From a virus: a stretch of DNA of 64,000 bases. Below, in pieces: positions 1 through 64,000 of the stretch. Positions within the stretch are counted from its first letter, which is position 1. Every line of letters begins with the position of its first letter. The translations under genes were made by a program, and so were the position numbers. A model generated the notes under the pieces. That model was given only the letters and a program-made list of their open reading frames with translations, was not told where the DNA came from and ran no database searches. The stretch lies in the IMG/VR virus record IMGVR_UViG_3300031787_013450, positions 1-64,000 of that record. One strand, given 5' to 3'.

Positions 1-1341
1 ATACCAGGTAAATCAGCTGTTGAAAAATTAACAAAAAAATATTTTGTAACTTGCCCTGTTGTTCAAAAAAGTGTCTTAACAATTGACGCAACATCAACAG
101 TGGTTAATAATCAAGCTTTAAATAATGGTACAATAACATTCTCATTTATTGGTGTTAATTCACCATTTTCATATACTGTTACTGGACCTAATTCATATAA
201 TAACACTGGTACAGTACAAGGTAATAATCAAGTAGTATTAAATGGTTTAGTACAAGGACAATACATAATAAGCGGTACAGATAGTTTAGGTTATCCAGTT
301 AATAAAACAATAACAGTAGGTGGACCAATACCATTGTATGGTGTTGTTAGTGTAACAAAGAACGTATCATCAGTATTGGCTAATGATGGTGAAATAACTA
401 TTGCTTCTGTTGGTGGTGGATTACCACCATATTCTTATATCTTAAGAAATGGTCTTGGTGGGATTATTTCAACAGGTAATAACATAACACCACCATTAGT
501 GTTATCAAATTTACCAGTTGATAATACTATAGGATATTCATTAACTATAACTGATAATTCACTTCCACAACAAACGACATTAATTAGCGGATTAACAGTA
601 GGTGGACCAACTTCAATTGCGGTAACAACAACTAAAACAGATGAACAATGTTTTAATAGTGGTAATGGGTCTATATTAATTACAGTTAATGGCGGAACAC
701 AACCATATGGTGTTCAAACAACTGGACCTAATAGCTTCTTTAGCACGTCATTAAATTTACAGAATTTAACATCTGGTACATATATAACAAACGTAGTTGA
801 TTCTAACAATACATCAGCAACAACTAGCACTATTGTTAGTTCATTAAATCAGCAATTAACAATATCTGCTGGGACACAAGCAGAATTAACAAAACAATGT
901 AGTCCTAATCAATATATTGTAACATTTAGGATTACATCTGGTTTAAATCCAAATAGCACAGCGTATGTTGAATATAGTTTAGATGGTGGTACCTATATAC
1001 AAACAACAATGCCATTTGTTAATTCAAGTACACCTATGACATTAACAATACCATCAAATCAATTAAACTCTAATATTAGAATAAGATTTAGTAATACATC
1101 TAATTATACATGTGTTAGTAATGAAATACAGATACCTATATTCATAATGCCGCTACCAATAGCACCATTAAATTCTACAATAACTGTTAGTGGTAACATT
1201 AGAACAATAAACACACCAACAGGTGGGTTCTCACCATACACTAGCACACCATTCCCTATTAATCAGGCTATAACTAGCAATTCACCAATAACAGTAACAA
1301 TAACAGATAATGTTGGTTGCACAATAACAATAACAGGATAA
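1..1341 (+). CDS. Tail fibre/adhesin-like protein, SprB-like repeats (5' partial)
   Basis: The reading frame is open from base 1, so the gene begins upstream of the window; 446 codons are visible. The protein is rich in Thr, Ser, Asn and Gly and built from repeated beta-rich units with motifs such as GGxxPY, TGPNS and a terminal ITVGGP or TITDN. This pattern matches the SprB-type repeats of Bacteroidota surface adhesins. The last unit ends in a SxITVTITDNVGCTI motif at the stop codon. As the first of a series of virion genes it is probably a distal tail fibre or adhesin contacting the host surface. Fold and role are inferred from repeat style and context; no receptor-binding domain can be recognised. 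Confidence 0.6.
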   Translation: MPGKSAVEKLTKKYFVTCPVVQKSVLTIDATSTVVNNQALNNGTITFSFIGVNSPFSYTVTGPNSYNNTGTVQGNNQVVLNGLVQGQYIISGTDSLGYPVNKTITVGGPIPLYGVVSVTKNVSSVLANDGEITIASVGGGLPPYSYILRNGLGGIISTGNNITPPLVLSNLPVDNTIGYSLTITDNSLPQQTTLISGLTVGGPTSIAVTTTKTDEQCFNSGNGSILITVNGGTQPYGVQTTGPNSFFSTSLNLQNLTSGTYITNVVDSNNTSATTSTIVSSLNQQLTISAGTQAELTKQCSPNQYIVTFRITSGLNPNSTAYVEYSLDGGTYIQTTMPFVNSSTPMTLTIPSNQLNSNIRIRFSNTSNYTCVSNEIQIPIFIMPLPIAPLNSTITVSGNIRTINTPTGGFSPYTSTPFPINQAITSNSPITVTITDNVGCTITITG

Positions 1342-1343
1342 TT

Positions 1344-3050
1344 ATGAACGAAGAAAGAATACAACAAATACTGAATGTAAATACGTCAAAAAATTCTGTT
1401 AATACAGATACGTTATTAAAAATAAATTTAGATAGCACACAAAAATTATTACCAAATGATGATATTAATAATATTGTTGACGTTGGTGAAATATTTGATA
1501 GAGAAAGAAACAAATGTTCTTTTTATAGAATTATTGGCACATTAAATTCAACAGTATCAAATGGATTAATTAACTTAAATAATTCATTGGTTAATGATGA
1601 GTATACTTATAGTACTTTCAATAACACAATTTTTAATGGTGACACATATTTTGATAGAATAACAAATAATTTAAAAGATATTGATGGTTGGTTTGGATAT
1701 TATAACCCTAATAAAACAACTTTTGGGTTATGTAATTTTATTGACATGGAACCAAAAAGAGAAAGGTTTTCATTTATATCAGATATTAAACCATATAATA
1801 CTTCAGTACCACAACCTATCAGTAATTGGGATTTAACTATAACATATCCAGCTGCTGTTGATTCTGGTCATACTATGGTATTAAACGGGTTATTAATTTG
1901 CGATGCGTTACCAGCGACTATATCAACAATATCAATGGTGGCGATAGGATTACCATGTAAACATAATTTATCTATAGGAGATACGGTTAGAATAACAGGT
2001 ACAAACGGTTATGATGGTGACCATACTGTTGTTAGAACTGGTTTAGATAATGGTGATTTAAAAGAAAACTATTTTGTTATAAATAGACCACCAACAGGTG
2101 CTATATCTGGTAACTCAAGAATTAAAAGATTATCTGATGGTTTTGAATCAAAATATTATTTTAGAATTTTTAGAAAAATAAAAACAAGAAATTCACAAGT
2201 AATAGAACCAGATGATTACGAAATATATAAATTGGCTTTTAGTCAAAATATATTTTCTGATTTTATAACCCAATTCACATTTAATGAGGATATTGATGTA
2301 TCTAATTTAGTTGATAATCTTGGCAGACCTTTAAGTGAATTATATTTAACTATAGTTAAAACAAGTAGCAATGGGTTATTTACAAATGTATCTTCAGGTA
2401 TTGAAACACCATTTATATCTAATTTAAATACTAGTTTAACAAATACGTATTTAACATCAATACCAGTAATAAATAAAATACATAATGGTGGGTCATCACC
2501 ATTTCCTACACATATACCATTAGAGAATAATGTTTTATTTAGTAGCACTGATTTTTATGGTGATTTAGTTGATTATAACCAAAATGAGCTTATAGAAACG
2601 GTATTAGCTGATGTTTACCATAGATTTAATACAAACAATAGGGAAACTAACCCACAATTAGTTACAAATACAACAATTAATTTAGGACCTAGACAAGAGG
2701 GTTATTATTATAAATCACATCACTTGATTAAAATAAGAAACTTTTCAAGTTATATTGAGCAAGGTGATGAATTTACAGAAAACAAACCATCATATGCTAT
2801 TAACATGGGTGATGGTAGATATTTGTGGAGAGATTTATTACCAATTGGGTATAATGATACGACTAATGAATTCTTAGACTATCCTTTTACAAACAATGCT
2901 CATTATATGTATGGTAATTATTGTTTTTTAGTTAAAAGACAAGACCCATTTAATGAGTGGGGGTTATATTATGCTAAGTTTCCAGCTGACCCTATTGAAA
3001 ATAAAGTTACAGATAGGTTTAATACCAATTCTGCTGAAGATGTTTGTTAA
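1344..3050 (+). CDS. Virion structural protein (tail/baseplate region)
   Basis: This 568-residue protein starts at ATG 1344, three bases after the previous stop; an in-frame TTG upstream would overlap the fibre gene and is less likely. The sequence is Asn/Thr/Ile-rich, with no signal peptide, membrane helix or catalytic motif visible. Residues near 180-260 look like a small beta domain (a KHNLSIGDTVRITGTNGYDG stretch, reminiscent of phage structural beta-barrels). It sits in a tightly packed + strand series of virion genes and is followed after 5 bp by the next. Exact position in the particle is unknown. I do not recognise a named family. Confidence 0.55.
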   Translation: MNEERIQQILNVNTSKNSVNTDTLLKINLDSTQKLLPNDDINNIVDVGEIFDRERNKCSFYRIIGTLNSTVSNGLINLNNSLVNDEYTYSTFNNTIFNGDTYFDRITNNLKDIDGWFGYYNPNKTTFGLCNFIDMEPKRERFSFISDIKPYNTSVPQPISNWDLTITYPAAVDSGHTMVLNGLLICDALPATISTISMVAIGLPCKHNLSIGDTVRITGTNGYDGDHTVVRTGLDNGDLKENYFVINRPPTGAISGNSRIKRLSDGFESKYYFRIFRKIKTRNSQVIEPDDYEIYKLAFSQNIFSDFITQFTFNEDIDVSNLVDNLGRPLSELYLTIVKTSSNGLFTNVSSGIETPFISNLNTSLTNTYLTSIPVINKIHNGGSSPFPTHIPLENNVLFSSTDFYGDLVDYNQNELIETVLADVYHRFNTNNRETNPQLVTNTTINLGPRQEGYYYKSHHLIKIRNFSSYIEQGDEFTENKPSYAINMGDGRYLWRDLLPIGYNDTTNEFLDYPFTNNAHYMYGNYCFLVKRQDPFNEWGLYYAKFPADPIENKVTDRFNTNSAEDVC

Positions 3051-3055
3051 TTATT

Positions 3056-3883
3056 ATGAATAGATACCAAATAAGAATAGATAGTACAACAACAGCAACA
3101 ACAATTAATATTCCATTTACTATGGAATATCAATTAGCTGACCAAGCAGAATTAATAGATAGAGTATTTGTTGATGTTGAAACAGAAAATGCGATTAACC
3201 CTATCATAGATTTTGATAAAACAAGATATATACCAGTTGATTTAAATAATAATCAAATAAATAAGATTAATTATGTTGTTGATTTAAGTGGTTTAACAAC
3301 TTATGGTGATATAGGATTTAGTGATGATGATATTAAATTTAAAAAATTAAATTTTAAACAAACGTTTTTAAATTTATCTTTTTATGATACAGATAACCCA
3401 ATGACACAACAATTAGTAACAACACAGACTATTTTTTCTCAATTAAAACCTAGTGATTTGTTACCATTTAATACTATTGTTGGATTACCTGGTCAACCAA
3501 AACCAGCCAATCAAATACCATTGACATTTGTTTTAGAAAATCCTTTAACAAATCAGAGAGGTTTCTTAGAAGGTTACTATTTATATGATTATAGAGATAT
3601 ATTAAAGGTTGGTGAGTTCAAATATTTATATATGAAAGCAAGTTTTAAAAACGCTAAAGATGGTAAGTCAACAAATCTAATGGTTAAGCCAAACGCACAA
3701 CCAATAGATATTTTGATTAGAGAAGTTTATACCAGATATAAACTATTTAGAACCCAGACAGGCTATTACTATCAAATAGATGATACATATCAAGGCAATG
3801 GTCCTTCCACACAAAATAACGTTACATACACACAAAACCCATCAAGTGTATCAATAAATTTATTTAAAATACAAGCGTTATAA
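3056..3883 (+). CDS. Virion structural protein
   Basis: 275 residues from ATG 3056; a longer TTG start would overlap the previous gene. Soluble, mixed alpha/beta, rich in Asp, Asn and Thr. The stop codon overlaps the ATG of the next gene by one base (taATG), which indicates translational coupling inside the tail operon. A TMKFNIPFTMEYQLA-like opening followed by beta strands and an aromatic YxRYKLFRTQTGYYYQ segment resembles a structural adaptor, but no family is recognised. Function is assigned only from the operon context. Confidence 0.5.
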   Translation: MNRYQIRIDSTTTATTINIPFTMEYQLADQAELIDRVFVDVETENAINPIIDFDKTRYIPVDLNNNQINKINYVVDLSGLTTYGDIGFSDDDIKFKKLNFKQTFLNLSFYDTDNPMTQQLVTTQTIFSQLKPSDLLPFNTIVGLPGQPKPANQIPLTFVLENPLTNQRGFLEGYYLYDYRDILKVGEFKYLYMKASFKNAKDGKSTNLMVKPNAQPIDILIREVYTRYKLFRTQTGYYYQIDDTYQGNGPSTQNNVTYTQNPSSVSINLFKIQAL

Positions 3884-4746
3884 TGGAGGTTATTAAAAGA
3901 AAAATATATTTAGAAGACAGTATATCCAGAACAGATAAGAACTGGGGTAAATTAACTGCTGATACTTTTTATATCAATGTTTTTTTAACGCAAAATATTG
4001 ATAACATGGGGTTATTTACAGACATTGAATTTAATGAAAAAAGTCAAACACCTGTCAACTATAGTATATTAACAAATAAATTATCATCTAGTGGTATTAC
4101 ATTTCCATTTATGGTTGGTGTTACACCAACTATGCCACAAATAACAAACCCAACAGAAAAATTAACAGTCAGATTACCATCTAAAGTTGAATCTGATTTT
4201 TATAATTATGGTAATAATGTATTAACTGGTTTTACTGAAAGTAAAATTGATGAAGTTACATCTTACGATAGAAATGATAGATATAAAGTTGGTTTAAATA
4301 TACAAAAAGAAGGATATTTAAATTATAAAAATATACCAATAAGTGGTGTTAGTAGAGTTACAAGTAATTCAGAACCTAAAATATATGCTATTGACGCTGA
4401 AGATAATTTATTTGTCGGTACAAATAACCAAACAACAGGATTCTTATATTACGATTATACTGGTACATCAAGACAAGTCTTAATAGATGGTAATTTAGAA
4501 TTAGTACCGTTAACAACTTTTAAATACACAACTGAAGGAATAAATAATACAAACGTTTCATTATCAGCGATAACCAAAGAAGAATATTTATTTGGAATAA
4601 TTTCTCAACCAGAAGTTAGAAACGATGTATTTATAGATAGAACAATAACATCTGTTATAGATTTACATTTAAGATTATCTGAAATAAAGAATTTAGATAA
4701 TTTAATTAAATATGGTAATGGATTTTATAATATAACAACAATTTAA
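3883..4746 (+). CDS. Virion structural protein
   Basis: 287 residues, starting at an ATG that overlaps the preceding stop by one base. No transmembrane segment or enzymatic motif is seen. The N-terminus (KRKIYLEDSISRTDKNWGKL) and the Thr/Asn-rich beta-like body suit a baseplate or tail adaptor component. It is separated by 12 bp from the next gene. Only the context in the structural block supports the call. Confidence 0.5.
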   Translation: MEVIKRKIYLEDSISRTDKNWGKLTADTFYINVFLTQNIDNMGLFTDIEFNEKSQTPVNYSILTNKLSSSGITFPFMVGVTPTMPQITNPTEKLTVRLPSKVESDFYNYGNNVLTGFTESKIDEVTSYDRNDRYKVGLNIQKEGYLNYKNIPISGVSRVTSNSEPKIYAIDAEDNLFVGTNNQTTGFLYYDYTGTSRQVLIDGNLELVPLTTFKYTTEGINNTNVSLSAITKEEYLFGIISQPEVRNDVFIDRTITSVIDLHLRLSEIKNLDNLIKYGNGFYNITTI

Positions 4747-4758
4747 AAAAATAAATAA

Positions 4759-5682
4759 ATGGCAACAGGAACAGTAGGTATAGTAAGACCATCAGATGTA
4801 AGTCCAGAGGATGTTGAAATATTTTATCATTTCACACCATCTAGAGATAAAATAGGTAATACCAGCTTAATAAAATTGAATTCTAATGATGTGTTATTAA
4901 AAGTAGATAACCCTAATAAAACACAATCAAATGTAGTTGGTTTTGAAATTTTTGGTGGGTTATATACATTAAAATTACCAGCTACAACATTTGGTATTAA
5001 AGGTTTTTATACCATAATTATAAAACCTGTTGAAATACGTACAAGAATAGTTGATATTGGTGTTTTATCGGCATATCCAGACATAAATGGTGTATTATTT
5101 GATACAGCAACAATACCAAGTAATTTTTTATCAAAATTTGAGAATAATAATTTAGTTGGATATAGGATAGAGTATTTAAATACAAATACATCAGCACCAG
5201 ATGCTAAAATAAATAATTTATTTAGGATAGTAACATCAAATAATCGTGCAGAACCAGTAAATCAGAATTTAACTAATTCTAATCAAAAAGCTATTAGATA
5301 TAGATTCAATGATAATTCTACATTAGTATTTTGTACTTTATCACCATCATCTGCATCAAATGTTAAACCAAATGCTTTTCCTTTTATTGGTCAACCAAAT
5401 CAACAAGTTATAATAACTAATACTTTTTTTAATCCTATTATGATTGAAATAGAGATGGTTGAATACGATATTGAATCACTTGCATTTGGATTATTTGGTA
5501 ATCAGACTAAATCACTTGAAGATGGTATTTATACTATATATAACTTTAGTAATGACATTTACAAACAATATACTCTATACGAAATTAAAGATGTGTTTAA
5601 TGGTAATCCATTATTTGAAGTTAGAGAACAAAGAACTAATATTGATTTTACTAAATCATTCACTAATATTACATCAATCTAA
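4759..5682 (+). CDS. Virion structural protein
   Basis: 307 residues, preceded by a short A-rich leader (aaaaaataaataaATG) and no Shine-Dalgarno, as is usual in Bacteroidota systems. The opening TVGIVRPSDVSPEDVEIFYHF is followed by a beta-rich body. No membrane segments or known motifs. Seven bases separate it from the next tail gene, so it is probably co-transcribed. The role in the tail or baseplate is inferred from neighbours. Confidence 0.5.
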   Translation: MATGTVGIVRPSDVSPEDVEIFYHFTPSRDKIGNTSLIKLNSNDVLLKVDNPNKTQSNVVGFEIFGGLYTLKLPATTFGIKGFYTIIIKPVEIRTRIVDIGVLSAYPDINGVLFDTATIPSNFLSKFENNNLVGYRIEYLNTNTSAPDAKINNLFRIVTSNNRAEPVNQNLTNSNQKAIRYRFNDNSTLVFCTLSPSSASNVKPNAFPFIGQPNQQVIITNTFFNPIMIEIEMVEYDIESLAFGLFGNQTKSLEDGIYTIYNFSNDIYKQYTLYEIKDVFNGNPLFEVREQRTNIDFTKSFTNITSI

Positions 5683-5689
5683 AATATAA

Positions 5690-8344
5690 ATGTCAACTAG
5701 TAAAATAAAAGTAGTAGGTTATGCGCAAAAGGTAATATACGATAATGGTATAGAGTATCGTAATTTTTCACCTGACTTAGTTGGTTTACAAACCACAAGT
5801 ATAGGTAGCACACCATTATTAACATTTGGTAATTTTAGTTTAACAACAAATTTAGAGCCTAAAAACAATAAGTTTTTTTTAACTAATAAATTTTCTAATT
5901 ATTATACTTTAAATACATTAAGTGTTACACAACAAACAGCACCAACTATAATAAATGATAATGAAAAAGCTTATTTAAATTTAGATAAAAGAAATCTAAA
6001 TTATTATGCTTTGTTTGGTTCTTTAACTGAATATGTAAGAGTTTCATTAGAAAATATTATATTAAATTGGCCAGCTTCTTTATATGCAAACCCTATTTTT
6101 ATTGATATCTTTGGTAGTGAACAAATTGGTTTTACAATAGAAAATTATACTTATGATGTTTTAAGTGAAACATCAACATTTAAGGTAAATACAAATACAT
6201 TAGTAAATAAATTTGGTATTAACTATACAAATAACACAAACCAACAAAATAATTTAAGAAATTTAAATATTAATTATTTATCTTATAATATTTTTTATCA
6301 AAACCAAGAATATGATATTTTAAACTTTACGGGTTCTACTAATGTAAAAAATGATTCAATATATTTTAAGGTAAAAGGTAATCCGTTTTCTGGTTTAACA
6401 AATGCCTACCCAACATATCATATAAAACCTAATAAGATTAAATATGATAGCTTTTTTAACACATTACCAGAACTTGAGGCTTATCTATTAAATCGTTCAG
6501 TAGTACCTTTATATACGGCTACATTTTCATTTCCAGTTAAGACTGAAAATGGTATTATATTGTATTTTACTGATAGTGTAACATGGCCAGTAAGTGATGG
6601 ATATAATATTGATTTTGATACAACAGAATATGTTTATTATGCCACAAGGTTATTAGATATAGCAAAAAACAATGATATAAATAATAGTGATTTAATGAAC
6701 AGGTTTTTGGTCGCTGAATCAATAACCGCATTTGATACTTCACCAATATATGTTACAAATATTGACCATGATGAAACTGGTCAAAAAATGAATAAAACAC
6801 TTCAAATATATGGTGCTTCATATGATAAAATAAATAATTATATTACTGGTATAAAGTATGCGAATACTGTAACATATAATAAAATGGATAACACACCAGA
6901 TATCTATTTAAAAAATATTGCTAGAGTATTAGGATGGGAATTGGTTTCATCAGTTGTTGAAAACGATTTATTAATGAATTACATTAACACACCAGTATCA
7001 TCATTTTCTGGTCAAACATATGGTTTAACACCTGTTGAATATGATATTGAATTATGGAGAAGAATAATATTAAATTCACCATGGCTTTGGAAATCAAAAG
7101 GTAGTAGAAAATCTATAGAATTTTTATTAAATTTTATTGGAACCCCAAATGGTTTAATTAAATTTAATGAACATATATATAGAGCAACAGCACCAATAGA
7201 TATTGATTTATTTTTACAAGTATTAAGTAAAAATAATTTAGATTTAGATTTATCTATATATCCGATAGATTCTAATGGTTATCCTAGAACTTTACCAGAC
7301 ACACCAGATATGTATTTCCAAAACTATGGTTTATGGTATAGAGAAACTGGTGGTAGTGGTGCAACAATAGATATTTTAACTGGTAATAATCCGCATTTAG
7401 GTCCATATGATGGTGGTTCTAGATATATTGACCAGTTTAGGTGTTTAATACCTAATTTTGTACCAACAATATTAAGTTCAATAACTGTAACAGAAAACGT
7501 AACAAATTTATATGAAAATTATGAAGATGGTACATTTGATAATAATTCTTTAACTGCACAAACAGTAACAAATGTAGATATATTTGATGAATTTGGTGCT
7601 GCAATTGAAGATTGTGTTATTTTTAAACCAAGTATCATTCAAGACCCTAATTATGATTTAAAATTAACAGAATGTGGTTGTAAAGATATTGGTCCAGATA
7701 ATGTTTTAAGTCTTTGTTTGGAAAAAAATCCTAACCCAGATAATGGTAATTTAAATGTGTGTCCTGATATATTTGGTAAACCTTCTTCAGATAACACAGG
7801 TTTTTTAAATTTTTCATATTATCAAAAAGATATTAATGGTAATTATTTAATTGATAATAACGGAAAATTTATTACTAATAACACAAAATATACAACACAA
7901 GAATGTTGTAAATCAAACAATGGAACACCAGTTTTAAATAAAGAATATTTTAACAATATAGTTATAAATACTGGTTATTATTGTTGTGATAGTACTGGTA
8001 AATGTGGTTGTACATTAGCTTGTAAATGGAAAGTAAATATGAATCCATATGTTTCTGGTCCAGTAACTCAAACACAGATACCTAGGAATTTCTTACAATT
8101 CACAACTGAAGATGGTTCACAAGCTATAGTAACACCAGATGGTTGTAATTGTGTATCACCATATACAATCCCTGTACCAAATATAAAAGACCCATATACA
8201 GGTCAAATAGGGTATGCTTGTCAATTAACAGACAAAGGGTTACAAGATTTACAATTAGGTATTTATGGTCAAATAAGCAACATTTATTTTCAAAGAAATA
8301 TTGGTAAAATAAAATGTGACGAATCTGAGTTAAAAACAAAATAA
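5690..8344 (+). CDS. Large baseplate/tail structural protein with Cys-rich C-terminus
   Basis: 884 residues. Around residues 455-490 there is a WRRIILNSPWLWKSKGSRKS motif followed by IEFLLNFIG. The (K/T)KGTxxxIxxLL pattern recurs in phage baseplate-wedge and tail proteins of the gpI/gp6-7 type, where an (R)TKGT-like helix precedes a conserved domain. The C-terminal 240 residues contain many Cys pairs (ECGCK, QECCKS, YYCCDSTGKCGCTLACK), which suggests metal binding or disulfide-stabilised small domains exposed on the particle. The neighbouring gene is also Cys-rich. The baseplate assignment is tentative. Confidence 0.5.
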   Translation: MSTSKIKVVGYAQKVIYDNGIEYRNFSPDLVGLQTTSIGSTPLLTFGNFSLTTNLEPKNNKFFLTNKFSNYYTLNTLSVTQQTAPTIINDNEKAYLNLDKRNLNYYALFGSLTEYVRVSLENIILNWPASLYANPIFIDIFGSEQIGFTIENYTYDVLSETSTFKVNTNTLVNKFGINYTNNTNQQNNLRNLNINYLSYNIFYQNQEYDILNFTGSTNVKNDSIYFKVKGNPFSGLTNAYPTYHIKPNKIKYDSFFNTLPELEAYLLNRSVVPLYTATFSFPVKTENGIILYFTDSVTWPVSDGYNIDFDTTEYVYYATRLLDIAKNNDINNSDLMNRFLVAESITAFDTSPIYVTNIDHDETGQKMNKTLQIYGASYDKINNYITGIKYANTVTYNKMDNTPDIYLKNIARVLGWELVSSVVENDLLMNYINTPVSSFSGQTYGLTPVEYDIELWRRIILNSPWLWKSKGSRKSIEFLLNFIGTPNGLIKFNEHIYRATAPIDIDLFLQVLSKNNLDLDLSIYPIDSNGYPRTLPDTPDMYFQNYGLWYRETGGSGATIDILTGNNPHLGPYDGGSRYIDQFRCLIPNFVPTILSSITVTENVTNLYENYEDGTFDNNSLTAQTVTNVDIFDEFGAAIEDCVIFKPSIIQDPNYDLKLTECGCKDIGPDNVLSLCLEKNPNPDNGNLNVCPDIFGKPSSDNTGFLNFSYYQKDINGNYLIDNNGKFITNNTKYTTQECCKSNNGTPVLNKEYFNNIVINTGYYCCDSTGKCGCTLACKWKVNMNPYVSGPVTQTQIPRNFLQFTTEDGSQAIVTPDGCNCVSPYTIPVPNIKDPYTGQIGYACQLTDKGLQDLQLGIYGQISNIYFQRNIGKIKCDESELKTK

Positions 8345-8365
8345 TTAAATAATTATATATAAAAA

Positions 8366-11125
8366 ATGGGTTTAGATATAAATTTAGACATAAATGGTGA
8401 AATAGGTATTGGTGATTCTTCTGATGTCAGTGTGGATTTTATTAATTTACCTAAATGTTTAAGCGAAAAAGAAATTCTAACCAATGGTGGTCAAATAAAA
8501 GAAAATTCAGATGGTACTGTTAGTGTTTTTGTAGTTAATCCTATTGGGAATACTAGTGGTTTAGTACCATATATTTTAAATGAATATTGTTGTACAAGAT
8601 TAAAAAACGGATATGTTTTTGACAAAGAAACACAAAAATGTTTATGGGCTGATAAACCACCTTGTAGTATAGAAAACACTTTTAAAATAGTGTTAAATCC
8701 AATTGGTAATGATGGTAGTATTTTTGAATTGGGTGAAACTGATAATTGCTTTGTTAAAGTTGATTTTGATTATTTGTTTAAAATAAAATGTGAAACTTTA
8801 GCTAGTTTTCTAAATCAAAATAACACACAAAATTCATTATCAACACAAATAAAAAATGATATAAATCAAAAAAACACAGAGATTGAAAATCAAAAAGCAT
8901 TATGTGAATCAATCCAAAATGAAATAGATATAGTTACAACACAAATAACTAATACACCATATTCAATTTTTTGCAATCTAAAACAAAGTTTAAATACAAA
9001 ACTTTTTTGTTTAACAGACCCTGATGGATTAACTGCTTGGGAAAATATTTTAGGTACTGTTAGATTTCAAGCATTTTTAAATGGTGACCAAAATTCTTTT
9101 GATTGTAATGATGTTACAAATTTATTATCACAAAATAATTCAACTAATGCTAATTTAGTATATGAATGTGAAGTACCATTTAATACAAAATATTATTTAA
9201 TAAAACAAAAAGAGTTATTAGAAATAAACAAAAAAATATGTGATGAAACATTAACAACATTAGAGTCAGAATTAATTGAATTAGAAAACGAATTAGCTGA
9301 AAATACAGAGATATCTTGTACAAACCCTATTGATATGTTTGAAGGGTTAAATGTGTCTATGACATTAGAATATGTTGATTCTAATAATGTTTTACAAACA
9401 GCTTATGAAGATACTAATTTATTCCCAGAAATTGGTAGTGGATTATTATACTCTTATTTGTTAAATAATCCAAATAGCGGCTTTTATGTTTGTGGTGGAC
9501 AATCATGCAAACCTTTTAATTTAAAATTAATACCAGACCCATCAGGTCTTAATTATGCAAATGACACATCATGTAATTTAGTAATTAACAATATTATTCA
9601 AACATTATATGCACAATCTGGTTTAAGTGGAACAACAAATGGATTTAACACATTTAAAAATACTTTATCAAATAGTGCTTTTACATCAAATTGGTTATCT
9701 TTTTCAACCATTATTAATGACCCTAATGTTATTAGTTTAATAGCTAATAAGAAAATAAAAGTAGGTTTAAAAATAAATCATACTTGTGGTGATGTATGTA
9801 TTTTAATTGATAACATAAAACTTGATAAAGTTTGTCAAATAATTGAAAAAACGGAAATATTTGTAACTAAATGTCCTGGTTTTGAATTAGAAAAAGTAAT
9901 AGATAATAAAAAGTCTTGGTTAAATAATACAACTAGAGTAAATAGAAACTTTAAAATTTCTGATATTGACGATACAAATAGTATAAGACAAACAAATTAT
10001 GATGTCAATGATGAAAGATTAGTAATTAACACTAAAGAAATAGACTTAAATATAGATATAGCATCAGCAATAGAAACTGATGTTTGGTGCTATACATTGG
10101 ATAATCCATGTATATTAACTGGTGTGACTAATTGTAATTCATGTTATACTAGTTGCCCACCAATAGATGTAGATGGTATAACAACATCAAGTTGTGCTCC
10201 TTTTGATGCTTCTATGGACCCAATACCGTTTTCTCAAACTGATGACGGTTTATTCCCACCATTGTGTTGTGGTGATAATAAAATAGATTTTAATAGTTTA
10301 TTATCAACACCATTATCATCAACAACTAGTGTTGAAGAATTTGTTAATGTATTAGCAACTGAATTAATAGATGCTAAAAATAGACAAACAATATCAGCTT
10401 ACCCTACAATAAAAGCATTATATGATAGGTATTTAAATAGTTTGAATTATTGTTCAACAAAAAGTTCAGCCTTTAATTATGTATCAATTGATAAATTTAC
10501 TGAATTAATTAATGGTTATTGGTTTGATATAGTTGAACAAGTTGTACCATCAACAACAATATGGGGTAGTGTAAAAGTTTATAAAAATTCAATCTTTGAC
10601 CAACAAAAATTTAAATATAGGTCATATAGTTCATTGTTATGTAAAAACCCTTACACTAATATATTACCAAATGTATTAAGCCCAATAAATAAACCAAATG
10701 GTCAATGTAAAAATAATATAGAAGTAATAACAACAAATATTAATTTAACTGGAGACACTGTTGATAATGATATAAAAAGTGTTTGTACAGAAATATGTTT
10801 AGCTCAGATGAATCATGGTTCTGAATTTATTGGTACTGTTTCAATTATAGGTAATGAAAATACTGATAATGGTGAAACCTTTAATGATTTTGCTGAATGT
10901 TCTAAAAACCAACAAGTGATAACTAATTGTGATTTAAACGCAACAGTAATACTTAATGGTTTTAACGCTAGTTTAAATTTAATAAATGCAACGGCACCAG
11001 TTACTTATCAATGGAGTAATGGCTCAACAGATAGTACGACAACATTTAATATTGGTGGTATACATAGCGTGACAATAACAGATAGTGCTTGTTGTAAAAT
11101 AACTAAAGATTTTGAAATAATTTAA
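8366..11125 (+). CDS. Large Cys-rich virion protein with C-terminal SprB-like domain
   Basis: 919 residues. An N-terminal beta/Cys-rich part is followed by a predicted coiled coil at about residues 150-320 (NQKNTEIENQKALCES, then LLEINKKICDETLTTLESEL). Next comes a long region with paired cysteines, and the last 80 residues resemble a SprB-like repeat (TAPVTYQWSNGSTDSTTTF then HSVTITDSACCKIT). The overall design is that of an elongated tail or fibre component. Together with the preceding gene it forms a Cys-rich pair. No enzymatic motif was seen. Confidence 0.5.
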   Translation: MGLDINLDINGEIGIGDSSDVSVDFINLPKCLSEKEILTNGGQIKENSDGTVSVFVVNPIGNTSGLVPYILNEYCCTRLKNGYVFDKETQKCLWADKPPCSIENTFKIVLNPIGNDGSIFELGETDNCFVKVDFDYLFKIKCETLASFLNQNNTQNSLSTQIKNDINQKNTEIENQKALCESIQNEIDIVTTQITNTPYSIFCNLKQSLNTKLFCLTDPDGLTAWENILGTVRFQAFLNGDQNSFDCNDVTNLLSQNNSTNANLVYECEVPFNTKYYLIKQKELLEINKKICDETLTTLESELIELENELAENTEISCTNPIDMFEGLNVSMTLEYVDSNNVLQTAYEDTNLFPEIGSGLLYSYLLNNPNSGFYVCGGQSCKPFNLKLIPDPSGLNYANDTSCNLVINNIIQTLYAQSGLSGTTNGFNTFKNTLSNSAFTSNWLSFSTIINDPNVISLIANKKIKVGLKINHTCGDVCILIDNIKLDKVCQIIEKTEIFVTKCPGFELEKVIDNKKSWLNNTTRVNRNFKISDIDDTNSIRQTNYDVNDERLVINTKEIDLNIDIASAIETDVWCYTLDNPCILTGVTNCNSCYTSCPPIDVDGITTSSCAPFDASMDPIPFSQTDDGLFPPLCCGDNKIDFNSLLSTPLSSTTSVEEFVNVLATELIDAKNRQTISAYPTIKALYDRYLNSLNYCSTKSSAFNYVSIDKFTELINGYWFDIVEQVVPSTTIWGSVKVYKNSIFDQQKFKYRSYSSLLCKNPYTNILPNVLSPINKPNGQCKNNIEVITTNINLTGDTVDNDIKSVCTEICLAQMNHGSEFIGTVSIIGNENTDNGETFNDFAECSKNQQVITNCDLNATVILNGFNASLNLINATAPVTYQWSNGSTDSTTTFNIGGIHSVTITDSACCKITKDFEII

Positions 11126-11126
11126 T

Positions 11127-11369
11127 ATGCCTACGTTAATTAAAAGTATTGAAGCTAAGTTTTATGATAACCATAATAGCAATGTAAAATATGTTAAATC
11201 AATAACATCTGATTTACAAAAAGAGGATTATATAAACATATATGGACTTGAGGCATTTCTACAAAATTTTTCAAAAACAGAACAGATATATTTATTAGAA
11301 AAACCAATAGAGTTTGGACTAAAAAATCAATATAACATACCAGTAATCAATATAACAATAGATTATTAA
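11127..11369 (+). CDS. Small protein in the tail operon
   Basis: 80 residues, one base after the preceding stop and overlapping the next start by one base (taATG), so it is translationally coupled on both sides. Mixed charged and aromatic composition, no membrane helix. It could be a small structural adaptor or chaperone for its neighbours; nothing in the sequence decides this. Confidence 0.5.
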   Translation: MPTLIKSIEAKFYDNHNSNVKYVKSITSDLQKEDYINIYGLEAFLQNFSKTEQIYLLEKPIEFGLKNQYNIPVINITIDY

Positions 11370-12793
11370 TGAGATATCAAGAATTAATATACATACAAAA
11401 TGCCCATAGCGGTGCTAGGAATAGAGACTTATTAAATGTTAATATGAGTTCTGATATTTGTATTTTTAATGCACCACAATTTACTATTAGTGGGGCATCA
11501 AAAATAGATTGTAGTGGTGTTACAGGTACATCTTATGTTATCAGTACAGCAACAACAATACCATTAACTTTTAATTTTACTGCAAATACTGACACATTCA
11601 CCGCAAATACTGCGACATTTAAATATGAAATATATAAATACAATAAAAATAACTTAGCTTTTTTATTACCACCAGTTTATAAATCAGATAATTTATCTTA
11701 TCCATCTTTTAGTGCAACTAATACAACATTACAAAATATACCAGTATCTGCATTAACATTAGATGGTGAGTATCTAATAAAGGGTTATTATGATTTCCCT
11801 AGTTGTACAACTTTTTTAAATAAATTAGGTAAAACAATTGATACTTCTATTAATAAAATTGGTCAACAATATAACCTATATAATAAAGATTTAGATTTTT
11901 ATTTTATAGCGATGAAAGTAGCTGATAAACCAGTTATAATAAATAATAGCGATAACACATTAACACCTGGTCAATTAACACAGCAAGTGATAATACCACA
12001 ATCAGGACAAACTGAATTTGTTATTGGTGCACCATATTTTAATGATTTTATTGTTACATTAAACGGGTTAACATTAGCACCAAATTTAGATTACACATTC
12101 ACAGGTAATGTTATAACACTAAGTGGTGAAACATATGAAGATGATATTGTAACTGTAATTTATACAAATAGTGTGGTTGGTAAATTTTCACACGATATTA
12201 TCAATGTTACAACAACAATTACCAGTGGTTCAACAAATAATCAAGGGTCAAATAACCCTTATTTTAATACAACAACTGGTAAATATGAAATATACACTAC
12301 AGTAACACCACTTAATCCTAACACAATCATTGTAATGATAAATGGTGTAACATTAGCAAATAATGTTGATTATTATCAATCAACAACAAATCCAAAAAGA
12401 ATAATTCTTAATGGAGATGTTATGATTGGTGATATAATCACTATTGTTTATTTTCCATTTATGAGTGTTGTTAATGATTTAATAACAAACAACCCAACAG
12501 TTTCATGGGAAATTAATACACCGCCACAAACAACTGCTGGTACATTTAGTTTACAAGTTAGTACTGGAACTTCATTTAATACTTTCTATTCTACTGGTAA
12601 TACACAATATATTGTCGGAACAACACTATATAGTGATAGTTTTATAGCTAGTGGTGATGTTGGTACAAAATTGTATTATAGAGTTAAAAATACAAAAAAC
12701 TATGAAACAATATGTGGTGATATAATAACAAGTATTGAATATAGCGATACAATACCGATAACAATCGCAACTAATTCAATAAATTCTTACTAA
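11369..12793 (+). CDS. Fibre-like virion protein with repeated beta domains
   Basis: 474 residues. Two copies of a fibre-type unit are visible in the middle: IVTLNGLTLAPNLDYTFTGN followed by a DIVTVIYTN ending, and IVMINGVTLANNVDYYQSTT followed by a DIITIVYFPF ending. This 'V-NG-L-xx-DY ... GD-I-xV-Y' unit is common in phage tail fibres and spikes. The C-terminal part looks like another beta sandwich. The gene closes the first structural run and is followed by a late-type promoter motif before the next gene. Confidence 0.6.
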   Translation: MRYQELIYIQNAHSGARNRDLLNVNMSSDICIFNAPQFTISGASKIDCSGVTGTSYVISTATTIPLTFNFTANTDTFTANTATFKYEIYKYNKNNLAFLLPPVYKSDNLSYPSFSATNTTLQNIPVSALTLDGEYLIKGYYDFPSCTTFLNKLGKTIDTSINKIGQQYNLYNKDLDFYFIAMKVADKPVIINNSDNTLTPGQLTQQVIIPQSGQTEFVIGAPYFNDFIVTLNGLTLAPNLDYTFTGNVITLSGETYEDDIVTVIYTNSVVGKFSHDIINVTTTITSGSTNNQGSNNPYFNTTTGKYEIYTTVTPLNPNTIIVMINGVTLANNVDYYQSTTNPKRIILNGDVMIGDIITIVYFPFMSVVNDLITNNPTVSWEINTPPQTTAGTFSLQVSTGTSFNTFYSTGNTQYIVGTTLYSDSFIASGDVGTKLYYRVKNTKNYETICGDIITSIEYSDTIPITIATNSINSY

Positions 12794-12808
12794 ATTGTTT
12801 ACAAGAAC

Positions 12809-12823
12809 ATATTTATAAATAAA
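12809..12823 (+). promoter_or_regulatory. Late-type promoter motif ATATTTATAAATAAA
   Basis: The element contains TATAAATA (12814-12821), identical to the T4 late box, and fits the window-wide consensus TATTTATnnATAA found before virion and effector genes. The next start codon lies 22 bases downstream. No TAnnTTTG box is present here. Promoter function is inferred from recurrence. Confidence 0.5.
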
Positions 12824-12842
12824 TTTTAATAAAAGAAAAGAT

Positions 12843-14984
12843 ATGAGTTATATTATTAATACAAACAGTCCATTTGTTAGCATAAAACTAACTGAAAAAG
12901 GTCGTGAAAAATTATCAATGGGTAAATTAAATTTTTCTTATTGGGCAATAGGGGATTCAGAAATAAATTATGAAAGAGAAGCCATTGTAGATGCTAACCC
13001 TAATGATGTAACTTTATCTGCAAGTAGTAAAGTTTTAAGACCATTTGATAGACAACCAAATATAAAATATTTTATATCACCTAATAATTCAGCAACACCT
13101 TATCAACCAATTAATTCATCTAATTTAAGTGTTGTTAAAGCAGTTGTTAATAATGAAGCAACAGAAAGAGGTTTTTTTAGTGGTGCATCAAGTAACACCA
13201 CTATATTGACATCTGGTTATACATCTAATAATCAGCTTATTCCAAACTCAAATTTAAGTGGTTCAACTTCATTAACTTTAACTGGTTCAGTATCAAATAT
13301 AAGTGTTGGAGATGTAATATTATTAAGATTATCAAACGGTACAACTGGTTCTATTGCTGGTTCAAATACAACCACACCAATACCAAATTTATGGTATAAA
13401 GTTCAAAGTATAAGTGGTAGTACATTAGTATTAGATAGAAATTTACCAAATTATTCTGGTGATTCGGCTAGCTCATATATTATTGCATATAAGGGTGGTG
13501 AAGTTTATGATACGATTGCTACAGGTAATACAACATCATATTGGGATTCTGGAACATTATCATTTAATTCTTCTGTAAATGTAACATGTCATGATGTGCC
13601 AGTTTGGAATATGAATAATGTTTGGTGTGAAAGTTTAGCAGGTATGGTAACTGGAGACCCTACACCTAACGAACAATACACAAGTTTTGGGTCATACCCT
13701 TATTTGGGTACTAAGAACCCTTATTTGGAATATTTATGTGATTCTAGTGGTAATACTGAGACTTTTAATTGTAATGGACCTGGTATTAGTTATCCAGATG
13801 ACGTTTCTAAATCAGTGTCTATCATACATTTCACAAATAACTCTATTTCTAACTTATATGGTGAATTTTTATATGTTGATGCAACCAATAATAAAATAGT
13901 CAAAGTAATTATGCCAGATTTAATGTACCACAGAAGAAATTTCTCAACAGGTAGTGGTACAACAATGGGTATGACATTTATTGCTTCAGGTGCTACAAAA
14001 TATATCGGTACAAGTGATATTGAATATATAGATTTAATTGAAGAACCTTCACTTATTTCATCAACAGGTGCAACACCAATGGTTGTTGGTAAAGTATTAC
14101 CACAATTAAAAATGATTGTAATACATGATGATGAAATAGTTTCAGCGATATCTTACAAATCAAATAGAAATTGGACATTACCTAACCTAGCTGCTAATAT
14201 TGTATCACCAAGTGGTGGAACATCAACTGGTGTGTTGTTATCAAATCAAACGATATATTTAACATATATTTTAGAAAATAGTTTATCAACTGGTTTAACA
14301 ACAAGTTTACCTTGTCAAAATTATGTTAAAGTAACAAATAACACACCAAGTGCTAAAGACATACAATTTAGGATAAATCAAGTTGATGAATTACCATACA
14401 TGAGAAAGAAAGAACTTGTTGGATATGACGGACTTGGTTTTTATGCTGATAAGTTTAAATTAGTATATCAAATTGTTTCAGCATCAACCACTAGACCAGA
14501 CCCTAATGCATGGAAAGTATATGATTATACATCAACAGCAATAACAACTAATAGTGGTGAAACTATAAACCCAGTATCATTAGAAAATCAAAACCCTTTA
14601 ACAAATGATTTTGTTTTAACGAAAGGTAGAGATACAGCATCATCACAATTTAATTTAATAAATATTTTAAATATGCCAAATACCAATCAACCAAGTCTTT
14701 TACAATTTGGTGATGAAAGATTTTTCTATGGTAATATTCAAACATATATTGGTGCATCAATTTATAAAACAATATTTGATATACGTGTTGATTCTAATGT
14801 ATTTAACACAACAACAAATCCAACAAGAAGTAAAGATTTAACTACTAATCCAGCTACTATTAGATTAACAGAAGTTGGCGTGTACGATTCTGATTTTAAT
14901 TTAGTATGTATAGGTAAAGTTAGTAATCCAGTTAAATTAATACCTGCTAATACTATTATGTTAGAATTAAGTATGGATTTTTAA
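12843..14984 (+). CDS. Tail/baseplate collar-like protein, paralogue of the next gene
   Basis: 713 residues. The N-terminus (VSIKLTEKGREKLSMGKLNF then WAIGDSEINY) and the C-terminus (IRLTEVGVYDSDFNLVCIGK) match the same positions of the following 400-residue protein. The C-terminal 'TEVGVYD...LVCIGK' motif resembles those of phage tail-collar and fibre-network proteins. The middle carries an inserted beta-rich, Ser/Thr/Gly-rich region absent from the paralogue. It follows a late-type promoter motif. A structural role is likely; exact location in the tail is unknown. Confidence 0.6.
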   Translation: MSYIINTNSPFVSIKLTEKGREKLSMGKLNFSYWAIGDSEINYEREAIVDANPNDVTLSASSKVLRPFDRQPNIKYFISPNNSATPYQPINSSNLSVVKAVVNNEATERGFFSGASSNTTILTSGYTSNNQLIPNSNLSGSTSLTLTGSVSNISVGDVILLRLSNGTTGSIAGSNTTTPIPNLWYKVQSISGSTLVLDRNLPNYSGDSASSYIIAYKGGEVYDTIATGNTTSYWDSGTLSFNSSVNVTCHDVPVWNMNNVWCESLAGMVTGDPTPNEQYTSFGSYPYLGTKNPYLEYLCDSSGNTETFNCNGPGISYPDDVSKSVSIIHFTNNSISNLYGEFLYVDATNNKIVKVIMPDLMYHRRNFSTGSGTTMGMTFIASGATKYIGTSDIEYIDLIEEPSLISSTGATPMVVGKVLPQLKMIVIHDDEIVSAISYKSNRNWTLPNLAANIVSPSGGTSTGVLLSNQTIYLTYILENSLSTGLTTSLPCQNYVKVTNNTPSAKDIQFRINQVDELPYMRKKELVGYDGLGFYADKFKLVYQIVSASTTRPDPNAWKVYDYTSTAITTNSGETINPVSLENQNPLTNDFVLTKGRDTASSQFNLINILNMPNTNQPSLLQFGDERFFYGNIQTYIGASIYKTIFDIRVDSNVFNTTTNPTRSKDLTTNPATIRLTEVGVYDSDFNLVCIGKVSNPVKLIPANTIMLELSMDF

Positions 14985-15016
14985 AAAATAAAAAAATAAA
15001 TAAAATAAAATAAAAA

Positions 15017-16219
15017 ATGGGATTCAATAGTACCGCAACAACAACAACATTAACTGCTAAATTAACACCAATAGGCAGGTCAAAATTAATATCTAATAAT
15101 AACTCACTAATAACATCATTTAGTTTTGGTGATTCAGATGCTAATTATAACGTACCTGTATTATTGGAAACAGGACAAATACCAGCTGATTCTGGTAATG
15201 TTGGTACAAATGGTTCAATTAGTAATAGTACAACAACTAATCCGCCTATAAGGAGTTTTTTGATTGCTAATCCAAGTGGGTCATTAATAAAGCCTGTAGA
15301 ATCACAATCTACAACTATTATTAATGAGATTAAGTCTAATGGACAAGTAACTATTACTGGTAATAACATTTCACAAAATGTTATAAATAGAAATAACTAC
15401 ACAACAGACCCATTAGTTAATTTATTTTATTCATTTGGTTTACCATTAAATCAAACACAAGACGCTAATTTTACTGGCACAACATTTGCAAATGGTGGTT
15501 TTTCTGATACAGCATACAGTGGTTTAGCACAAACAAACATAGTTGTGTTAGGTATAAACAATTCAAACTATGGTGAATTATTAGATGGTAAACAAATAAA
15601 ATTAGAATTACCTACATCAGCTGGTACTTATACTATTTATAGCACATTCCAAAATAAAAGTACATCACTAAATGTTGAAGATGCTAACTATATTGAAACA
15701 TCTGTAGTATCAACAAAAATAGGTAATAATATAGCTTTTTTATTTTCTGACACGATTAAAAAACCAAACGGTGGTGATGCAACTTTAAGTTGGGCAACAG
15801 GTTTTGGTCAAGTAAAACCATTTACATTAGCAAATAAAAAATTATTTAACATTCAAGATAACCCTAATTTAGGTTTAAGTGCGGATACTATTGTTGGTGT
15901 TGCTTATTTAGATAAAGGATTTTTAGTTATAACTGACCCAACAATAGTAAATAATTATAATACTGGAACATCAACAGGTGTATCAGTAACATTTAATAGT
16001 GTTTCAACAACAGTATTTCAAAATATCACATGTATTGCTGGTAGAGGTGAATTTGGAACGTCAACAAATCCTACATTTAAATCAAGTGATACACCAAGAA
16101 TAAGTGAGGTGTTATTGTATGACAATGTTGGTAATATCATTGCGATTGCAAAGACTGATAGACATGTAACAAAAAATGTTAATGAATTCTTAGCATTTAA
16201 TATAAAAATTAATCTATAA
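15017..16219 (+). CDS. Tail/baseplate collar-like protein (shorter paralogue)
   Basis: 400 residues. N-terminal LTAKLTPIGRSKLISNNN then FSFGDSDANY and C-terminal RISEVLLYDNVGNIIAIAK align with the preceding 713-residue protein, so the two arose by duplication with different central inserts. The 32-bp gap before it is a run of A/T-rich tetranucleotides (aaat repeats). It is the last virion gene before the replication block. Confidence 0.6.
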   Translation: MGFNSTATTTTLTAKLTPIGRSKLISNNNSLITSFSFGDSDANYNVPVLLETGQIPADSGNVGTNGSISNSTTTNPPIRSFLIANPSGSLIKPVESQSTTIINEIKSNGQVTITGNNISQNVINRNNYTTDPLVNLFYSFGLPLNQTQDANFTGTTFANGGFSDTAYSGLAQTNIVVLGINNSNYGELLDGKQIKLELPTSAGTYTIYSTFQNKSTSLNVEDANYIETSVVSTKIGNNIAFLFSDTIKKPNGGDATLSWATGFGQVKPFTLANKKLFNIQDNPNLGLSADTIVGVAYLDKGFLVITDPTIVNNYNTGTSTGVSVTFNSVSTTVFQNITCIAGRGEFGTSTNPTFKSSDTPRISEVLLYDNVGNIIAIAKTDRHVTKNVNEFLAFNIKINL

Positions 16220-16275
16220 AGTCTTTATTTTTGTTATTTTTTAATTAACATAATAATTAAAGTATATTAATTATT

Positions 16276-16917
16276 ATGGATAACAAACCAAAATTCATTT
16301 TATCGTTAGATGTAAGTACAAGTACTATCGGTATTGCATTATTTCAAGATAATGGTAACAGTGGAGAACTTAAATTATTACATCATGTGACACCTAATAT
16401 TAAACCAAAACCGACAAATAAAATGGAGGAATTGTTTAAAAAAGTTGAGGTGTTTAATGAAGAATTTTTAATCAAATATAAAGATTTTGGTATAACTAGA
16501 GTTATCATTGAAGAACCATTATTACAATCTAATAACGTATATACTATTGCAACATTATTAAGATTTAATGGGATGATATCTAAATCTGTTTTTGATGTTT
16601 TAGGGATTGTACCAGATTTCATTTCGTCTTATGATGCTAGAAAATTTGGTTTTCCAGAACTTATGGGTATTAGAAAATTTAAAAAAGATGGTACACCATT
16701 GACTGAAAAACAAATAGCTAAAAATGAACCAGTTTTATTTGGTGCGTATGACTACAACGTAGATAAAAAAATGGTTATATTTGAAAAAGTATGTGAATTA
16801 GAACCACAGATAAAATGGTTTTTAGATAAAAACAACAAACTTAAAAAAGAGAATTTTGATGTTAGTGATGCATACTGTGCTTGTATAGGCTACATGAAAA
16901 AAATGGGAATTTGGTGA
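16276..16917 (+). CDS. RuvC-like Holliday junction resolvase
   Basis: 213 residues with a RuvC/RNase H-like layout. A first acidic strand FILSLDVSTSTIGIAL (Asp near residue 12) is followed by the second strand RVIIEEPLLQ (Glu near residue 80) and a C-terminal FDVSDAYCACIGYMK helix with a last Asp. These are the expected catalytic carboxylates for Mg-dependent cleavage of branched DNA. It opens the replication and recombination block and is followed by primase. Substrate preference cannot be read from sequence; some phage relatives resolve packaging junctions. Confidence 0.75.
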   Translation: MDNKPKFILSLDVSTSTIGIALFQDNGNSGELKLLHHVTPNIKPKPTNKMEELFKKVEVFNEEFLIKYKDFGITRVIIEEPLLQSNNVYTIATLLRFNGMISKSVFDVLGIVPDFISSYDARKFGFPELMGIRKFKKDGTPLTEKQIAKNEPVLFGAYDYNVDKKMVIFEKVCELEPQIKWFLDKNNKLKKENFDVSDAYCACIGYMKKMGIW

Positions 16918-16926
16918 TAAAATTAG

Positions 16927-16934
16927 TATATTTG
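16927..16934 (+). promoter_or_regulatory. TATATTTG promoter box before primase
   Basis: TATATTTG matches the Bacteroidota -7 consensus TAnnTTTG. The GTG start of the primase lies 5 bases after the box, so the transcript should be leaderless or nearly so. A TTG at the usual spacing is not seen here. Confidence 0.5.
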
Positions 16935-16939
16935 TTTTT

Positions 16940-17890
16940 GTGAATGAATATCTAATCAACATACTTGAAAAATTTTTAGGTGATTATAGAAAACATAACG
17001 AAGATAATCACCAAATATCTTTTGATTGCCCTGCTTGTTCGGAAGATAAAGGACTTGATAACGGTGATGGTAAAGGTAATTTAGAAATAAATTACAAATT
17101 TGGTGTATTTAAATGTTGGGCCTGTCAAGACACCAACAATATGCATGGTAAAATACCTACTTTAATAAAAAGATATGGTAATAGACGATTATTAGATGAA
17201 TTTAGTTTTTTAAATTTTGAATTTAATGACGTTGAAGATAAAGAAAAAAAGATAACAGTTTCATTACCAAAAGAATACAAAAAACTTTCAGGTGTTGTTA
17301 AAAAAGATATTGATTATAATATCGCAATAAAATACTTAAAAAAACGAGGCATAACTGAAGAAATCATTGAGAAATATAATATTGGTTATGCGACAGAAGG
17401 AAATTACAAAAATCGTATTATTATACCATCATATAACCAATTTAATAATGTAAATTATTTTATAGGTAGATGGTATCATAATAACTACACTAAATTAAAA
17501 TATTTAAATCCAGACGCAGAGAAAAGTGAAATAATATTCAATGAAGCCAAATTGAATTTTGATTCAAATATATATTTGGTTGAAGGTGTTTTTGACCACA
17601 TAGTAGTTCCAAATTCAGTTCCTTTATTAGGTAAACATGTATCTGACAATTTGTTACACTTGTTACATGATAAGGCTTGTGGTGATATTATTGTAGTTTT
17701 TGATGGTGACGCATATAATGATGCGAAAGAAATATACCGAAAATTAAATTTTGGTGATTTATATGGTAGGATTAAGATAGTAAAATGTCCTGACGAATAT
17801 GACCCAAGTAAAATATATGAATTATTAGGTAATAAAGGTATTGTAAAATTATTAATGACCGCTACTAAATTATCTGAATTTGAGATTTAA
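16940..17890 (+). CDS. DNA primase (zinc-binding and TOPRIM domains)
   Basis: 316 residues starting at GTG 16940; the nearby ATG is out of frame. An N-terminal zinc-binding domain carries CPAC and CWAC pairs (about residues 29-64), as in DnaG/T4 gp61 primases. A central part follows, then a TOPRIM domain with YLVEGVFDHIVVPNSVPLLG and the acidic VVFDGDAYND motif. It lacks a fused helicase, so it should work with a separate replicative helicase that is not in this window. It lies between the resolvase and a small coiled-coil gene. Confidence 0.85.
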   Translation: MNEYLINILEKFLGDYRKHNEDNHQISFDCPACSEDKGLDNGDGKGNLEINYKFGVFKCWACQDTNNMHGKIPTLIKRYGNRRLLDEFSFLNFEFNDVEDKEKKITVSLPKEYKKLSGVVKKDIDYNIAIKYLKKRGITEEIIEKYNIGYATEGNYKNRIIIPSYNQFNNVNYFIGRWYHNNYTKLKYLNPDAEKSEIIFNEAKLNFDSNIYLVEGVFDHIVVPNSVPLLGKHVSDNLLHLLHDKACGDIIVVFDGDAYNDAKEIYRKLNFGDLYGRIKIVKCPDEYDPSKIYELLGNKGIVKLLMTATKLSEFEI

Positions 17891-17924
17891 CTTTTTTTTA
17901 TATATTTATGTATAAAATAAAATA

Positions 17925-18194
17925 ATGAAAGATTTGAAAAAAATTATGGAAAAAGATATTAACAAAATGATTGAAGATGGGTTTAAATTAGCCCAAAAAC
18001 ACGAACAAATTAGACAAGAAATGTTGGATAGTGATTCTTTACCACAAGAAATGAAAAAAGAATTACTTAAACTAAACCAAGAGTTTGAAGAACAACATTT
18101 AAAGGAAGAAAAATATATAGAGGATAATAAACATAGAAAAATTGTTGGGTATAATCCAGAAAACTTTATACCAATCTACGAAGATGAAAAGTAG
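17925..18194 (+). CDS. Small charged helical protein
   Basis: 89 residues, very rich in Lys and Glu, predicted to be mostly helical or coiled coil (KDLKKIMEKDINKMIEDGFK). It is preceded by an A/T-rich segment with a weak late-like motif (tatatttatgtataaaa). It ends in TAG, 10 bases before dispersed repeat copy A, which carries the promoter of the next operon. Unknown function; position suggests an accessory replication protein, but nothing in the sequence proves it. Confidence 0.5.
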   Translation: MKDLKKIMEKDINKMIEDGFKLAQKHEQIRQEMLDSDSLPQEMKKELLKLNQEFEEQHLKEEKYIEDNKHRKIVGYNPENFIPIYEDEK

Positions 18195-18203
18195 TATTGG
18201 TGC

Positions 18204-18330
18204 TAACGGTTATGCGCAATACATCTTTATAACTAATTGATGTATATTTAATTACAACAATATTTTAGGATAAAAATATCACGCAACTAAAACATTTTTT
18301 TGTTTAATTCGATTATTAATAGTATATTTG
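18204..18330 (+). repeat. Dispersed promoter-bearing repeat, copy A
   Basis: About 127 bp beginning TAACGGTTATGCGCAATACA, containing an AATACAT/ATGTAT inverted pair and the block AGGATAAAAATATCACGCAA. It ends with TTTTTTTGTTTAATTCG and the -7 box TATATTTG (18323-18330). By eye it is roughly 90% identical to copies at 41676-41806 and 59760-59890. All three copies end in the promoter and sit just upstream of an operon, here that of the nuclease/helicase/SbcDC genes. Confidence 0.8.
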
Positions 18331-18335
18331 TTAAT

Positions 18336-19121
18336 ATGGGAAAAATTAAAAAATGGGATAAATGTTTGGTTTATTTAGAACCAATTGAACACAAATATTA
18401 TCATAAAGAAACTGGTAAGCGGTATAAATCTGTAACAACAACTCTAAGTTCTATAGAACCACATTTTAATGCTGAAGATGTGTCATTAGCAATTTTTAAC
18501 CAAAAAGACAATGTTAAACAAGAAGTTTACATTGGTATGACACAGCAACAGATATTAGATTATTGGCAACAACTTAATGATGAAGCCAACGAATATGGTA
18601 CAAAAGTACATAATATATTAGAAGATTATTTATTAGCTAATAAATGGTATTTTCCACCAAATACTGACGAAGGGTTATTTGAACAAAAAGTTATTGATGG
18701 TTTTAACGAGCTTAAAATAGATGAAGGTGAAGCAATGTGGCCAGAAAGAATTCTTTTTGCTGAACAATATGAGTTGGCTGGAACATCAGATTTGATTATT
18801 GATATTGATTCTGTTTTTTTTGATGTAGCTGATTTTAAAACTAATAGAGTTTTTAATTTCTATAATCCTTATGGGTATGAGACATTAAAAAAACCATTCG
18901 ATTATCTTCAAGCATGTCAATGGTCAATTTATACATTACAATTAAGTGTTTATGCATACATGTATGAACTTGAGTTCCCTAAAAGAAAATGTAGACAGAT
19001 ATATGTTTTGTATTGGGATAAAGTTGCTGAAAAATTCAGTAAAATACAAATAATGTATATGAAAAACGAAGCAAAAAAATTAATAGAAATGCATCATTAT
19101 AATGTAATTAACGGAATATAA
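18336..19121 (+). CDS. PD-(D/E)XK nuclease (Cas4/RecB-like)
   Basis: The start is set at ATG 18336, five bases after the promoter box; an upstream in-frame TTG would lie before the transcription start. This gives 261 residues. Motifs: NEYGTKVHNILEDYL (His-containing helix), an ILFAEQYELAGTSDLIID strand with the acidic residue, and FFDVADFKTNR giving the D...(D)xK centre. This matches the RecB/Cas4-type nucleases encoded by many phages next to recombination genes. It is the first gene of a four-to-five gene operon with helicase and SbcDC. I see no Fe-S cluster cysteine set. Confidence 0.75.
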   Translation: MGKIKKWDKCLVYLEPIEHKYYHKETGKRYKSVTTTLSSIEPHFNAEDVSLAIFNQKDNVKQEVYIGMTQQQILDYWQQLNDEANEYGTKVHNILEDYLLANKWYFPPNTDEGLFEQKVIDGFNELKIDEGEAMWPERILFAEQYELAGTSDLIIDIDSVFFDVADFKTNRVFNFYNPYGYETLKKPFDYLQACQWSIYTLQLSVYAYMYELEFPKRKCRQIYVLYWDKVAEKFSKIQIMYMKNEAKKLIEMHHYNVINGI

Positions 19122-19127
19122 TTTAAA

Positions 19128-20492
19128 ATGACAAAGAAAAATAACTTTATTAAAAAAGCTAAGAAGAGACCATTTTTTAATGGTGGTATGCCAGACATAT
19201 CAATGTTAACTGAGAAACAACTTGAGATATATAACAAATTAAGTAAAATAGAACTTGATGTTTTTTCTGAACATGTTTTAACTGGGTATGCTGGTACTGG
19301 TAAAACTTTTTTGGTTGGTAAAATAATAAATAAATTTTTATACGATAATAAAACAGCATCAGTTGCAGTAACCGCAACAACACATAAAGCTGTTAAAGTA
19401 TTAAAAGTATTAAATAATTTAAACCAAGATAATGAAAGTATTCAATTTTATACATTACATTCATTATTAGGTCTTAAACGTGAAATAAATAGTGATGGTA
19501 GTGAATCATATGTTTCAGATTTTTTAGGGTCAAAGGCTGAGGATTATTCATTAATAATTGTTGATGAATCATCAATGTTAGACAATGATTTATATAAAAA
19601 ATTAGTTAAAACAGCTAAAGGTCATTCAATACCGTTATTATTCATTGGTGATGAAAAACAGATTCCACCAGTAAACGGTGGTGACTTTGTGTTATTCACT
19701 AAAAAAATAGCTAATAAACATACACTTAGTGATATTATTAGACAAGAAAATGGTAATCCTATAATAGAGTTATCTAAAAATATTAGAGAAGGTAATAAAC
19801 TAGAGTTTATTGATGAAATAAACGAAAATGGTTCTGTCAATTACATAAAACTTGGTGGTGAGGATTCATTCATTAATGAATATTTCACTAGTGAAGAATT
19901 TAAAAAGAATCCAAACTATATTAAAATACTTGCTTGGACTAATTCAGCTGTTGATTATTATAATAATAAAGCTAGACAAGCAATATATGGTGAAAATTGC
20001 GACAGAATATGTATTGGTGAAAAAATGGTTCTTAATAGACCTATTGTTTTAGGTAAAAAAGTATTAATGAATAATAATGACGAATTTGAAGTCTTATCTT
20101 ACGAAGTCAATACAGAAACAGTTGGGTTTCCTTTTAAATATTATTCTTTAGAAGTTATTAGTGAAGGTGAAACACATAGAATAAAACTATTACATGAAGA
20201 TAGCTTTTTATCCTTTAATAATGTTTTACAATCCTTAAAAAAGGAAGCTATGAATACAAAAGATAGTTATAGTAGACGTTTAAAATGGGTTAATTATTAT
20301 AAATTAGCTGAAAAATATGTAGACGCTAAATATAATTATGCTTTAACCGTGCATAAATCACAAGGCAGTACATTTGAAAACAGTATTGTTATCTATTGTG
20401 ATGTATTAAGAATAAAAGATATTGAAGAACGTAATAAATTATTATATACTTCAGTAACAAGAGCTAAAAAGAATTTATATTTAATTTACTAA
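19128..20492 (+). CDS. dda: Dda/RecD-like SF1 DNA helicase
   Basis: 454 residues. Walker A is GYAGTGKTFL near residue 55. Walker B is LIIVDESSMLDNDL and motif III is LLFIGDEKQIPPV. The C-terminal motifs are ALTVHKSQGSTFENSIVIY and LLYTSVTRAKKNLYLIY. This is the order and spacing of T4 Dda and RecD helicases, 5'-3' translocases that help origin melting, fork restart and recombination. It sits 6 bp after the nuclease and 4 bp before the Mre11-like gene, so the group is co-transcribed. Confidence 0.88.
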   Translation: MTKKNNFIKKAKKRPFFNGGMPDISMLTEKQLEIYNKLSKIELDVFSEHVLTGYAGTGKTFLVGKIINKFLYDNKTASVAVTATTHKAVKVLKVLNNLNQDNESIQFYTLHSLLGLKREINSDGSESYVSDFLGSKAEDYSLIIVDESSMLDNDLYKKLVKTAKGHSIPLLFIGDEKQIPPVNGGDFVLFTKKIANKHTLSDIIRQENGNPIIELSKNIREGNKLEFIDEINENGSVNYIKLGGEDSFINEYFTSEEFKKNPNYIKILAWTNSAVDYYNNKARQAIYGENCDRICIGEKMVLNRPIVLGKKVLMNNNDEFEVLSYEVNTETVGFPFKYYSLEVISEGETHRIKLLHEDSFLSFNNVLQSLKKEAMNTKDSYSRRLKWVNYYKLAEKYVDAKYNYALTVHKSQGSTFENSIVIYCDVLRIKDIEERNKLLYTSVTRAKKNLYLIY

Positions 20493-20496
20493 TAGT

Positions 20497-21315
20497 ATGG
20501 AAGTAAAATTTGTAATACACATTGGTGATATACATATCAGAACGTATAGATATCACGAAGAATATAAGACCGTTTTAAATAATCTCTTTAATGATATTAA
20601 AAAGGTAATTGAAGGTCATAAACGAGAAGAAATTAGAATAGTTGTTGCTGGTGATATTGTACATCAAAAGATAGTAATATCAAATGAGCAATTATTATTA
20701 ACAACTTGGTTTCTTAAATCTTTAGAAGAAATAGCAACAGTTGTTATGATAGCTGGGAACCATGATATGTTAGAAAATAATAAAGACAGAATGGATTCAT
20801 TAACACCAATTGTTCAATTATTATCTGATAAAGACATTAATTATTTTAAAGAGAGTAAATGTTATTTAGATAATAATATTGTTTGGTGCATCTATTCAAT
20901 ATTTGAAGAAAACGCTAGACCAGATATTGAATCTGCTAGAGAAGAGTTTGGTAATGACAAAACATATATAGGTTTATTTCATGGTCCTATAAATGGTTTA
21001 AAAACTGATATAGGTTATGAGATTGAACATGGATATGGGTTGGAGATTTTTGATGGTTGTGATATTGTTATGTGTGGTGATATACATAAAAGAAGTTGTT
21101 TAACTATTAATAACACAAAGGTAGTTATGCCTGGTAGTACAATACAACAAGATTTTGGTGAAAATATAAATAATCATGGGTTTTTATTTTGGGATATTAA
21201 AAATAGAACATACACTGAACATGATGTTGCCAACCCTTTTTCTTTTTATAAATTCACTATAAATAGTCTTGACGATTTAGAAAATAATTCTGAAAATTTA
21301 GTAAATTTAAATTAG
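20497..21315 (+). CDS. SbcD/Mre11-like recombination endonuclease subunit (gp47-like)
   Basis: 272 residues with the calcineurin-like phosphoesterase motifs in order: HIGDIHIRTYR, VVAGDIVHQ, IAGNHDML, LFHGPING and VMCGDIHKRS. These bind two metal ions. It should pair with the large ATPase encoded just downstream, as T4 gp47 pairs with gp46, to resect double-strand breaks for recombination-dependent replication. A small coiled-coil gene lies between the two subunits. Confidence 0.88.
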   Translation: MEVKFVIHIGDIHIRTYRYHEEYKTVLNNLFNDIKKVIEGHKREEIRIVVAGDIVHQKIVISNEQLLLTTWFLKSLEEIATVVMIAGNHDMLENNKDRMDSLTPIVQLLSDKDINYFKESKCYLDNNIVWCIYSIFEENARPDIESAREEFGNDKTYIGLFHGPINGLKTDIGYEIEHGYGLEIFDGCDIVMCGDIHKRSCLTINNTKVVMPGSTIQQDFGENINNHGFLFWDIKNRTYTEHDVANPFSFYKFTINSLDDLENNSENLVNLN

Positions 21316-21317
21316 AA

Positions 21318-21665
21318 ATGGAAATCCCTAAAGATTTAAAAAATGAGATATTTGATTATTGTAGGTTAAATGACATAACAAATATAGATAACTTTATGTT
21401 AAAGTTGATGAAACAAGGGTTTACTGTTGAAAAATTTGGTGCAACACCATCAACAAAAATACAAGAAAAGATTGTTGAAAAAATTGTTGAAGTACCAGTT
21501 GAAAAAATTGTATATTTAACAGATAATTCAGAGATATCAACTTTAACTGAAAAAATAAATAGTTTGGAAAACACATTAGCTGAACAAATAGAAAAAAATA
21601 ATCAGCTATCAGAAAAAATAAAATCATTAGAACAGAACAAAAAAAATATATACGGAGAGTTATGA
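21318..21665 (+). CDS. Coiled-coil protein between SbcD and SbcC homologues
   Basis: 115 residues. The N-terminal 50 residues are a mixed domain (PKDLKNEIFDYCRLNDITNI); then follows a repetitive IVEKIVEVPVEKIVYL segment and a C-terminal coiled coil. It overlaps the start of the SbcC-like gene by 4 bp. The VEKIVEVPVEKIV element is common in phage coiled-coil adaptor proteins. It may tether or regulate the nuclease complex; this is inferred only from position. Confidence 0.6.
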   Translation: MEIPKDLKNEIFDYCRLNDITNIDNFMLKLMKQGFTVEKFGATPSTKIQEKIVEKIVEVPVEKIVYLTDNSEISTLTEKINSLENTLAEQIEKNNQLSEKIKSLEQNKKNIYGEL

Positions 21666-24013
21666 TTAACAAAAACGAAGTTTCAAAATATTCTAAAATT
21701 AAAGTAGAGTGGTCTGATAGACCTGAAAACTATTCTAAAGATGCTAAGAATAAAATAAAAAACCATTTTGCTAACAAATATGGTGTTAATAAAAACAATG
21801 TAACGGTTATTTACAAACCTGTAAAAATTAATAATAATGGTGAGTTAATTGAAGTTGATGGTGCTGGTATAGATAATATTATGGATATTAACTATCAAAG
21901 AGTGTTAATGAAGGAATTAATAAGTAGAGATGGTAAAGTAGTTGACTTCAATAGAATAATAGCACTTGATGATAAAGTTAATGCTGAAATAAATGTTGAT
22001 TTGACTGAAACACAACATAAAAAATGGAATATAAAATGGATAATGATTGATAACTTCTTGTCATTTGGTGAGAATAATTATGTTCCTATAAATAAGTTAA
22101 ATGGGTTAACTGTTGTTAATTCCTCTCCAAGTAATATGGGTGGAAAAACTACATTAACTATTGACAGTATGAAATTTTTGTTACATGGTAGTACAACAAA
22201 AACTGATAAGAACGAACAAATCTTTAATAGCTTTAGTGGCAAAAATGAGGTCGTTGTTAAGGGTATGATTGAGATTGATGGGCATGAGTTCATAATAGAG
22301 AGAAAGTTAAAGAGAACGGCTAAAAAGACTGGAGAATGGACTGTTGTCAGTAAAGTTAATTATTATGAGATTTTACCTGATGGTGAAGAAAAAATGTTGA
22401 ATGAAGAAGATGCCAAAAGGACAACAATTAAACTAAGAGAAACTATTGGTACTGAAAAAGATTTTGAGATGCTAGTATTAGCGACAGAAAGAAATCTTGA
22501 TGATATGATTGGTTTAACAACTACTGAATCTGGTAAAGTATTAACAAGATTAATTGGTCTTGAAATATTGGAACAGAAAGAAGCTGCTGTTAGGATTATG
22601 TATAATGAATTTTCAAGAAAAAAGAAATCAAATGATTATGATATAGTAACATTAACAACAGAGATTGAAGAACATAATGAAAAGATAAATCAATTTAATG
22701 AACTTGAAGTAAAGTTAAATGATAAATTAACTGAAACAAAAGTAAAAATAGAAAAAACAAAGGGAGATATTGAAAATTATATTTCAAGTAAAGAAAAGAT
22801 AGATGTTACTATAAGCACTTTAAATCCTGAAACATTAAATTCTAAGATAGAAGAATTAACAAAGATAGGTAAAACAACAAAAGAAAAAATAACCAATATT
22901 AATACAGAAATAGATAATATTGGTGAATTAAACTTTGATGAGGATGAATACCATGAATTAAATAAAAAATACAATAAAAAAAATTCAGATAAAGCTGTAA
23001 TCACATCAGATATTAATCGTTTAAAGAAAGTTGTTAAAGATTTAATAGCTGGAGGTATTTGCCAATCATGTAATAGAAAATTAGATGATGTTGATAATAC
23101 ATCACACATTAACAAACATAATGACGAAATAGAAGAAAAAGAAAATAATTTATTAATTATAGAAAAAGAATTAAAACTATTAACTAATAAAATAGAGTCA
23201 TTAAATGAGGTTAAAGTAAAAATAGATAAAAAAAATAAATTAGAGTTAGATAGAGATAGATTAGAAGTTGAAATTGATGGTCTAAGAAATAAGGTTATTG
23301 AAAAAAAGAATGAATTGACTAAATACAACCTGAATTTAGATGCTATTCAACATAATAAAAATGTTGAAATTCTAATCACTAAAAGTAGGACAGATTTAAA
23401 CGTTTTAGAAGTTGAGAAAGACGATTTAATAAAAAGAATAGAAAGAGTTAGTTCTGATATAACTAACAATAAAAACGACATACAAACAAAAACTAAATTA
23501 ATTGAAACGATTAAAAAAGAAGAAGAGATTGAAAAGATTTTTAAAATCTATATTGAGTTGGTTGGAAAAAAAGGAATCAGTAAATTGGTTTTACGTTCAG
23601 TATTACCAATTATAAATTCAGAAGTACAAAGATTACTTGAAGATGTTTGTGATTTTGAAGTAGAAATTTATATAGATGAAAAAAATGATGTTCAGTTTTT
23701 AATAAATAAAGATGATACAACAAAATTATTAAAATCTGGTAGTGGGTTTGAGAAAACAGCGTCAAGTTTAGCTCTTAGAAGTGTCTTAGGAAAAGTATCA
23801 ACATTACCGATGCCTAATTTTATAACTTTCGATGAAGTATTGGGTAAAGTTGCTCCTGATAATATAGAAAAATTAAAAGCATTATTTGATAAAATTAAAA
23901 CAATGTATGATATTGTTTTTCTAATAACGCATAATGATATGGTAAAAGATTGGGCAAATAATGTTATTACCGTAACAAAAAATAATAACATATCTAATGT
24001 TATTATTAAATAA
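21662..24013 (+). CDS. SbcC/Rad50-like recombination ATPase (gp46-like)
   Basis: 783 residues. An N-terminal extension of about 115 residues precedes the ATPase head. Walker A lies in VNSSPSNMGGKTTLTIDSM, less canonical than GxNGxGKS but keeping GKTT. Long coiled coils flank a zinc hook CQSC (GGICQSCNRKLDD). The C-terminal head has a signature-like LKSGSGFEKTASSLALRS and Walker B NFITFDEVLG, then an H-loop LITHND. It works with the gp47-like nuclease in break resection. The N-terminal extension is unusual and may be a DNA- or partner-binding domain. Confidence 0.88.
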   Translation: MINKNEVSKYSKIKVEWSDRPENYSKDAKNKIKNHFANKYGVNKNNVTVIYKPVKINNNGELIEVDGAGIDNIMDINYQRVLMKELISRDGKVVDFNRIIALDDKVNAEINVDLTETQHKKWNIKWIMIDNFLSFGENNYVPINKLNGLTVVNSSPSNMGGKTTLTIDSMKFLLHGSTTKTDKNEQIFNSFSGKNEVVVKGMIEIDGHEFIIERKLKRTAKKTGEWTVVSKVNYYEILPDGEEKMLNEEDAKRTTIKLRETIGTEKDFEMLVLATERNLDDMIGLTTTESGKVLTRLIGLEILEQKEAAVRIMYNEFSRKKKSNDYDIVTLTTEIEEHNEKINQFNELEVKLNDKLTETKVKIEKTKGDIENYISSKEKIDVTISTLNPETLNSKIEELTKIGKTTKEKITNINTEIDNIGELNFDEDEYHELNKKYNKKNSDKAVITSDINRLKKVVKDLIAGGICQSCNRKLDDVDNTSHINKHNDEIEEKENNLLIIEKELKLLTNKIESLNEVKVKIDKKNKLELDRDRLEVEIDGLRNKVIEKKNELTKYNLNLDAIQHNKNVEILITKSRTDLNVLEVEKDDLIKRIERVSSDITNNKNDIQTKTKLIETIKKEEEIEKIFKIYIELVGKKGISKLVLRSVLPIINSEVQRLLEDVCDFEVEIYIDEKNDVQFLINKDDTTKLLKSGSGFEKTASSLALRSVLGKVSTLPMPNFITFDEVLGKVAPDNIEKLKALFDKIKTMYDIVFLITHNDMVKDWANNVITVTKNNNISNVIIK

Positions 24014-24044
24014 TTGTTTTATTTTTAAAAAAATAGTATATTTG
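24014..24044 (+). promoter_or_regulatory. Bacteroidota-type promoter, leaderless
   Basis: TTG (24014-24016), a 20-bp spacer and TATATTTG (24037-24044). The next ATG begins 4 bases after the box, so transcription should start at or next to the start codon. Confidence 0.65.
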
Positions 24045-24048
24045 TATT

Positions 24049-24603
24049 ATGATATTTAAGAATTATTGTTTGATTTTATTGGGTAAGTTTGATAAAGAAG
24101 TTGCATTTGAAGAACTAAATAAAATTAGTGAGGTTAAAATTAATTATATATACACTACTGGTTTATATATTGCAACTTTTTCAACAATTATGACACCAAA
24201 AGAAATGAAAAATTTGTTGAAAACATGTAAAAATAATTATTTTATTTTTGAGTTAAATGAGGATGTTACTTCTTTTAATTTACAAGATAAAACTGTTGAA
24301 AATGGTTTATTTAGTTTTTTAGGTGATATTGATTTGGATGAAATGTCTAAAAATTTTATTAATGACATAAACGATACTAATGACATTCCTGAAATCCATG
24401 AAATAAAACATGGTGATGAAATAAATGGTTATAATAAAACAAATGATAAAATAATTTTTAATAACCATAAAATAGATATAACCGAATTTATATCATCTTT
24501 ATCAAAAGATGAGAAAGAAGCTTTATTTAACGAATTAATAGATAAGGGTGTTGATAAATTAAGCGATTTAGATAAAAGACTGCTTACTTTATTATCAAAA
24601 TAA
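24049..24603 (+). CDS. Hypothetical protein upstream of sigma factor
   Basis: 184 residues, unrecognised. The N-terminal half looks alpha/beta (KNYCLILLGKFDKEVAFEEL then YIYTTGLYIATFST) and resembles a small sensor or nuclease-like fold. The C-terminal third is acidic and helical, ending SLSKDEKEALFNELIDKGV. It lies in one transcription unit with the sigma factor gene 24 bp downstream, behind a strong early-type promoter. It may modulate transcription, but that is only inferred from position. Confidence 0.5.
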   Translation: MIFKNYCLILLGKFDKEVAFEELNKISEVKINYIYTTGLYIATFSTIMTPKEMKNLLKTCKNNYFIFELNEDVTSFNLQDKTVENGLFSFLGDIDLDEMSKNFINDINDTNDIPEIHEIKHGDEINGYNKTNDKIIFNNHKIDITEFISSLSKDEKEALFNELIDKGVDKLSDLDKRLLTLLSK

Positions 24604-24627
24604 CAAAATATGTAATAAATGTAATTA

Positions 24628-25467
24628 ATGAAAAAAAATAATCAAATTTTTTATGAAAAAGATTCTTTAAACAATTTAAATTTATATTTTAAAGATTTAA
24701 GAAAAAGTAAAGTAATAACAAAAGAAGAAGAGATAATTCTTTCTGAAAGAATAAAAAACGGTGATGAAGATGCCGTTAAAAGTTTAGTGGAAGCAAATTT
24801 AAAATTTGTTGTAACAATAGCTAAAGAATATCAAAATCAAGGCTTACCGATAAATGATTTAATAAATGAAGGTAATTATGGTTTATTAAAAGCAGCTAAG
24901 AAATTTGACCACACAATGGGTTTTAGATTCATTTCTTATGCTGTTTGGTGGGTAAGACAATCAATAATCAATAGTCTAAACGAAAACGCTAGAACGGTAA
25001 GATTACCAACAAATGTTATAAACAGATTATCTAATTTAAATAAAGAAATATTAAAAGAGTTAAAAAAATACGATAATTTTAACTATGAAAATGAAGAATT
25101 AACAAATGAGGCTGAACATCTTGGTTTATCAGTGTATAATCAAAATAAATCATTAAATGATTTTGTTAATGATAACAATGATGAATTAATTGATTTGATA
25201 GGGATTGATGAAAAAGAAGAAGATAAATATGAATTAACTTCAGATATAAAAAATGGTATAGTGAATATTCTTAATATTTTGGATGAAAGAGAAAAAGACA
25301 TTATCATATCTTATTTTGGTTTAAATCCAGATGTTGAAAGTATGACATTAGAAGCTATTGGTGAAAAATATAACCTAACAAAAGAAAGAATACGTCAAAT
25401 AAAAGAAAGTTCGTTACGTAAATTAAGGTACAATTCAGGTGAATTATATTCACTAATTAATGAATAA
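24628..25467 (+). CDS. RNA polymerase sigma-70 factor (regions 2-4)
   Basis: 279 residues. Region 1.2/2 includes SLVEANLKFVVTIAKEY, LINEGNYGLLKAAKKFD and RFISYAVWWVRQSIINSL (the -10 recognition and melting helices). Region 3 carries RTVRLPTNVINRLSNL, and the region 4 helix-turn-helix is LEAIGEKYNLTKERIRQIK. Region 1.1 is missing, as in many group 2 factors. A phage-borne, nearly complete sigma could redirect host RNA polymerase. With the second sigma factor at 47.5 kb it is a candidate reader of the late-like motif that precedes the very next gene. Confidence 0.88.
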   Translation: MKKNNQIFYEKDSLNNLNLYFKDLRKSKVITKEEEIILSERIKNGDEDAVKSLVEANLKFVVTIAKEYQNQGLPINDLINEGNYGLLKAAKKFDHTMGFRFISYAVWWVRQSIINSLNENARTVRLPTNVINRLSNLNKEILKELKKYDNFNYENEELTNEAEHLGLSVYNQNKSLNDFVNDNNDELIDLIGIDEKEEDKYELTSDIKNGIVNILNILDEREKDIIISYFGLNPDVESMTLEAIGEKYNLTKERIRQIKESSLRKLRYNSGELYSLINE

Positions 25468-25481
25468 TTTTTTTCGTTTTA

Positions 25482-25495
25482 TATATTTATAAATA
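25482..25495 (+). promoter_or_regulatory. Late-type promoter motif TATATTTATAAATA
   Basis: Contains TATAAATA (25488-25495) and the TATTTAT core; the next ATG is 10 bases downstream. It separates the early sigma operon from the membrane/lysis block. Confidence 0.5.
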
Positions 25496-25504
25496 ATTAA
25501 GATT

Positions 25505-26764
25505 ATGAAAATTAGATTTAGTTATATAATATTATTTTTTGCGTTAGTTGTTGCAGCTTGTGCAGCATATTTTTCTGTTTTTGGATTAAGTCAGTTGTTT
25601 GCTGGTGCCAGTGTTGCTGTTATTATAATGGCCAGTGTATTAGAAATAAGTAAAATTATTGCTACAACAGCATTACATAATTATTGGGATAAAATAGCCA
25701 ATGGATTAAAAATTTATTTAACGATAAGTATATTAGTTTTAATGGCTATAACTTCAATAGGTATTTATGGGTTTTTATCAAACGCTTATCAAAAAACAGC
25801 TAACAAACTTGAAATACATCAAGGAGAAATAAATGTTTTGGATAGTAAAAAAGCTATTATTGAAAAAAGTGTTGATGATAATCAAAAAATTATTGAAAGT
25901 AAAAATAAAAGAATTGAACAATTATCAGCATTAAGGTCAACTCAAGAAAATAGATTAGATAACGCTAAAAATAATTTAGGTAGAAATAACGCTAGAAATG
26001 ATATTAAATCATCAAATGATGAAATACAGAGATTAAATAATGAGATAGATGAATTAAATAAAAAAAATAATGTTTTATCTGATTCAATAAATACTTTTAC
26101 AATTAAAGCATTGGAACTAAATGCTAATAGTGAAATAGCTGGTGAAATAGGTCCATTAAAATATTTATCTGAATTAACTAATCAAGAAATGTCAAAAATA
26201 GTTAATATATTGATATTACTATTTATTTTCGTTTTTGACCCTCTGGCTGTTGCTTTAATATTAATTGCTAACAAAGTATTACAAATAGAAAGAAATGAGC
26301 ATACAGAACCTAAAAACAAGCAAGAAAAAAAAGTTAATAAACTATTTAATAAAGCTAATTTATTAGATAGTATAACTAAAGTTATCAATAGTAAAAAAAA
26401 CAATGAAAAAGAAGTAATTGTTGAACCTATTGTAGAAAAAACTATAGAGGAAAATGCAACAAAAATAGAAGAAGATGAATATGTAGAACAAAATGAACAA
26501 ATAGAAGAGCAAATAGAAGAACAAATAGAAGAGCAAATAGAAGAAAATAAAAATGAAGAAAAAATAAAAGAAGAAGAGGTTAAAGACCAACCAAAAAAGA
26601 ATAAAATAACTTTAGAAGATATTAAAGAAATAAAAGAGCAAAACAGAGGTTATTCAGTTAATGTACCTATGCCAAAAGGAAATAACATGATTGAATCAAT
26701 AGGCGCAAATAAAATAATTAGAGATGGTAATAAAGATAAAGTTATTTTTAAACGATATAAATGA
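25505..26764 (+). CDS. Membrane protein with coiled coil and (QIEE)n repeat
   Basis: 419 residues. Three predicted membrane helices lie in the first 100 residues (IILFFALVVAACAAYF, AVIIMASVLEISKIIA, LTISILVLMAITSIGI). A coiled coil spans about residues 105-210 and a fourth helix (ILILLFIFVFDPLAVALILI) lies near residue 240. The cytoplasmic tail is acidic, with four EEQI/QIEE units encoded by a 12-bp tandem repeat near 26494-26545. It overlaps the amidase start by 4 bp, so it may serve lysis or be an inner-membrane virion-entry protein. It follows a late-type motif. Confidence 0.6.
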   Translation: MKIRFSYIILFFALVVAACAAYFSVFGLSQLFAGASVAVIIMASVLEISKIIATTALHNYWDKIANGLKIYLTISILVLMAITSIGIYGFLSNAYQKTANKLEIHQGEINVLDSKKAIIEKSVDDNQKIIESKNKRIEQLSALRSTQENRLDNAKNNLGRNNARNDIKSSNDEIQRLNNEIDELNKKNNVLSDSINTFTIKALELNANSEIAGEIGPLKYLSELTNQEMSKIVNILILLFIFVFDPLAVALILIANKVLQIERNEHTEPKNKQEKKVNKLFNKANLLDSITKVINSKKNNEKEVIVEPIVEKTIEENATKIEEDEYVEQNEQIEEQIEEQIEEQIEENKNEEKIKEEEVKDQPKKNKITLEDIKEIKEQNRGYSVNVPMPKGNNMIESIGANKIIRDGNKDKVIFKRYK

Positions 26765-27372
26765 TAATAGATGACAAAACGTATAAATTAGATGTAAATA
26801 AATATGTCCCATTAGAAAGTGAAAAAAAACAAATTGTTTTAGGTAACACTTTTAATGATGGTATGAGACATGTTTTTGGTTGGGAAACACGTTATAATGG
26901 TAAATATAAAAAAACAGCTTCTTTTACCATAGATAAAAAGGGTAAAATTTATCAACATTTTGACCCAAAGTATTATTCAAGATATTTTAATAATCCAGAC
27001 CAAAACACTAAATCTGTCGTTATATTAATAGAAAATATTGGTTGGTTAACAAAAGATAATAAGAAAAATGAATACACAAATTGGTTTAATGAAAAATATT
27101 ATGGTAAAATTGATGGTATAATGGAAAAAAAATGGAGAGATTATGTTTATTGGGCACCATACAATGATGAACAATTAGAATCCGCAATAAAATTAGTTAG
27201 AACATTATGTAGTGACTTAAATATACCTAAATTAGTTGTTGCTCATAACACTAAAATAGATGACTTATATGACTTTGAAGGTGTGTTATATAAAAGTAAT
27301 ATTGAAAAACATTTTACAGATTTAAACCCTAATTGGAAATTTGATATATTTAAAGATAAAATAGAACTATGA
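26761..27372 (+). CDS. Putative endolysin, N-acetylmuramoyl-L-alanine amidase-like
   Basis: 203 residues. The layout fits an amidase_2/PGRP-like fold: MRHVFGWETRYN, TASFTIDKKGKIYQHFDP, SVVILIENIGW with a conserved Glu, an ESAIKLVRTLC helix, and LVVAHNTKIDD with the C-terminal His. These resemble the strands and Zn-binding positions of T7-lysozyme-like amidases, although the first Zn ligand is not clear-cut. It overlaps both neighbours by 4 bp in a lysis-like cluster with a membrane protein and a spanin-like protein. Confidence 0.6.
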   Translation: MIIDDKTYKLDVNKYVPLESEKKQIVLGNTFNDGMRHVFGWETRYNGKYKKTASFTIDKKGKIYQHFDPKYYSRYFNNPDQNTKSVVILIENIGWLTKDNKKNEYTNWFNEKYYGKIDGIMEKKWRDYVYWAPYNDEQLESAIKLVRTLCSDLNIPKLVVAHNTKIDDLYDFEGVLYKSNIEKHFTDLNPNWKFDIFKDKIEL

Positions 27373-27845
27373 AAGAAATTATAAATGAACATGACATGAC
27401 AAAAAAAATGATGAATGTCATAAGAAGTGGTTATAAAAAATTAATAAATGAGGTCGAAGAACCGATAACTGGTCCAGATATGAAACCAATACCTGACGAC
27501 CAAAAAGATACTATAGCACCAAAAGAAGGTGACCCATTATTTAAAGAAGAGTTAACCAAACTACAAAACACTATTGACCCAAGAGTTAAAATAACTAATT
27601 TCAAAATTTATGTTAAAGATAATGATGTGTTATTAGAAGGGTCTTTTTTAAATAAAAACTATGGTGAAAGTGGTATTAACTTTAAAATGTCTTTAGCTAG
27701 TGGTGAGATTGAAACAACAATGAAAAATGTTGAATTAACTAATGAAGTAAATACAATATTAACAAAATTAAAAGGCTATTATGATGTTTGGGCAAAAGAA
27801 TGGTCTTTAAAATTAACAAATGAATACAATGTCAATAGGCAATAA
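27369..27845 (+). CDS. Hypothetical protein with packaging-type N-terminus
   Basis: 158 residues. Residues 1-28 form an amphipathic helix ending KKLINE before VEEP, fitting the (L/I)xE pattern shared by many late genes in this window. A Pro-rich linker follows, then a compact domain (VKITNFKIYVKDNDVLLEGS). It overlaps the amidase stop and the spanin-like start, so it is translated with the lysis block. Function unknown; the shared leader suggests a particle-associated protein. Confidence 0.5.
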   Translation: MKEIINEHDMTKKMMNVIRSGYKKLINEVEEPITGPDMKPIPDDQKDTIAPKEGDPLFKEELTKLQNTIDPRVKITNFKIYVKDNDVLLEGSFLNKNYGESGINFKMSLASGEIETTMKNVELTNEVNTILTKLKGYYDVWAKEWSLKLTNEYNVNRQ

Positions 27846-28395
27846 AATATTAATAATATTAATTGGGTTGATAATGTTATTGTCAACATCTCTTTATTTT
27901 TTATATAATTTATATACTAATGAGAAAGAAGAGAGAAAAAGGTTTACAGAAAATGTAAATAGTTTGATTTTAGATAAATCTAGACAACAAGAATATACAG
28001 TAAATGAATTAAAAGCTTTATATCCTAGATTAGATAGTCTTGCTGAAAAGATAAACATTAAGACTAAGAATGTAACAAATATTGTTGAAACAACCTATAA
28101 TTATAAAGATACTACGATTAAATCAACAACACTTAAAGTCGATACTTTAAGAAAAAGATTAACTTTCGATTTCAATCAAAAATGTTATGGTTTTTCTGGA
28201 TTTATTAATAAAGATACAATATTTTTTGATAAAACCACTTTTAATGATACGTTAACAACATTTATATATAAAGATTGGGATAAAAAGTATTTCTTTAAAC
28301 TTATTAAACTTAAACCACATTATAGGGCTGCTGTATATAGCCAATGTATAGGAGATACAATAACTGTAACAAATAACATAAAAATAAAAAAATAA
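27820..28395 (+). CDS. Membrane-anchored spanin-like protein
   Basis: 191 residues. One N-terminal membrane helix (KILIILIGLIMLLSTSLYFL) is followed by a charged helical linker, then periplasmic beta repeats (NIVETTYNYKDTTIKSTTL). It ends in a basic tail. This is the usual build of inner-membrane spanin-like proteins in Bacteroidota phages. It overlaps the previous gene and ends at a strong terminator, closing the lysis-like operon. The spanin call rests on topology and context. Confidence 0.5.
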   Translation: MNTMSIGNKILIILIGLIMLLSTSLYFLYNLYTNEKEERKRFTENVNSLILDKSRQQEYTVNELKALYPRLDSLAEKINIKTKNVTNIVETTYNYKDTTIKSTTLKVDTLRKRLTFDFNQKCYGFSGFINKDTIFFDKTTFNDTLTTFIYKDWDKKYFFKLIKLKPHYRAAVYSQCIGDTITVTNNIKIKK

Positions 28396-28417
28396 ACCCA
28401 TTTATATGGGTTTTTTT
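28394..28417 (+). terminator. Rho-independent terminator
   Basis: AAACCCA, six-base loop, TGGGTTT followed by a run of T, directly at the end of the spanin-like gene. Confidence 0.85.
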
Positions 28418-28440
28418 ATTTATAAATTATATTTATTGTT
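28418..28440 (+). promoter_or_regulatory. Late-type promoter region
   Basis: Two overlapping elements, ATTTATAAATTA and TATATTTATTG, lie between the terminator and the next ATG (28455). They fit the late-type motif but not perfectly. An AAGTTATTTTAAC palindrome-like segment follows. Confidence 0.4.
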
Positions 28441-28454
28441 AAGTTATTTTAACA

Positions 28455-28706
28455 ATGGATAGAAATAAAATATTAATAAAAGAAGAGCTTAAAAAATCAG
28501 ATGTAACAAAAGAGCTAAAAAACTTTATTGACTCAAAGTCATTTGAATCAAAAATAGAGAAAATAATTAAAGACCGTTACAAAAATGATAAAGAGCTTGA
28601 GGATAAAATTGTTGACATTACAAAAAATGTTTTAACACAATTATATAAAACATTATGGATAAAAAGAGCAACTTGGATTAATAATTTAGACAATAAAACA
28701 AATTAA
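28455..28706 (+). CDS. Small helical protein with packaging-type N-terminus
   Basis: 83 residues, Lys/Glu/Asp-rich and helical. The N-terminus KILIKEELKKSD has the short basic-hydrophobic helix with IKE seen in other late genes here. The gene starts a late transcription unit with the ArdC-like gene two bases downstream. Small proteins of this type occur near head genes in other phages, but I cannot name the family. Confidence 0.5.
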   Translation: MDRNKILIKEELKKSDVTKELKNFIDSKSFESKIEKIIKDRYKNDKELEDKIVDITKNVLTQLYKTLWIKRATWINNLDNKTN

Positions 28707-28708
28707 AG

Positions 28709-31150
28709 ATGAAAAGAATAAAAATAACCAAAGAACAATATAATCTTATAAAAGAAAATTTGAATAAATCGCCTAAAGTAAAAGGTGGTGAAACAAGAGT
28801 TGATAAATTATTTAAAAAATATTTTAGTGAGGGTGAGATAGAACCTATAACGTATTCAAACACAATTAAACCAAAAAGAACAAATCCTAGTGTGTCAAAT
28901 ATAGATAAAGTCGGAAAACAAATAATGGAAAACGAGTCAAAGATTGATTACAAAAAATTGTCTGAAAATTTTCTTAATTATTTATATATTGATGAAATAA
29001 AAGAATTACAGAAAAATGGTAAAGCACAGCATATTAATGTTTCAGATATTGAGTTTCCTAGTATATTATCAGAAAAGAATTTAACTTTTGGTAGTGTTGT
29101 TAAATCTTTGGTTGAACAAAATGTTTTAGTATTTGATGTTGACGAAAATAAATACATTGTCAATAGAATCCATTCTACTAAAGATGATGCGCTTAAAAGT
29201 CTTGAAAACGGTTTTAAAGTTATATTAGAACCAAACGAAAAAGAATTTCCGCAGCTTTGGTATAGACTAGTAAAGAGTGCCAAAAAATCACGAAATTTAT
29301 ATGAGAATGCTGACTTCATTATGGAGATACATGAAGATGGTAGTTGTAAATTGAAATATAAAGATGATGGCCAAGAAAAATTAATTGATGAAAATGTATT
29401 AAATGAGTTAAAAAAAATATATGAAAAAGATAAACATTTAATGTCTATAATAGAATCTGAGTTTAGTGATGTATGGCAAAAATTTAAAGGTGATTTACAA
29501 AAAGCTAGGGGAATAGATTCAAATAAGAAAAAAACTAATAGAGAAGAATTATTAGCTAAGATAGCTGATATAAGAAAAAAAGAATTAGAAAAAAGAGAAA
29601 AAGAAGAAGAAGAAGAAGAAGAAGAAGAAGAAGATATAAATGAAATAACTACTGCTGGTTCTTCTGGACAATACACTGGATTATTTAGCAAACCGATAAC
29701 CAGACCAACAATAGCTGGTAAAATACCAGTAGTTTATGAAACAACACAAGGTACTGATAGTGTTGGTCCATATGATACAAATGCTTTAATAGGGATTAAC
29801 AGAGATGGCACTTTTAAACCAGTTAAAAAAACAAAAGCACAGAAAAAAACACAATATCCTGATGGCGGATTTGTAGAATTCAATGATTGTGTTAAACTTA
29901 ATAATAAACCAGCTGGTAGTGGTTGTAGTACTGGTGCTATTGATAATGTTGTTAAGATAAAGAAAACTAAAGGTAATATAATTTCACCATCTTTAAATGA
30001 GGCTTTAAAATTACAAATTAATAAAGAAAAAAATGAATTAATTGTAATATCTGATTTAGAAGGTAAAGCAGCTAGTCAAGAGACATTTACAAATAAAAAT
30101 ATTTTAAAACAAAATGGTTTTCAATGGAATGGTAGTAATTGGGTGATAAGTAAAGATAAAATGGATATTGCTAAAAAAACACTATCATTAGTAAATAAAG
30201 TTGAATATATTGTAGATAGTTTAGAAGAATTAGAAGAAGCGATTGATAATTCGGCTACTGATAAAAAATCATTATTAAAAAGCAAAATTGAAATGTATAT
30301 TAATGATTTAGCTAACGCTACAGATGAAAAAGCTTTATCTGCTGAAATAAGAAGATATTTAACATTTTTTTCTAAATTTCATAATTATAGTTTCTATAAT
30401 AGAATGTTAATTTTTATACAAAATCCAAATGCAACACGTGTAGCATCATATAAAAAATGGCAAGAAAAAAATAGACAAGTTAAAAAGGGTGCTAAAAGTA
30501 TTTTTATTTTAGCACCAATAATAACAAAGACAAAAGATTCAGATGAAGAAATTGGTGATGAATTGGGTTTCAAAAAAGATGTTAGCGGATTTAGAGCAGT
30601 ACCTGTATTTGATATTGCCGATACTGAAGCCACAAGTCCAGAAGGTGAAATACCAGAAACGCCACAATGGTGGGGAGATAACACACCATCAGAAACAGCT
30701 GATGAATTATTTGAATATGTTAAAGATATAGCTAATAATATGGGAATTAAAGTAACATCTTCAGATTCTAAAAGTGGTGAGAAAGGTTATTCGGCAGGTG
30801 ACCATATTAATTTAACTTCTAGCGTAACTGGTGTTGCTAGATTATCAACAATGATACATGAAATAGCACATGAATTAATGCATTGGAAAAAATCATCAAT
30901 ATATTATATTGATAATGGTGAAGGTAAAGAAAAAAATGAATTGGTTGAATTACAAGCTGAAAGTGTATCTTATGTTGTATTAAAACATTATGATTTACCA
31001 GTTAAACATCATTCAACTTATTTGGCACTTTGGAAAGCTAATAAAGAAAAAATTCAAAATAATTTAGAAATTATATCTAAAGTTTCTGAATTCATAATAA
31101 ATATGATTGATAAAGAAGCTGAACAGGCTAAAAAAAATAAAATAAATTAA
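28709..31150 (+). CDS. ArdC-like antirestriction protein with HExxH metallopeptidase
   Basis: 813 residues. The N-terminus ITKEQYNLIKE carries the packaging-type pattern. Residues to about 300 are helical and end in a poly-Glu tract. A middle linker has a small domain near 440-500 (FTNKNILKQNGFQWNGSNWV). An ArdC-type ssDNA-binding domain follows from about 540 (FHNYSFYNRMLIFIQNPNAT, RVASYKKWQEKNRQVKKGAK), then a zinc peptidase with IHEIAHELMHWKK near residue 716. ArdC proteins counter restriction and can travel with incoming DNA. The long N-terminal extension and leader are unusual and suggest a virion-carried version. Confidence 0.7.
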   Translation: MKRIKITKEQYNLIKENLNKSPKVKGGETRVDKLFKKYFSEGEIEPITYSNTIKPKRTNPSVSNIDKVGKQIMENESKIDYKKLSENFLNYLYIDEIKELQKNGKAQHINVSDIEFPSILSEKNLTFGSVVKSLVEQNVLVFDVDENKYIVNRIHSTKDDALKSLENGFKVILEPNEKEFPQLWYRLVKSAKKSRNLYENADFIMEIHEDGSCKLKYKDDGQEKLIDENVLNELKKIYEKDKHLMSIIESEFSDVWQKFKGDLQKARGIDSNKKKTNREELLAKIADIRKKELEKREKEEEEEEEEEEDINEITTAGSSGQYTGLFSKPITRPTIAGKIPVVYETTQGTDSVGPYDTNALIGINRDGTFKPVKKTKAQKKTQYPDGGFVEFNDCVKLNNKPAGSGCSTGAIDNVVKIKKTKGNIISPSLNEALKLQINKEKNELIVISDLEGKAASQETFTNKNILKQNGFQWNGSNWVISKDKMDIAKKTLSLVNKVEYIVDSLEELEEAIDNSATDKKSLLKSKIEMYINDLANATDEKALSAEIRRYLTFFSKFHNYSFYNRMLIFIQNPNATRVASYKKWQEKNRQVKKGAKSIFILAPIITKTKDSDEEIGDELGFKKDVSGFRAVPVFDIADTEATSPEGEIPETPQWWGDNTPSETADELFEYVKDIANNMGIKVTSSDSKSGEKGYSAGDHINLTSSVTGVARLSTMIHEIAHELMHWKKSSIYYIDNGEGKEKNELVELQAESVSYVVLKHYDLPVKHHSTYLALWKANKEKIQNNLEIISKVSEFIINMIDKEAEQAKKNKIN
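29600..29634 (+). repeat. (GAA)n microsatellite inside the ArdC-like gene
   Basis: About eleven GAA/AAG triplets in a row encode a poly-Glu stretch between the N-terminal helical part and the linker. Slippage here would change only the number of Glu residues. Confidence 0.8.
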
Positions 31151-31168
31151 CTTTATTTAAATTATACA

Positions 31169-31183
31169 ATATTTATTAATAAA
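31169..31183 (+). promoter_or_regulatory. Late-type promoter motif ATATTTATTAATAAA
   Basis: Matches TATTTATnnATAA; the next ATG is at 31190, seven bases downstream. No TAnnTTTG box is near. Confidence 0.5.
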
Positions 31184-31189
31184 AAAAGT

Positions 31190-33301
31190 ATGGGTAATAA
31201 AAACAAAATACAACAAAAATTACATAGTTTATTCATATCTGAAGATGCCACACCAGCCATTTCTATGAATAATTCTATAAGAAATCAAAATAATAAGATA
31301 AATAAAAAAGGGTTATCTGATACTAGTAAAGAATTAACTAACTATGAAAAAGGTTTAGGTAAAGAAGAAGCTGGTGGTGATAAAATACCTGTAAATAAAT
31401 TTAATTACACAAATGAAGATGAAGTTGAATACCATAATGAAATTGAAATAAGAAATGGTATGGAGATGTTAGAATATGATAGAGAACCAAGCGAAGGATT
31501 TAAAAAAAGAAATAAAGAAGCAATCGAAGGTTCTACTAGAATGGGTAACAAAGGTGGTAAAGAAGTAGGTAATGCTCAAGAAACATTTGGTGCATCTTCA
31601 GATGATTTTGGTAAAAATTTTAATAGAATATCAAAATCATCTTTTGATAAAAGAATAAAAGCTGAAAAAGGTATTTATAGTTTTGGTGACGATGTTGAAA
31701 GTACAACAGAATCTAATAAAGGTAATAAAACTATTGTTAAACATTCAATGTTTGAAAATAAAGAGAATAATAATAAATTAACAGAAAACAATAAAATGAA
31801 AAGACTTAAGTTTAAAAAAGAATTTAATGGTTTAGGTAATGCTTTAAAATTAATACCAGAATCATATAAAACTAATAATAAAGTATTTGAAATGACTGAT
31901 GGTAATGAAAGTTACAGAATCAGATGGGAAGGTTCAAATAATGGTAAACCAGTTGTATTAGTAGCTTCAGATAAAAATTTAGTTAATGAAGATATCACAA
32001 GAATGAAACAACTTTTTGGTTATAAATCACAAGATACTTTAGGTATTGTTAAAGGTAATGAAAGAATTAATGAGAATAAAGTATTTGGTAGTATTTTAGA
32101 TAAAACAAAAAAACTATTAAGTGAAGGTTCTGATATGGAAGGTGTTAAAGCAACAGAAGGTAATTGGGATGAAGTTACTAAAAAAGCACCTGAAGCAACA
32201 AAACACATTCATGGTTCTGTTAGCAAAGACACCCCAATAGCAAAGGCAACAGCTGGTAATCCAGATAAAGCTAAAAAACAAGCACCTGAAGCTAAAAAAC
32301 CACTTAAAAGTTCTTCTGGTAAAAATATAGAATCACAAGCTGACTATAATGAAGGTAATTTTGACGAAGTTACTAAAAAAGCACCTGAAGCAACAAAACA
32401 TATTAACTCAGGTAAAACAAAAATGTCTGCTGTTAAAAAAGAAACAACAGAGATGCCAAAGAATAAAGTAAAACAAGCACCTGAAGCTAAAAAACATATT
32501 AAAGAATCTGATTATATGTCAACAGAAGGTCGTATGAATCTTGATGAACTTGATTATATGGATGAAAACATGTACGAAGGTATGTACGAAGATATGCACG
32601 AAGATATGTACGAAGGTATGTATGAAGGTATGGATGAAGGTATATACGAAGATATGGACGGTGATATTGATGAAAACATATATGAAATTGAAGTTAGTGA
32701 GAGTAATTACCCTCCAGGCGCTGAGTATGACCCTAGAGCACCTTGGAACCAAGACGAAGATGAAGATGAAGATGACGAATGGTGGAATGCTATGACAAGA
32801 GGTGATGAAAAAAGAAAAGCGGATTTAGAAGACAGAGAAGATGAAGAAGATGTAGAAGATGTAGAAGATAATTATAGCTATTCTGACGAAGAGAACAGAT
32901 TTTACCGTGAAGAGGATTTAGATGACATTGTTTATGAAGTAACATTAGATGATGAAGAAGAAGATGAAGAAGAAGATGAAACTGATACTGAAGAGGAAAC
33001 AGAAGATGAGGAATTAGAAATAGAAGATAAACCAGAAATAGAAGATGATTCTATGATAGAATTAGAACCATCTGATGTTGATTTAAACAAAGAAAAATCA
33101 CCAGAAAATTTTATAGGTGATTCTAATAAGGCGATGTTATTAAGAAACGCTGACAATCCTAGTGAATATATCGTAAAAAAAGGAAATACGATGTATTCAG
33201 TACCTAGCCAGTTTTTAGACAGGTATGCTACTTCTAAAAATAGGGCTGAAAGAATATTTACAGCGATTGAAGATTCGCAAGAAGATTCAGGATTAGATTA
33301 A
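31190..33301 (+). CDS. Highly acidic, repeat-containing protein with packaging-type N-terminus
   Basis: 703 residues. The leader KIQQKLHSLFISE ends in ISE before DATP, as in other putative particle proteins here. A Lys/Asn-rich region precedes a globular piece near 215-270 (FEMTDGNESYRIRWEG). Three to four copies of a DEVTKKAPEATKHI-like unit lie near 325-430. Eight four-residue MYEG/MYED-type units follow from about residue 461. The C-terminal 180 residues are almost entirely Asp/Glu. Strong acidity plus the leader suggest a scaffold-like or DNA-mimicking head protein; this is inference. A strong terminator follows. Confidence 0.55.
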   Translation: MGNKNKIQQKLHSLFISEDATPAISMNNSIRNQNNKINKKGLSDTSKELTNYEKGLGKEEAGGDKIPVNKFNYTNEDEVEYHNEIEIRNGMEMLEYDREPSEGFKKRNKEAIEGSTRMGNKGGKEVGNAQETFGASSDDFGKNFNRISKSSFDKRIKAEKGIYSFGDDVESTTESNKGNKTIVKHSMFENKENNNKLTENNKMKRLKFKKEFNGLGNALKLIPESYKTNNKVFEMTDGNESYRIRWEGSNNGKPVVLVASDKNLVNEDITRMKQLFGYKSQDTLGIVKGNERINENKVFGSILDKTKKLLSEGSDMEGVKATEGNWDEVTKKAPEATKHIHGSVSKDTPIAKATAGNPDKAKKQAPEAKKPLKSSSGKNIESQADYNEGNFDEVTKKAPEATKHINSGKTKMSAVKKETTEMPKNKVKQAPEAKKHIKESDYMSTEGRMNLDELDYMDENMYEGMYEDMHEDMYEGMYEGMDEGIYEDMDGDIDENIYEIEVSESNYPPGAEYDPRAPWNQDEDEDEDDEWWNAMTRGDEKRKADLEDREDEEDVEDVEDNYSYSDEENRFYREEDLDDIVYEVTLDDEEEDEEEDETDTEEETEDEELEIEDKPEIEDDSMIELEPSDVDLNKEKSPENFIGDSNKAMLLRNADNPSEYIVKKGNTMYSVPSQFLDRYATSKNRAERIFTAIEDSQEDSGLD
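32570..32665 (+). repeat. 12-bp in-frame tandem repeat (8 units)
   Basis: Eight imperfect units of ATGTACGAAGGT encode MYEG, MYED, MHED, MYEG, MYEG, MDEG, IYED and MDGD. The unit length keeps the frame, so copy number can change without breaking the protein. Confidence 0.8.
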
Positions 33302-33306
33302 TTAAA

Positions 33307-33334
33307 AAAACCCCTACAAATGTAGGGGTTTTTT
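33307..33334 (+). terminator. Rho-independent terminator
   Basis: CCCCTACA, AA loop, TGTAGGGG followed by TTTTTT; an upstream A-run makes it potentially active in both directions. Confidence 0.9.
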
Positions 33335-33346
33335 GTTTGTTTTAAC

Positions 33347-33364
33347 TATTTATTAATAAATAAT
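33347..33364 (+). promoter_or_regulatory. Late-type promoter motif CTATTTATTAATAAATAA
   Basis: Fits TATTTATnnATAA with an upstream TTTAA shared with the copy at 59205. The next start codon is at 33388. Confidence 0.45.
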
Positions 33365-33387
33365 TTTATTTAAATTATATATTAATA

Positions 33388-33804
33388 ATGGGAACAAACA
33401 ATAATAACATAAATGTCACATATATAGCAAATAATATAAAATTTGAAAGATGTGAATTATATAGTGATTTTGTACAATCATTATTAATGTTAATATATGA
33501 CACTTATTTAGGTGATGATATAACAAATAAAAAACAACAGAAAAAACATTATGATTGGTGTTGGGATAAAAACGTAGATAATTTTTTAAAAGAAGGTTTT
33601 CATTTAACAAATGAAAAATCAAAGGAATATTTTTTTCAGTTTCTAAATGAAACTTTTTATAATAACACTAATAAAGATAGTGATTATACCGATAAAAAAA
33701 GTTTAAAGTTTTGGTTAGATGTTTTTGATTATGTTAAACCAAAAACTAAATCTGAATTAGATGTCTTAATTGAAATATATAAGATATTAGAAAAAAAAGA
33801 TTAA
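33388..33804 (+). CDS. Hypothetical protein
   Basis: 138 residues, helical, rich in aromatic and charged residues (KKHYDWCWDKNVDNFLKEGF). No signal, membrane segment or catalytic motif. It forms its own short unit between a terminator and an early-type promoter, following a late-type motif. Short acidic phage proteins with this Trp/Tyr pattern occur in structural regions, but I do not recognise the family. Confidence 0.5.
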   Translation: MGTNNNNINVTYIANNIKFERCELYSDFVQSLLMLIYDTYLGDDITNKKQQKKHYDWCWDKNVDNFLKEGFHLTNEKSKEYFFQFLNETFYNNTNKDSDYTDKKSLKFWLDVFDYVKPKTKSELDVLIEIYKILEKKD

Positions 33805-33811
33805 AAAAGTA

Positions 33812-33842
33812 TTGATATACTGAATTAAAGTTAGTATATTTG
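33812..33842 (+). promoter_or_regulatory. Bacteroidota-type promoter, leaderless
   Basis: TTG (33812-33814), 20-bp spacer, TATATTTG (33835-33842); the ATG at 33847 is 4 bases after the box. Confidence 0.65.
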
Positions 33843-33846
33843 TTAT

Positions 33847-34074
33847 ATGGATTATAATAGGGTATTTCAAATCTTAACTATGGAATTAACTTCTGATATA
33901 TTGAAGTCAGAAGACGAATTAGAGAGGTTAATGAATTCAAATATTGACATTAATGAAAAAATAAGTAAAATTAAAGAACAATTAAGCAAAATAAACACGT
34001 TAGAACATAATTTAAACAAATTAACAAATATGTTAAAACGTGACGAAAATAATAACAATAATAACAATAATTAA
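33847..34074 (+). CDS. Small coiled-coil protein
   Basis: 75 residues, mainly a coiled coil (DELERLMNSNIDINEKISKI), ending in a poly-Asn tract. It is the first gene behind a leaderless early-type promoter and is followed 10 bp later by the histone-like gene. Function unknown. Confidence 0.5.
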   Translation: MDYNRVFQILTMELTSDILKSEDELERLMNSNIDINEKISKIKEQLSKINTLEHNLNKLTNMLKRDENNNNNNNN

Positions 34075-34084
34075 ATTAAAATTT

Positions 34085-34261
34085 ATGGAAACATTTCTAG
34101 AACTAAAAAACTTAATCCTATCATTAGAAAATGATGCAAACAAATTCTTTGAAAAAGAAAACAAATCTGCTGGTACCAGACTTAGAAAAGGTATGCAAGA
34201 AGTTAAAGCATTAGCACAAACTTTAAGGGTTAATGTATCTGACGCAAAGAAAAATAACTAA
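34085..34261 (+). CDS. Histone H1-like protein (Hc1 family)
   Basis: 58 residues from ATG 34085; a longer in-frame reading from 34040 begins in low-complexity repeat sequence and is unlikely. The sequence (FLELKNLILSLENDANKFFE, then AGTRLRKGMQEVKALAQTLR) matches the short Hc1-type histone H1-like proteins common in Bacteroidota, which bind DNA or RNA through the basic helix. A phage copy could coat phage DNA, silence host genes or mimic a host nucleoid protein. The early-type promoter upstream suggests expression soon after entry. Confidence 0.75.
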   Translation: METFLELKNLILSLENDANKFFEKENKSAGTRLRKGMQEVKALAQTLRVNVSDAKKNN

Positions 34262-34281
34262 TACTATCATATTTTTATATC

Positions 34282-34488
34282 ATGGATAAAATATTAATGA
34301 TTTTGTTTTTCTTATCAATATTGAATATTGTAAGACATGGTTATTTTTTGTTTCAAACAATTATAGTCAATAGTAATAATACAGATGAACAAATAGAACC
34401 AGTTAAATATAAATTAAGTGAAAAATCATTAATTTTATTAGGATTATCAATATCATATGTATTAACTGTTTTAATCACGCTTTTTTAA
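34282..34488 (+). CDS. Small membrane protein
   Basis: 68 residues with two membrane helices (ILMILFFLSILNIVRHGYFL and SLILLGLSISYVLTVLITLF) joined by a short polar loop. The hairpin topology would suit a holin or a superinfection-exclusion factor, but nothing beyond topology supports either. Confidence 0.5.
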   Translation: MDKILMILFFLSILNIVRHGYFLFQTIIVNSNNTDEQIEPVKYKLSEKSLILLGLSISYVLTVLITLF

Positions 34489-34495
34489 ATTTAAT

Positions 34496-35098
34496 ATGGC
34501 TAACATCCAAAAAACATTAGAATCATTACAACCTTATGTTATAGGTATTAGATACTTAGATGGTAAACCGCTTATAGATGTTGTATTTAAAAATGATTGG
34601 GTTGTTACAAACGACCCAAAAATTAAAAAAGTAAAAGGTAATGATGAAGTCAACTATTTTATGTTTTATAGCGAAACAAATGAAATAGGTATTGATGAAT
34701 TATTAGAGAATGTTAGAAAAATAATTAATTTAAACATTGAACATGAAAAGAAACAAGAATTGTTAAAAGTAAAGTTTAATGAGTTAAAAAAATTATTTAA
34801 AGAAAATTCATTAGAGAAATTAAAAGAGTTAAAATTTGTTTTTAATTCTCATGATGATGACTTTCTACCAATGATTGATAATACATCAATAAATGAAGAA
34901 ACACCAGAACCTATTACAAATGATACTTATTACGAAGAAACCATTAATGAAGAATCTACAAATGTTATAAATGAAATACCATATTTAGATGAACATGGTA
35001 ATCCTCTTCAATTAAGTGAAGAAGAACTTGAAATGATAGAGGAAGAAAAAAGAGCTGAAATAAACAGAAAAATGTTGAAGAATAAAAAAACCACATAA
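34496..35098 (+). CDS. Hypothetical protein with acidic tail
   Basis: 200 residues. An N-terminal alpha/beta domain (LQPYVIGIRYLDGKPLIDVV) is followed by a helical stretch and a long acidic tail ending EEEKRAEINRKMLKNKKTT. The stop codon lies inside the bidirectional terminator. No membrane segment. The recurrent acidic C-terminus is a feature of several proteins in this genome. Function unknown. Confidence 0.5.
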   Translation: MANIQKTLESLQPYVIGIRYLDGKPLIDVVFKNDWVVTNDPKIKKVKGNDEVNYFMFYSETNEIGIDELLENVRKIINLNIEHEKKQELLKVKFNELKKLFKENSLEKLKELKFVFNSHDDDFLPMIDNTSINEETPEPITNDTYYEETINEESTNVINEIPYLDEHGNPLQLSEEELEMIEEEKRAEINRKMLKNKKTT

Positions 35099-35114
35099 TT
35101 AATGTGGTTTTTTT
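35083..35114. terminator. Bidirectional terminator between convergent genes
   Basis: AAAAAAACCACAT, short loop, ATGTGGTTTTTTT. It serves the + strand gene ending at 35098 and the - strand gene ending at 35118. Confidence 0.9.
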
Positions 35115-35117
35115 ATT

Positions 35118-35444
35118 TTATTTTTTGTGGTGTCTTTCAAACGCTTCTTCAAAATTATGAATTAACCAAACACAACCGCTAGTAAAACAACCATCTAAGA
35201 AAATCTTTAGATACAAAATATCAACACCATATGTTGTAAATGGTGTTTCATAATTTAAATAAGAAAAAAAATAAGATAGAATAAAACCAACCCATGTCGA
35301 AAGACACATAGGACAAGTGAATAACTTACCAAAAAAATTAGGGCTATATTTTAAGCAAAAATTTCTCCAACCAGAGAAAATACTACCAAATAATAAAATA
35401 TTTGTTATACCATAAGAAAGTAAAATAAATAATAATGTGTTCAT
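35118..35444 (-). CDS. DUF1360-like membrane protein
   Basis: 108 residues on the minus strand with three hydrophobic segments and a FTCPMCLSTWVGFILS motif. CxxC followed by (S)(T/C)WxG is characteristic of small DUF1360-type membrane proteins found in many phages and bacteria. It is one of few minus-strand genes and is convergent with its neighbour across a shared terminator. The gap to the divergent NUDIX gene holds both promoter types. Function unknown. Confidence 0.65.
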   Translation of the reverse strand: MNTLLFILLSYGITNILLFGSIFSGWRNFCLKYSPNFFGKLFTCPMCLSTWVGFILSYFFSYLNYETPFTTYGVDILYLKIFLDGCFTSGCVWLIHNFEEAFERHHKK

Positions 35445-35453
35445 AATCTTTGT

Positions 35454-35490
35454 TAACTATATATAAATTATATTTTTTTTAGTATATTTG
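35454..35490 (+). promoter_or_regulatory. Divergent promoter region with both motif types
   Basis: TTAACTATATATAAATTATA resembles the late-type motif and reads similarly on the minus strand; it is followed by the + strand box TATATTTG (35483-35490). An (AAAT)n tract fills the leader before the ATG at 35527. The NUDIX gene may thus be expressed both early and late. Confidence 0.45.
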
Positions 35491-35526
35491 TAAATATTTA
35501 TTTAAATAAATAAATAAATAAATCAT

Positions 35527-36060
35527 ATGGACAACAAAATTATAATAACTAAACTATTAAAAGAAGAAATAAATAAAATAGTTAATTGCTCAAGCTGTGG
35601 TTGGTCTTGGAATACAGTAGACTCTGATGAACATGATAAATATGTTTGCCATAAATGTGGTCATGATAATTCTAATAATTATTCAACAAAACCAAATGTT
35701 GCCGCTGGAGTACTTATTAAATGTTTATCAACTGATAGAATATTCTTATTATTAAGAAATGATAAAAAACCAACTTGGTCATGTGTTGCTGGACATATAG
35801 AAAAAAATGAAGATATTTTAGAAGGGTTAAAGAGAGAAATAAAAGAAGAAATCTCAATAAACCCTGATATAATTGATTTTAAAAAAATAAATGTGGTTAA
35901 AAATGATGATGGGGTTACATTTCATTATTATGAAGGTTTTACTGAAGATGAATTTAAAGCTAAATTAGATGATGAAAATCTAAAATGTGGATGGTTCTCA
36001 AAAAAAAGAATACCGTTACCTTTATACCGTGATATGAAAGAAAAAATAATTAAAATATGA
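35527..36060 (+). CDS. NUDIX hydrolase with N-terminal zinc ribbon
   Basis: 177 residues. The first 15 residues (KIIITKLLKEEI) carry the packaging-type LLKE pattern. A zinc ribbon follows, CSSCGWSWN then YVCHKCGHDN, and then a NUDIX domain. Its box runs from GHIEKNED to REIKEEISI, matching Gx5Ex7REUxEExxU. NUDIX enzymes hydrolyse nucleoside diphosphate derivatives such as dNTPs, NAD or RNA caps; the substrate cannot be told here. With ADP-ribosyltransferase-like proteins in the same phage, an ADP-ribose or NAD-linked role is conceivable. Confidence 0.75.
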   Translation: MDNKIIITKLLKEEINKIVNCSSCGWSWNTVDSDEHDKYVCHKCGHDNSNNYSTKPNVAAGVLIKCLSTDRIFLLLRNDKKPTWSCVAGHIEKNEDILEGLKREIKEEISINPDIIDFKKINVVKNDDGVTFHYYEGFTEDEFKAKLDDENLKCGWFSKKRIPLPLYRDMKEKIIKI

Positions 36061-36278
36061 ATAATAAAGACTTATTAGTAAGAGAGCTTAAAAAACTTGA
36101 AAAAGAAGCAAAAAATGACGAGTATTTGACTTCTTTAAAAAAACAACAATTCATTAACGAATTAAAAAATGGTTTAGGTGATGAAATGAAAAAAAATTTA
36201 ACAACCATAAAAATAATAAAAAAACCATGGTACGTTAAATTAAAAGAATCAATTAAAAATTTTTTCAAAACAATTTAA
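36057..36278 (+). CDS. Small basic helical protein with packaging-type N-terminus
   Basis: 73 residues, overlapping the NUDIX stop by 4 bp. The opening NNKDLLVRELKKLEKEA has the shared leader pattern, and the rest is basic and helical, ending KESIKNFFKTI. It is translated with the NUDIX gene. Function unknown; a DNA-associated head peptide is one option. Confidence 0.5.
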   Translation: MNNKDLLVRELKKLEKEAKNDEYLTSLKKQQFINELKNGLGDEMKKNLTTIKIIKKPWYVKLKESIKNFFKTI

Positions 36279-36280
36279 TC

Positions 36281-36505
36281 ATGACTTACGAAAAACTAAT
36301 AGAAACAATATCAGCTATTATCCAAGAACCTAATATCTATAAAAATGGGTTAACTTTAACTTATAGCCTTACAAATCAAGAACATACAGCGTTAAACGAA
36401 GAATTATTCAGACAAACTAATCAATATTCTAAGACATTCACACCAAATGATGAGTTTGAGGTAGAGATTGATGGGATATTAGTTAAATTTGTTAAATTAC
36501 CTTAA
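36281..36505 (+). CDS. Small conserved-looking protein
   Basis: 74 residues, compact alpha/beta (LTYSLTNQEHTALNEELFRQ, then FEVEIDGILVKFVKLP). It lies 2 bp after the previous gene and ends before a strong early-type promoter. No motif identifies its job. Confidence 0.5.
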   Translation: MTYEKLIETISAIIQEPNIYKNGLTLTYSLTNQEHTALNEELFRQTNQYSKTFTPNDEFEVEIDGILVKFVKLP

Positions 36506-36522
36506 TTTTTTTTAAAAAAAAT

Positions 36523-36554
36523 TTGTTTTTTAGGTTTAAAATGTAGTATCTTTG
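36523..36554 (+). promoter_or_regulatory. Bacteroidota-type promoter
   Basis: TTG (36523-36525), 21-bp spacer, TATCTTTG (36547-36554). The ATG is at 36577, leaving a short leader of about 18 bases. Confidence 0.65.
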
Positions 36555-36576
36555 TATAAAGATTTAAAAACGACTT

Positions 36577-38007
36577 ATGAGTAACTTATTTAACGGTATG
36601 ACAAGTAATGATACGCTAACAACAAATGGTATGTTGGCTAATAGTACGACAAGCAATCATTGTGTTGATTTGTTTTTCAGTATTGGTGCGTTAAGAGGTA
36701 AACACAATAAGCAAACGTTGATGAATAACTTCATTAAAGCATACCATGAGAATAAATTAATAGCACTTAAAATTTTATTTTGGAGTCGTGATGTAAGAGA
36801 AGGTGCAGGTGAACGTCAAATCTTTAAAGATGTTATTACTTACCTTGCTGATAACGATTTAAATACGTTAATTAATAATATCCATTTAATTAGCGAATAT
36901 GGGCGATGGGATGACATGTTACCTTTGATTGATACCAAGGCAAAGGATAACGTATTAACGCTCATTAGAGAGGGTTTAAAAGCCAAAGACGGGTTATGTG
37001 CAAAATGGTTACCAAGACCTAATGTTAATAATAAAGATAAAAAACGTTGGGCTAATCAAATTAGAAAAAGTTTAGGATTGTCACCTAAAGAATATAGAAT
37101 ATTACTAAGTGACTTGTCAAATACTGTTGAACAACTTATGTGTTCTAATAAATGGGGTTCTATTGAATATAATAAAATACCATCAAAAGCCATGAGTGAT
37201 TACATGTCAGTATTTATTAGACATGATAAAGAAAGATTTTTATCTTTTATTAATGATGTTAAGACAGGTAAAACCACTATTAAAGCTGGTGCAGTATATC
37301 CATACGATATTATTAAAAATATGCGTTATGGTAATAAAGATGGTGCGGATGTTCAATGGAATTCATTACCTAATTATATGGAAGGTAATAAAAAAAGACT
37401 ATTACCTATCGTAGATGTTTCTGGTTCTATGTCATGTCCTGCTGGTAGTAGTAAAACAATAACATGTTTAGATGTTGCTATATCTTTAGGTATATACATT
37501 TCTGAAAGAAATCAAGGGTTATTTAAAGATGGTTTTGTTACATTTTCATCATCACCGACATTAGAAATACTTAAAGGTACTTTAAGTGAAAGGTTTATCC
37601 AAATGAGCAATTCTCATTGGGGTATGTCAACCAATTTAGAGAGTGTTTTCAATTTAGTATTAAATTCAGCTGTTAAAAACAAAGTTTCAGCTGATGAAAT
37701 GCCAGATACACTTGTGATATTGTCAGATATGCAGTTTAATCAAGGTGTTAAATATAATACATCTGCACAAGAGATGATTGAAAGGATGTATAATGATGCT
37801 GGTTATAAAATGCCTAGTGTTATTTACTGGAATTTAAATGGTGCTAATAATAATTTCCCAGTAAAATACGATAAGAGTGGTGTTTGTTTAGTTAGTGGTT
37901 TTTCACCAACATTACTTAAAAATATTTTAGGTGATGTTGACTATTCACCAGAAAAAATAATGTTAGATATTGTTAACTCAGAAAGATATTCAAAAATAAG
38001 TTTGTAA
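36577..38007 (+). CDS. Ro60/DUF2828-like protein (TROVE-like plus VWA domain)
   Basis: 476 residues. The N-terminal 270 residues resemble the HEAT-like TROVE/DUF2828 region (SIGALRGKHNKQTLMNNFIK; FWSRDVREGAGERQIFKDVI; YGRWDDMLPLI). The C-terminal half is a von Willebrand A domain with the metal-site motif PIVDVSGSMS and the later MSTNLESVF and LVILSDMQF strands. Ro60 proteins bind Y RNAs and misfolded RNAs and act in RNA quality control with nucleases. A phage copy next to RNA-maintenance genes fits that theme, but RNA binding here is not shown. Confidence 0.72.
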   Translation: MSNLFNGMTSNDTLTTNGMLANSTTSNHCVDLFFSIGALRGKHNKQTLMNNFIKAYHENKLIALKILFWSRDVREGAGERQIFKDVITYLADNDLNTLINNIHLISEYGRWDDMLPLIDTKAKDNVLTLIREGLKAKDGLCAKWLPRPNVNNKDKKRWANQIRKSLGLSPKEYRILLSDLSNTVEQLMCSNKWGSIEYNKIPSKAMSDYMSVFIRHDKERFLSFINDVKTGKTTIKAGAVYPYDIIKNMRYGNKDGADVQWNSLPNYMEGNKKRLLPIVDVSGSMSCPAGSSKTITCLDVAISLGIYISERNQGLFKDGFVTFSSSPTLEILKGTLSERFIQMSNSHWGMSTNLESVFNLVLNSAVKNKVSADEMPDTLVILSDMQFNQGVKYNTSAQEMIERMYNDAGYKMPSVIYWNLNGANNNFPVKYDKSGVCLVSGFSPTLLKNILGDVDYSPEKIMLDIVNSERYSKISL

Positions 38008-38010
38008 GAT

Positions 38011-38475
38011 ATGAAAAGAATAGTAATTAAACAATTAAGCAATAGTGACATTATCGTTTATTATCGTCATAATAAAGTTAATGTACAAGCAACAATCGCT
38101 AAAGATAAGAAAGAGGTTAACAATATAGTTAATGAATATCTATCAAATTATTTTGAAGGTGAGGATTACAAGTTAAGTGATGTTATTGAAAAAGAATTTA
38201 CTAATCCACATCCATTAATTTTAGTTTTTTATCTTGATAGGGATTTAATGGCTAATAAAGAAATTATTGGTCCTTTTGCTGAATCTGTTAATAGAATGTT
38301 ACATGAGAAACAATCAAATGTTTTAGCATTCTTTTTACCAACAGATGGTGTTGAAAGAATTGAGTGTATAAACCCTGTAATTGTTTCAGAACCAGATATG
38401 GAAAGGATAAATGGTATTATTAATGATATAAAAACTACTTTTTCAATTGATTCCACTAAACCACTTGAAAGTTAA
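38011..38475 (+). CDS. Hypothetical protein co-transcribed with the Ro60-like gene
   Basis: 154 residues, three bases after the Ro60-like gene, so they probably form an operon. The N-terminal part is beta-rich (IVIKQLSNSDIIVYYRHNKV); the body has ILVFYLDRDLMANKEII and a FFLPTDGVERIECINPVIVS segment. No catalytic motif. It converges on a minus-strand gene with a one-base gap and no obvious terminator. Confidence 0.5.
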   Translation: MKRIVIKQLSNSDIIVYYRHNKVNVQATIAKDKKEVNNIVNEYLSNYFEGEDYKLSDVIEKEFTNPHPLILVFYLDRDLMANKEIIGPFAESVNRMLHEKQSNVLAFFLPTDGVERIECINPVIVSEPDMERINGIINDIKTTFSIDSTKPLES

Positions 38476-38476
38476 T

Positions 38477-39133
38477 TTAAGGTCTTGTGGTCATTCTTCT
38501 AACTTTTGGGTAATCCCAACCTGTTTTTTCAACTATTAAGTCATACATAACACTTATCATATATTTACTGGCAGTGCCCATAAACATAAGATGTCTATAT
38601 CTATGTTTTTTGGCTATCTTATGTAGTGTATGATGTAATCTTTGTGCATCTTCAGTGTTTTTGCATAGGACTAAATCAAAGTCTGTTTCGTTATAAATAA
38701 CTAATTTGTTATTAACTACGATTACTTGTTTCACTAATTTAGCTGAATATGCGTTAACCATTAGTTTTTTAACAATTTCTTTAATTGTTGGTCTATTTTT
38801 TTTAGAGTCATGTCCGAATATCCAGAATTTTTCTTCAACTTCGTATGAATCAGAATGTAATATAGTCCAATCACCTAATGGTTTTTCTACATATACTTTA
38901 CCATAATCATCTCTTAGTAATCTAAAAGTATCTGTATCTTCAGTAGGTTTAGTTACACATATTTGAAACTTAACTGGTTTTATTTTTTTTGTGTTTAAGT
39001 ATTTTTTAGGGAAATAAACATTATTAGCTTTTTTTAATTTATGGAATTTTATGAAAGCTGATTCCCTTGTTTTACATCTATACAAGGTTTTTTTATATTC
39101 ACCATTACTTAATAAAACTACTCTATATGTCAT
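38477..39133 (-). CDS. Hypothetical protein (minus strand)
   Basis: 218 residues, basic, alpha/beta (TYRVVLLSNGEYKKTLYRCK), with no membrane segment. The central KFWIFGHDSKKNRPTIKEIV and C-terminal YRHLMFMGTASKYMISVMYD segments resemble conserved phage proteins of unknown function. A minus-strand late-like TATTTAT element lies 16 bases upstream of its start, divergent from the DnaJ promoter. Its orientation against the neighbours suggests separate control. Confidence 0.5.
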   Translation of the reverse strand: MTYRVVLLSNGEYKKTLYRCKTRESAFIKFHKLKKANNVYFPKKYLNTKKIKPVKFQICVTKPTEDTDTFRLLRDDYGKVYVEKPLGDWTILHSDSYEVEEKFWIFGHDSKKNRPTIKEIVKKLMVNAYSAKLVKQVIVVNNKLVIYNETDFDLVLCKNTEDAQRLHHTLHKIAKKHRYRHLMFMGTASKYMISVMYDLIVEKTGWDYPKVRRMTTRP

Positions 39134-39134
39134 T

Positions 39135-39169
39135 TTGTTTGTTTATATCATAAATATATAGTATTTTTG
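39135..39169 (+). promoter_or_regulatory. Divergent promoter region before dnaJ
   Basis: + strand: TTG at 39135-39137 or 39139-39141, then TATTTTTG (39162-39169), ATG at 39189. On the minus strand the same interval holds TATTTAT (39156-39150) before the gene ending at 38477. Confidence 0.55.
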
Positions 39170-39188
39170 TTAAAAAGTAAATAAAGCT

Positions 39189-40181
39189 ATGTCAAAGAAA
39201 GATTATTATGCTATTTTAAACGTTGCTAAAGATGCAACAAAGGATGAGATTAAAAAAGCCTATAGAACGTTGGCAAAGCAATATCATCCAGATAAGAATC
39301 CTGACAACAAAGAAGCTGAAGAAAAATTTAAAGACATATCTGAGGCTTATGGTGTATTATCTGATGATGAAAAAAGGTCAAATTATGATAGATTTGGTAC
39401 AGAAAAAAGACGTTCAATATTTGATTTTAATGATTTTGCGAAACCACAAAAGATTGGTAGTGATGTTTTATTAGAAATTAAATTAAATCTTAACGAGATA
39501 CATAATGGTGTAAAAAACAAATATAGATTTGATAGATTGGATAGTTGTAAAACATGTAATGGTCATGGTGGTACAAATTCTAAGACTTGCCCTAAATGTA
39601 ATGGTGATGGTGTTATTATTAATGTAACACAAACACCATTTGGTTATTTCCAACAAGCAACAACTTGTAATGTTTGTGAAGGTGATGGTATTGTTTATGA
39701 GGATGTTTGTGGTGATTGTAATGGTAGTGGTACTAAAAAGATAACAGACGAAATAGAATTAGAAATACCAAAAGGTGTTTTTGAAAATATGGGTTTTAAT
39801 ATAAATGGTAGAGGTAATGCTGTTAGGAATGGTATAAATGGTAATCTAATCGTCAGAATTAAAGAATTACCACATGACACGTATGTTAGGTCTGGTGATG
39901 ATTTAAAGTTAAATGTTAAGCTAAGATATGACCAATTAGTATTAGGTGATAAAATAGATATAGAAACGATTGATGGTGGTAAAATAAGAATTAACATACC
40001 AGAACATACTGAATTAAATAAAATGTTTAGAATACCACAAAAAGGATTAAATAAATTTAAAAGCAATTCACGTGGTGATTTATTTGTTATTGCTGATATA
40101 TCAATACCAAAAAGCATAACAGAAGAACAAAAAGAAGTGATAAATAAATTAAGAATTATTGAAAACAATATAACCGAATAA
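39189..40181 (+). CDS. dnaJ: DnaJ co-chaperone (J domain and zinc-finger domain)
   Basis: 330 residues. The J domain carries [20 protein letters not shown] and YHPDKNP with the HPD motif. There is only a short Phe-containing linker rather than a long Gly/Phe region. Four CxxCxGxG zinc repeats follow ([32 protein letters not shown]) and then the C-terminal client-binding beta domains. A complete class-A DnaJ in a phage probably recruits host DnaK for replication or virion assembly. It opens the gene run that leads into the cassette array. Confidence 0.9.
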
Positions 40182-40189
40182 CTAAAAAA

Positions 40190-40447
40190 ATGAGTAGTAA
40201 TAAACAACCTGTTGTTATAGGTAGTGCTTTTGTTTCAATTTTTGATAGATTCGGTGTTACTGATTATAATGAACATAATACTATTGAAGATGCAATTAAA
40301 TCATTAGAATATGGAAGTGATGAAGGGTTAATTATGGATATTGCTGTAATTGAAACAAAGACTAAACAAATGGTATGGTATCAAAAATTTTTAGGTAAAG
40401 CAGAATGCCAAGCAAAAGTAGATAGGTTCGTCAAGCATTACCTATAA
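40190..40447 (+). CDS. Small protein at the head of the cassette array
   Basis: 85 residues (VVIGSAFVSIFDRFGVTDYN; MDIAVIETKTKQMVWYQKFL), 8 bp after dnaJ. Unrecognised. Its TAA stop overlaps the first bases of the large inverted repeat that follows, as do the stops of cassette ORFs further on. It may therefore be either the last native phage gene or the first cassette. Confidence 0.5.
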   Translation: MSSNKQPVVIGSAFVSIFDRFGVTDYNEHNTIEDAIKSLEYGSDEGLIMDIAVIETKTKQMVWYQKFLGKAECQAKVDRFVKHYL

Positions 40448-40577
40448 CGTTCCGCAGATTGCCGAAGGTGGCGAAATCGAAGCACTAAACTTGATATAAA
40501 CACAAATGTTAAACCGAAGCACAACAGTTGATATTAGCACTAAACCGCCACTTTTGGCAATGTGCTGTTATAAGCCG
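40443..40577. repeat. Large imperfect inverted repeat 1 (cassette junction)
   Basis: Left arm GCAGATTGCCGAAGGTGGCG (40454-40473) and right arm CGCCACTTTTGGCAATGTGC (40546-40565) pair at about 17 of 20 positions. The element starts TATAACGTTCCG directly at the previous stop and ends TGTTATAAGCCG. Its base composition is clearly more GC-rich than the phage. It is not a terminator, since no T-run follows. Confidence 0.75.
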
Positions 40578-40601
40578 TTTTTCTTCACAAATCAAAAATA
40601 A

Positions 40602-40940
40602 ATGGACTTACGAATTGAACACATTTTCAGAGAAGAAATGAAAGGAGATACATCTTTTCAAGAAAAAGAAAGCGGATTAAGTTTGCTTTTTGGAACTCAT
40701 AAATACTCTAAAGTTGAAATGAGAGAAACTTGGGATAGAGGAATTAAACACGGAATTGAAATAGGGTTAAGAAAAGCAAGTTTAGAAGGGCAAAGGATTG
40801 AACTTAACCACAACACTCCAGAAGGTAAGCATAAGGAGTTTCTTGAAAAGTTTTATCAATTAGCTGCTGAATATAAATGTGCTATCCAATATCATCCAGA
40901 GGTCGGAATGGTTGTAGTAGCTCGTCAAAATGGCTTATAA
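40602..40940 (+). CDS. Small cassette-type protein
   Basis: 112 residues, unrecognised, with a helical charged body (MRETWDRGIKHGIEIGLRKA) and a C-terminal CAIQYHPEVGMVVVARQ strand. It is flanked on both sides by inverted repeats, has a different base composition from the phage core, and its stop codon overlaps the next junction element. No promoter of its own is obvious; transcription may run from dnaJ. Probably horizontally acquired. Confidence 0.55.
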   Translation: MDLRIEHIFREEMKGDTSFQEKESGLSLLFGTHKYSKVEMRETWDRGIKHGIEIGLRKASLEGQRIELNHNTPEGKHKEFLEKFYQLAAEYKCAIQYHPEVGMVVVARQNGL

Positions 40941-40988
40941 CGTCCGATGATAAACAATCGTTTTAATGTTGTTTATCATTTGTTAGGT
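40938..40988. repeat. Compact inverted repeat 2 (cassette junction)
   Basis: ATGATAAACAA (40947-40957) pairs perfectly with TTGTTTATCAT (40969-40979). The element begins TATAACGTCCG at the stop of the 112-residue gene and ends GTTAGGT, which matches the integron attC core pattern GTTRRRY. The left end does not match RYYYAAC. Confidence 0.7.
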
Positions 40989-41006
40989 TTAGTCATTAAT
41001 TTGTTT

Positions 41007-41014
41007 TACCTTTG
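41007..41014 (+). promoter_or_regulatory. TACCTTTG promoter box inside the cassette array
   Basis: TACCTTTG matches TAnnTTTG; a TTG at 40980-40982 lies 24 bp upstream, a little far. The next ATG is at 41029. Confidence 0.4.
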
Positions 41015-41028
41015 TAAAAAATATAAAT

Positions 41029-41211
41029 ATGGAAAATAAACGAAAAGAAGAAATTATCAAAAAATGGGAAGAGAGTGGTCTATTAGATGGACTTACTGAA
41101 ATGGATAAAGACCATCCAATGTTGAATGTTATTGAGTCAATTGGAAAACAGGGGATAAACGAACTTCCAGATGTGAAACCAATAGATGATTCAAAACAAA
41201 TTAATGATTAA
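41029..41211 (+). CDS. Small cassette-type protein
   Basis: 60 residues, very charged (NKRKEEIIKKWEESGLLDGL). The pattern resembles short antitoxin-like or adaptor peptides, but no partner toxin is adjacent. It has its own TAnnTTTG box and lies between two junction repeats. Unknown function. Confidence 0.5.
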   Translation: MENKRKEEIIKKWEESGLLDGLTEMDKDHPMLNVIESIGKQGINELPDVKPIDDSKQIND

Positions 41212-41350
41212 ACCTAATGACTACAGTTTGGTGAAGTGTGTGATAATACCTACAAAAACAGATAAAAATTACTAATGTTTAAATAACTACAAAAAATGAT
41301 AGAAAAAAGTCAACCCCAATTTTGCCAAACCGATGTTATGTGCTGGGCGG
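41212..41350. repeat. Imperfect inverted repeat 3 (cassette junction)
   Basis: CAGTTTGGTGAA (41224-41235) pairs with the complement of TTTGCCAAACCG near 41321-41332 at about 9 of 12 positions. The right end reads TGTTATGTGCTGGG, close to the TGTTATAAGCCG end of repeat 1. The element starts directly behind the stop of the 60-residue gene. Confidence 0.65.
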
Positions 41351-41381
41351 TTTATCAGCACTAAATTTAATTTGAAATGAA

Positions 41382-41666
41382 ATGATTTACGTTGAAATTT
41401 ATACACACAGTAGCGTAGTTGATGGCTCAATTTCTTTTGAAGAATTTGATTTGAGAGTTGCTTCAATTGGAGATAATGAAACATTGGTAAAAAAAGATTT
41501 TGATAAACTTTGGGAATCGGTTAATGAAATTGATACTAAAGATTTAAAGGCAGAAGAATGGTATATGCTTGGCTTTAAAAGAAATTGGGAAGATGATGGT
41601 AGCGGTTCATATAATCAATGCTGGTTTGAACTTGTCGAAACATCTTTGATTGAAATTGAACTGTAG
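41382..41666 (+). CDS. Small cassette-type protein
   Basis: 94 residues, acidic (IYVEIYTHSSVVDGSISFEE; GDNETLVKKDFDKLWESVNE), with a single compact alpha/beta layout. Unrecognised. It follows repeat 3 and precedes dispersed repeat B after 9 bp. Like its cassette neighbours it is more GC-rich than the phage core, which suggests recent acquisition. Confidence 0.5.
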   Translation: MIYVEIYTHSSVVDGSISFEEFDLRVASIGDNETLVKKDFDKLWESVNEIDTKDLKAEEWYMLGFKRNWEDDGSGSYNQCWFELVETSLIEIEL

Positions 41667-41675
41667 CCTTGCACA

Positions 41676-41806
41676 TAACAACAGGCTATACGCAATACAT
41701 TTTTATAACTAATTGATATGTATTTAATTACGACAGTATTTTAGAATAAAAATATCACGAAATTAAAACATTTTTTTGTTTAGTTCGATTATTATTAGTA
41801 TATTTG
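41676..41806 (+). repeat. Dispersed promoter-bearing repeat, copy B
   Basis: 131 bp starting TAACAACAGGCTATACGCAA and ending with TTG (41776-41778), 20-bp spacer and TATATTTG (41799-41806). It closes the cassette array and provides the promoter for the thymidine kinase/ClpP operon. Highly similar to copies at 18204 and 59760. Confidence 0.8.
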
Positions 41807-41839
41807 TATTATAAATAACAAGTTAAAAAAAAAGTAATT

Positions 41840-42280
41840 ATGGCAAGATTTGAAGAACCTTATGAGGACATTGAAAGTTTATTTGATGAAGTGGTTGTTA
41901 ACCAATCAACATTACCACCAAGTGTAAACATTAAGTTATTAGCAGATAACAAATCAAAAAAGATTTTTAAAGTTATGAGGGCTAATGATTTGTTAAAGTA
42001 CAGAACTGGTGATGATGTTATCATTATTATTAATCAAAACATTTTTGAACAATTAACCGATGTGCAAAAAATGATTGTTGCTGAAGAAGCTGTAGCATAT
42101 ATCGCTTATGACATGGATAAAGATAAAGTATTAATTACTGAACCAGACTTTTTGGCTCATAGCGGTATCTTAAGAAAACATACATTTGAAGTTATTGAAA
42201 ATGTTAGAGAAACAATTAAAAGTCTTTACGATGCTGAAAACCAATCTGAAGACGAATCTTTAAGTAGAACAGGGAGGTAA
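41840..42280 (+). CDS. Conserved phage protein of unknown function
   Basis: 146 residues. NIFEQLTDVQKMIVAEEAVA and YDMDKDKVLITEPDFLAHSG resemble a phage family sometimes called metallopeptidase-like, but there is no HExxH here. It is the first gene behind repeat B and is followed by tdk with a purine-rich GGGAGG ribosome-binding-like stretch, unusual in this genome. Unknown role. Confidence 0.5.
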   Translation: MARFEEPYEDIESLFDEVVVNQSTLPPSVNIKLLADNKSKKIFKVMRANDLLKYRTGDDVIIIINQNIFEQLTDVQKMIVAEEAVAYIAYDMDKDKVLITEPDFLAHSGILRKHTFEVIENVRETIKSLYDAENQSEDESLSRTGR

Positions 42281-42282
42281 TA

Positions 42283-42819
42283 GTGATTGAGGTTATTTGT
42301 GGCCCTATGTTTTCAGGTAAAACAGAAGAGTTGATTAGAAGAATTAAAAGAGTTATAATTTCTGAAACAAGTTTCATTGTTTTCAAACCTAACATTGATA
42401 GTAGAAACGAAAAGGAAAATAATGCAATAGCAACACATGATTTATGTGGTGAATTACAAGCTGTTGTTGTCGATAACATTGATGATATCTACAATAAGAG
42501 TAAAGATTATGAAGTTATTGCAATAGATGAAGCTCAATTCTTTGATGAAGATTTATACAAGATTGTATTAAGAATGGCTGATGAAGGTAAAAGAATAATA
42601 ATAAGTGGTTTAGATTTGGATTATGAAAGAAATCCGTTTATAACAATGTCTAAATTATTTTCAATTGCTGATAAAGTTGATAAGATTAATTCAATTTGTA
42701 TGGTCTGTAAGAAAAATTTGGCAAACTATTCTAAAAGAATGGTTAATAATACTGATTTGATGTATATCGGTGATAAAAAAACTTATATACCTATATGTAG
42801 GAAATGCTTTAATAATTAA
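42283..42819 (+). CDS. tdk: Thymidine kinase
   Basis: 178 residues from GTG 42283. P-loop GPMFSGKTEELIRR, the DEAQFFDEDL motif near residue 83, the lasso-region VCKK/YSKRM and the C-terminal zinc pair CMVC plus CRKC are all present. It phosphorylates thymidine to dTMP for phage DNA synthesis (type II TK family). The GTG start is preceded by GGGAGG. It belongs to the operon running to clpP. Confidence 0.93.
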   Translation: MIEVICGPMFSGKTEELIRRIKRVIISETSFIVFKPNIDSRNEKENNAIATHDLCGELQAVVVDNIDDIYNKSKDYEVIAIDEAQFFDEDLYKIVLRMADEGKRIIISGLDLDYERNPFITMSKLFSIADKVDKINSICMVCKKNLANYSKRMVNNTDLMYIGDKKTYIPICRKCFNN

Positions 42820-42821
42820 TC

Positions 42822-43013
42822 ATGGAAAAGAATATTGGTTTTAGAATAACAGTTGAGTTTGATTGTACAGAAATGATTGACGAGAAAACATTTCATGACG
42901 AATTTAATTGTAATCCAACAGCAGCATATAGATTTATATCAGATAATTTTAACGATAGTCCGTTAAATTTTTCTTCTGATGATAGAATAATTAAAATTGA
43001 AGTTATTAAATAA
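42822..43013 (+). CDS. Small hypothetical protein
   Basis: 63 residues, two bases after tdk. FRITVEFDCTEMIDEKTFHD and DDRIIKIEVIK suggest a small alpha/beta fold. No known motif. Very likely co-transcribed with tdk and clpP. Confidence 0.5.
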   Translation: MEKNIGFRITVEFDCTEMIDEKTFHDEFNCNPTAAYRFISDNFNDSPLNFSSDDRIIKIEVIK

Positions 43014-43016
43014 AAT

Positions 43017-43268
43017 ATGAAAGAACAGATAGAATTGATTAATCCAGAAGCACTAATGTGTGATGGGTTTGATGATGCAATAATAGGTATTGCGGAAAGA
43101 ATTAATTTAAACCCAGTTGTAACATATGATGTAGAAAAAATGTTATCAATATTAATCGATAAATATGATATGTCATATGATGAAGCCGAAGAATATTATC
43201 ATTTTAATATTTTAGGTGCTTGGCTAGGTGAAAATACACCAATTTATGTTAGAAGTTTAAACAATTAA
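43017..43268 (+). CDS. Small hypothetical protein
   Basis: 83 residues, acidic (VVTYDVEKMLSILIDKYDMS; EAEEYYHFNILGAWLG). The YDEAEEYYxFNxxGAWxGE pattern recurs in small phage proteins, but I know no function. Three bases from its upstream neighbour and 7 bp from clpP. Confidence 0.5.
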   Translation: MKEQIELINPEALMCDGFDDAIIGIAERINLNPVVTYDVEKMLSILIDKYDMSYDEAEEYYHFNILGAWLGENTPIYVRSLNN

Positions 43269-43275
43269 AAAAAAA

Positions 43276-43992
43276 ATGGAAAATTTAGTAGACACTGGTA
43301 TGCATGAAGAATTCAAATCTTATGCAACAAAACACATGGGCATAAGCAGTATGCAACTATATTATTGGGAAAAACTGCAAGAAAACATTTATTCAAATGT
43401 AAATGTATTTGGTTCTTTATCACCGATGATTTTGGAAGAAAGAGAATTCAGAGCAACACTAATGTCAGTGTTTGATAGAATGATGATGGATAGGATTATA
43501 TGGTTAGCTGGACCAGTTAACGATAGGATGAGCACGGTTGTTCAAGCACAATTAATGTTTCTTGATAATATGGAAACAAAAGATATTACTCTACATATTG
43601 ATACACCTGGTGGTAGCGTTAAAAGTGGTTTATCAATTGTTGATGTTATTGGTTATATATCTTCTGATATCGTCACTATAAACACAGGTATGGCCGCTAG
43701 TATGGGTAGTGTATTATTAGGTGCTGGAACCAAAGGTAAAAGGTATAGTTTAAGTTTCAGTAGAGTTATGCTACACCAAGTTTCTTCTTCAATGGGGGGT
43801 ACTATTCAAGACATGCGATTAACAATTGCTGAAACTGAGAAATATAATGAAATATTATTTGGGTTGCTTGGTGAGTACACAAACAAAACTGCAAAACAAG
43901 TTATGAAAGATGCTGACAGGGACCTTTGGTTGAATGCTGATGAAGCACTTAAATATGGTATTATTGATTCGGTAATAAGTAGAAAAAAATAA
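43276..43992 (+). CDS. clpP: ClpP protease
   Basis: 238 residues. The catalytic triad is clear: Ser142 in GMAASMGSVLL, His167 in VMLHQVSSS, and Asp216 in ADRDLWLN. The IDTPGGSVKSGLSIVDVIGY oligomer-forming region also matches. An N-terminal extension of about 45 residues is longer than in most ClpP. No Clp ATPase lies in this window, so it would borrow a host ClpX or ClpA. The phage also encodes tmRNA 0.6 kb downstream, so tagged peptides could be fed to this protease. Confidence 0.9.
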   Translation: MENLVDTGMHEEFKSYATKHMGISSMQLYYWEKLQENIYSNVNVFGSLSPMILEEREFRATLMSVFDRMMMDRIIWLAGPVNDRMSTVVQAQLMFLDNMETKDITLHIDTPGGSVKSGLSIVDVIGYISSDIVTINTGMAASMGSVLLGAGTKGKRYSLSFSRVMLHQVSSSMGGTIQDMRLTIAETEKYNEILFGLLGEYTNKTAKQVMKDADRDLWLNADEALKYGIIDSVISRKK

Positions 43993-44001
43993 TTAATAAT
44001 A

Positions 44002-44526
44002 ATGGCGACAAGATATTGTAAAACAACTATAAAACATATTGCTGATTACTGGATAAAAAATAGTAATATAAGTGAACTAGAATTAAATTTCGATTGGGCC
44101 GATGCACACACACACTGTTGGAATTGTGGTGATGACAGATTTAGAAAATCACATAAAACCCCTTCATTAGAAAGATGTCATATAGTTCCACATAGTTTAG
44201 GTGGTAGTGATTCACCTGACAACTATGTTCTTCTATGTAAAGATTGTCATCAAGAAGCACCAAACACAAACAACCCTAATGACATGTGGGATTGGATAAA
44301 ATCAAACTATATGCCGTTTTCTTTTTACGGCACGTACAGCGTTAGAAAAGCGTTAATCATATTTCAAGAAAGGGAGGGTTTTTCATTTATAGAAAAAGCA
44401 TCAACCATAAACAATATTTCTGATGTTATTAAAAATGAATTTAATAATGTTAGTACTCACGGTGCTAAAACAACTATTAGCACATATTATTACATGTTTA
44501 AAACTATTATTGATAAATACACATAA
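44002..44526 (+). CDS. HNH endonuclease
   Basis: 174 residues. CWNCGDDRF, CHIVPHSLGGSDSPDNYVLL and CKDCHQEAP form an HNH nuclease core with two zinc-binding Cys pairs. The rest is helical. It lies between clpP and tmRNA. Phage HNH genes are often homing endonucleases; alternatively it could degrade host DNA. No intron around it is evident. Confidence 0.8.
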   Translation: MATRYCKTTIKHIADYWIKNSNISELELNFDWADAHTHCWNCGDDRFRKSHKTPSLERCHIVPHSLGGSDSPDNYVLLCKDCHQEAPNTNNPNDMWDWIKSNYMPFSFYGTYSVRKALIIFQEREGFSFIEKASTINNISDVIKNEFNNVSTHGAKTTISTYYYMFKTIIDKYT

Positions 44527-44543
44527 TATTTATTAAATAATAT

Positions 44544-44574
44544 TTGTTTTTATTTGTATCTTTTAGTATATTTG
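44544..44574 (+). promoter_or_regulatory. Promoter of the tmRNA gene
   Basis: TTG (44544-44546), 20-bp spacer, TATATTTG (44567-44574). The mature tmRNA 5' end would be about 15 nt beyond the expected start site, consistent with RNase P trimming. Confidence 0.65.
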
Positions 44575-44593
44575 TAATAATTATTAAAACAAT

Positions 44594-44946
44594 GGGGCGA
44601 TATTAGAATCGACTGGTTATAGTCGTAAGTATTAAGCATGTAGTGTTAGATGGAAACACTTAAATACCCTATCAAAACAAACAAATGGCAACGATTTAGT
44701 TGTTTCTGAAAATTTCCTTAACGAAGTTACATGTAGCTTCGCTGGAGAGCTTGCGGTAGCCTGATATCGCTGATAGTAATAACTTACTTAATTGTAGTAT
44801 TTTCTACAACATAATGGTAGTCCATTAGTTTCTAATCAGAGAACTTAACAAATTTGATGTATTTTGAATGGTTAGAAAACCATTATAAACATGTAGAAAG
44901 GTATTGAAGAATAACCAACACGTTGGTGCAACTCCGACTCGCTCCA
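44594..44946 (+). ncRNA. ssrA: Transfer-messenger RNA (tmRNA)
   Basis: The 5' end GGGGCGATATTAGAATCGAC matches the tmRNA 5' consensus, and GGGGCGA pairs with TCGCTCC (44939-44945). The T-arm is GTTGG-TGCAACT-CCGAC. The discriminator is A (44946), and CCA is not encoded. A plausible tag frame starts with GGC at 44687 and reads GNDLVVSENFLNEV..., then ...AGELAVA, with stop TGA at 44762. A tag of 25 codons is long, and the exact resume codon is not certain. The hydrophobic LAVA end is the kind of tail read by ClpXP-type proteases. A strong terminator follows at once. Confidence 0.92.
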
Positions 44947-44949
44947 CTA

Positions 44950-44982
44950 AAAACCTTACAATTATTTTGTAAGGTTTTTTTT
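44950..44982 (+). terminator. Rho-independent terminator of tmRNA
   Basis: AAACCTTACA, eight-base loop, TGTAAGGTTT followed by a T-run. Confidence 0.92.
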
Positions 44983-44990
44983 ATTTCAGC

Positions 44991-45003
44991 ATATTTATAA
45001 ATA
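44991..45003 (+). promoter_or_regulatory. Late-type promoter motif ATATTTATAAATA
   Basis: Contains TATAAATA (44996-45003); next ATG is 12 bases downstream. Confidence 0.5.
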
Positions 45004-45014
45004 AATTAAATATT

Positions 45015-45272
45015 ATGGGAAAGTTCTTTATGTCATTATTATTGGTTGAGAATAAAGTATCAAGTAAGCGTTTTGTGACCTTAATGGCGTTTATTTTTAT
45101 GGCTATAGGGTTTATATCAGATTTATTCTTTGAATACACTGTAAACGAGTTTATATATGAATATATGGCTTGGATTGTGTTAGGTGGTTTAGGGTTTACA
45201 GCATCCGAACAATTTTCTAGTAGAAGAACAAAAAAAGATACAACCCAAAATGAAAATATTGAAAACATTTAA
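45015..45272 (+). CDS. Small two-helix membrane protein (holin-like topology)
   Basis: 85 residues with two membrane helices (VTLMAFIFMAIGFISDLFFE and EYMAWIVLGGLGFTASEQF) and a charged C-terminal tail. It stands alone between a late-type motif and a hairpin. Size, topology and late-type control would fit a holin, but the sequence gives no direct proof. Confidence 0.55.
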   Translation: MGKFFMSLLLVENKVSSKRFVTLMAFIFMAIGFISDLFFEYTVNEFIYEYMAWIVLGGLGFTASEQFSSRRTKKDTTQNENIENI

Positions 45273-45276
45273 AATA

Positions 45277-45303
45277 ATTAAGGGGATTTAAAATCCCCTT
45301 AAT
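45277..45303 (+). terminator. Long hairpin after the membrane gene
   Basis: AATTAAGGGGATTT, short loop, AATCCCCTTAAT. The stem is strong, but the following bases are not a clean T-run. Confidence 0.6.
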
Positions 45304-45413
45304 ACATGGTTATTTTTTACAACCACATTCTCTTACTTGATTTTTCATGATTTAAATTATTTAGCTAAATGTTATTTATTAATAAATATCGTTCATTAAT
45401 TAAAAAAATGTAG
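45304..45413. other. Short intergenic stretch without a convincing gene
   Basis: Between the hairpin and the next promoter I see only A/T-rich sequence and a 12-codon minus-strand frame with two cysteines, which is too short to call. Confidence 0.5.
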
Positions 45414-45421
45414 TAAATTTG
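45414..45421 (+). promoter_or_regulatory. TAAATTTG promoter box, leaderless
   Basis: TAAATTTG with the ATG at 45426, 4 bases after the box. No clear TTG at the usual distance. Confidence 0.5.
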
Positions 45422-45425
45422 ACTT

Positions 45426-45668
45426 ATGTTTAAGAAAAAAAATAATATAAGGTTTATAGATGTAAATTGGAAGATTTTAAAAAATGATATCCAAATGAAT
45501 GTTATTCCTAAAAAAAATGAATTACTTTTCTTTAATGATATATATTACGAAGTGGTTAATGTAATTTATGATATTTCAAAAATAGAAAAACAACAAATAA
45601 TAGTTGTTTTAACAGAACTTAAACCTAAAGTAGATTTTAAATTGGTTAATAATCAAATAATTACATAA
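45426..45668 (+). CDS. Small beta-rich protein
   Basis: 80 residues (FIDVNWKILKNDIQMNVIPK; LLFFNDIYYEVVNVIYDISK), a small beta-barrel-like layout. Its start codon directly follows a TAnnTTTG box. It precedes the RNA locus, which has its own promoters. Unknown function. Confidence 0.5.
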   Translation: MFKKKNNIRFIDVNWKILKNDIQMNVIPKKNELLFFNDIYYEVVNVIYDISKIEKQQIIVVLTELKPKVDFKLVNNQIIT

Positions 45669-45684
45669 AAAACAGAAAATAAAT

Positions 45685-45716
45685 TTGTTTTCATGAGGTA
45701 AAGGTTAGTATATTTG
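45685..45716 (+). promoter_or_regulatory. Promoter of a non-coding transcript
   Basis: TTG (45685-45687), 21-bp spacer, TATATTTG (45709-45716). The predicted start site is about 45721, and no reading frame follows for more than 1 kb except RNA elements. Confidence 0.65.
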
Positions 45717-45725
45717 TATTATAAA

Positions 45726-45790
45726 AAGTGGTTACAGCAAAACAAAAAAGAATAATTATGCAAAATTATAGAAACCCACTTTGAAATTAT
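45726..45790 (+). ncRNA. Pseudoknot-like RNA element, copy 1
   Basis: Stem AAGTGG (45726-45731) with CCACTT (45776-45781). TTACAGCAAAAC lies directly after the 5' strand. An inner hairpin is ATAATT/AATTAT, and the tail is TGAAATTATT. The layout repeats twice more downstream. Confidence 0.55.
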
Positions 45791-45804
45791 TTTAGTTATT
45801 TTGA

Positions 45805-45878
45805 AGAATTATTTCAGCAAAATTAAATTATCGATGAATCTTTTAAATTCAACCCGAAAAACCGATTCTGTAAATAAC
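45805..45878 (+). ncRNA. Pseudoknot-like RNA element, copy 2
   Basis: Stem AGAATT (45805-45810) with GATTCT (45864-45869). ATTTCAGCAAAA follows the 5' strand, the inner hairpin is TGAAT/ATTCA, and the tail is GTAAATAAC. The loop bases TCAG can pair with CTG at the 3' edge of the stem, giving an H-type pseudoknot. Confidence 0.55.
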
Positions 45879-45887
45879 TAAAAATAT

Positions 45888-45941
45888 TACCCTATAGGGT
45901 ATAAAAATAATAAAACAAATAAATTAATACCATATAGGGTA
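45888..45941. repeat. Repeated palindrome TACCCTATAGGGTA
   Basis: A perfect 14-bp palindrome at 45888-45901 and a near copy TACCATATAGGGTA at 45928-45941. Each is followed by TAAAAATAA. They lie just upstream of the second promoter of the locus and look like paired operator sites or short terminators. Confidence 0.6.
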
Positions 45942-45956
45942 TAAAAATAAAAAAAA

Positions 45957-45987
45957 TTGTTTTAATGTTAAAAAGTTAGTAAATTTG
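45957..45987 (+). promoter_or_regulatory. Second promoter of the RNA locus
   Basis: TTG (45957-45959), 20-bp spacer, TAAATTTG (45980-45987). The transcript would start near 45992 and read through RNA copy 3 into the tRNA region. Confidence 0.6.
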
Positions 45988-46006
45988 TAATATAAATTAT
46001 TTTAAA

Positions 46007-46078
46007 GGATAGATTCAGCAAAAGTTACATTCAAATTCAAAATAGATAAAGTCAACTAACGCTATCCTGTAAATAATA
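46007..46078 (+). ncRNA. Pseudoknot-like RNA element, copy 3
   Basis: Stem GGATAG (46007-46012) with CTATCC (46062-46067). ATTCAGCAAAAG follows the 5' strand and the tail is TGTAAATAAT. As in copy 2, TCAG in the loop can pair with the CTG spanning the 3' stem edge. Confidence 0.55.
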
Positions 46079-46082
46079 AAAT

Positions 46083-46168
46083 GGTTAGATGATGAAATAG
46101 GAAAACATGCAAGACTTAAAATCTTGTGGGCAGAAACGCCCTTGTGGGTTCGACCCCCACTCTAACTA
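46083..46168 (+). tRNA. tRNA-Leu (anticodon TAA)
   Basis: Acceptor GGTTAGA/TCTAACT; anticodon arm CAAGA-CTTAAAA-TCTTG with anticodon TAA at 46117-46119; a long variable arm (GTGGGCAGAAACGCCC); T-arm GTGGG-TTCGACC-CCCAC. The class II form with anticodon UAA fits leucine codon UUA, the most used Leu codon here. CCA is not encoded, so maturation needs a CCA-adding enzyme, and the phage carries such a gene. Confidence 0.88.
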
Positions 46169-46436
46169 CAATGAGTAAGAGATACTCAGAGTCTTTAATT
46201 CAAGACTTAAACAATGAATAGGGTATTAGACTGGACATCCTAATATCTATAAAGAAGACTATCACATTTTGGTAGAAACTGGTTATAGCTCTATAAAACG
46301 CCAGTCTCTTTGGAATAAAGCTAGGTAACAGAGGCTCCAAGTAGTTTGACTAATTTTAAGAGGGTAAGACCCACAGGTTTATTGAAAGAAAGAAAACCGA
46401 TACATCTACTCACCAGTAATCTCAAGGTGGGGTGGA
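46169..46436 (+). ncRNA. Structured non-coding region between tRNA elements
   Basis: No coding frame is convincing. Many local helices can be drawn: GAGTA/TACTC, GTCTT/AAGAC, GGTATTAG/CTAATATC, ACTGG/CCAGT enclosing TTATAG/TATAA, and GGGTAAGACCC. The density of hairpins and the shared transcript with tRNA-Leu suggest one or more stable RNAs, but I match no known family. Confidence 0.4.
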
Positions 46437-46538
46437 AGTTAGGTGGCGGAATTGGTAGACGCACGCATGGCTCGGCAGTATCGTGAAAAGAGCCTGTAAT
46501 TAAGATACTGCGTACAGGTTCGAATCCTGTCCTAACAA
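46437..46538 (+). ncRNA. tRNA-like element 1 with aberrant anticodon region
   Basis: Acceptor strands AGTTAGG and CCTAACA pair except at the first position. The D-arm TGGCGGAATTGGTAGACGC is typical of tRNA-Leu, and the T-arm ACAGG-TTCGAAT-CCTGT is perfect. The anticodon region is enlarged to about 50 nt and contains GGCTC/GAGCC crossing GCAGTATC/GATACTGC, a pseudoknot arrangement. No normal 5-bp anticodon stem with a 7-nt loop can be formed. Confidence 0.6.
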
Positions 46539-46542
46539 CAAA

Positions 46543-46664
46543 AATAACTAATGACTCTGAAAAGAGCAAGCTGGATTGGGTTGCTAGCATTCCCGTTCGA
46601 GTCGGGCAAGAATAGAAATATTCAAGTGGGCCAGCTAGGAGAAACGAAGACCTCATTAGTTATT
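46543..46664 (+). ncRNA. Multi-helix structured RNA closed by a 12-bp stem
   Basis: AATAACTAATGA (46543-46554) pairs perfectly with TCATTAGTTATT (46653-46664). Inside are CTCT-GAAA-AGAG with a GNRA tetraloop, AGCTGG (46569-46574) with CCAGCT (46631-46636), CCCG-TTCGAGT-CGGG resembling a T-arm, and GAAT-AGAA-ATTC-type pairing. It lies between two tRNA-like elements, with no coding potential. Confidence 0.65.
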
Positions 46665-46669
46665 TTCTT

Positions 46670-46747
46670 AGTCAGGTGGCGGAATTGGTTGCCAAGATAG
46701 CGGACTCTAAGGAGCGTCTATTACAGGTTCGAATCCTGTCCTGATTA
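46670..46747 (+). ncRNA. tRNA-like element 2 with aberrant anticodon region
   Basis: Acceptor AGTCAGG/CCTGATT pairs fully (one G-U), discriminator A. The D-arm can be read as TGGC-GGAATTGGTT-GCCA. T-arm ACAGG-TTCGAAT-CCTGT is identical to that of element 1. Between the arms are 28 nt from which no canonical anticodon arm forms; ATAG/CTAT around a 17-nt loop is the best helix. Confidence 0.6.
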
Positions 46748-46772
46748 CAATTAATTTAAACATAAAAAAAAT

Positions 46773-46949
46773 ATGAAAAACTTTTTAAAAGAACTATTTA
46801 AGTGTTGGTTATTGACATGTCCGATAACCATTTTATTTATCTTTATTAAACCTATTGGTTATCATTGGTATGATTACATTATATTTTATAGTATAATTGG
46901 TGTTGTATCTTATTATTATAAAGAAATTTATAAGTTTCTAGGTTTTTAA
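46773..46949 (+). CDS. Small membrane protein (58 residues)
   Basis: A short frame starting KNFLKELFKCWLL with two hydrophobic segments (CPITILFIFIKPIGYHWYDY and IIFYSIIGVVSYYY) and a basic C-terminus. Its last A is the first base of the next ATG (taATGG), so it is translationally coupled to the dNMP kinase-like gene. Unknown function. Confidence 0.55.
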   Translation: MKNFLKELFKCWLLTCPITILFIFIKPIGYHWYDYIIFYSIIGVVSYYYKEIYKFLGF

Positions 46950-47455
46950 TGGGTAAAAACGTTAAGTTATGTTTAATTGGTTCAGCTAGATGGGGAAAAG
47001 ACTCACTAGCTGAAATTTTTAATGAGCAGTTTGGTTTAAAATACACATCTTCATCTGAAGCATGTGCTGACATATTCATATATGATAAATTAAAAGATTT
47101 ATATGGTTATAGTAGTGTTAAAGAATGTTTTAACGATAGGTTTAAACATAGAGCAGAATGGTTTAATTTAATAAGTGAGTATAATAAAGATGACAAAGCT
47201 AGATTAGCTAAAGAAATCATGAAAAATAACGACATTTATGTTGGTATGAGAAGTAGAGATGAGATAGAAGAGTGTTTAAGACAAAATGTGTTTAATTTAG
47301 TTATATGGGTTGATGGTAGTAAAAGGCTACCATTTGAATCAAAAGATTCTTTTGATATTGATTCATTATGTGCAGATATCATTATTGAAAATAATGATAC
47401 GTATGAAAATTTTCAACGTAGAGCGATAAATTTAGGGAATTTATTATTCAAGTAA
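46949..47455 (+). CDS. Deoxynucleoside monophosphate kinase-like protein
   Basis: 168 residues. P-loop LIGSARWGKDSLAE, a DKLKDLYGYSSVKECFNDRF substrate region, and DIYVGMRSRDEIEECLRQ resemble phage dNMP kinases (T4 gp1-like family). It would convert dNMPs to dNDPs, complementing the thymidine kinase encoded 4 kb upstream. The GKD rather than GKS/T in the P-loop is typical of this family. Confidence 0.7.
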   Translation: MGKNVKLCLIGSARWGKDSLAEIFNEQFGLKYTSSSEACADIFIYDKLKDLYGYSSVKECFNDRFKHRAEWFNLISEYNKDDKARLAKEIMKNNDIYVGMRSRDEIEECLRQNVFNLVIWVDGSKRLPFESKDSFDIDSLCADIIIENNDTYENFQRRAINLGNLLFK

Positions 47456-47468
47456 TCTAAAAAAAAAT

Positions 47469-47499
47469 TTGTTTCGTATCGTATTTTTTAATATCTTTG
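47469..47499 (+). promoter_or_regulatory. Bacteroidota-type promoter before second sigma gene
   Basis: TTG (47469-47471), 20-bp spacer, TATCTTTG (47492-47499); ATG at 47519. Confidence 0.65.
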
Positions 47500-47518
47500 T
47501 ATTAAATAAATAAAGTAT

Positions 47519-48406
47519 ATGATAACAGATTTCGGTAAAAAAAGACTTGGTAATGATGATTTTTTTGTAAACACATTATCTAAAGAATCTTTAAAAGCTT
47601 ATTACAGTCAAATTGAAAAGCTTAAACCTTTAACCAAAGAAGAAGAAAAAGAACTATTCATAAAGTTGTCTGAGACAACTGATGAATTAGACAGAAAAAA
47701 AATAAAAGATAAAATAATAAATCATAATCTTTTATTTGTTGTTTCTGTTGCAAGAACATATGCTAAAAAAATAACCAGTGGTGATATTGGTGTTGAAGAA
47801 TTGATATGTGAGGGCAATATTGGCTTAAGTGAAGCTATTGAACAATTCAAAACAGATTCAGATAATAAATTTATTTCATATGCTATTTGGCATATAAGAA
47901 AAAGAATTTTATTGTTTTTAAATGAAAATTTATATGTAGCTAACATATCTTCAAACATTATGCCTAAAATTAAAATAATAAATAATTTGAAAGCAAAAAT
48001 GGAGAAAGAATGTGGTCATGAACTTGATTACGAATATGTTATTAATAATTCTGATATTGGTACAGATAGAATAAAAAATAGTGTATTGATGGCTATTAAA
48101 TCTAGTGTTGTTACTAAATCATTAATAACTGAAGAAAATGATTATTTATTCAAACACAATGATTTTGAAGTAGATAGTGAAGAAAAAGAATCAAACGAAG
48201 TATTAAAAAAGGTAATATATTCTTTAAACCCTATAAGTAGAGTTATTATTTGTCATTATTATGGTTTGTATGACTATAAACAATTAACAATTAAACAAAT
48301 GTCAGAAGAGTATAATATGACAACTATAAGAATTAAAAAAATAATAGAGTTTGCGATAAGAGACCTTAAAAAAAATGAAGATTTAAAAGATTTTTTTGGT
48401 TGTTAA
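47519..48406 (+). CDS. Second, divergent sigma-70 family factor
   Basis: 295 residues. KPLTKEEEKELFIKLSE (region 1.2), NHNLLFVVSVARTYA, LICEGNIGLSEAIEQF and KFISYAIWHIRKRILLFL (region 2), and a weak region 4 helix-turn-helix (KQMSEEYNMTTIRIKKIIEF). Region 2.4/3 differs strongly from the first sigma factor and from housekeeping sigma (HIRK instead of WVRQ). This is what one expects of a factor reading a non-host promoter, so it is a prime candidate for the late-type motif. It has its own early-type promoter. Confidence 0.8.
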   Translation: MITDFGKKRLGNDDFFVNTLSKESLKAYYSQIEKLKPLTKEEEKELFIKLSETTDELDRKKIKDKIINHNLLFVVSVARTYAKKITSGDIGVEELICEGNIGLSEAIEQFKTDSDNKFISYAIWHIRKRILLFLNENLYVANISSNIMPKIKIINNLKAKMEKECGHELDYEYVINNSDIGTDRIKNSVLMAIKSSVVTKSLITEENDYLFKHNDFEVDSEEKESNEVLKKVIYSLNPISRVIICHYYGLYDYKQLTIKQMSEEYNMTTIRIKKIIEFAIRDLKKNEDLKDFFGC

Positions 48407-48424
48407 TAATTTAATAGTTTAAGA

Positions 48425-48437
48425 TATATATTTATTA
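48425..48437 (+). promoter_or_regulatory. Late-type promoter motif TATATATTTATTA
   Basis: TATTTAT core at 48429-48435; the ATG at 48441 follows after 5 bases, so the start site would lie at or inside the start codon region. Confidence 0.4.
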
Positions 48438-48440
48438 TAT

Positions 48441-50006
48441 ATGAAAAACTATATTAAATTCAAATTAAGAAACTTATTAAACGAAACGGAATTTAATTAC
48501 CATAAAGGTGATATAGAAAATGTAGAAAATATAAGACCATATGGTTCAGATAATTTATTTCGTATGCAAGGTCGTGGAACTGGGCATTTTGGTTCTGGTC
48601 TTTATTTTTCTACTTATAGTTGTGAAAATTTTGATGATTCCGATAACTCAAAAAAAGAATTAACTAAAATAAAAGATAATATTTATCGTGTTGATTTTGA
48701 TATTTATAAAAATTTATTTAGGGTTAAATCACCAGACCATGCTGAAATGTTATTTAAAACATTAAAACTAATAAATGAAAGTTTTTATTTAGTTGTTAGA
48801 GTTTATGATAGCAAATTTGAAATGGATAACAAATTCAAAATTATTTATTTAAAAATAATAAATAATGCACAATACCTAGGTTTAAATATTCCAAAATATC
48901 GTGAATATATAAATATGGTTAAAGAAGCCGCAAATGACATGAAGAACAAAACCAATTTAGCATCCATGTCAACAAGAATAATGGAGTACAATGGTTTTAA
49001 TGGTGTTAATGTTAGCGGTATAGATGGGTATGATAATACATTACACGGGTCTGTTATATATGATTTATCTAAACTATCGTCTAATCCAGTAGAAGTTAAA
49101 AACCCAGAACTATTTTGTAAAATAAAACGTGATGTGATAACTAATTTCCCAAATATGCGTTCAGATGCTTTAGCTGGTGATAAATTAAGTATTGATTTTT
49201 TTAATAAATTAAAAAATAATGAAAAAATAATTTATATAAAAAATTTTGAATATTATTTTGAACCTTATCAATTAGATGAGTTAGATGAAAACTTAAAAAA
49301 AGTTTATTATAATTCATTACCAATTAAATTTAAGAATGGTTTATTAGAAAAATTACCACATTATAAAATGGTTAAAAAAATGATTGATGATGGTTATATT
49401 AAATTAATTTATGATGAAAACATTAAAGTAAATGATGTAACTATATTAGAAGATATTTTAGAAGATTTTTGGAAGTATGATGAAAAACATCAAGAATTGA
49501 TTTTAAAAAACATAAATAGACCATTAAATGATGAAGAAGAACGTTTATTAAATAACGTGAAAGAAGATGATGAATATAAACAATTTTTTACCGAAAACGA
49601 AAATAAATTAAATACTTCATCTGAAATAAGAATTAAATATGATATTAACTTACCAAAGGACATAATAGATATTAAAGATATTTTTGTTAAGAATGGTTAT
49701 GATTTATATCTTGTTGGTGGTTCAGTAAGGGATGTTTTACTAAATAAAGAACCAAAAGATTATGATTTAGCAACAAATGCTAAACCAGATGATATTGAAA
49801 ACATATTACAAGAAAACGGTTATAAAACAATAGCAACAGGAAAAGCATTTGGTGTCATTAATGTTATAACAGATAGTGATGAATATGAAATAGCCACATT
49901 CAGAATAGACCAATATAAAGGTTATGATTTAGAAGGGTTTAAAGATTATTTAAAACGTTTAAATAATGGTAGTTACGAAAAATTTTTAACTAAATTAATG
50001 AAATAG
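48441..50006 (+). CDS. ADP-ribosyltransferase-like domain fused to N-terminal part of a CCA-adding enzyme
   Basis: 521 residues. The leader IKFKLRNLLNE (residues 5-15) fits the shared (L/I)xE pattern. Residues 15-230 look like an ADP-ribosyltransferase fold (FNYHKGD, GHFGSGLYFST, IMEYNGFNGVNVSG). After a helical middle part, residues about 400-490 are a class II tRNA nucleotidyltransferase head: LYLVGGSVRDVLLNKEPKDY, DLATNAKPDD, GKAFGVINV and YEIATFRIDQ. The frame then ends in TAG before the RRPD motif, which reappears in the gene at 50764. The enzyme is therefore split by the GIY-YIG gene between them. Confidence 0.7.
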   Translation: MKNYIKFKLRNLLNETEFNYHKGDIENVENIRPYGSDNLFRMQGRGTGHFGSGLYFSTYSCENFDDSDNSKKELTKIKDNIYRVDFDIYKNLFRVKSPDHAEMLFKTLKLINESFYLVVRVYDSKFEMDNKFKIIYLKIINNAQYLGLNIPKYREYINMVKEAANDMKNKTNLASMSTRIMEYNGFNGVNVSGIDGYDNTLHGSVIYDLSKLSSNPVEVKNPELFCKIKRDVITNFPNMRSDALAGDKLSIDFFNKLKNNEKIIYIKNFEYYFEPYQLDELDENLKKVYYNSLPIKFKNGLLEKLPHYKMVKKMIDDGYIKLIYDENIKVNDVTILEDILEDFWKYDEKHQELILKNINRPLNDEEERLLNNVKEDDEYKQFFTENENKLNTSSEIRIKYDINLPKDIIDIKDIFVKNGYDLYLVGGSVRDVLLNKEPKDYDLATNAKPDDIENILQENGYKTIATGKAFGVINVITDSDEYEIATFRIDQYKGYDLEGFKDYLKRLNNGSYEKFLTKLMK

Positions 50007-50050
50007 CGACTTTTAGATTAATCCATGATATTTATAATAAAAAGAATGTC

Positions 50051-50758
50051 ATGGAATCAAAATATTATGTCTATGTTTACCTAGACCCAAGAAAAAAAGG
50101 TGAATTTACATATGGTGATTATAAATTTGAATATGAACCATTTTATGTTGGAAAGGGATGTTACAAAAGATGCTTAGAACACTTAAACCCTAATAGGATG
50201 AAGTGTGATAATAACACATATAAAATTAGAAAAATTAATAAAATAATAAATATTGGTTTAAAACCAATAATTTTAAAAATTAGTGAAAATATATTTGAAG
50301 TTGATGCTTTCGAGTTAGAAAAAAAATTAATATTAGTTATTGGTAGGAATGATTTAAAAAATGGTCCATTAACCAACCTTACCAATGGAGGCGATGGTGT
50401 TTCTGGTCACATAAGGTCGTTAGAGTATAGGAATAAAATCAGTCAAAACAATAAAAATAGGGAGGTTAGTAATATAACAAGAGAAAAAATAAGTCAATCA
50501 TTAATTGGTAAACCTGGTAGAAATACTGGTAATAAACACAGCGAAGAGACTAAAAAACAAATATCAGAAACCAAAAAAGGTACTTTGTCTTGGAACGCAA
50601 CACCAGTATTACAATTATCTAAAGATAGTGAATTAATTAAAGAATGGGTTAGTGCAACAGCAGCAGCAAAAGAATTAGGGTTGAGTCAAGGCAATATTTG
50701 GTCGGTAATAAATGGTAATAGAAATAAGTGTGGTGGTTATAAATGGAAATTAAAATAA
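50051..50758 (+). CDS. GIY-YIG homing endonuclease
   Basis: 235 residues. GIY-YIG core: YYVYVYLDPRKKGEFTYG, PFYVGKGCYKRCLEHL. NUMOD3-type DNA-binding motifs follow (REKISQSLIGKPGRNTGNKH then SEETKKQISETKKG). A C-terminal NUMOD1-type helix-turn-helix (VSATAAAKELGLSQGNIWSV) ends the protein. It sits exactly between the two halves of the CCA-adding enzyme and is preceded by a late-like TATTTATAATAAA. Such proteins spread introns or themselves into conserved genes. The surrounding non-exonic sequence could be a group I intron, though I cannot find its core by eye. Confidence 0.88.
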   Translation: MESKYYVYVYLDPRKKGEFTYGDYKFEYEPFYVGKGCYKRCLEHLNPNRMKCDNNTYKIRKINKIINIGLKPIILKISENIFEVDAFELEKKLILVIGRNDLKNGPLTNLTNGGDGVSGHIRSLEYRNKISQNNKNREVSNITREKISQSLIGKPGRNTGNKHSEETKKQISETKKGTLSWNATPVLQLSKDSELIKEWVSATAAAKELGLSQGNIWSVINGNRNKCGGYKWKLK

Positions 50759-50763
50759 TTAAA

Positions 50764-51657
50764 ATGGAAAATTGGGAACAAATAGCTAAAGAATTCTTTA
50801 AAAAAGAATTTGAAGATTATGAAAAAACTTTAGCTGATAAAAGAAGACCAGATTCAGTCGAATTCACAGATATATATCAAGATGTGCTAAGAAGAGATAT
50901 AACAATAAATGCTTTATTTTACGATATTAAAAATAAAGAAATTGTTGACCTTGTTGGTGGTATTGAAGATATAAAAAATGGTGTGATTAGAACCGTTGGT
51001 AAACCAGAAGATAGATTCAATGAAGATAGACTTAGGATTTTAAGAGTTCTAAGATTCTCAGCCAGATTAGATAGTGATATAGACCAACAAACAGATGAAG
51101 CATTACAAAAAGATGCTAGTTTAGAAGGTATATCTGCTGAGAGAGTAAAAGATGAATTTATTAAAGGAATTAAATCAGCTAAAAATGTTTCTTTCTTTCT
51201 ATCTTTAATAGATAGATATAATTTATTTGATTGGATTTTTCCTAAACTTAATATTAATAAGAATTTCAAAAACTTAACAGATGATTATATCATAACAATA
51301 TCAACTTTATTAAAATTAAATAACCCTAAAAACATTGGTAACAAATTAAATGAATTAAGATACACTATTGATGAGATAAGAAACATTCAATTTTTACTTA
51401 GTTTTTTAAATATAAGTATTGATACAGCCGTAGCATTAAAAAAGATGCAAAAAAATATAACATTGAATGATGAACAAATAAAAAAATTCGGTCAAATAAA
51501 TAATTTAGATAAAAAGTTAGTTGATGCTTTTATAGATTTTGAATTGTCTGTTAATTCACAAGAAGTAATGGATAAATTTAATCTTAAACCTAGTCAAGAA
51601 CTTGGTAATAAAATAACATCGTTAGAAACAGATAACTTTAAAAAAACAATTAAATAA
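50764..51657 (+). CDS. C-terminal part of the split CCA-adding enzyme
   Basis: About 297 residues from ATG 50764 (an alternative ATG at 50743 overlaps the endonuclease). It starts inside the catalytic head: DKRRPDSVEFTDIYQDVLRR and DITINALFYDIKNKEIVDLV, then the neck with DIKNGVIRTVGKPEDRFNED and LRILRVLRFSARL, then the tail domain. These motifs directly continue the upstream frame (FRIDQ). It carries the RRxDxTIN motif needed for nucleotide choice but lacks the DxD catalytic residues, so it cannot work alone. Confidence 0.78.
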   Translation: MENWEQIAKEFFKKEFEDYEKTLADKRRPDSVEFTDIYQDVLRRDITINALFYDIKNKEIVDLVGGIEDIKNGVIRTVGKPEDRFNEDRLRILRVLRFSARLDSDIDQQTDEALQKDASLEGISAERVKDEFIKGIKSAKNVSFFLSLIDRYNLFDWIFPKLNINKNFKNLTDDYIITISTLLKLNNPKNIGNKLNELRYTIDEIRNIQFLLSFLNISIDTAVALKKMQKNITLNDEQIKKFGQINNLDKKLVDAFIDFELSVNSQEVMDKFNLKPSQELGNKITSLETDNFKKTIK

Positions 51658-51677
51658 TATTTATTTTTTTTAATTAA

Positions 51678-51692
51678 AATACATATTTATAT
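51678..51692 (+). promoter_or_regulatory. Late-type promoter motif ATACATATTTATATT
   Basis: TATTTAT core before a 127-residue gene whose ATG is at 51708. Fits the consensus only partly. Confidence 0.4.
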
Positions 51693-51707
51693 TATAAAAA
51701 AGCAAAC

Positions 51708-52091
51708 ATGAGTAAATATTTAGCAATTTATACTGATAACATTAATAACATAGATGTCTTCGGATTAAAATTAATGTCAGATAAAGACATGGAACGTTAT
51801 GAGAGCTTAGCTATGTCAATAACTTGGAGTTTTTCTTATAATTTATCTGAGTTTGATTATGCTGACTTTGTTGATGGTGAAGACTATTTAAATAAAATTG
51901 AATTTAAAGAAATTACTGACGAAGAATTTAACACAATTAATAATTTATTTGGGTTAAAGTTTGGTTATTTTATAGATGAAGATTATCTAAAGATTATTTT
52001 ATCAGATGATGATTTAGATATTGAAACTGGTGATGACGATAATTATGATGATGATAATTATCTATTTTCATCTGATGGTGACGATTATTAA
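51708..52091 (+). CDS. Acidic hypothetical protein
   Basis: 127 residues. SKYLAIYTDNINNIDVFGLK then KDMERYESLAMSITWSFSYN gives a compact alpha/beta domain; the C-terminus is a run of Asp, Asn and Tyr. Unrecognised. It is a single-gene unit between a late-like motif and an early-type promoter. Confidence 0.5.
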   Translation: MSKYLAIYTDNINNIDVFGLKLMSDKDMERYESLAMSITWSFSYNLSEFDYADFVDGEDYLNKIEFKEITDEEFNTINNLFGLKFGYFIDEDYLKIILSDDDLDIETGDDDNYDDDNYLFSSDGDDY

Positions 52092-52099
52092 AAAAAAAT

Positions 52100-52130
52100 T
52101 TGTTTTCTTTTGTTTAATGTAGTATATTTG
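52100..52130 (+). promoter_or_regulatory. Bacteroidota-type promoter
   Basis: TTG (52100-52102), 20-bp spacer, TATATTTG (52123-52130); ATG at 52154. Confidence 0.65.
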
Positions 52131-52153
52131 TATTATAAAAAAATTAAATAGTT

Positions 52154-52402
52154 ATGAGTACAAAAAATCAACAAAGAAGCAAGACACAGATTAGTGTCGA
52201 AAATGGAATTAAAATTTTGAAAAACGCTATTAAGCGCAAAATTTCACTTTCTGAAGCATCAAGAAGAGCAAACTTTGGTAGAAACTATGTCTACACGATT
52301 AAATCAAGATTGTCTGACAATTACAAAAATCGTGCGGTTACAAGAGAATCCTATCAAGAATTCAGAACATTAGTTAAAGAATACAATTCACTAAATTCTT
52401 AA
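52154..52402 (+). CDS. Small helix-turn-helix DNA-binding protein
   Basis: 82 residues, basic. NGIKILKNAIKRKISLSEAS and RRANFGRNYVYTIKSRL form a helix-turn-helix of the resolvase/HTH_7 kind. It is expressed from a strong early-type promoter and ended by a terminator, so it stands as an independent regulator candidate. Targets unknown; the paired palindromes at 45.9 kb are one possibility. Confidence 0.6.
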   Translation: MSTKNQQRSKTQISVENGIKILKNAIKRKISLSEASRRANFGRNYVYTIKSRLSDNYKNRAVTRESYQEFRTLVKEYNSLNS

Positions 52403-52429
52403 TTTTTTAACTTATCTTTTTAAATAAAA

Positions 52430-52460
52430 AAAACCTCCATTTGTATGGTGGTTTTTTTTT
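52430..52460 (+). terminator. Rho-independent terminator
   Basis: AACCTCCAT, TTGT loop, ATGGTGGTT followed by eight or more T. Confidence 0.85.
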
Positions 52461-52482
52461 ATGTCATAACTACTTATAATTA

Positions 52483-52674
52483 ATGAGTATTAATTGTGGT
52501 GGAAATATAAAAAAAATAGGTGTAGAAAAGAACAAAACCTTTTTAAAAAATTTTGATTCCGTTTATGATAGATATAAAAAAAAGGCTATTGAAATGGGTT
52601 ATCATAAAGATTTAATAATAATAAGGGAACACGGTAAAGTTTTAATATATATTTGTCTAGATAATAAGAGATAA
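52483..52674 (+). CDS. Small hypothetical protein
   Basis: 63 residues, basic (NIKKIGVEKNKTFLKNFDSV; DRYKKKAIEMGYHKDLIIIR). Unrecognised. It lies between a terminator and a late-type motif with no obvious promoter of its own, so its expression is uncertain. Confidence 0.45.
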   Translation: MSINCGGNIKKIGVEKNKTFLKNFDSVYDRYKKKAIEMGYHKDLIIIREHGKVLIYICLDNKR

Positions 52675-52685
52675 TTGATTAATTA

Positions 52686-52702
52686 AAATATTTATATATA
52701 AA
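52686..52702 (+). promoter_or_regulatory. Late-type promoter motif AATATTTATATATAAAT
   Basis: Fits TATTTATnnATAA with an extra TA; next ATG at 52712. Confidence 0.45.
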
Positions 52703-52711
52703 TTAATTAAT

Positions 52712-53215
52712 ATGAACCAACTAATAACAATTAAAAAAATGTTAACGAATTATCTTAACGAATCAATAGAGGATTACTCAAAATGGAAACGTAATAATGT
52801 CACCTACAGAGGGATTAAAGAATTTGGGAAACCAAATGAAGTTTATGGTTCGCTTGGTAATGGATTATATACAGTACCTTTGAGTAATAAAGCAATGGCA
52901 AAACAATATGGTGACTTATATTATGTTGTTAATGCTAAACCAACAAAACCAAAAATAGTTAATGGATTAAATAACGCTGAATTACTAATTCAAAATTTAA
53001 TCGATAATTTCTGTAAAGAAAATGGACAGGGCTATAGTAGAAGTTTTTTTGAACAAAATACAACTATCGAAAAAGAAATGTTAAAGTTAGGTTATAACGG
53101 TATAATAATAAAAGGTAGAGAAATGGTTAACTATGAACCAATAAACATTAAATATTTTAAAACTGAAAAGGAATTATTAAATTATTACGATTCAATTAAA
53201 AACATAGAAAGTTAA
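52712..53215 (+). CDS. ADP-ribosyltransferase-like protein with packaging-type N-terminus
   Basis: 167 residues. The leader ITIKKMLTNYLNE (ending at residue 17) is followed by a small ART-like fold. The signs are VTYRGIKEFG (the R-G strand), SLGNGLYTVPLSNKAMAKQY (the STS-like region with a loading helix), LYYVVNAKPTKP, and LGYNGIIIKGREMVNYEPIN near the end. These four blocks recur in order in the ART-like regions at 48441 and 57077. ART enzymes transfer ADP-ribose from NAD to protein or nucleic acid, as T4 Alt does to host RNA polymerase. The catalytic Glu is not certain. Confidence 0.65.
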   Translation: MNQLITIKKMLTNYLNESIEDYSKWKRNNVTYRGIKEFGKPNEVYGSLGNGLYTVPLSNKAMAKQYGDLYYVVNAKPTKPKIVNGLNNAELLIQNLIDNFCKENGQGYSRSFFEQNTTIEKEMLKLGYNGIIIKGREMVNYEPINIKYFKTEKELLNYYDSIKNIES

Positions 53216-53219
53216 AAAA

Positions 53220-53678
53220 ATGAATAACAAAGAATTCATAATTGGCAAGTTAAAGGAAAGTGAGTTTGCGAAACTTTTCACTAATGTAACACCATCATCT
53301 AGAGAAGATGATATGTATTTACATTTTGATTTAACAATAAGTGCCAAGATAGATGTTAAATCAATGAAAAAAGGGGCTAGATATGACCCTAGATATAATG
53401 AAAATTTTCATTGGGTTGAACTTAAAAATGTTAGAGGTGAGAAATCATGGTTATTTGGTGAGGCTGATTATTTTGCGTTTGAAACTGAAGATTATTGGAT
53501 AATAGTCGAAAAAGAAAAGTTACAACATTTCATAGACGAAAAAATTAAAGGTAAAGAAATTGGTAGTAATAAAGACCCATATGAGTTATATAGACGCACT
53601 AATAGAAAAGATGTTATAACTAGAGTTAAAACAATAGATTTAATTTATCTTTCATTAACTTTGATAAAAAAAGAATAA
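53220..53678 (+). CDS. PD-(D/E)XK-like nuclease candidate with packaging-type N-terminus
   Basis: 152 residues, 4 bp after the ART-like gene. KEFIIGKLKESEF fits the shared leader. The body shows DLTISAKIDVKSMKKG, HWVELKNVRGEKSWLFGEAD, YFAFETEDYWIIVEKEKL: an acidic strand followed by (E)LK and a beta strand, compatible with a restriction-endonuclease fold. The assignment is tentative. Co-transcribed with the ART-like gene, so both may belong to one effector set. Confidence 0.5.
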   Translation: MNNKEFIIGKLKESEFAKLFTNVTPSSREDDMYLHFDLTISAKIDVKSMKKGARYDPRYNENFHWVELKNVRGEKSWLFGEADYFAFETEDYWIIVEKEKLQHFIDEKIKGKEIGSNKDPYELYRRTNRKDVITRVKTIDLIYLSLTLIKKE

Positions 53679-53685
53679 ATAATAT

Positions 53686-53716
53686 TTGTTTATTAATAAT
53701 ATTAATAGTATCTTTG
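53686..53716 (+). promoter_or_regulatory. Promoter of the tRNA-Met/tRNA-Arg pair
   Basis: TTG (53686-53688), 20-bp spacer, TATCTTTG (53709-53716). The first tRNA starts 12 bases after the box. Confidence 0.65.
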
Positions 53717-53728
53717 TATTATAATTTA

Positions 53729-53802
53729 GGGCCTCTAGCTCAAGCGGTTAGAGCACTTGACTCATAATCAAGGGGTTACAGGTTCAAGTCCTGTGAGGCC
53801 CA
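53729..53802 (+). tRNA. tRNA with anticodon CAT (Met or Ile2)
   Basis: Acceptor GGGCCTC/GAGGCCC, D-arm AGCTCAAGCGGTTAGAGC, anticodon arm CTTGA-CTCATAA-TCAAG, T-arm ACAGG-TTCAAGT-CCTGT. The acceptor is fully paired, so this is not an obvious initiator. CAT could be elongator Met or, if lysidine-modified, Ile reading AUA, a codon much used in this AT-rich genome. Confidence 0.9.
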
Positions 53803-53813
53803 CAATTAAACAT

Positions 53814-53885
53814 GGCTCTATAGTTAAACGGATATAACAAATTCCTTCTAAGAATTAGTTTTTGGTTCAATTCCAAGTGGGGCTA
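53814..53885 (+). tRNA. tRNA-Arg (anticodon TCT)
   Basis: Acceptor GGCTCTA/TGGGGCT with three G-U pairs, anticodon arm ATTC-CTTCTAA-GAAT with anticodon TCT at 53847-53849, T-arm TTTGG-TTCAATT-CCAAG. It reads AGA, the dominant Arg codon in these genes. Eleven bases after the CAT tRNA, on the same transcript. Confidence 0.85.
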
Positions 53886-53911
53886 CTAAAACATTTAAAA
53901 ATAAATCACTT

Positions 53912-54403
53912 ATGAATTACACACAATTATTTTATTGGCTAACGGTAGCCGACAATGCCAAATATTTTTTTGGTACTATGATAGTTATTTTCACTTTAAT
54001 ATCTGTCATATCAACAATATGTTATCTTTTTAATAAGAACTCTGAAGATGAAGATAACCAAAGAATGTCAAGAAAATGGATGTGGTGGTCTTATCCTTTT
54101 TGTATTTTATTTTGGTTATTACAAATAGCAACACCTTCTAAAAAAGATGCTTTATTAATTGTTGCTGGTGGGGAAACGTTAAATTTCTTAACCACAGATT
54201 CAACAGCTAGGCAGATACCACATGAATTAACTAGTTTTGTTGTGACTGAATTAAAGAACATGGCTTCTGATGCTAAAGTGGAGTTAAACATTAATAATCA
54301 GAAAGAAAAAATATTAAATGAAGCTAAAAATATGTCAAGTTCTGAATTAATGGAAAAAATGAAATCAGATACAGCATTTGCTAAAATTATTTTAAATAAT
54401 TAA
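53912..54403 (+). CDS. Membrane protein
   Basis: 163 residues. Two membrane segments (FFGTMIVIFTLISVISTICY and SYPFCILFWLLQIAT) flank a short cytoplasmic loop, and a soluble C-terminal half follows with SSELMEKMKSDTAFAKIILN. It starts a run of small genes behind the tRNA pair. Similar two-helix proteins occur in large phages; function unknown. Confidence 0.55.
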   Translation: MNYTQLFYWLTVADNAKYFFGTMIVIFTLISVISTICYLFNKNSEDEDNQRMSRKWMWWSYPFCILFWLLQIATPSKKDALLIVAGGETLNFLTTDSTARQIPHELTSFVVTELKNMASDAKVELNINNQKEKILNEAKNMSSSELMEKMKSDTAFAKIILNN

Positions 54404-54414
54404 ATAAAAAAAAT

Positions 54415-54687
54415 ATGGAAGTTTCTATGGATGGTTTGAGAAAAAGGTTAATTATAGATTATAATTCATTAACCAAAAAATTAAATAACTCTATTAAAAA
54501 ATATGATACATTTAATTCAGAAATAATAATCGAACCAGAAGATATTAGAACAGAAATGGATGGGCTTAGAATTGGTTTAGCTACATTAGCCTTTTCATAT
54601 CTTGATGGCCCAAATGGTTTTTCATCTTTAGATGAAGAAACATTAATCGAAGAATATCTACCAGAAAATGACGAAGAAAGAGATTAA
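54415..54687 (+). CDS. Small hypothetical protein
   Basis: 90 residues, acidic C-terminus, helical N-terminus (DGLRKRLIIDYNSLTKKLNN). No motif. Its end overlaps the start of the 37-residue frame at 54668 in another reading frame. Confidence 0.5.
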   Translation: MEVSMDGLRKRLIIDYNSLTKKLNNSIKKYDTFNSEIIIEPEDIRTEMDGLRIGLATLAFSYLDGPNGFSSLDEETLIEEYLPENDEERD

Positions 54688-54781
54688 AGAATGGATTGAT
54701 AGGTGGTCAAAGTTAAAACCATGTCAAACTAGGGATAAAGTAATTGAAATTTGGGCTAAAGTATATAATAACATCGCATGA
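54668..54781 (+). CDS. Very small overlapping protein (37 residues)
   Basis: A short frame (TKKEIKEWIDRWSKLKPCQT...) that overlaps the previous gene by 20 bp and shares its ATGA end with the start of the next gene. Double overlap, Trp-rich coding-like content and lack of another gene in this gap support translation. Function unknown. Confidence 0.45.
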   Translation: MTKKEIKEWIDRWSKLKPCQTRDKVIEIWAKVYNNIA

Positions 54782-55020
54782 TTAAATGCATTTTTAAATA
54801 TTATGTAACCGATAACTACACATATGGTTACGATTTAATTATCCCTTTTGAATGTAATGATTTAATTGAGTTTATTTATAATCAGATAAAAAAACTTCAA
54901 AAATCGGAATACGGATGTGATATTTTAGGCGTTTATGTTGAAAAAGATAAATTAGATGAAATAGAATATTCATTTTTAACATTAGAAGAATGGTTCAATA
55001 AAGAAAAAAAAATTGGTTAA
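54778..55020 (+). CDS. Small hypothetical protein
   Basis: 80 residues (IKCIFKYYVTDNYTYGYDLI; GCDILGVYVEKDKLDEIEYS). Mixed alpha/beta, no motif. Coupled by ATGA overlap to the upstream 37-residue frame. Confidence 0.5.
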   Translation: MIKCIFKYYVTDNYTYGYDLIIPFECNDLIEFIYNQIKKLQKSEYGCDILGVYVEKDKLDEIEYSFLTLEEWFNKEKKIG

Positions 55021-55024
55021 AAAT

Positions 55025-55291
55025 ATGACAGAAGAAAAATTCAAAGAAATACAGGCTATTAAAGATGAGATATCTTTAGTTAAAACTGAATTAAGAAAAC
55101 TTGAAAAATTATTTAATTGTTGTAGTCTACAACTAGTGGTCACTGGTTTAAACAGGATGACTACTTTTAAGGACACTATTTTATTTGATTTAAATTTTTC
55201 AAATGAAGATATTAAATGTTTGTTAGATAACAAAAAACAAGAATTAAATTCAAAGTTATCTCGATTAGAAAAAGAATTCGAAAAACTTTAA
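55025..55291 (+). CDS. Coiled-coil hypothetical protein
   Basis: 88 residues from ATG 55025; the in-frame TTG upstream overlaps the preceding gene. Two coiled-coil segments (EIQAIKDEISLVKTELRKLE and KQELNSKLSRLEKEFEKL) flank a short CCSLQLVVTG strand. Function unknown. Confidence 0.5.
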   Translation: MTEEKFKEIQAIKDEISLVKTELRKLEKLFNCCSLQLVVTGLNRMTTFKDTILFDLNFSNEDIKCLLDNKKQELNSKLSRLEKEFEKL

Positions 55292-55302
55292 AAAAAAAAA
55301 AA

Positions 55303-55333
55303 TTGTTAGTTAACAAAATAATTAGTAACTTTG
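55303..55333 (+). promoter_or_regulatory. Bacteroidota-type promoter, leaderless
   Basis: TTG (55303-55305), 20-bp spacer, TAACTTTG (55326-55333), ATG at 55338, 4 bases after the box. Confidence 0.65.
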
Positions 55334-55337
55334 TATT

Positions 55338-55523
55338 ATGAAAAAAATATATTTAATGTCATCCATACCAATTTTATTGGTAGTTGTGTTTATGATTTGG
55401 ACTTTAATTTTAGAAGGTTTTTCTTCAAGTTCAGATTATTTAGTTCTTTTATCCGCATTGGCTAGCGGAGTATTAATGATAGCCTTATACAAAACAATCA
55501 AATTTTATTTAAAACAATTTTAA
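55338..55523 (+). CDS. Small membrane protein
   Basis: 61 residues with two membrane helices (LMSSIPILLVVVFMIWTLIL and DYLVLLSALASGVLMIALY). It precedes the SPFH lipoprotein by 3 bp, so the two form a membrane-directed operon from a leaderless promoter. Confidence 0.55.
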   Translation: MKKIYLMSSIPILLVVVFMIWTLILEGFSSSSDYLVLLSALASGVLMIALYKTIKFYLKQF

Positions 55524-55526
55524 TTC

Positions 55527-56330
55527 ATGAAAAAGTCAGTAAAAACAATTTTTTTAATTTTCGGTGCATTTTTGATAATGCAAGGTTGTGCATGTTCTCG
55601 GATTGATGCTGGACATGAGGGTGTTAAAGTTAATCTTGTAGCATCCGATAAAGGTGTTGATGGTGTTGCTCTTGTAACTGGTTGGCAGTTTTATAATCCA
55701 TTAACAACGAGTGTATATGAATTCCCAACATTTGTTCAAACAGTTGATTACGAAGCGTTCACTGTTAATGCTAAAGACGGTTCAGTGTTTACAGTTGACC
55801 CAACTTTAAGTATTAAAGTTATTGATGGACATTCACCAGTTATTTTTACGAAATATCGTAAGGAGCTATCAGAGATTGTTAACACAACTATTTACAATTA
55901 TGTAAGGGATGCGTTTAGGATTCAATTTAATTCTTTCACAACAGATAGTGTTATTTCTAATAGGGCAACATTTGAAAACATGGTTCAAATGATGCTTGAT
56001 AGTACTTTACAAAAAGAAGGTTTTAAGCTTGAGCAAATGACATCTGGTATGCAATATCCACCTACGATTGTTCAAGCTATTGAGGCCAAAAATAAGGCGA
56101 TACAAGATGGACTTAGTGCCCAAAACAAGCTTGTTGAAGCTAAAGCACAAGCTGAGATTAAAGTAACTCAAGCTAAAGCTGAAGCCGATGCATATGCTCT
56201 TAAAGAAAGGTCACTATCACCAATGTTGTTGACTCAACAATACATTGAAAAGTGGAATGGTAGTTATGGTGAGGGGAATGTTTTTAGTTCTGAACAATTA
56301 ACATTACTTAAAAATGTTGGTAAACGATAA
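55527..56330 (+). CDS. SPFH/Band 7 (prohibitin-like) lipoprotein
   Basis: 267 residues. The signal peptide KTIFLIFGAFLIMQGC has a lipobox-like end at Cys21. The SPFH domain (DAGHEGVKVNLVASDKGVDG; EAFTVNAKDGSVFTVDPTLS) is followed by a coiled coil rich in Ala/Glu/Lys (KLVEAKAQAEIKVTQAKAEA). Prohibitin-like proteins build ring scaffolds at membranes and can hold back membrane proteases. In a phage it may alter the host envelope during infection or guard against superinfection. It is expressed from the upstream early-type promoter and ends at a terminator. Confidence 0.82.
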   Translation: MKKSVKTIFLIFGAFLIMQGCACSRIDAGHEGVKVNLVASDKGVDGVALVTGWQFYNPLTTSVYEFPTFVQTVDYEAFTVNAKDGSVFTVDPTLSIKVIDGHSPVIFTKYRKELSEIVNTTIYNYVRDAFRIQFNSFTTDSVISNRATFENMVQMMLDSTLQKEGFKLEQMTSGMQYPPTIVQAIEAKNKAIQDGLSAQNKLVEAKAQAEIKVTQAKAEADAYALKERSLSPMLLTQQYIEKWNGSYGEGNVFSSEQLTLLKNVGKR

Positions 56331-56350
56331 TATCAATAATATAGAACAAC

Positions 56351-56390
56351 AAAAAAAATATACTCATTAATTTGGGTATATTTTTTTTGT
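56351..56390 (+). terminator. Rho-independent terminator
   Basis: AATATAC, loop, GGGTATATT followed by a T-run. Confidence 0.7.
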
Positions 56391-56395
56391 TTTAA

Positions 56396-56406
56396 AGATA
56401 TTTATT
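56396..56406 (+). promoter_or_regulatory. Late-type promoter motif AGATATTTATT
   Basis: TATTTAT core 4-6 bases upstream of the ATG at 56410; downstream half of the consensus is not conserved. Confidence 0.35.
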
Positions 56407-56409
56407 ATC

Positions 56410-57072
56410 ATGGAAACAAAAATAATAATTAAAACATTATTAAGAGAAAGTTTATTGGATGAAGATTATCCAGAAAGTTTTAATATGGATAAATTTAAAT
56501 CCCTAACAACTTTTAAAGATAGGGTTAATTATTGTAGTGAACATTTAAAAAGGATATCTAGTGGCACTAGTAGAATCGTATATAAAATTGATGATGAAAA
56601 GGTTTTGAAATTAGCCAGAAATAAAAAGGGGTTAGCACAAAATGAAGTTGAGGTTGATTATTCTAAGGAATATGTTATTGAAAGCATTTTAGCTAAAGTT
56701 TTTGATTATCATGAAGATTATTTATGGGTTGAGATGGAATTAGCTAGACCAGTAACTGAAAAAATATTTAAACAAGTTAATGGATATAGTTTCGGATTAT
56801 ATTCATTAGCAATAAATAATTATTATTACGGTAGTTTAAAACCAAATAATAGAAATGTTAGACATATAGATGGTTTAGAACAAGCTATTCAAGATTTATG
56901 GGAAGATGAATTCGCTTATGATATTTTTCAATATTTAGGTAATTTTAACGTACCTGTTGGGGATTTAATGAAATTGTCTTCTTATGGTTTAGTTAAAAGA
57001 AATGGTCAAGATACTATTGTTTTAATTGATTATGGTCTTGACCATGATACGCTAGAAAAATATTATAGTTAA
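56410..57072 (+). CDS. Protein kinase-like protein with packaging-type N-terminus
   Basis: 220 residues. The leader KIIIKTLLRE is followed by SLLDE, both (L/I)xE-like. The kinase-like N-lobe has ISSGTSRIVYKIDDEKVLKL (Gly-rich loop, then the VLKLA Lys strand), and YVIESILAKVFDYHEDYLWV and EMELARP form the hinge. A C-terminal IVLIDYGLD resembles the DFG position. A classical HRD loop is missing or shortened, so activity is uncertain. The gene opens a late unit continued by the triple ART-like protein. Confidence 0.6.
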   Translation: METKIIIKTLLRESLLDEDYPESFNMDKFKSLTTFKDRVNYCSEHLKRISSGTSRIVYKIDDEKVLKLARNKKGLAQNEVEVDYSKEYVIESILAKVFDYHEDYLWVEMELARPVTEKIFKQVNGYSFGLYSLAINNYYYGSLKPNNRNVRHIDGLEQAIQDLWEDEFAYDIFQYLGNFNVPVGDLMKLSSYGLVKRNGQDTIVLIDYGLDHDTLEKYYS

Positions 57073-57076
57073 CTTT

Positions 57077-58663
57077 ATGAATAAAACATATATTAAAGAA
57101 TCATTAAGGAAATATTTGAACACTAATATATTATTAGAAGGTTGGTTTCATGGTACTTATGATTCTAGAGAAATAGAAAAAGAAGGTGGTTTTACTAATA
57201 AAACTATTAGAGTAGAATATGTTAATAACCCTAAAGCTCTTGATAAATTACAAGAAAAAATGAATAAAGCTAAAATTTCAGGTGATGAAGAATTATATTT
57301 TAGTTTATTAAATAAAGTTTCTAATTTTAAAGATTATTATTCGTATAACAAACCATTATTCATAACTGACAAATATTCTGTTGCTAAAACATATGCTGAT
57401 GCTAAAAGAGCTTTTGATTATCAAAACGCTATTGAAAAAGTGTATGAAGTTGATGTTGATTGTGATAAAATAGTTAAGATAATAGCAATTGGTGATAGAT
57501 TTAGTTATATTAGTTTAGATAAAGTTAAAAATGGTTTTATTAATGCTGGTATATCTGAAGAAAGAATTGATGAATTAATATCAATGTTTAATTATTATTA
57601 TAATGATAAAGGAATTAAAACAGATGTTATAGGAGCAATAGGGAACATTTTAAATTTTGATTGTATAGATGTTATTGGTGTTTTGGATTCATATCATGGT
57701 GGTACTATTAAATCAACAGTTAGAATGGTTTTAGACCCATCAAAAGTCAAAATAAAAACAAAACAAAATTTAAATGAAAACATAATTTTAACTGAAGAAT
57801 TAAAAACATTATATCACGGTAATAAATCTGGTTATAAATTAGATAACATAACTTTTGATAATAACAATTATTTTTATTTAACACCAATTTTTAGATATGC
57901 GTTAATGTATGCTAAAGGAAATGAAGATGGCGTTACAGGATTAAAGATAGATACATCTAAATTATTAGATTTAAGGTCACTAGGTACAAATAAAATTGAT
58001 AGTAAAACATTCTATAAAGAGACAAAACAATATTTTCCATCAAAACTTTTAACTAAGAATCAAAATAATTCTTTATGGGAATTAATTAGATTAGATTTTG
58101 ATGGTGATATTAAAAAAACTTTTCAAAGTAGAGGATATGATGGTTTAATAATAATTGAACAAAAAGATGGTGAAAAATTTGAATCATATGTCTTATTTAA
58201 TAGCAATCCAATTATTGATATATTAAACACAAATATTTTTGGTCATAGATTAGATGTGTTATTAGATATTATTGGTGACAAAGTAGATAACCCAAAAAAA
58301 TTCATAAAAGATAAAATATATGATTTGAAAACAATTCAAAAACAATCATCAATAATATTGTATAGGGTTGTTTATATAAAAAACCCAGATAAGTTAAATA
58401 AGAATAATTTTGGACATCATTATGTCTTAAGTACAGAAGATTTTCATGAAGAAATGTTAGATTATTTATACCAAAATGCGAGAAAGCTAGATAAAAATTT
58501 GGAAGAAGATGATGTTTATTTGATAGAAGTTGAAACACCAACATCAAATATAGATTATTATGAGACTATGAGAACATTTGTTTTGCATCCTTGGGAAAAT
58601 GAAATAACAATTAAAGATGATACGAAGGTTAAATTAAAAAACATTACTAATTTTTTTGGTTAA
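57077..58663 (+). CDS. Protein with three ADP-ribosyltransferase-like regions
   Basis: 528 residues. The leader YIKESLRKYLNTNILLE ends before GWF. Region 1 (from about residue 24): GWFHGTYDSREIEKEGGF, PLFITDKYSVAKTYADAKRA, VYEVDVDCDKIV. Region 2 (from about 235): TLYHGNKSGYKLDNITF, YFYLTPIFRYALMYAKGN, SRGYDGLIII. Region 3 (from about 415): SIILYRVVYIKNP, GHHYVLSTEDF, VYLIEVETPTSNIDYY, HPWENEITI. Each has the R/H-G strand, a hydrophobic (S/T)xx block and a late acidic strand in ART order. Three such units in one phage protein is unusual. Targets are unknown. Confidence 0.62.
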   Translation: MNKTYIKESLRKYLNTNILLEGWFHGTYDSREIEKEGGFTNKTIRVEYVNNPKALDKLQEKMNKAKISGDEELYFSLLNKVSNFKDYYSYNKPLFITDKYSVAKTYADAKRAFDYQNAIEKVYEVDVDCDKIVKIIAIGDRFSYISLDKVKNGFINAGISEERIDELISMFNYYYNDKGIKTDVIGAIGNILNFDCIDVIGVLDSYHGGTIKSTVRMVLDPSKVKIKTKQNLNENIILTEELKTLYHGNKSGYKLDNITFDNNNYFYLTPIFRYALMYAKGNEDGVTGLKIDTSKLLDLRSLGTNKIDSKTFYKETKQYFPSKLLTKNQNNSLWELIRLDFDGDIKKTFQSRGYDGLIIIEQKDGEKFESYVLFNSNPIIDILNTNIFGHRLDVLLDIIGDKVDNPKKFIKDKIYDLKTIQKQSSIILYRVVYIKNPDKLNKNNFGHHYVLSTEDFHEEMLDYLYQNARKLDKNLEEDDVYLIEVETPTSNIDYYETMRTFVLHPWENEITIKDDTKVKLKNITNFFG

Positions 58664-58674
58664 TTTTAATTCTG

Positions 58675-58690
58675 AATATCTATATATAAA
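58675..58690 (+). promoter_or_regulatory. Late-type promoter-like motif AATATCTATATATAAA
   Basis: A variant of the late-type element before the ATG at 58698. Confidence 0.35.
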
Positions 58691-58697
58691 ATAAAAG

Positions 58698-59183
58698 ATG
58701 AAAGATTTTAAACAAGTGATTAAAACTAAGATACGAGAATTTATTGAACAACAAGAGTTTAATGAAGGCATATTTGATAGATTTAAAAGGAATGAAATTT
58801 TTAAACAAAAACCTAATATTTGGACACATGCTACCTCTTCTGATGAATTAATAAATCATTTAAAAAGTGGTGGTGACTTTATAGGTGAAAAAGAAGATTT
58901 AAGTAAGTTTAATATAGAAAAGATAGGTCCTTTTGCTACATTTGTTAATCAACATTCACCAAACTTTAAAAAGGGGTCAATATTTCACGGATTTGAACAA
59001 CATCCATATTTGATTACAACCGAATTACCAGATAGTGCTTTCCAACCAAATTGGAATCGTAAAAATTATGATAACTTGAATGATAGTTCAAATGTTGGTG
59101 TTTTGAAACCAGAATATCGTGATTCTAAAAATTTCAAGTTGTGGAAAAGAAATAATAAAGGTGAATTTGAATTAATAAAATAA
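58698..59183 (+). CDS. ART-like or related effector with packaging-type N-terminus
   Basis: 161 residues. The leader FKQVIKTKIREFIEQQEFNE is followed by GIFD, an (L/F)NE-type site. The body has NIWTHATSSDELINHLKSGG, GPFATFVNQHSPNFKKGSIF, HGFEQHPYLITTELPDSAFQ. The W-x-H-A-T opening and the ITTELP strand recall the neighbouring ART-like proteins, but conservation is weaker and catalytic residues are not evident. It has its own late-like motif. Alternative: a phage structural effector of another fold. Confidence 0.5.
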   Translation: MKDFKQVIKTKIREFIEQQEFNEGIFDRFKRNEIFKQKPNIWTHATSSDELINHLKSGGDFIGEKEDLSKFNIEKIGPFATFVNQHSPNFKKGSIFHGFEQHPYLITTELPDSAFQPNWNRKNYDNLNDSSNVGVLKPEYRDSKNFKLWKRNNKGEFELIK

Positions 59184-59201
59184 AAGTGCGTTGGATTTTA
59201 G

Positions 59202-59225
59202 TTTTTAACTATTTATATATAAAGA
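59202..59225 (+). promoter_or_regulatory. Late-type promoter motif within 59207-59225
   Basis: AACTATTTATATATAAAG fits the late-type consensus with the upstream TTTTTAAC shared with the 33347 element. ATG at 59233. Confidence 0.45.
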
Positions 59226-59232
59226 TAAAACT

Positions 59233-59745
59233 ATGAGTAAAGAAATGAGAAGATTGATAGATACATTCAAAAGGTTTAATTTGAATGAGAGTCGTAAGAA
59301 TCTAAAATTAGATATTTTAAAAGATAGAGAAGAACTTATAGATATATTCAAATGGATTTCATATGATGATTATAACGGAGAAAATCCTAATTTTCAATTA
59401 CAAGGCACACCAAACAACATTATACTTCATTTTCAAAGATTTTTTGGTGAGAACCAATTCGAAATTAAAGAGTGGTTGATAAGTGGTGTTAATTATGTTA
59501 TGGAGGTTTATGGATATAAATATGGAAATTCAAAACCAGTTAGCATTTCATATGAATTAGATAATCCTAATTATGATGAACTTGCTGATTTATTACATGA
59601 TGAAGAAGGTGTTATTGCTGGTGGTAAATCACCTAAAAATTCAAATAAAAAGATAATAGAATCCAAAACCTTTGATAAAATTGAAGATGTTTTAGGATTA
59701 AAAGTAAATACCTTATCTATAAGAATATCAAAAGTGGGTGGGTAA
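59233..59745 (+). CDS. Hypothetical protein with packaging-type N-terminus
   Basis: 170 residues. The leader MRRLIDTFKRFNLNE ends in LNE before SRKN. The body is alpha/beta (FQLQGTPNNIILHFQRFFGE; IKEWLISGVNYVMEVYGYKY; LSIRISKVGG). Unrecognised. It ends 14 bp before dispersed repeat C. Confidence 0.5.
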   Translation: MSKEMRRLIDTFKRFNLNESRKNLKLDILKDREELIDIFKWISYDDYNGENPNFQLQGTPNNIILHFQRFFGENQFEIKEWLISGVNYVMEVYGYKYGNSKPVSISYELDNPNYDELADLLHDEEGVIAGGKSPKNSNKKIIESKTFDKIEDVLGLKVNTLSIRISKVGG

Positions 59746-59759
59746 AAAATTATTACACA

Positions 59760-59890
59760 TAACAATAGGTTATACGCAATACATTTTTATAACTAATTGC
59801 TATGTATTTAATTACAACAGTATTTTAGGATAAAAATATCACGCAACTAAAATATTTTTTTGTTTAATTATATTATTAATAGTATATTTG
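59760..59890 (+). repeat. Dispersed promoter-bearing repeat, copy C
   Basis: 131 bp starting TAACAATAGGTTATACGCAA and ending with TATATTTG (59883-59890). About 90% identical by eye to copy A in the central block. It provides the promoter of the RNA-repair operon. Confidence 0.8.
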
Positions 59891-59897
59891 TAATAAT

Positions 59898-59976
59898 GAA
59901 TGTTCTCAAACTCATTTAATAGTGGTTGCAACCATCTGTTATTAAGGTTAACTACCTGATGTCCCTGAGAACATTC
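59898..59976 (+). ncRNA. Structured leader or small RNA before the RNA-repair operon
   Basis: GAATGTTCTCA (59898-59908) pairs perfectly with TGAGAACATTC (59966-59976), and TTTTATTTT follows, so it may end transcription. Inside, GGTTGCAACC and TTAATA/TATTAA can pair. A 7-codon frame MNVLKLI starts at 59896, 5 bases after the promoter box, and its stop lies within the element. This is a candidate attenuator, riboswitch or stable RNA controlling the kinase/ligase genes. Confidence 0.5.
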
Positions 59977-59994
59977 GTTTTATTTTAAAAACAT

Positions 59995-60921
59995 ATGAAA
60001 ATAAGAAATATATTAGAACAATTGAACGGAACAAATATAATAAATGTTCCAATAACCAGAGATAATCAAGAATTGATTATAATGGTTGGTATACCTGGTA
60101 GCGGTAAAAGCACAAAAGCTAAATCTATAGTTGGTAATGGTATTATCCATTCAACAGATGATTTAATTGAAGCTACTGGTGATTATAACGAATTCTTTAA
60201 TAATATGATGGCAAATAAAGATTTTGGACCATTAAGTAATATGCATAAACAAAATCTTAAAAACGCTATAAAATCTATGAAAGATGGTATTACACCAGTT
60301 ATAATTGATAATACCAATTTAAGCCCAAGTGAACCAAAACAATATGTTATGGCTGCATTAGAAATGGGTTACGATGATAAGAACATAAAATTTATTAATA
60401 TCGGTACTGGTGGATTAACAGCAGAAGAATTGGCCAAAAGAAATACACATAATGTGCCTTTAGATAAGATTAAATCAATGATTGATAAATATAAGACACA
60501 TAACCCAATAACAATTGAAAAAGTGATTAATAGCAAAGATATGGGTAAAAAAGATGATGTGTTATATTCAGCAGTTGTATTGGATGAAGAATCACATAAT
60601 AAATTGATTAATATGTTTTCAGATATCATACCTGAAGATTGGAAAGTTTATGCACATCATATGACAATTCAATTTGGAAAAGGTGTTGAGAATGAAAAAG
60701 ATTTGGATAAAGAAGTGATATTACAAGGTAATAAATTAGGTATATCAGATAAAGCAATTGCCATAGAAGTAAGTGGATATGAATCAAAAAAAAATATACC
60801 ACATATAACTATAGCTATTAGTCCAGATGGTTCACCTAAAATGAGTAATGATATAACTGATTGGGAAAAAATTAAACCAATTAAATTAACTGGCGTGGTT
60901 AAAAACATTTTGAAAAAATAA
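59995..60921 (+). CDS. RNA end-healing enzyme: P-loop polynucleotide kinase plus 2H phosphodiesterase
   Basis: 308 residues. The N-terminal kinase has IIMVGIPGSGKSTKAKSI (P-loop near residues 32-40), IHSTDDL and PVIIDNTNLSPSEPKQYV, typical of 5'-OH polynucleotide kinases and fungal Trl1 kinase modules. The C-terminal part has two HxT motifs, YAHHMTIQFG (about residue 222) and PHITIAIS (about 271), marking a 2H/cyclic phosphodiesterase. The order kinase then CPDase matches the healing half of fungal tRNA ligase. With the ligase gene downstream it should repair RNAs cut to 2',3'-cyclic phosphate and 5'-OH ends. Confidence 0.82.
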   Translation: MKIRNILEQLNGTNIINVPITRDNQELIIMVGIPGSGKSTKAKSIVGNGIIHSTDDLIEATGDYNEFFNNMMANKDFGPLSNMHKQNLKNAIKSMKDGITPVIIDNTNLSPSEPKQYVMAALEMGYDDKNIKFINIGTGGLTAEELAKRNTHNVPLDKIKSMIDKYKTHNPITIEKVINSKDMGKKDDVLYSAVVLDEESHNKLINMFSDIIPEDWKVYAHHMTIQFGKGVENEKDLDKEVILQGNKLGISDKAIAIEVSGYESKKNIPHITIAISPDGSPKMSNDITDWEKIKPIKLTGVVKNILKK

Positions 60922-60923
60922 TT

Positions 60924-60955
60924 TTGTATTATTAATAAAATTATTAGTACCTTTG
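60924..60955 (+). promoter_or_regulatory. Bacteroidota-type promoter, leaderless
   Basis: TTG (60924-60926), 21-bp spacer, TACCTTTG (60948-60955); ATG at 60960, 4 bases after the box. Confidence 0.65.
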
Positions 60956-60959
60956 TAGT

Positions 60960-61265
60960 ATGGAAAATAATATGTTAGAACGTAGAGCCGAAATAAGCTC
61001 AAAATTATTTGAAATGGGAACTTCTTTATGTAAAGAAAGCCATGAAACTGGTGATTATTGTGTTAATAAAGCTGGTAGTTTATTAATATTTATCGCTGGT
61101 GTTATGTTAGATGAAAAAGATGTCGAAGAATATGGGTTAATTTCATCAATGTATGCTGCAAAAAGGATTATGGATGACCTTGAAGAAAAAAACATAAGAA
61201 TTTCAGAGATACTAAAATATTTTAATAATTTAGATGGCGAAGAACAAAACTTTAAAGATAATTAA
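60960..61265 (+). CDS. Hypothetical helical protein in the RNA-repair operon
   Basis: 101 residues, helical (ERRAEISSKLFEMGTSLCKE; AGSLLIFIAGVMLDEKDVEE). Unrecognised; it starts a leaderless transcript that continues into the RNA ligase gene 6 bp later. A partner or regulator of the ligase is possible. Confidence 0.5.
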   Translation: MENNMLERRAEISSKLFEMGTSLCKESHETGDYCVNKAGSLLIFIAGVMLDEKDVEEYGLISSMYAAKRIMDDLEEKNIRISEILKYFNNLDGEEQNFKDN

Positions 61266-61271
61266 AATAAA

Positions 61272-62396
61272 ATGTTAAAAATAGTTGAAAAGTTAAATAG
61301 AGATGGGTTAGAAAAAACCGTATCTGATTTAGAGTTAAAACATAAGTTATACTATGATAAAGTCATATTAAAGTATGACCAATTATCATCACCAGTAATA
61401 ATGGCTTTGGAAGAAGTTCAAGAATGTCGTGGATTAATTCTCGAATTAGACACATGGAAAGTTATTGGTATGGCTTTTAAAAAATTCTTTAATCATAGTG
61501 AAACTAATGCTCATACAATTAATTGGAATACCGCAAGAATCCTTGAGAAGTGTGATGGTTCTTTAATTAATTTACACTACGATTGGAATAAAGATAAGTG
61601 GTTTGCTGCAACAACAGGAACTGCTGAAGGTGAAGGGAATGTTAATGGAATGTTAGATTTAACATTTAATCAACTGTTTTGGAATACAGCTTCAAAATAT
61701 GGTTTAACTGAAAATAAATTAACAAAAGGTTTTAGTTATGTTTTTGAATTAATGACACCTTATAATATTGTTGTTAAACCACATTCTGAATCTTCACTAA
61801 CATTATTAACAATAAGGGATTTAAAGACCTTAAACGAATTATCTTACAATGATGTAATGGAAGTATCAAAACAAATAAATATCCCTGTGGTGACTGAATA
61901 TGACCTAAATAAGAACATAGATTCTTTGGTTAAGACTTTTGAAAATATGCCATTTTCAGAAGAGGGGTATGTTATTGTTGATAATGATTTTAACAGAGTT
62001 AAATTAAAGAATCCTGAATATGTTTTGGTTCACCATTTAAAAGATAAATTATCTTTTTATAATATATTGGGGATAATAAAGAATAATGAAGTTGAAGAAT
62101 TCATATCAACATTCAAAGAACGTGAAAATGAGATACTTGAACTAAGAGAAAAGTATTATGGGTTAATACGTGCGTTAAATCATTATTGGTATGTTTTATA
62201 TGAATTTAAACCTAAGAACAACACAAAAGAAGAACGTAAAAATTACGCCACAAATGTATTTAAAGTTTGTTCAGAGAATAATTTAATGTTATTTTCAAAT
62301 ATGTTTTTCTCTTTGATTGACGGTAAAACACCATCACCAGAAGAATACCTTAAAGACTTTGATAACAAGAGGTTATACGAACATTTAAAAAAATGA
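61272..62396 (+). CDS. T4 Rnl1-like RNA ligase
   Basis: 374 residues, the size of T4 RNA ligase 1. Motif I is LEKCDGSLINLHYD with the adenylated Lys at residue 93. An upstream ECRGLILEL and MAFKKFFNHSE (Rnl1-specific), then SYVFELMTPYNIVV (motif IIIa/IV region), EEGYVIVD and RVKLKNPEY (motif V) follow in order. The ligase seals healed RNA ends; in T4 it repairs tRNA cut by host anticodon nucleases. It overlaps the DUF262 gene by 4 bp. Confidence 0.92.
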   Translation: MLKIVEKLNRDGLEKTVSDLELKHKLYYDKVILKYDQLSSPVIMALEEVQECRGLILELDTWKVIGMAFKKFFNHSETNAHTINWNTARILEKCDGSLINLHYDWNKDKWFAATTGTAEGEGNVNGMLDLTFNQLFWNTASKYGLTENKLTKGFSYVFELMTPYNIVVKPHSESSLTLLTIRDLKTLNELSYNDVMEVSKQINIPVVTEYDLNKNIDSLVKTFENMPFSEEGYVIVDNDFNRVKLKNPEYVLVHHLKDKLSFYNILGIIKNNEVEEFISTFKERENEILELREKYYGLIRALNHYWYVLYEFKPKNNTKEERKNYATNVFKVCSENNLMLFSNMFFSLIDGKTPSPEEYLKDFDNKRLYEHLKK

Positions 62397-62626
62397 AAAC
62401 TATAAAAGAACTTAGAAATATTGGTCTAAAAGTTGAAGAAGCTTGCTCAAGCGTAAAGTACTTTAAACAATTAAATATTGATTGGGATGTTTTCTTAGAA
62501 ACAAGAGGTAAGAACTTACAGCGTGATTTTGTTTGGGATTTAAATCAAAAACGTGAATTAATATGGTCTGTGTTGATTGGTAGACATATTCCACATATGG
62601 CTTTAATAAACACTATAGATGAACTA
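62393..62626 (+). pseudogene. DUF262 (GmrSD/ParB-like) gene truncated by a TnpB element
   Basis: About 78 codons remain. GKNLQRDFVWDLNQKRELIW and SVLIGRHIPHMALIN are the start of a DUF262 domain, normally followed by an IDGQQR motif and several hundred residues. The frame instead runs into the hairpin end of the inserted element and stops at once (PIG stop). DUF262 domains occur in phage proteins and in type IV restriction enzymes. The 4-bp overlap with the ligase shows that it was the next gene of the RNA-repair operon. Confidence 0.72.
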
Positions 62627-62649
62627 CCCATTGGCTAAAGACCAATGGG
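62627..62649. repeat. Subterminal hairpin, tnpB 3' end
   Basis: CCCATTGG-CTAAAGA-CCAATGGG. The tnpB stop codon lies in the loop. In TnpB systems the guide (omega) RNA overlaps this end of the gene. Confidence 0.75.
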
Positions 62650-63834
62650 TTTCTTAACAATATTGTTAAGAATTTTAGACGTTTCACCGATTGTGCCAAC
62701 GGATGTTGGTCTTATTTCATCTCCACGTCTGTAATCGTCAGTTCCTGACGATAATATCTTATTTCCTTCTTTAAGGATATTTATGCTTGCGTTTAAATCT
62801 CTATCTAATTTAGTATTACATGATGGGCAAACCCATTCTCTAATATTTAATTTTAAATTTTGATTAATATAACCACAACAATTACATGTTTTACTACTAG
62901 GAAAAAACCTATCTATGTTAACTATTTTTTTATCATTCCATTCAGATTTATAACGTAACATTGTTACAAATTTTCCCCATGAAACATCTAAAATATGTTT
63001 AGATAATTTATGATTTTTAACCATACCCTTAATATTTAAATCTTCCAATACAATTAAATCATATTTTTTAATTAAATCTGTGGATATTTTATGTAGATTA
63101 TCTATTCTAGAATTGGTTATCTTCTTATGAATAGTGGCCACTTTTAATTTTTGTTTATTATATCTGTTACTACCTTTTATTTTTCTGCTTAAATGTTGTT
63201 GATGTTCTTTAAGTTTTTTAGCGTATGTTTTTGTGTATCTATTATTTTTATATTTATAACCATCAGATGTTATAACAAACTCTTTAATACCTAAATCAAT
63301 ACCAACAGATTTGTTAGTTTTTGGTAATTTATTATGTTCAGTTTCAACCAAAATAGATACAAAATATTCATTTGTTGGTGTTTTTGAAATAGTACATTGT
63401 TTAATTAAACCATTAAATTTTCTATCTATAATGACTTTAATAGGGTCTTTAAATTTAGGTATAGATAATTCATTTTTATTTAATTTAACAAATTGAGGTA
63501 TTGTAAAACTATTTTTATCGTGTTTAGATTTAAATTTAGGAAAACCTTTTTTGAATCTAAAAAAATTCTTATAAGCTGTTTCTAAATTTTTTAATGAATC
63601 CTGTAATGATTGTGAATTAATTTCTTTTAACCATGAATAATTATCTTGTTTTTTTAATTCAGTTAATGATTTAGCGTTATCATAATAATTAATTGAGTTT
63701 TTGTTTGTTTCATATTCATGTTTTCTTTCATTTAAAAAATAATTATATATAAACCTAATTGAACCAAAGTGTTTATTCAATAAAACAATTTGTTCATTAG
63801 TTGGTTTAAGTTTATATTTATATGATTTTAACAT
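62635..63834 (-). CDS. tnpB: TnpB RNA-guided endonuclease
   Basis: 399 residues. RuvC-like residues: Asp180 in VGIDLGIKEF, Glu264 in IVLEDLNIKG, Asp344/346 in LDRDLNASINIL. A four-Cys zinc ribbon (Cys317, 320, 336, 339) and the N-terminal helix-turn-helix region (SYKYKLKPTNEQIVLLNKHF) are intact. TnpB is the RNA-guided DNA nuclease ancestor of Cas12. All key residues are kept, so the protein may be active. The guide RNA should read from the minus strand past 62640 into the flank. Confidence 0.92.
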   Translation of the reverse strand: MLKSYKYKLKPTNEQIVLLNKHFGSIRFIYNYFLNERKHEYETNKNSINYYDNAKSLTELKKQDNYSWLKEINSQSLQDSLKNLETAYKNFFRFKKGFPKFKSKHDKNSFTIPQFVKLNKNELSIPKFKDPIKVIIDRKFNGLIKQCTISKTPTNEYFVSILVETEHNKLPKTNKSVGIDLGIKEFVITSDGYKYKNNRYTKTYAKKLKEHQQHLSRKIKGSNRYNKQKLKVATIHKKITNSRIDNLHKISTDLIKKYDLIVLEDLNIKGMVKNHKLSKHILDVSWGKFVTMLRYKSEWNDKKIVNIDRFFPSSKTCNCCGYINQNLKLNIREWVCPSCNTKLDRDLNASINILKEGNKILSSGTDDYRRGDEIRPTSVGTIGETSKILNNIVKKPIGL

Positions 63835-64000
63835 TATTTATCAGATTAACTCTATATATGATAAATATATGATAATATTAAAAAAGACATATTTTAAGAA
63901 AAAAAAATATTTATTTGTTTATTTGTTTATTTATTTGTATTTTTGTAGTGCTTATATCACATAAGCTAAAGACTTATGGGTTTTACGCATTCAATATAAA
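63835..64000. other. End of window: element boundary and promoter-like site
   Basis: No gene is seen. (TTTATTTG)n-like repeats are followed by TTG (63915-63917), a 20-bp spacer and TATTTTTG (63938-63945), a TAnnTTTG-type promoter reading out on the + strand. The hairpin CATAAG-CTAAAGA-CTTATG is at 63960-63978. Confidence 0.5.

What the first reader, a model, noticed from the sequence alone, without database searches (positions are those of the whole stretch)
27369..59745. Shared (L/I)xE N-terminal leader on about a dozen effector-like proteins: a putative packaged and injected effector set
Seen: unrelated proteins at 27369, 28455, 28709, 31190, 35527, 36057, 48441, 52712, 53220, 56410, 57077, 58698 and 59233 begin with a 10-25 residue basic-hydrophobic helix. 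It ends in LNE, LRE, LKE, INE, IKE, ISE or LLE (for example IKFKLRNLLNE, IIIKTLLRE, HSLFISE, DTFKRFNLNE). Established: in T4, internal head proteins and the ADP-ribosyltransferase Alt carry an N-terminal targeting sequence cut by the prohead protease gp21 after (L/I)xE, and are injected with the DNA. Inference: this phage uses the same logic for ART-like, kinase-like, ArdC-like, NUDIX and nuclease-like proteins, so the leader would be a portable packaging tag. The prohead protease gene is not in the window.
Basis: partly seen in the sequence, partly recalled or inferred. Interest (0 to 1): 0.88.

Follow-up and report, generated by a model that had tools for sequence, protein, structure and literature searches.

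The report
Phage capsid-packaging tag on many effectors
A giant uncultured phage puts the same kind of short, probably cut-off N-terminal tag on many unrelated enzymes; the pattern matches the tag by which phage T4 loads proteins into its head, so such proteins are probably packaged and injected with the DNA.

Summary
The leaders are real: 12 of the 13 listed proteins have one; 36057 does not. The window's record shows no such protease, but relatives do: Peptidase_S77 in 10 of 25 large records, and a gp23 capsid protein whose own expected cut site is (L/I)xE in 9 of 9. A search of 2.9 million viral contigs for MKxFIKxLLRE gave 52 stretches; scrambled, E-to-D and L-to-V controls gave 0, 3 and 1. 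The tag sits on 18 unrelated protein clusters. In the kinase-like 56410 family leaders of different types precede one conserved domain, with E at its border in 11 of 11 and L/I at -2 in 10 of 11. Leader genes share an ATATTTAT element with the protease gene and some other virion genes. A second tag type exists. Packaging, cleavage and injection are inferred. ArdC and NUDIX are confirmed, a kinase fold is likely, ART labels in the window are unconfirmed. New variant of a known kind.

The parts
27369..27845 (+). Leader protein, 158 aa; leader about 27369-27452 (...KKLINE|V)
   Evidence: E at the site in 5 of 5 rows, L/I at -2 in 4 of 5; possibly head-core protein; no Pfam or PHROG match
28455..28706 (+). 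Leader protein, 83 aa; leader 28455-28484 (MDRNKILIKE|)
   Evidence: 5 of 6 rows keep (L/I)xE, L130 lacks the leader
28709..31150 (+). Leader protein, 813 aa, ArdC-N domain (550-617) and a sub-threshold M78 peptidase match; type B leader 28709-28756 (MKRIKITKEQYNLIKE|)
   Evidence: Pfam ArdcN E 1.7e-10, phrog_7245 anti-restriction E 3.2e-19; type B leader and site kept in 5 of 5 rows
31190..33301 (+). Leader protein, 703 aa with acidic tail; leader 31190-31243 (...HSLFISE|); likely scaffold/core-like
   Evidence: E at the site in 6 of 6 rows, L/I at -2 in 5 of 6
35527..36060 (+). Leader + zinc-ribbon-like stretch + NUDIX, 177 aa; leader 35527-35565 (MDNKIIITKLLKE|)
   Evidence: Pfam NUDIX E 2.7e-12; relatives MKAFIKQLLRE| etc., 4 of 6 rows keep (L/I)xE
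36057..36278 (+).
   Evidence: no (L/I)xE at the leader position in 5 of 5 rows, its own included
48441..50006 (+). Leader protein, 521 aa: N-terminal ART-like motif (by eye, unconfirmed) fused to the head of a CCA-like nucleotidyltransferase; leader 48441-48485 (MKNYIKFKLRNLLNE|)
   Evidence: PolyA_pol E 4.1e-20 at 422-493; leader homologs L027, L055; fold of the N-part failed, pLDDT 42
52712..53215 (+). Leader protein, 167 aa; leader 52712-52762 (...LTNYLNE|)
   Evidence: ATATTTAT element upstream; no family match
53220..53678 (+). Leader protein, 152 aa; leader 53220-53258 (MNNKEFIIGKLKE|)
   Evidence: matrix score 10.9; directly follows 52712
56410..57072 (+). Leader + kinase-like domain, 220 aa; leader 56410-56448 (LLRE|), second site after LLDE ending at 56463
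   Evidence: E18 invariant in 11 of 11 rows; AF2 pLDDT 81.7 with leader helix 2-14 under 50; kinase-like PDB matches
57077..58663 (+). Leader protein, 528 aa, function unknown; leader 57077-57139 (...NTNILLE|)
   Evidence: no Pfam match; follows 56410
58698..59183 (+). Leader protein, 161 aa; leader 58698-58739 (MKDFKQVIKTKIRE|)
   Evidence: matrix score 13.7; near-match ATATCTAT upstream
59233..59745 (+). Leader protein, 170 aa; leader 59233-59289 (...KRFNLNE|)
   Evidence: matrix score 8.2; near-match CTATTTAT upstream
59995..60921 (+). AAA_33 protein, 308 aa, short degenerate leader 59995-60018 (MKIRNILE|)
   Evidence: three relatives carry full leaders ...ILRE|; AAA_33 E 2.3e-10
28429..28436 (+). 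ATATTTAT putative late promoter element of 28455
31169..31176 (+). ATATTTAT element of 31190
35494..35501 (+). ATATTTAT element of 35527
48428..48435 (+). ATATTTAT element of 48441
52688..52695 (+). ATATTTAT element of 52712
56398..56405 (+). ATATTTAT element of 56410
12809..12816 (+). Same element before the structural gene 12843-14984
   Evidence: present in 48 of 55 homologs

Best explanation
The leaders are capsid targeting sequences of the T4 kind. Late in infection the tagged proteins are made from ATATTTAT-type promoters together with virion proteins. The basic amphipathic N-terminal helix docks them into the prohead scaffold. A gp21-type (Peptidase_S77) prohead protease then cuts after (L/I)xE, as it should in the gp23 capsid precursor. 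The mature enzymes stay in the head and enter the next host cell with the DNA, where ArdC-type, NUDIX, kinase-like and other domains can act before any phage gene is expressed. Some tagged proteins (31190, 27369, 28455) more likely belong to the head core. Shown: the leaders, their spread over unrelated proteins, the conserved site, the protease and capsid protein in relatives, the shared upstream element. Inferred: scaffold docking, cleavage, packaging, injection, action in the host.
For: Protease PF03420 in 10 of 25 family records (25 of the 80 loci's records, mostly the largest) and in 14 of 20 large leader-bearing records (20 of the 100 loci). Gp23 in 13 of 25, of which 2 only as short partial matches. 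gp23 propeptide site (L/I)xE in 9 of 9; the core protein near the portal has an N-terminal leader ending (L/I)xE in 7 of 8. Leader pattern 52 stretches, 18 clusters; controls 0, 3 and 1. Leader types change while the site is kept, E in 11 of 11. ATATTTAT: protease gene 8 of 8, 12843 family 48 of 55; own leader genes 8 of 15 vs 10 of 119, p 8e-5 (the 15 include 36057); relatives 22 of 50 vs 242 of 1365, p 2e-5. T4 gp24 and Alt N-termini. Codons vary at conserved residues, so selection is on the peptide. Cultured kinase homologs in XacN1 and Slickus end FLSE|A and TLLE|A. T4 genetics: the first 10 residues of IPIII suffice, and Asp at position 10 blocks processing (PMC9026906 passages).
Against: No virion proteomics of this family was found. 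The identical contig G001, which covers the record from 2.8 kb on and 25 kb more, has no S77 or Gp23 match, so the phage's own protease was not seen. T4-like heads have (L/I)xE sites and an S77 protease anyway, so the protease's presence does not by itself prove that it cuts these leaders, and I have no base rate of S77 in random large viral contigs. 2 of 4 cultured kinase homologs examined (RaK2, RM378) lack the leader. 6 of 43 ortholog rows lack (L/I)xE. The upstream element is missing before many virion genes (gp23 0 of 10, portal 1 of 8, gp22 1 of 9, 5690 family 0 of 37, 15017 family 0 of 56), and the early-type TAnnTTTG element is not depleted among own leader genes (2 of 15 vs 23 of 119, p 0.74).
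Confidence: 0.83

Rival explanations
1. The leaders are capsid targeting sequences, but most tagged proteins serve head assembly or stay in the capsid; few are injected effectors.
For: 31190 has an acidic tail, as a scaffold would; 27369, 28455, 28709 and 31190 have homologs in the same order in L106 and L130 (coordinates); the core protein L092:9413 carries the same kind of leader.
Against: Several tagged proteins are enzymes without an obvious assembly role: ArdC, NUDIX, kinase-like, ART-PolyVal, SprT-like.
Confidence: 0.25
2. The helix targets proteins to another place (membrane, nucleoid, replication compartment) or aids folding, and the E is part of that signal; no protease is involved.
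For: Basic amphipathic N-terminal helices can bind membranes (general knowledge); the predicted helix 2-14 of 56410 is separate from the domain.
Against: The strict terminal E and L/I at -2 equal the gp23 propeptide site; the site is kept at the domain border while the helix type changes; upstream element shared with the protease gene.
Confidence: 0.1
3. Chance plus AT-rich coding bias: K/I/L/E-rich N-termini are common in such genomes.
For: General N-terminal enrichment of hydrophobic-x-E motifs in relatives; false positives such as IF-3-like L002:7344.
Against: Scrambled pattern 0 vs 52; crAss001 1 of 96 and a T4 stretch 0 of 74 genes at score >=10, against own 8 of 133, G020 11 of 179, G018 17 of 231 (leaders of G018 and G020 are part of the training set).
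Confidence: 0.02

Closest known systems
T4 capsid targeting sequences of IPI-III and Alt, and the gp24 propeptide, cut by gp21
   Same: Short N-terminal peptide ending (L/I)xE, S77 protease, gp23-type capsid, one kind of tag on unrelated proteins; gp24 MAKINELLRE| is close to MKxFIKxLLRE|
   Different: More basic tag, at least two tag types, many more tagged protein families, including ArdC, NUDIX, kinase-like, ART-PolyVal and SprT-like proteins
P1 Dar proteins with N-terminal capsid signal (DarB residues 1-30)
   Same: A defence-against-restriction protein loaded into the head by an N-terminal signal that also directs a reporter there (PMC9024508 passages)
   Different: Relation of capsid and protease to those here was not tested
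phiKZ/SPN3US ejection proteins and their S80-type protease
   Same: Propeptides cut C-terminal to E; gp53/gp54 share an identical N-terminus MANFVKSKLARESVE (PMC5694885 passages)
   Different: A-x-E or S-x-E motif, several propeptides over 100 residues, protease only distantly related to gp21
Polyvalent proteins of phages and conjugative elements
   Same: ArdC-N, metallopeptidase, ART and kinase domains proposed to be delivered with DNA (PMC5512222 passages)
   Different: Here mostly short proteins with a common detachable tag; the passages read name no such tag

Membership tests
T4-type capsid targeting sequence | Short N-terminal peptide ending in (L/I)xE on proteins otherwise unrelated | tested here: met
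T4-type capsid targeting sequence | gp21-type S77 prohead protease encoded by the same phage | tested here: inconclusive
   no PF03420 match in G001, identical where compared and covering the record from 2.8 kb on; the genome part is incomplete; present in 10 of 25 family records
T4-type capsid targeting sequence | Protease specificity fits the leader end | tested here: met
   gp23 propeptide site (L/I)xE in 9 of 9 relatives; indirect, by sequence only
T4-type capsid targeting sequence | Late expression with virion genes | tested here: inconclusive
   shared ATATTTAT element with the protease gene and the 12843 family, but not with gp23, gp22 or portal genes; no transcript data
T4-type capsid targeting sequence | Peptide needed and sufficient for packaging; cleaved; protein injected | not testable with these tools
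   needs virions
Polyvalent proteins | Several conflict domains in one chain | tested here: inconclusive
   28709 has ArdC-N and a sub-threshold M78 match, 48441 an unconfirmed ART-like part plus PolyA_pol
ADP-ribosyltransferases (48441, 52712, 57077, 58698) | ART fold or Pfam ART match | tested here: inconclusive
   no Pfam ART match, fold of 48441 failed, others not folded; a tagged relative L144 does match ART-PolyVal, E 6.6e-11
Protein kinase-like (56410) | Kinase-like fold | tested here: inconclusive
   leaning met: pLDDT 81.7; Foldseek best E 2.9e-5 but TM under 0.5; VIA Z up to 8.2, rmsd 4.3, 137 aligned, all 50 rows shown are kinases or aminoglycoside phosphotransferases; activity not tested

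The most novel reading that the evidence does not exclude
The T4-like jumbo phages of this group, probably Bacteroidetes phages, use a general delivery code: two or more interchangeable N-terminal tags that load dozens of unrelated enzymes into the head. The injected effector repertoire of uncultured phages could then be read from sequence alone, and the two tag types could mark different places or doses in the prohead.
Probability: 0.4. Interest if true: 0.82.

Novelty: new variant of a known kind. Interest (0 to 1): 0.7.

Why it matters
If true, a short motif plus a prohead protease is enough to list which proteins an uncultured phage injects at the first moment of infection, the step at which restriction and other host defences must be met. 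It turns the question of what giant phages carry in their heads into a sequence search with a clear test, points at unknown families as candidate anti-defence or takeover proteins, and offers new packaging tags for protein delivery by phage heads.

Tried and rejected
Rejected: 36057 as a leader protein; tail-region cluster MEVIKRKILLE and cluster ...LPKE as leaders; L002:7344 (its IF-3 likeness is recalled, not searched). The T4 late promoter TATAAATA as the shared element: it is rare before the structural genes.

Led nowhere: AF2 of the 48441 N-part, pLDDT 42; PDB sequence search with its alignment, no E below 0.03; PADLOC scan of 9 proteins, no family; genome-contig scan with 12843, no relative, so no host evidence; S78 protease search in the own record, no match; tblastn of the 12843 protein in named phages, no match. 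In the XacN1 paper's main text ORF170 is not mentioned. RsoM2USA paper: nothing on such tags in the passages. Prior art for this tag was sought: none of the listed papers was seen to describe it, but only passages of some were read (PMC12810830, PMC10052503 and PMC7411985 were seen as search listings only), and most subscription papers and all preprints are missing.
Full report
WHAT WAS CHECKED. The window is the first 64 kb of a 92,490-base IMG/VR virus record. I read the rest of the record as stretches and called 134 genes by a simple longest-ORF rule. A longer contig, G001, is 100% identical over the 22.1 and 7.1 kb compared and extends the record by about 25 kb. G001 has no match to the S77 protease or to Gp23; other head genes were not searched there. 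Relatives were found with the structural protein 12843-14984: 80 loci kept of 85, in records of up to 380 kb; it had no match among 50,697 named phage records.

12 of the 13 proteins start as described. A matrix trained on 54 leader 9-mers of relatives finds 8 of 134 own genes at score >=10 where 1.1 are expected, and 5 of 134 at >=12 where no internal window scores so high (the training set was itself picked with a matrix seeded partly from this window). At >=10 Bacteroides phage crAss001 gives 1 of 96, a 49-kb stretch of T4 0 of 74, Flavobacterium phage immuto 4 of 194; relatives G020 and G018 give 11 of 179 and 17 of 231, but their leaders are part of the training set. 36057 has no (L/I)xE at its start, nor do the other 4 aligned rows of its family.

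ONE TAG, MANY PROTEINS. I searched 2.9 million viral contigs for DNA encoding MKxFIKxLLRE (the pattern also allows F for L and S for R): 52 stretches, holding 56 instances, 43 distinct proteins and 18 clusters that share no BLAST similarity after the tag. Controls: scrambled 0 and terminal E changed to D 3, both of equal degeneracy; L at -2 changed to V 1, with half the codons at that place. The V hit reads MKEFIKHLVRE|SLGGLISE, so it may be a true variant; two of the three D hits are ...LFSD proteins followed by a hydrophobic stretch, the third is 27 residues long. Codons vary at the conserved residues, so the peptide is what is kept. Of 20 representatives scanned, 5 match Pfam above the cut-off (NUDIX, GP88, ART-PolyVal, DUF4116, SprT-like); 15 have no match or only matches below it. 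A matrix search of all loci held earlier gave 82 N-terminal hits in 46 clusters, with at least two false clusters of 11 and 9 members.

A SECOND TAG TYPE. The window's ArdC protein 28709 starts MKRIKITKEQYNLIKE; its relatives have similar starts ending (L/I)xE, 5 of 5 rows. A pattern for ITESxLxxIVKxV found 48 stretches with 51 instances. 43 of them lie within 15 residues of the first ATG, and the 35 distinct proteins form 23 clusters (6 of the 35 have the motif elsewhere, and a few near-N-terminal ones, such as MLNILTEYPWAITE, look unrelated). I recalled this motif before searching for it.

THE SITE IS KEPT WHILE THE TAG CHANGES. The kinase-like 56410 has relatives in 14 loci. After dropping its own copy and near-copies, 11 distinct rows remain. 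Their bodies align well from YPxSFN on, but their leaders are type A (METKIIIKTLLRE, MKDNIKKLLSE), type B (MKIIISEQQYNLIKKDLDE, MKNKKLIINENQYNFLINE) or other (MKLSPILESVLSE). The residue before the conserved body is E in 11 of 11, with L or I at -2 in 10 of 11 and V in L235. Over 7 own families 37 of 43 rows keep (L/I)xE: 27369 4/5, 28455 5/6, 28709 5/5, 31190 5/6, 35527 4/6, 56410 10/11, 59995 4/4. The predicted structure of 56410 (mean pLDDT 81.7) shows helix 2-14 at low confidence, then a linker, then the domain from about residue 22.

PROTEASE AND CAPSID. Peptidase_S77 (gp21 family) is present in 10 of 25 family records searched. Gp23 matches in 13 of 25; two of these (G007, G012) are short partial matches only. 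In 20 large records picked for a leader, S77 is in 14: 7 of 12 with type B, 7 of 8 with type A. Many records are fragments, and I have no base rate for random large viral contigs. The gp23 precursor reads ...SSLLTE|STTAGSSGSFETVVF or close to it, with (L/I)xE at one column in 9 of 9 (one unrelated row dropped). A core protein near the portal starts MQNFGKIKNxFNxxLxE| or close to it, (L/I)xE in 7 of 8 with M in L092. Leader genes lie within 3 kb of gp23 in L091 and L092. Among named phages the top-listed capsid match is Flavobacterium phage immuto (38% identity over 58% of the query), which fits a Bacteroidetes host; the TAnnTTTG elements also fit such a host (recalled). Far-T4 viruses of marine Bacteroidetes are described in PMC7198788 (passages).

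EXPRESSION. An ATATTTAT element stands within 60 bases before the protease gene in 8 of 8 homologs, the core protein in 7 of 8, the 12843 family in 48 of 55, the 8366 family in 24 of 62 and the 11369 family in 18 of 41. It is not before gp23 (0 of 10), gp22 (1 of 9), the portal (1 of 8), the 5690 family (0 of 37) or the 15017 family (0 of 56), which may be read through from upstream. In relatives TAnnTTTG precedes 1 of 50 leader genes and 163 of 1365 others (p 0.02), but in the own genome it is not depleted (2 of 15 vs 23 of 119, p 0.74). Of the 7 own leader genes without the exact element, 4 directly follow another leader gene (28709, 36057, 53220, 57077), 2 have near-matches (58698, 59233), and 27369 has none.

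COMPARISON WITH T4. In the T4 record gp24 starts MAKINELLRE|STTT and Alt MELITE|LFDE; the bars are mine, after the (L/I)xE. [quoted passage not shown] for Alt this does not fit MELITE, which is its only (L/I)xE in the first 90 residues. The first 10 residues of IPIII suffice for packaging, residues 8 and 10 matter for processing, and Asp at 10 blocks processing but not targeting (PMC9026906). The E-to-D control fits this. The (L/I)xE rule of gp21 itself is from the finding and recall. The tag is therefore a sequence variant of a known kind of signal. What is new here is its reach, the second type, and the interchange of types.

CULTURED RELATIVES. Kinase homologs in named phages: XacN1 ORF170 MKQVRLSQFLSE|APLPDDW and Alishewanella phage Slickus MKIDNLYSTLLE|APLPDDW keep such an end; RaK2 ORF356 and RM378 p120 do not (4 examined of 28 records with a match at E <= 1). 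XacN1 virion mass spectra are deposited (PMC5852040 passages), so a test on existing data is possible.

WHAT THE TAGGED PROTEINS ARE. Confirmed by family models: ArdC-N (28709), NUDIX (35527), nucleotidyltransferase head (48441), AAA_33 (59995). Likely by fold: kinase-like (56410), with PDB matches APH(2''), PRPK, HIPK2, Mps1 (TM under 0.5), a profile match to the effector kinase SteC at E 8.5e-4, a viral best match at TM 0.81 without a named function, and no Pfam match in the window protein. Not confirmed: ART for 48441, 52712, 57077, 58698. 31190 looks like an acidic core protein.

VERDICT. A T4-type capsid targeting system, widely used: confidence 0.83 for tag, cut and packaging together; injection as effectors is a further inference.

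Noticed in passing
window 44594-44949: Phage-encoded tmRNA, Rfam RF00023 at 48.5 bits (gathering 47, E 7e-17), not found by ARAGORN; further weak tRNA matches at 46437-46538 and 46670-46747.
   Followed up: partly
window 49572-51651: A CCA-adding-like nucleotidyltransferase is split: relative L156 (393 aa) matches 4-120 in ORF 48441 and 104-390 in ORF 50743, with a GIY-YIG-like ORF (by eye) 50051-50758 between, so a homing-endonuclease insertion or intron; no Rfam intron match at E <= 0.1.
   Followed up: partly
window 24628-25467, 47519-48406; L002:10196-11092: Three sigma-70-like genes (by eye) beside two promoter-element classes (TAnnTTTG and ATATTTAT); one of them may read the late element.
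   Followed up: no
L002:7344-7841: Looks like a phage-encoded translation initiation factor IF-3 (by eye, not searched).
   Followed up: no
L002:1068-1462, L101, L102: Several short genes with HGYWE-type motifs, MORN-like (by eye), at the end of the genome part read; the DNA repeats between them.
   Followed up: no
G020:16074-16226, G008:226610-226774, G007:121592-121738 and others: Small ORFs (133-225 aa) in relatives match only positions about 139-206 of the Gp23 capsid model, others only positions about 4-48.
   Followed up: no
L173:6269, L173:10712, L173:18322 (Flavobacterium phage immuto): Leader-like starts MKKSQLRQIIKE|A...SFLTE|NK and ...AKFLKE|ST in a cultured phage, the last one directly after its prohead protease gene.
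   Followed up: no
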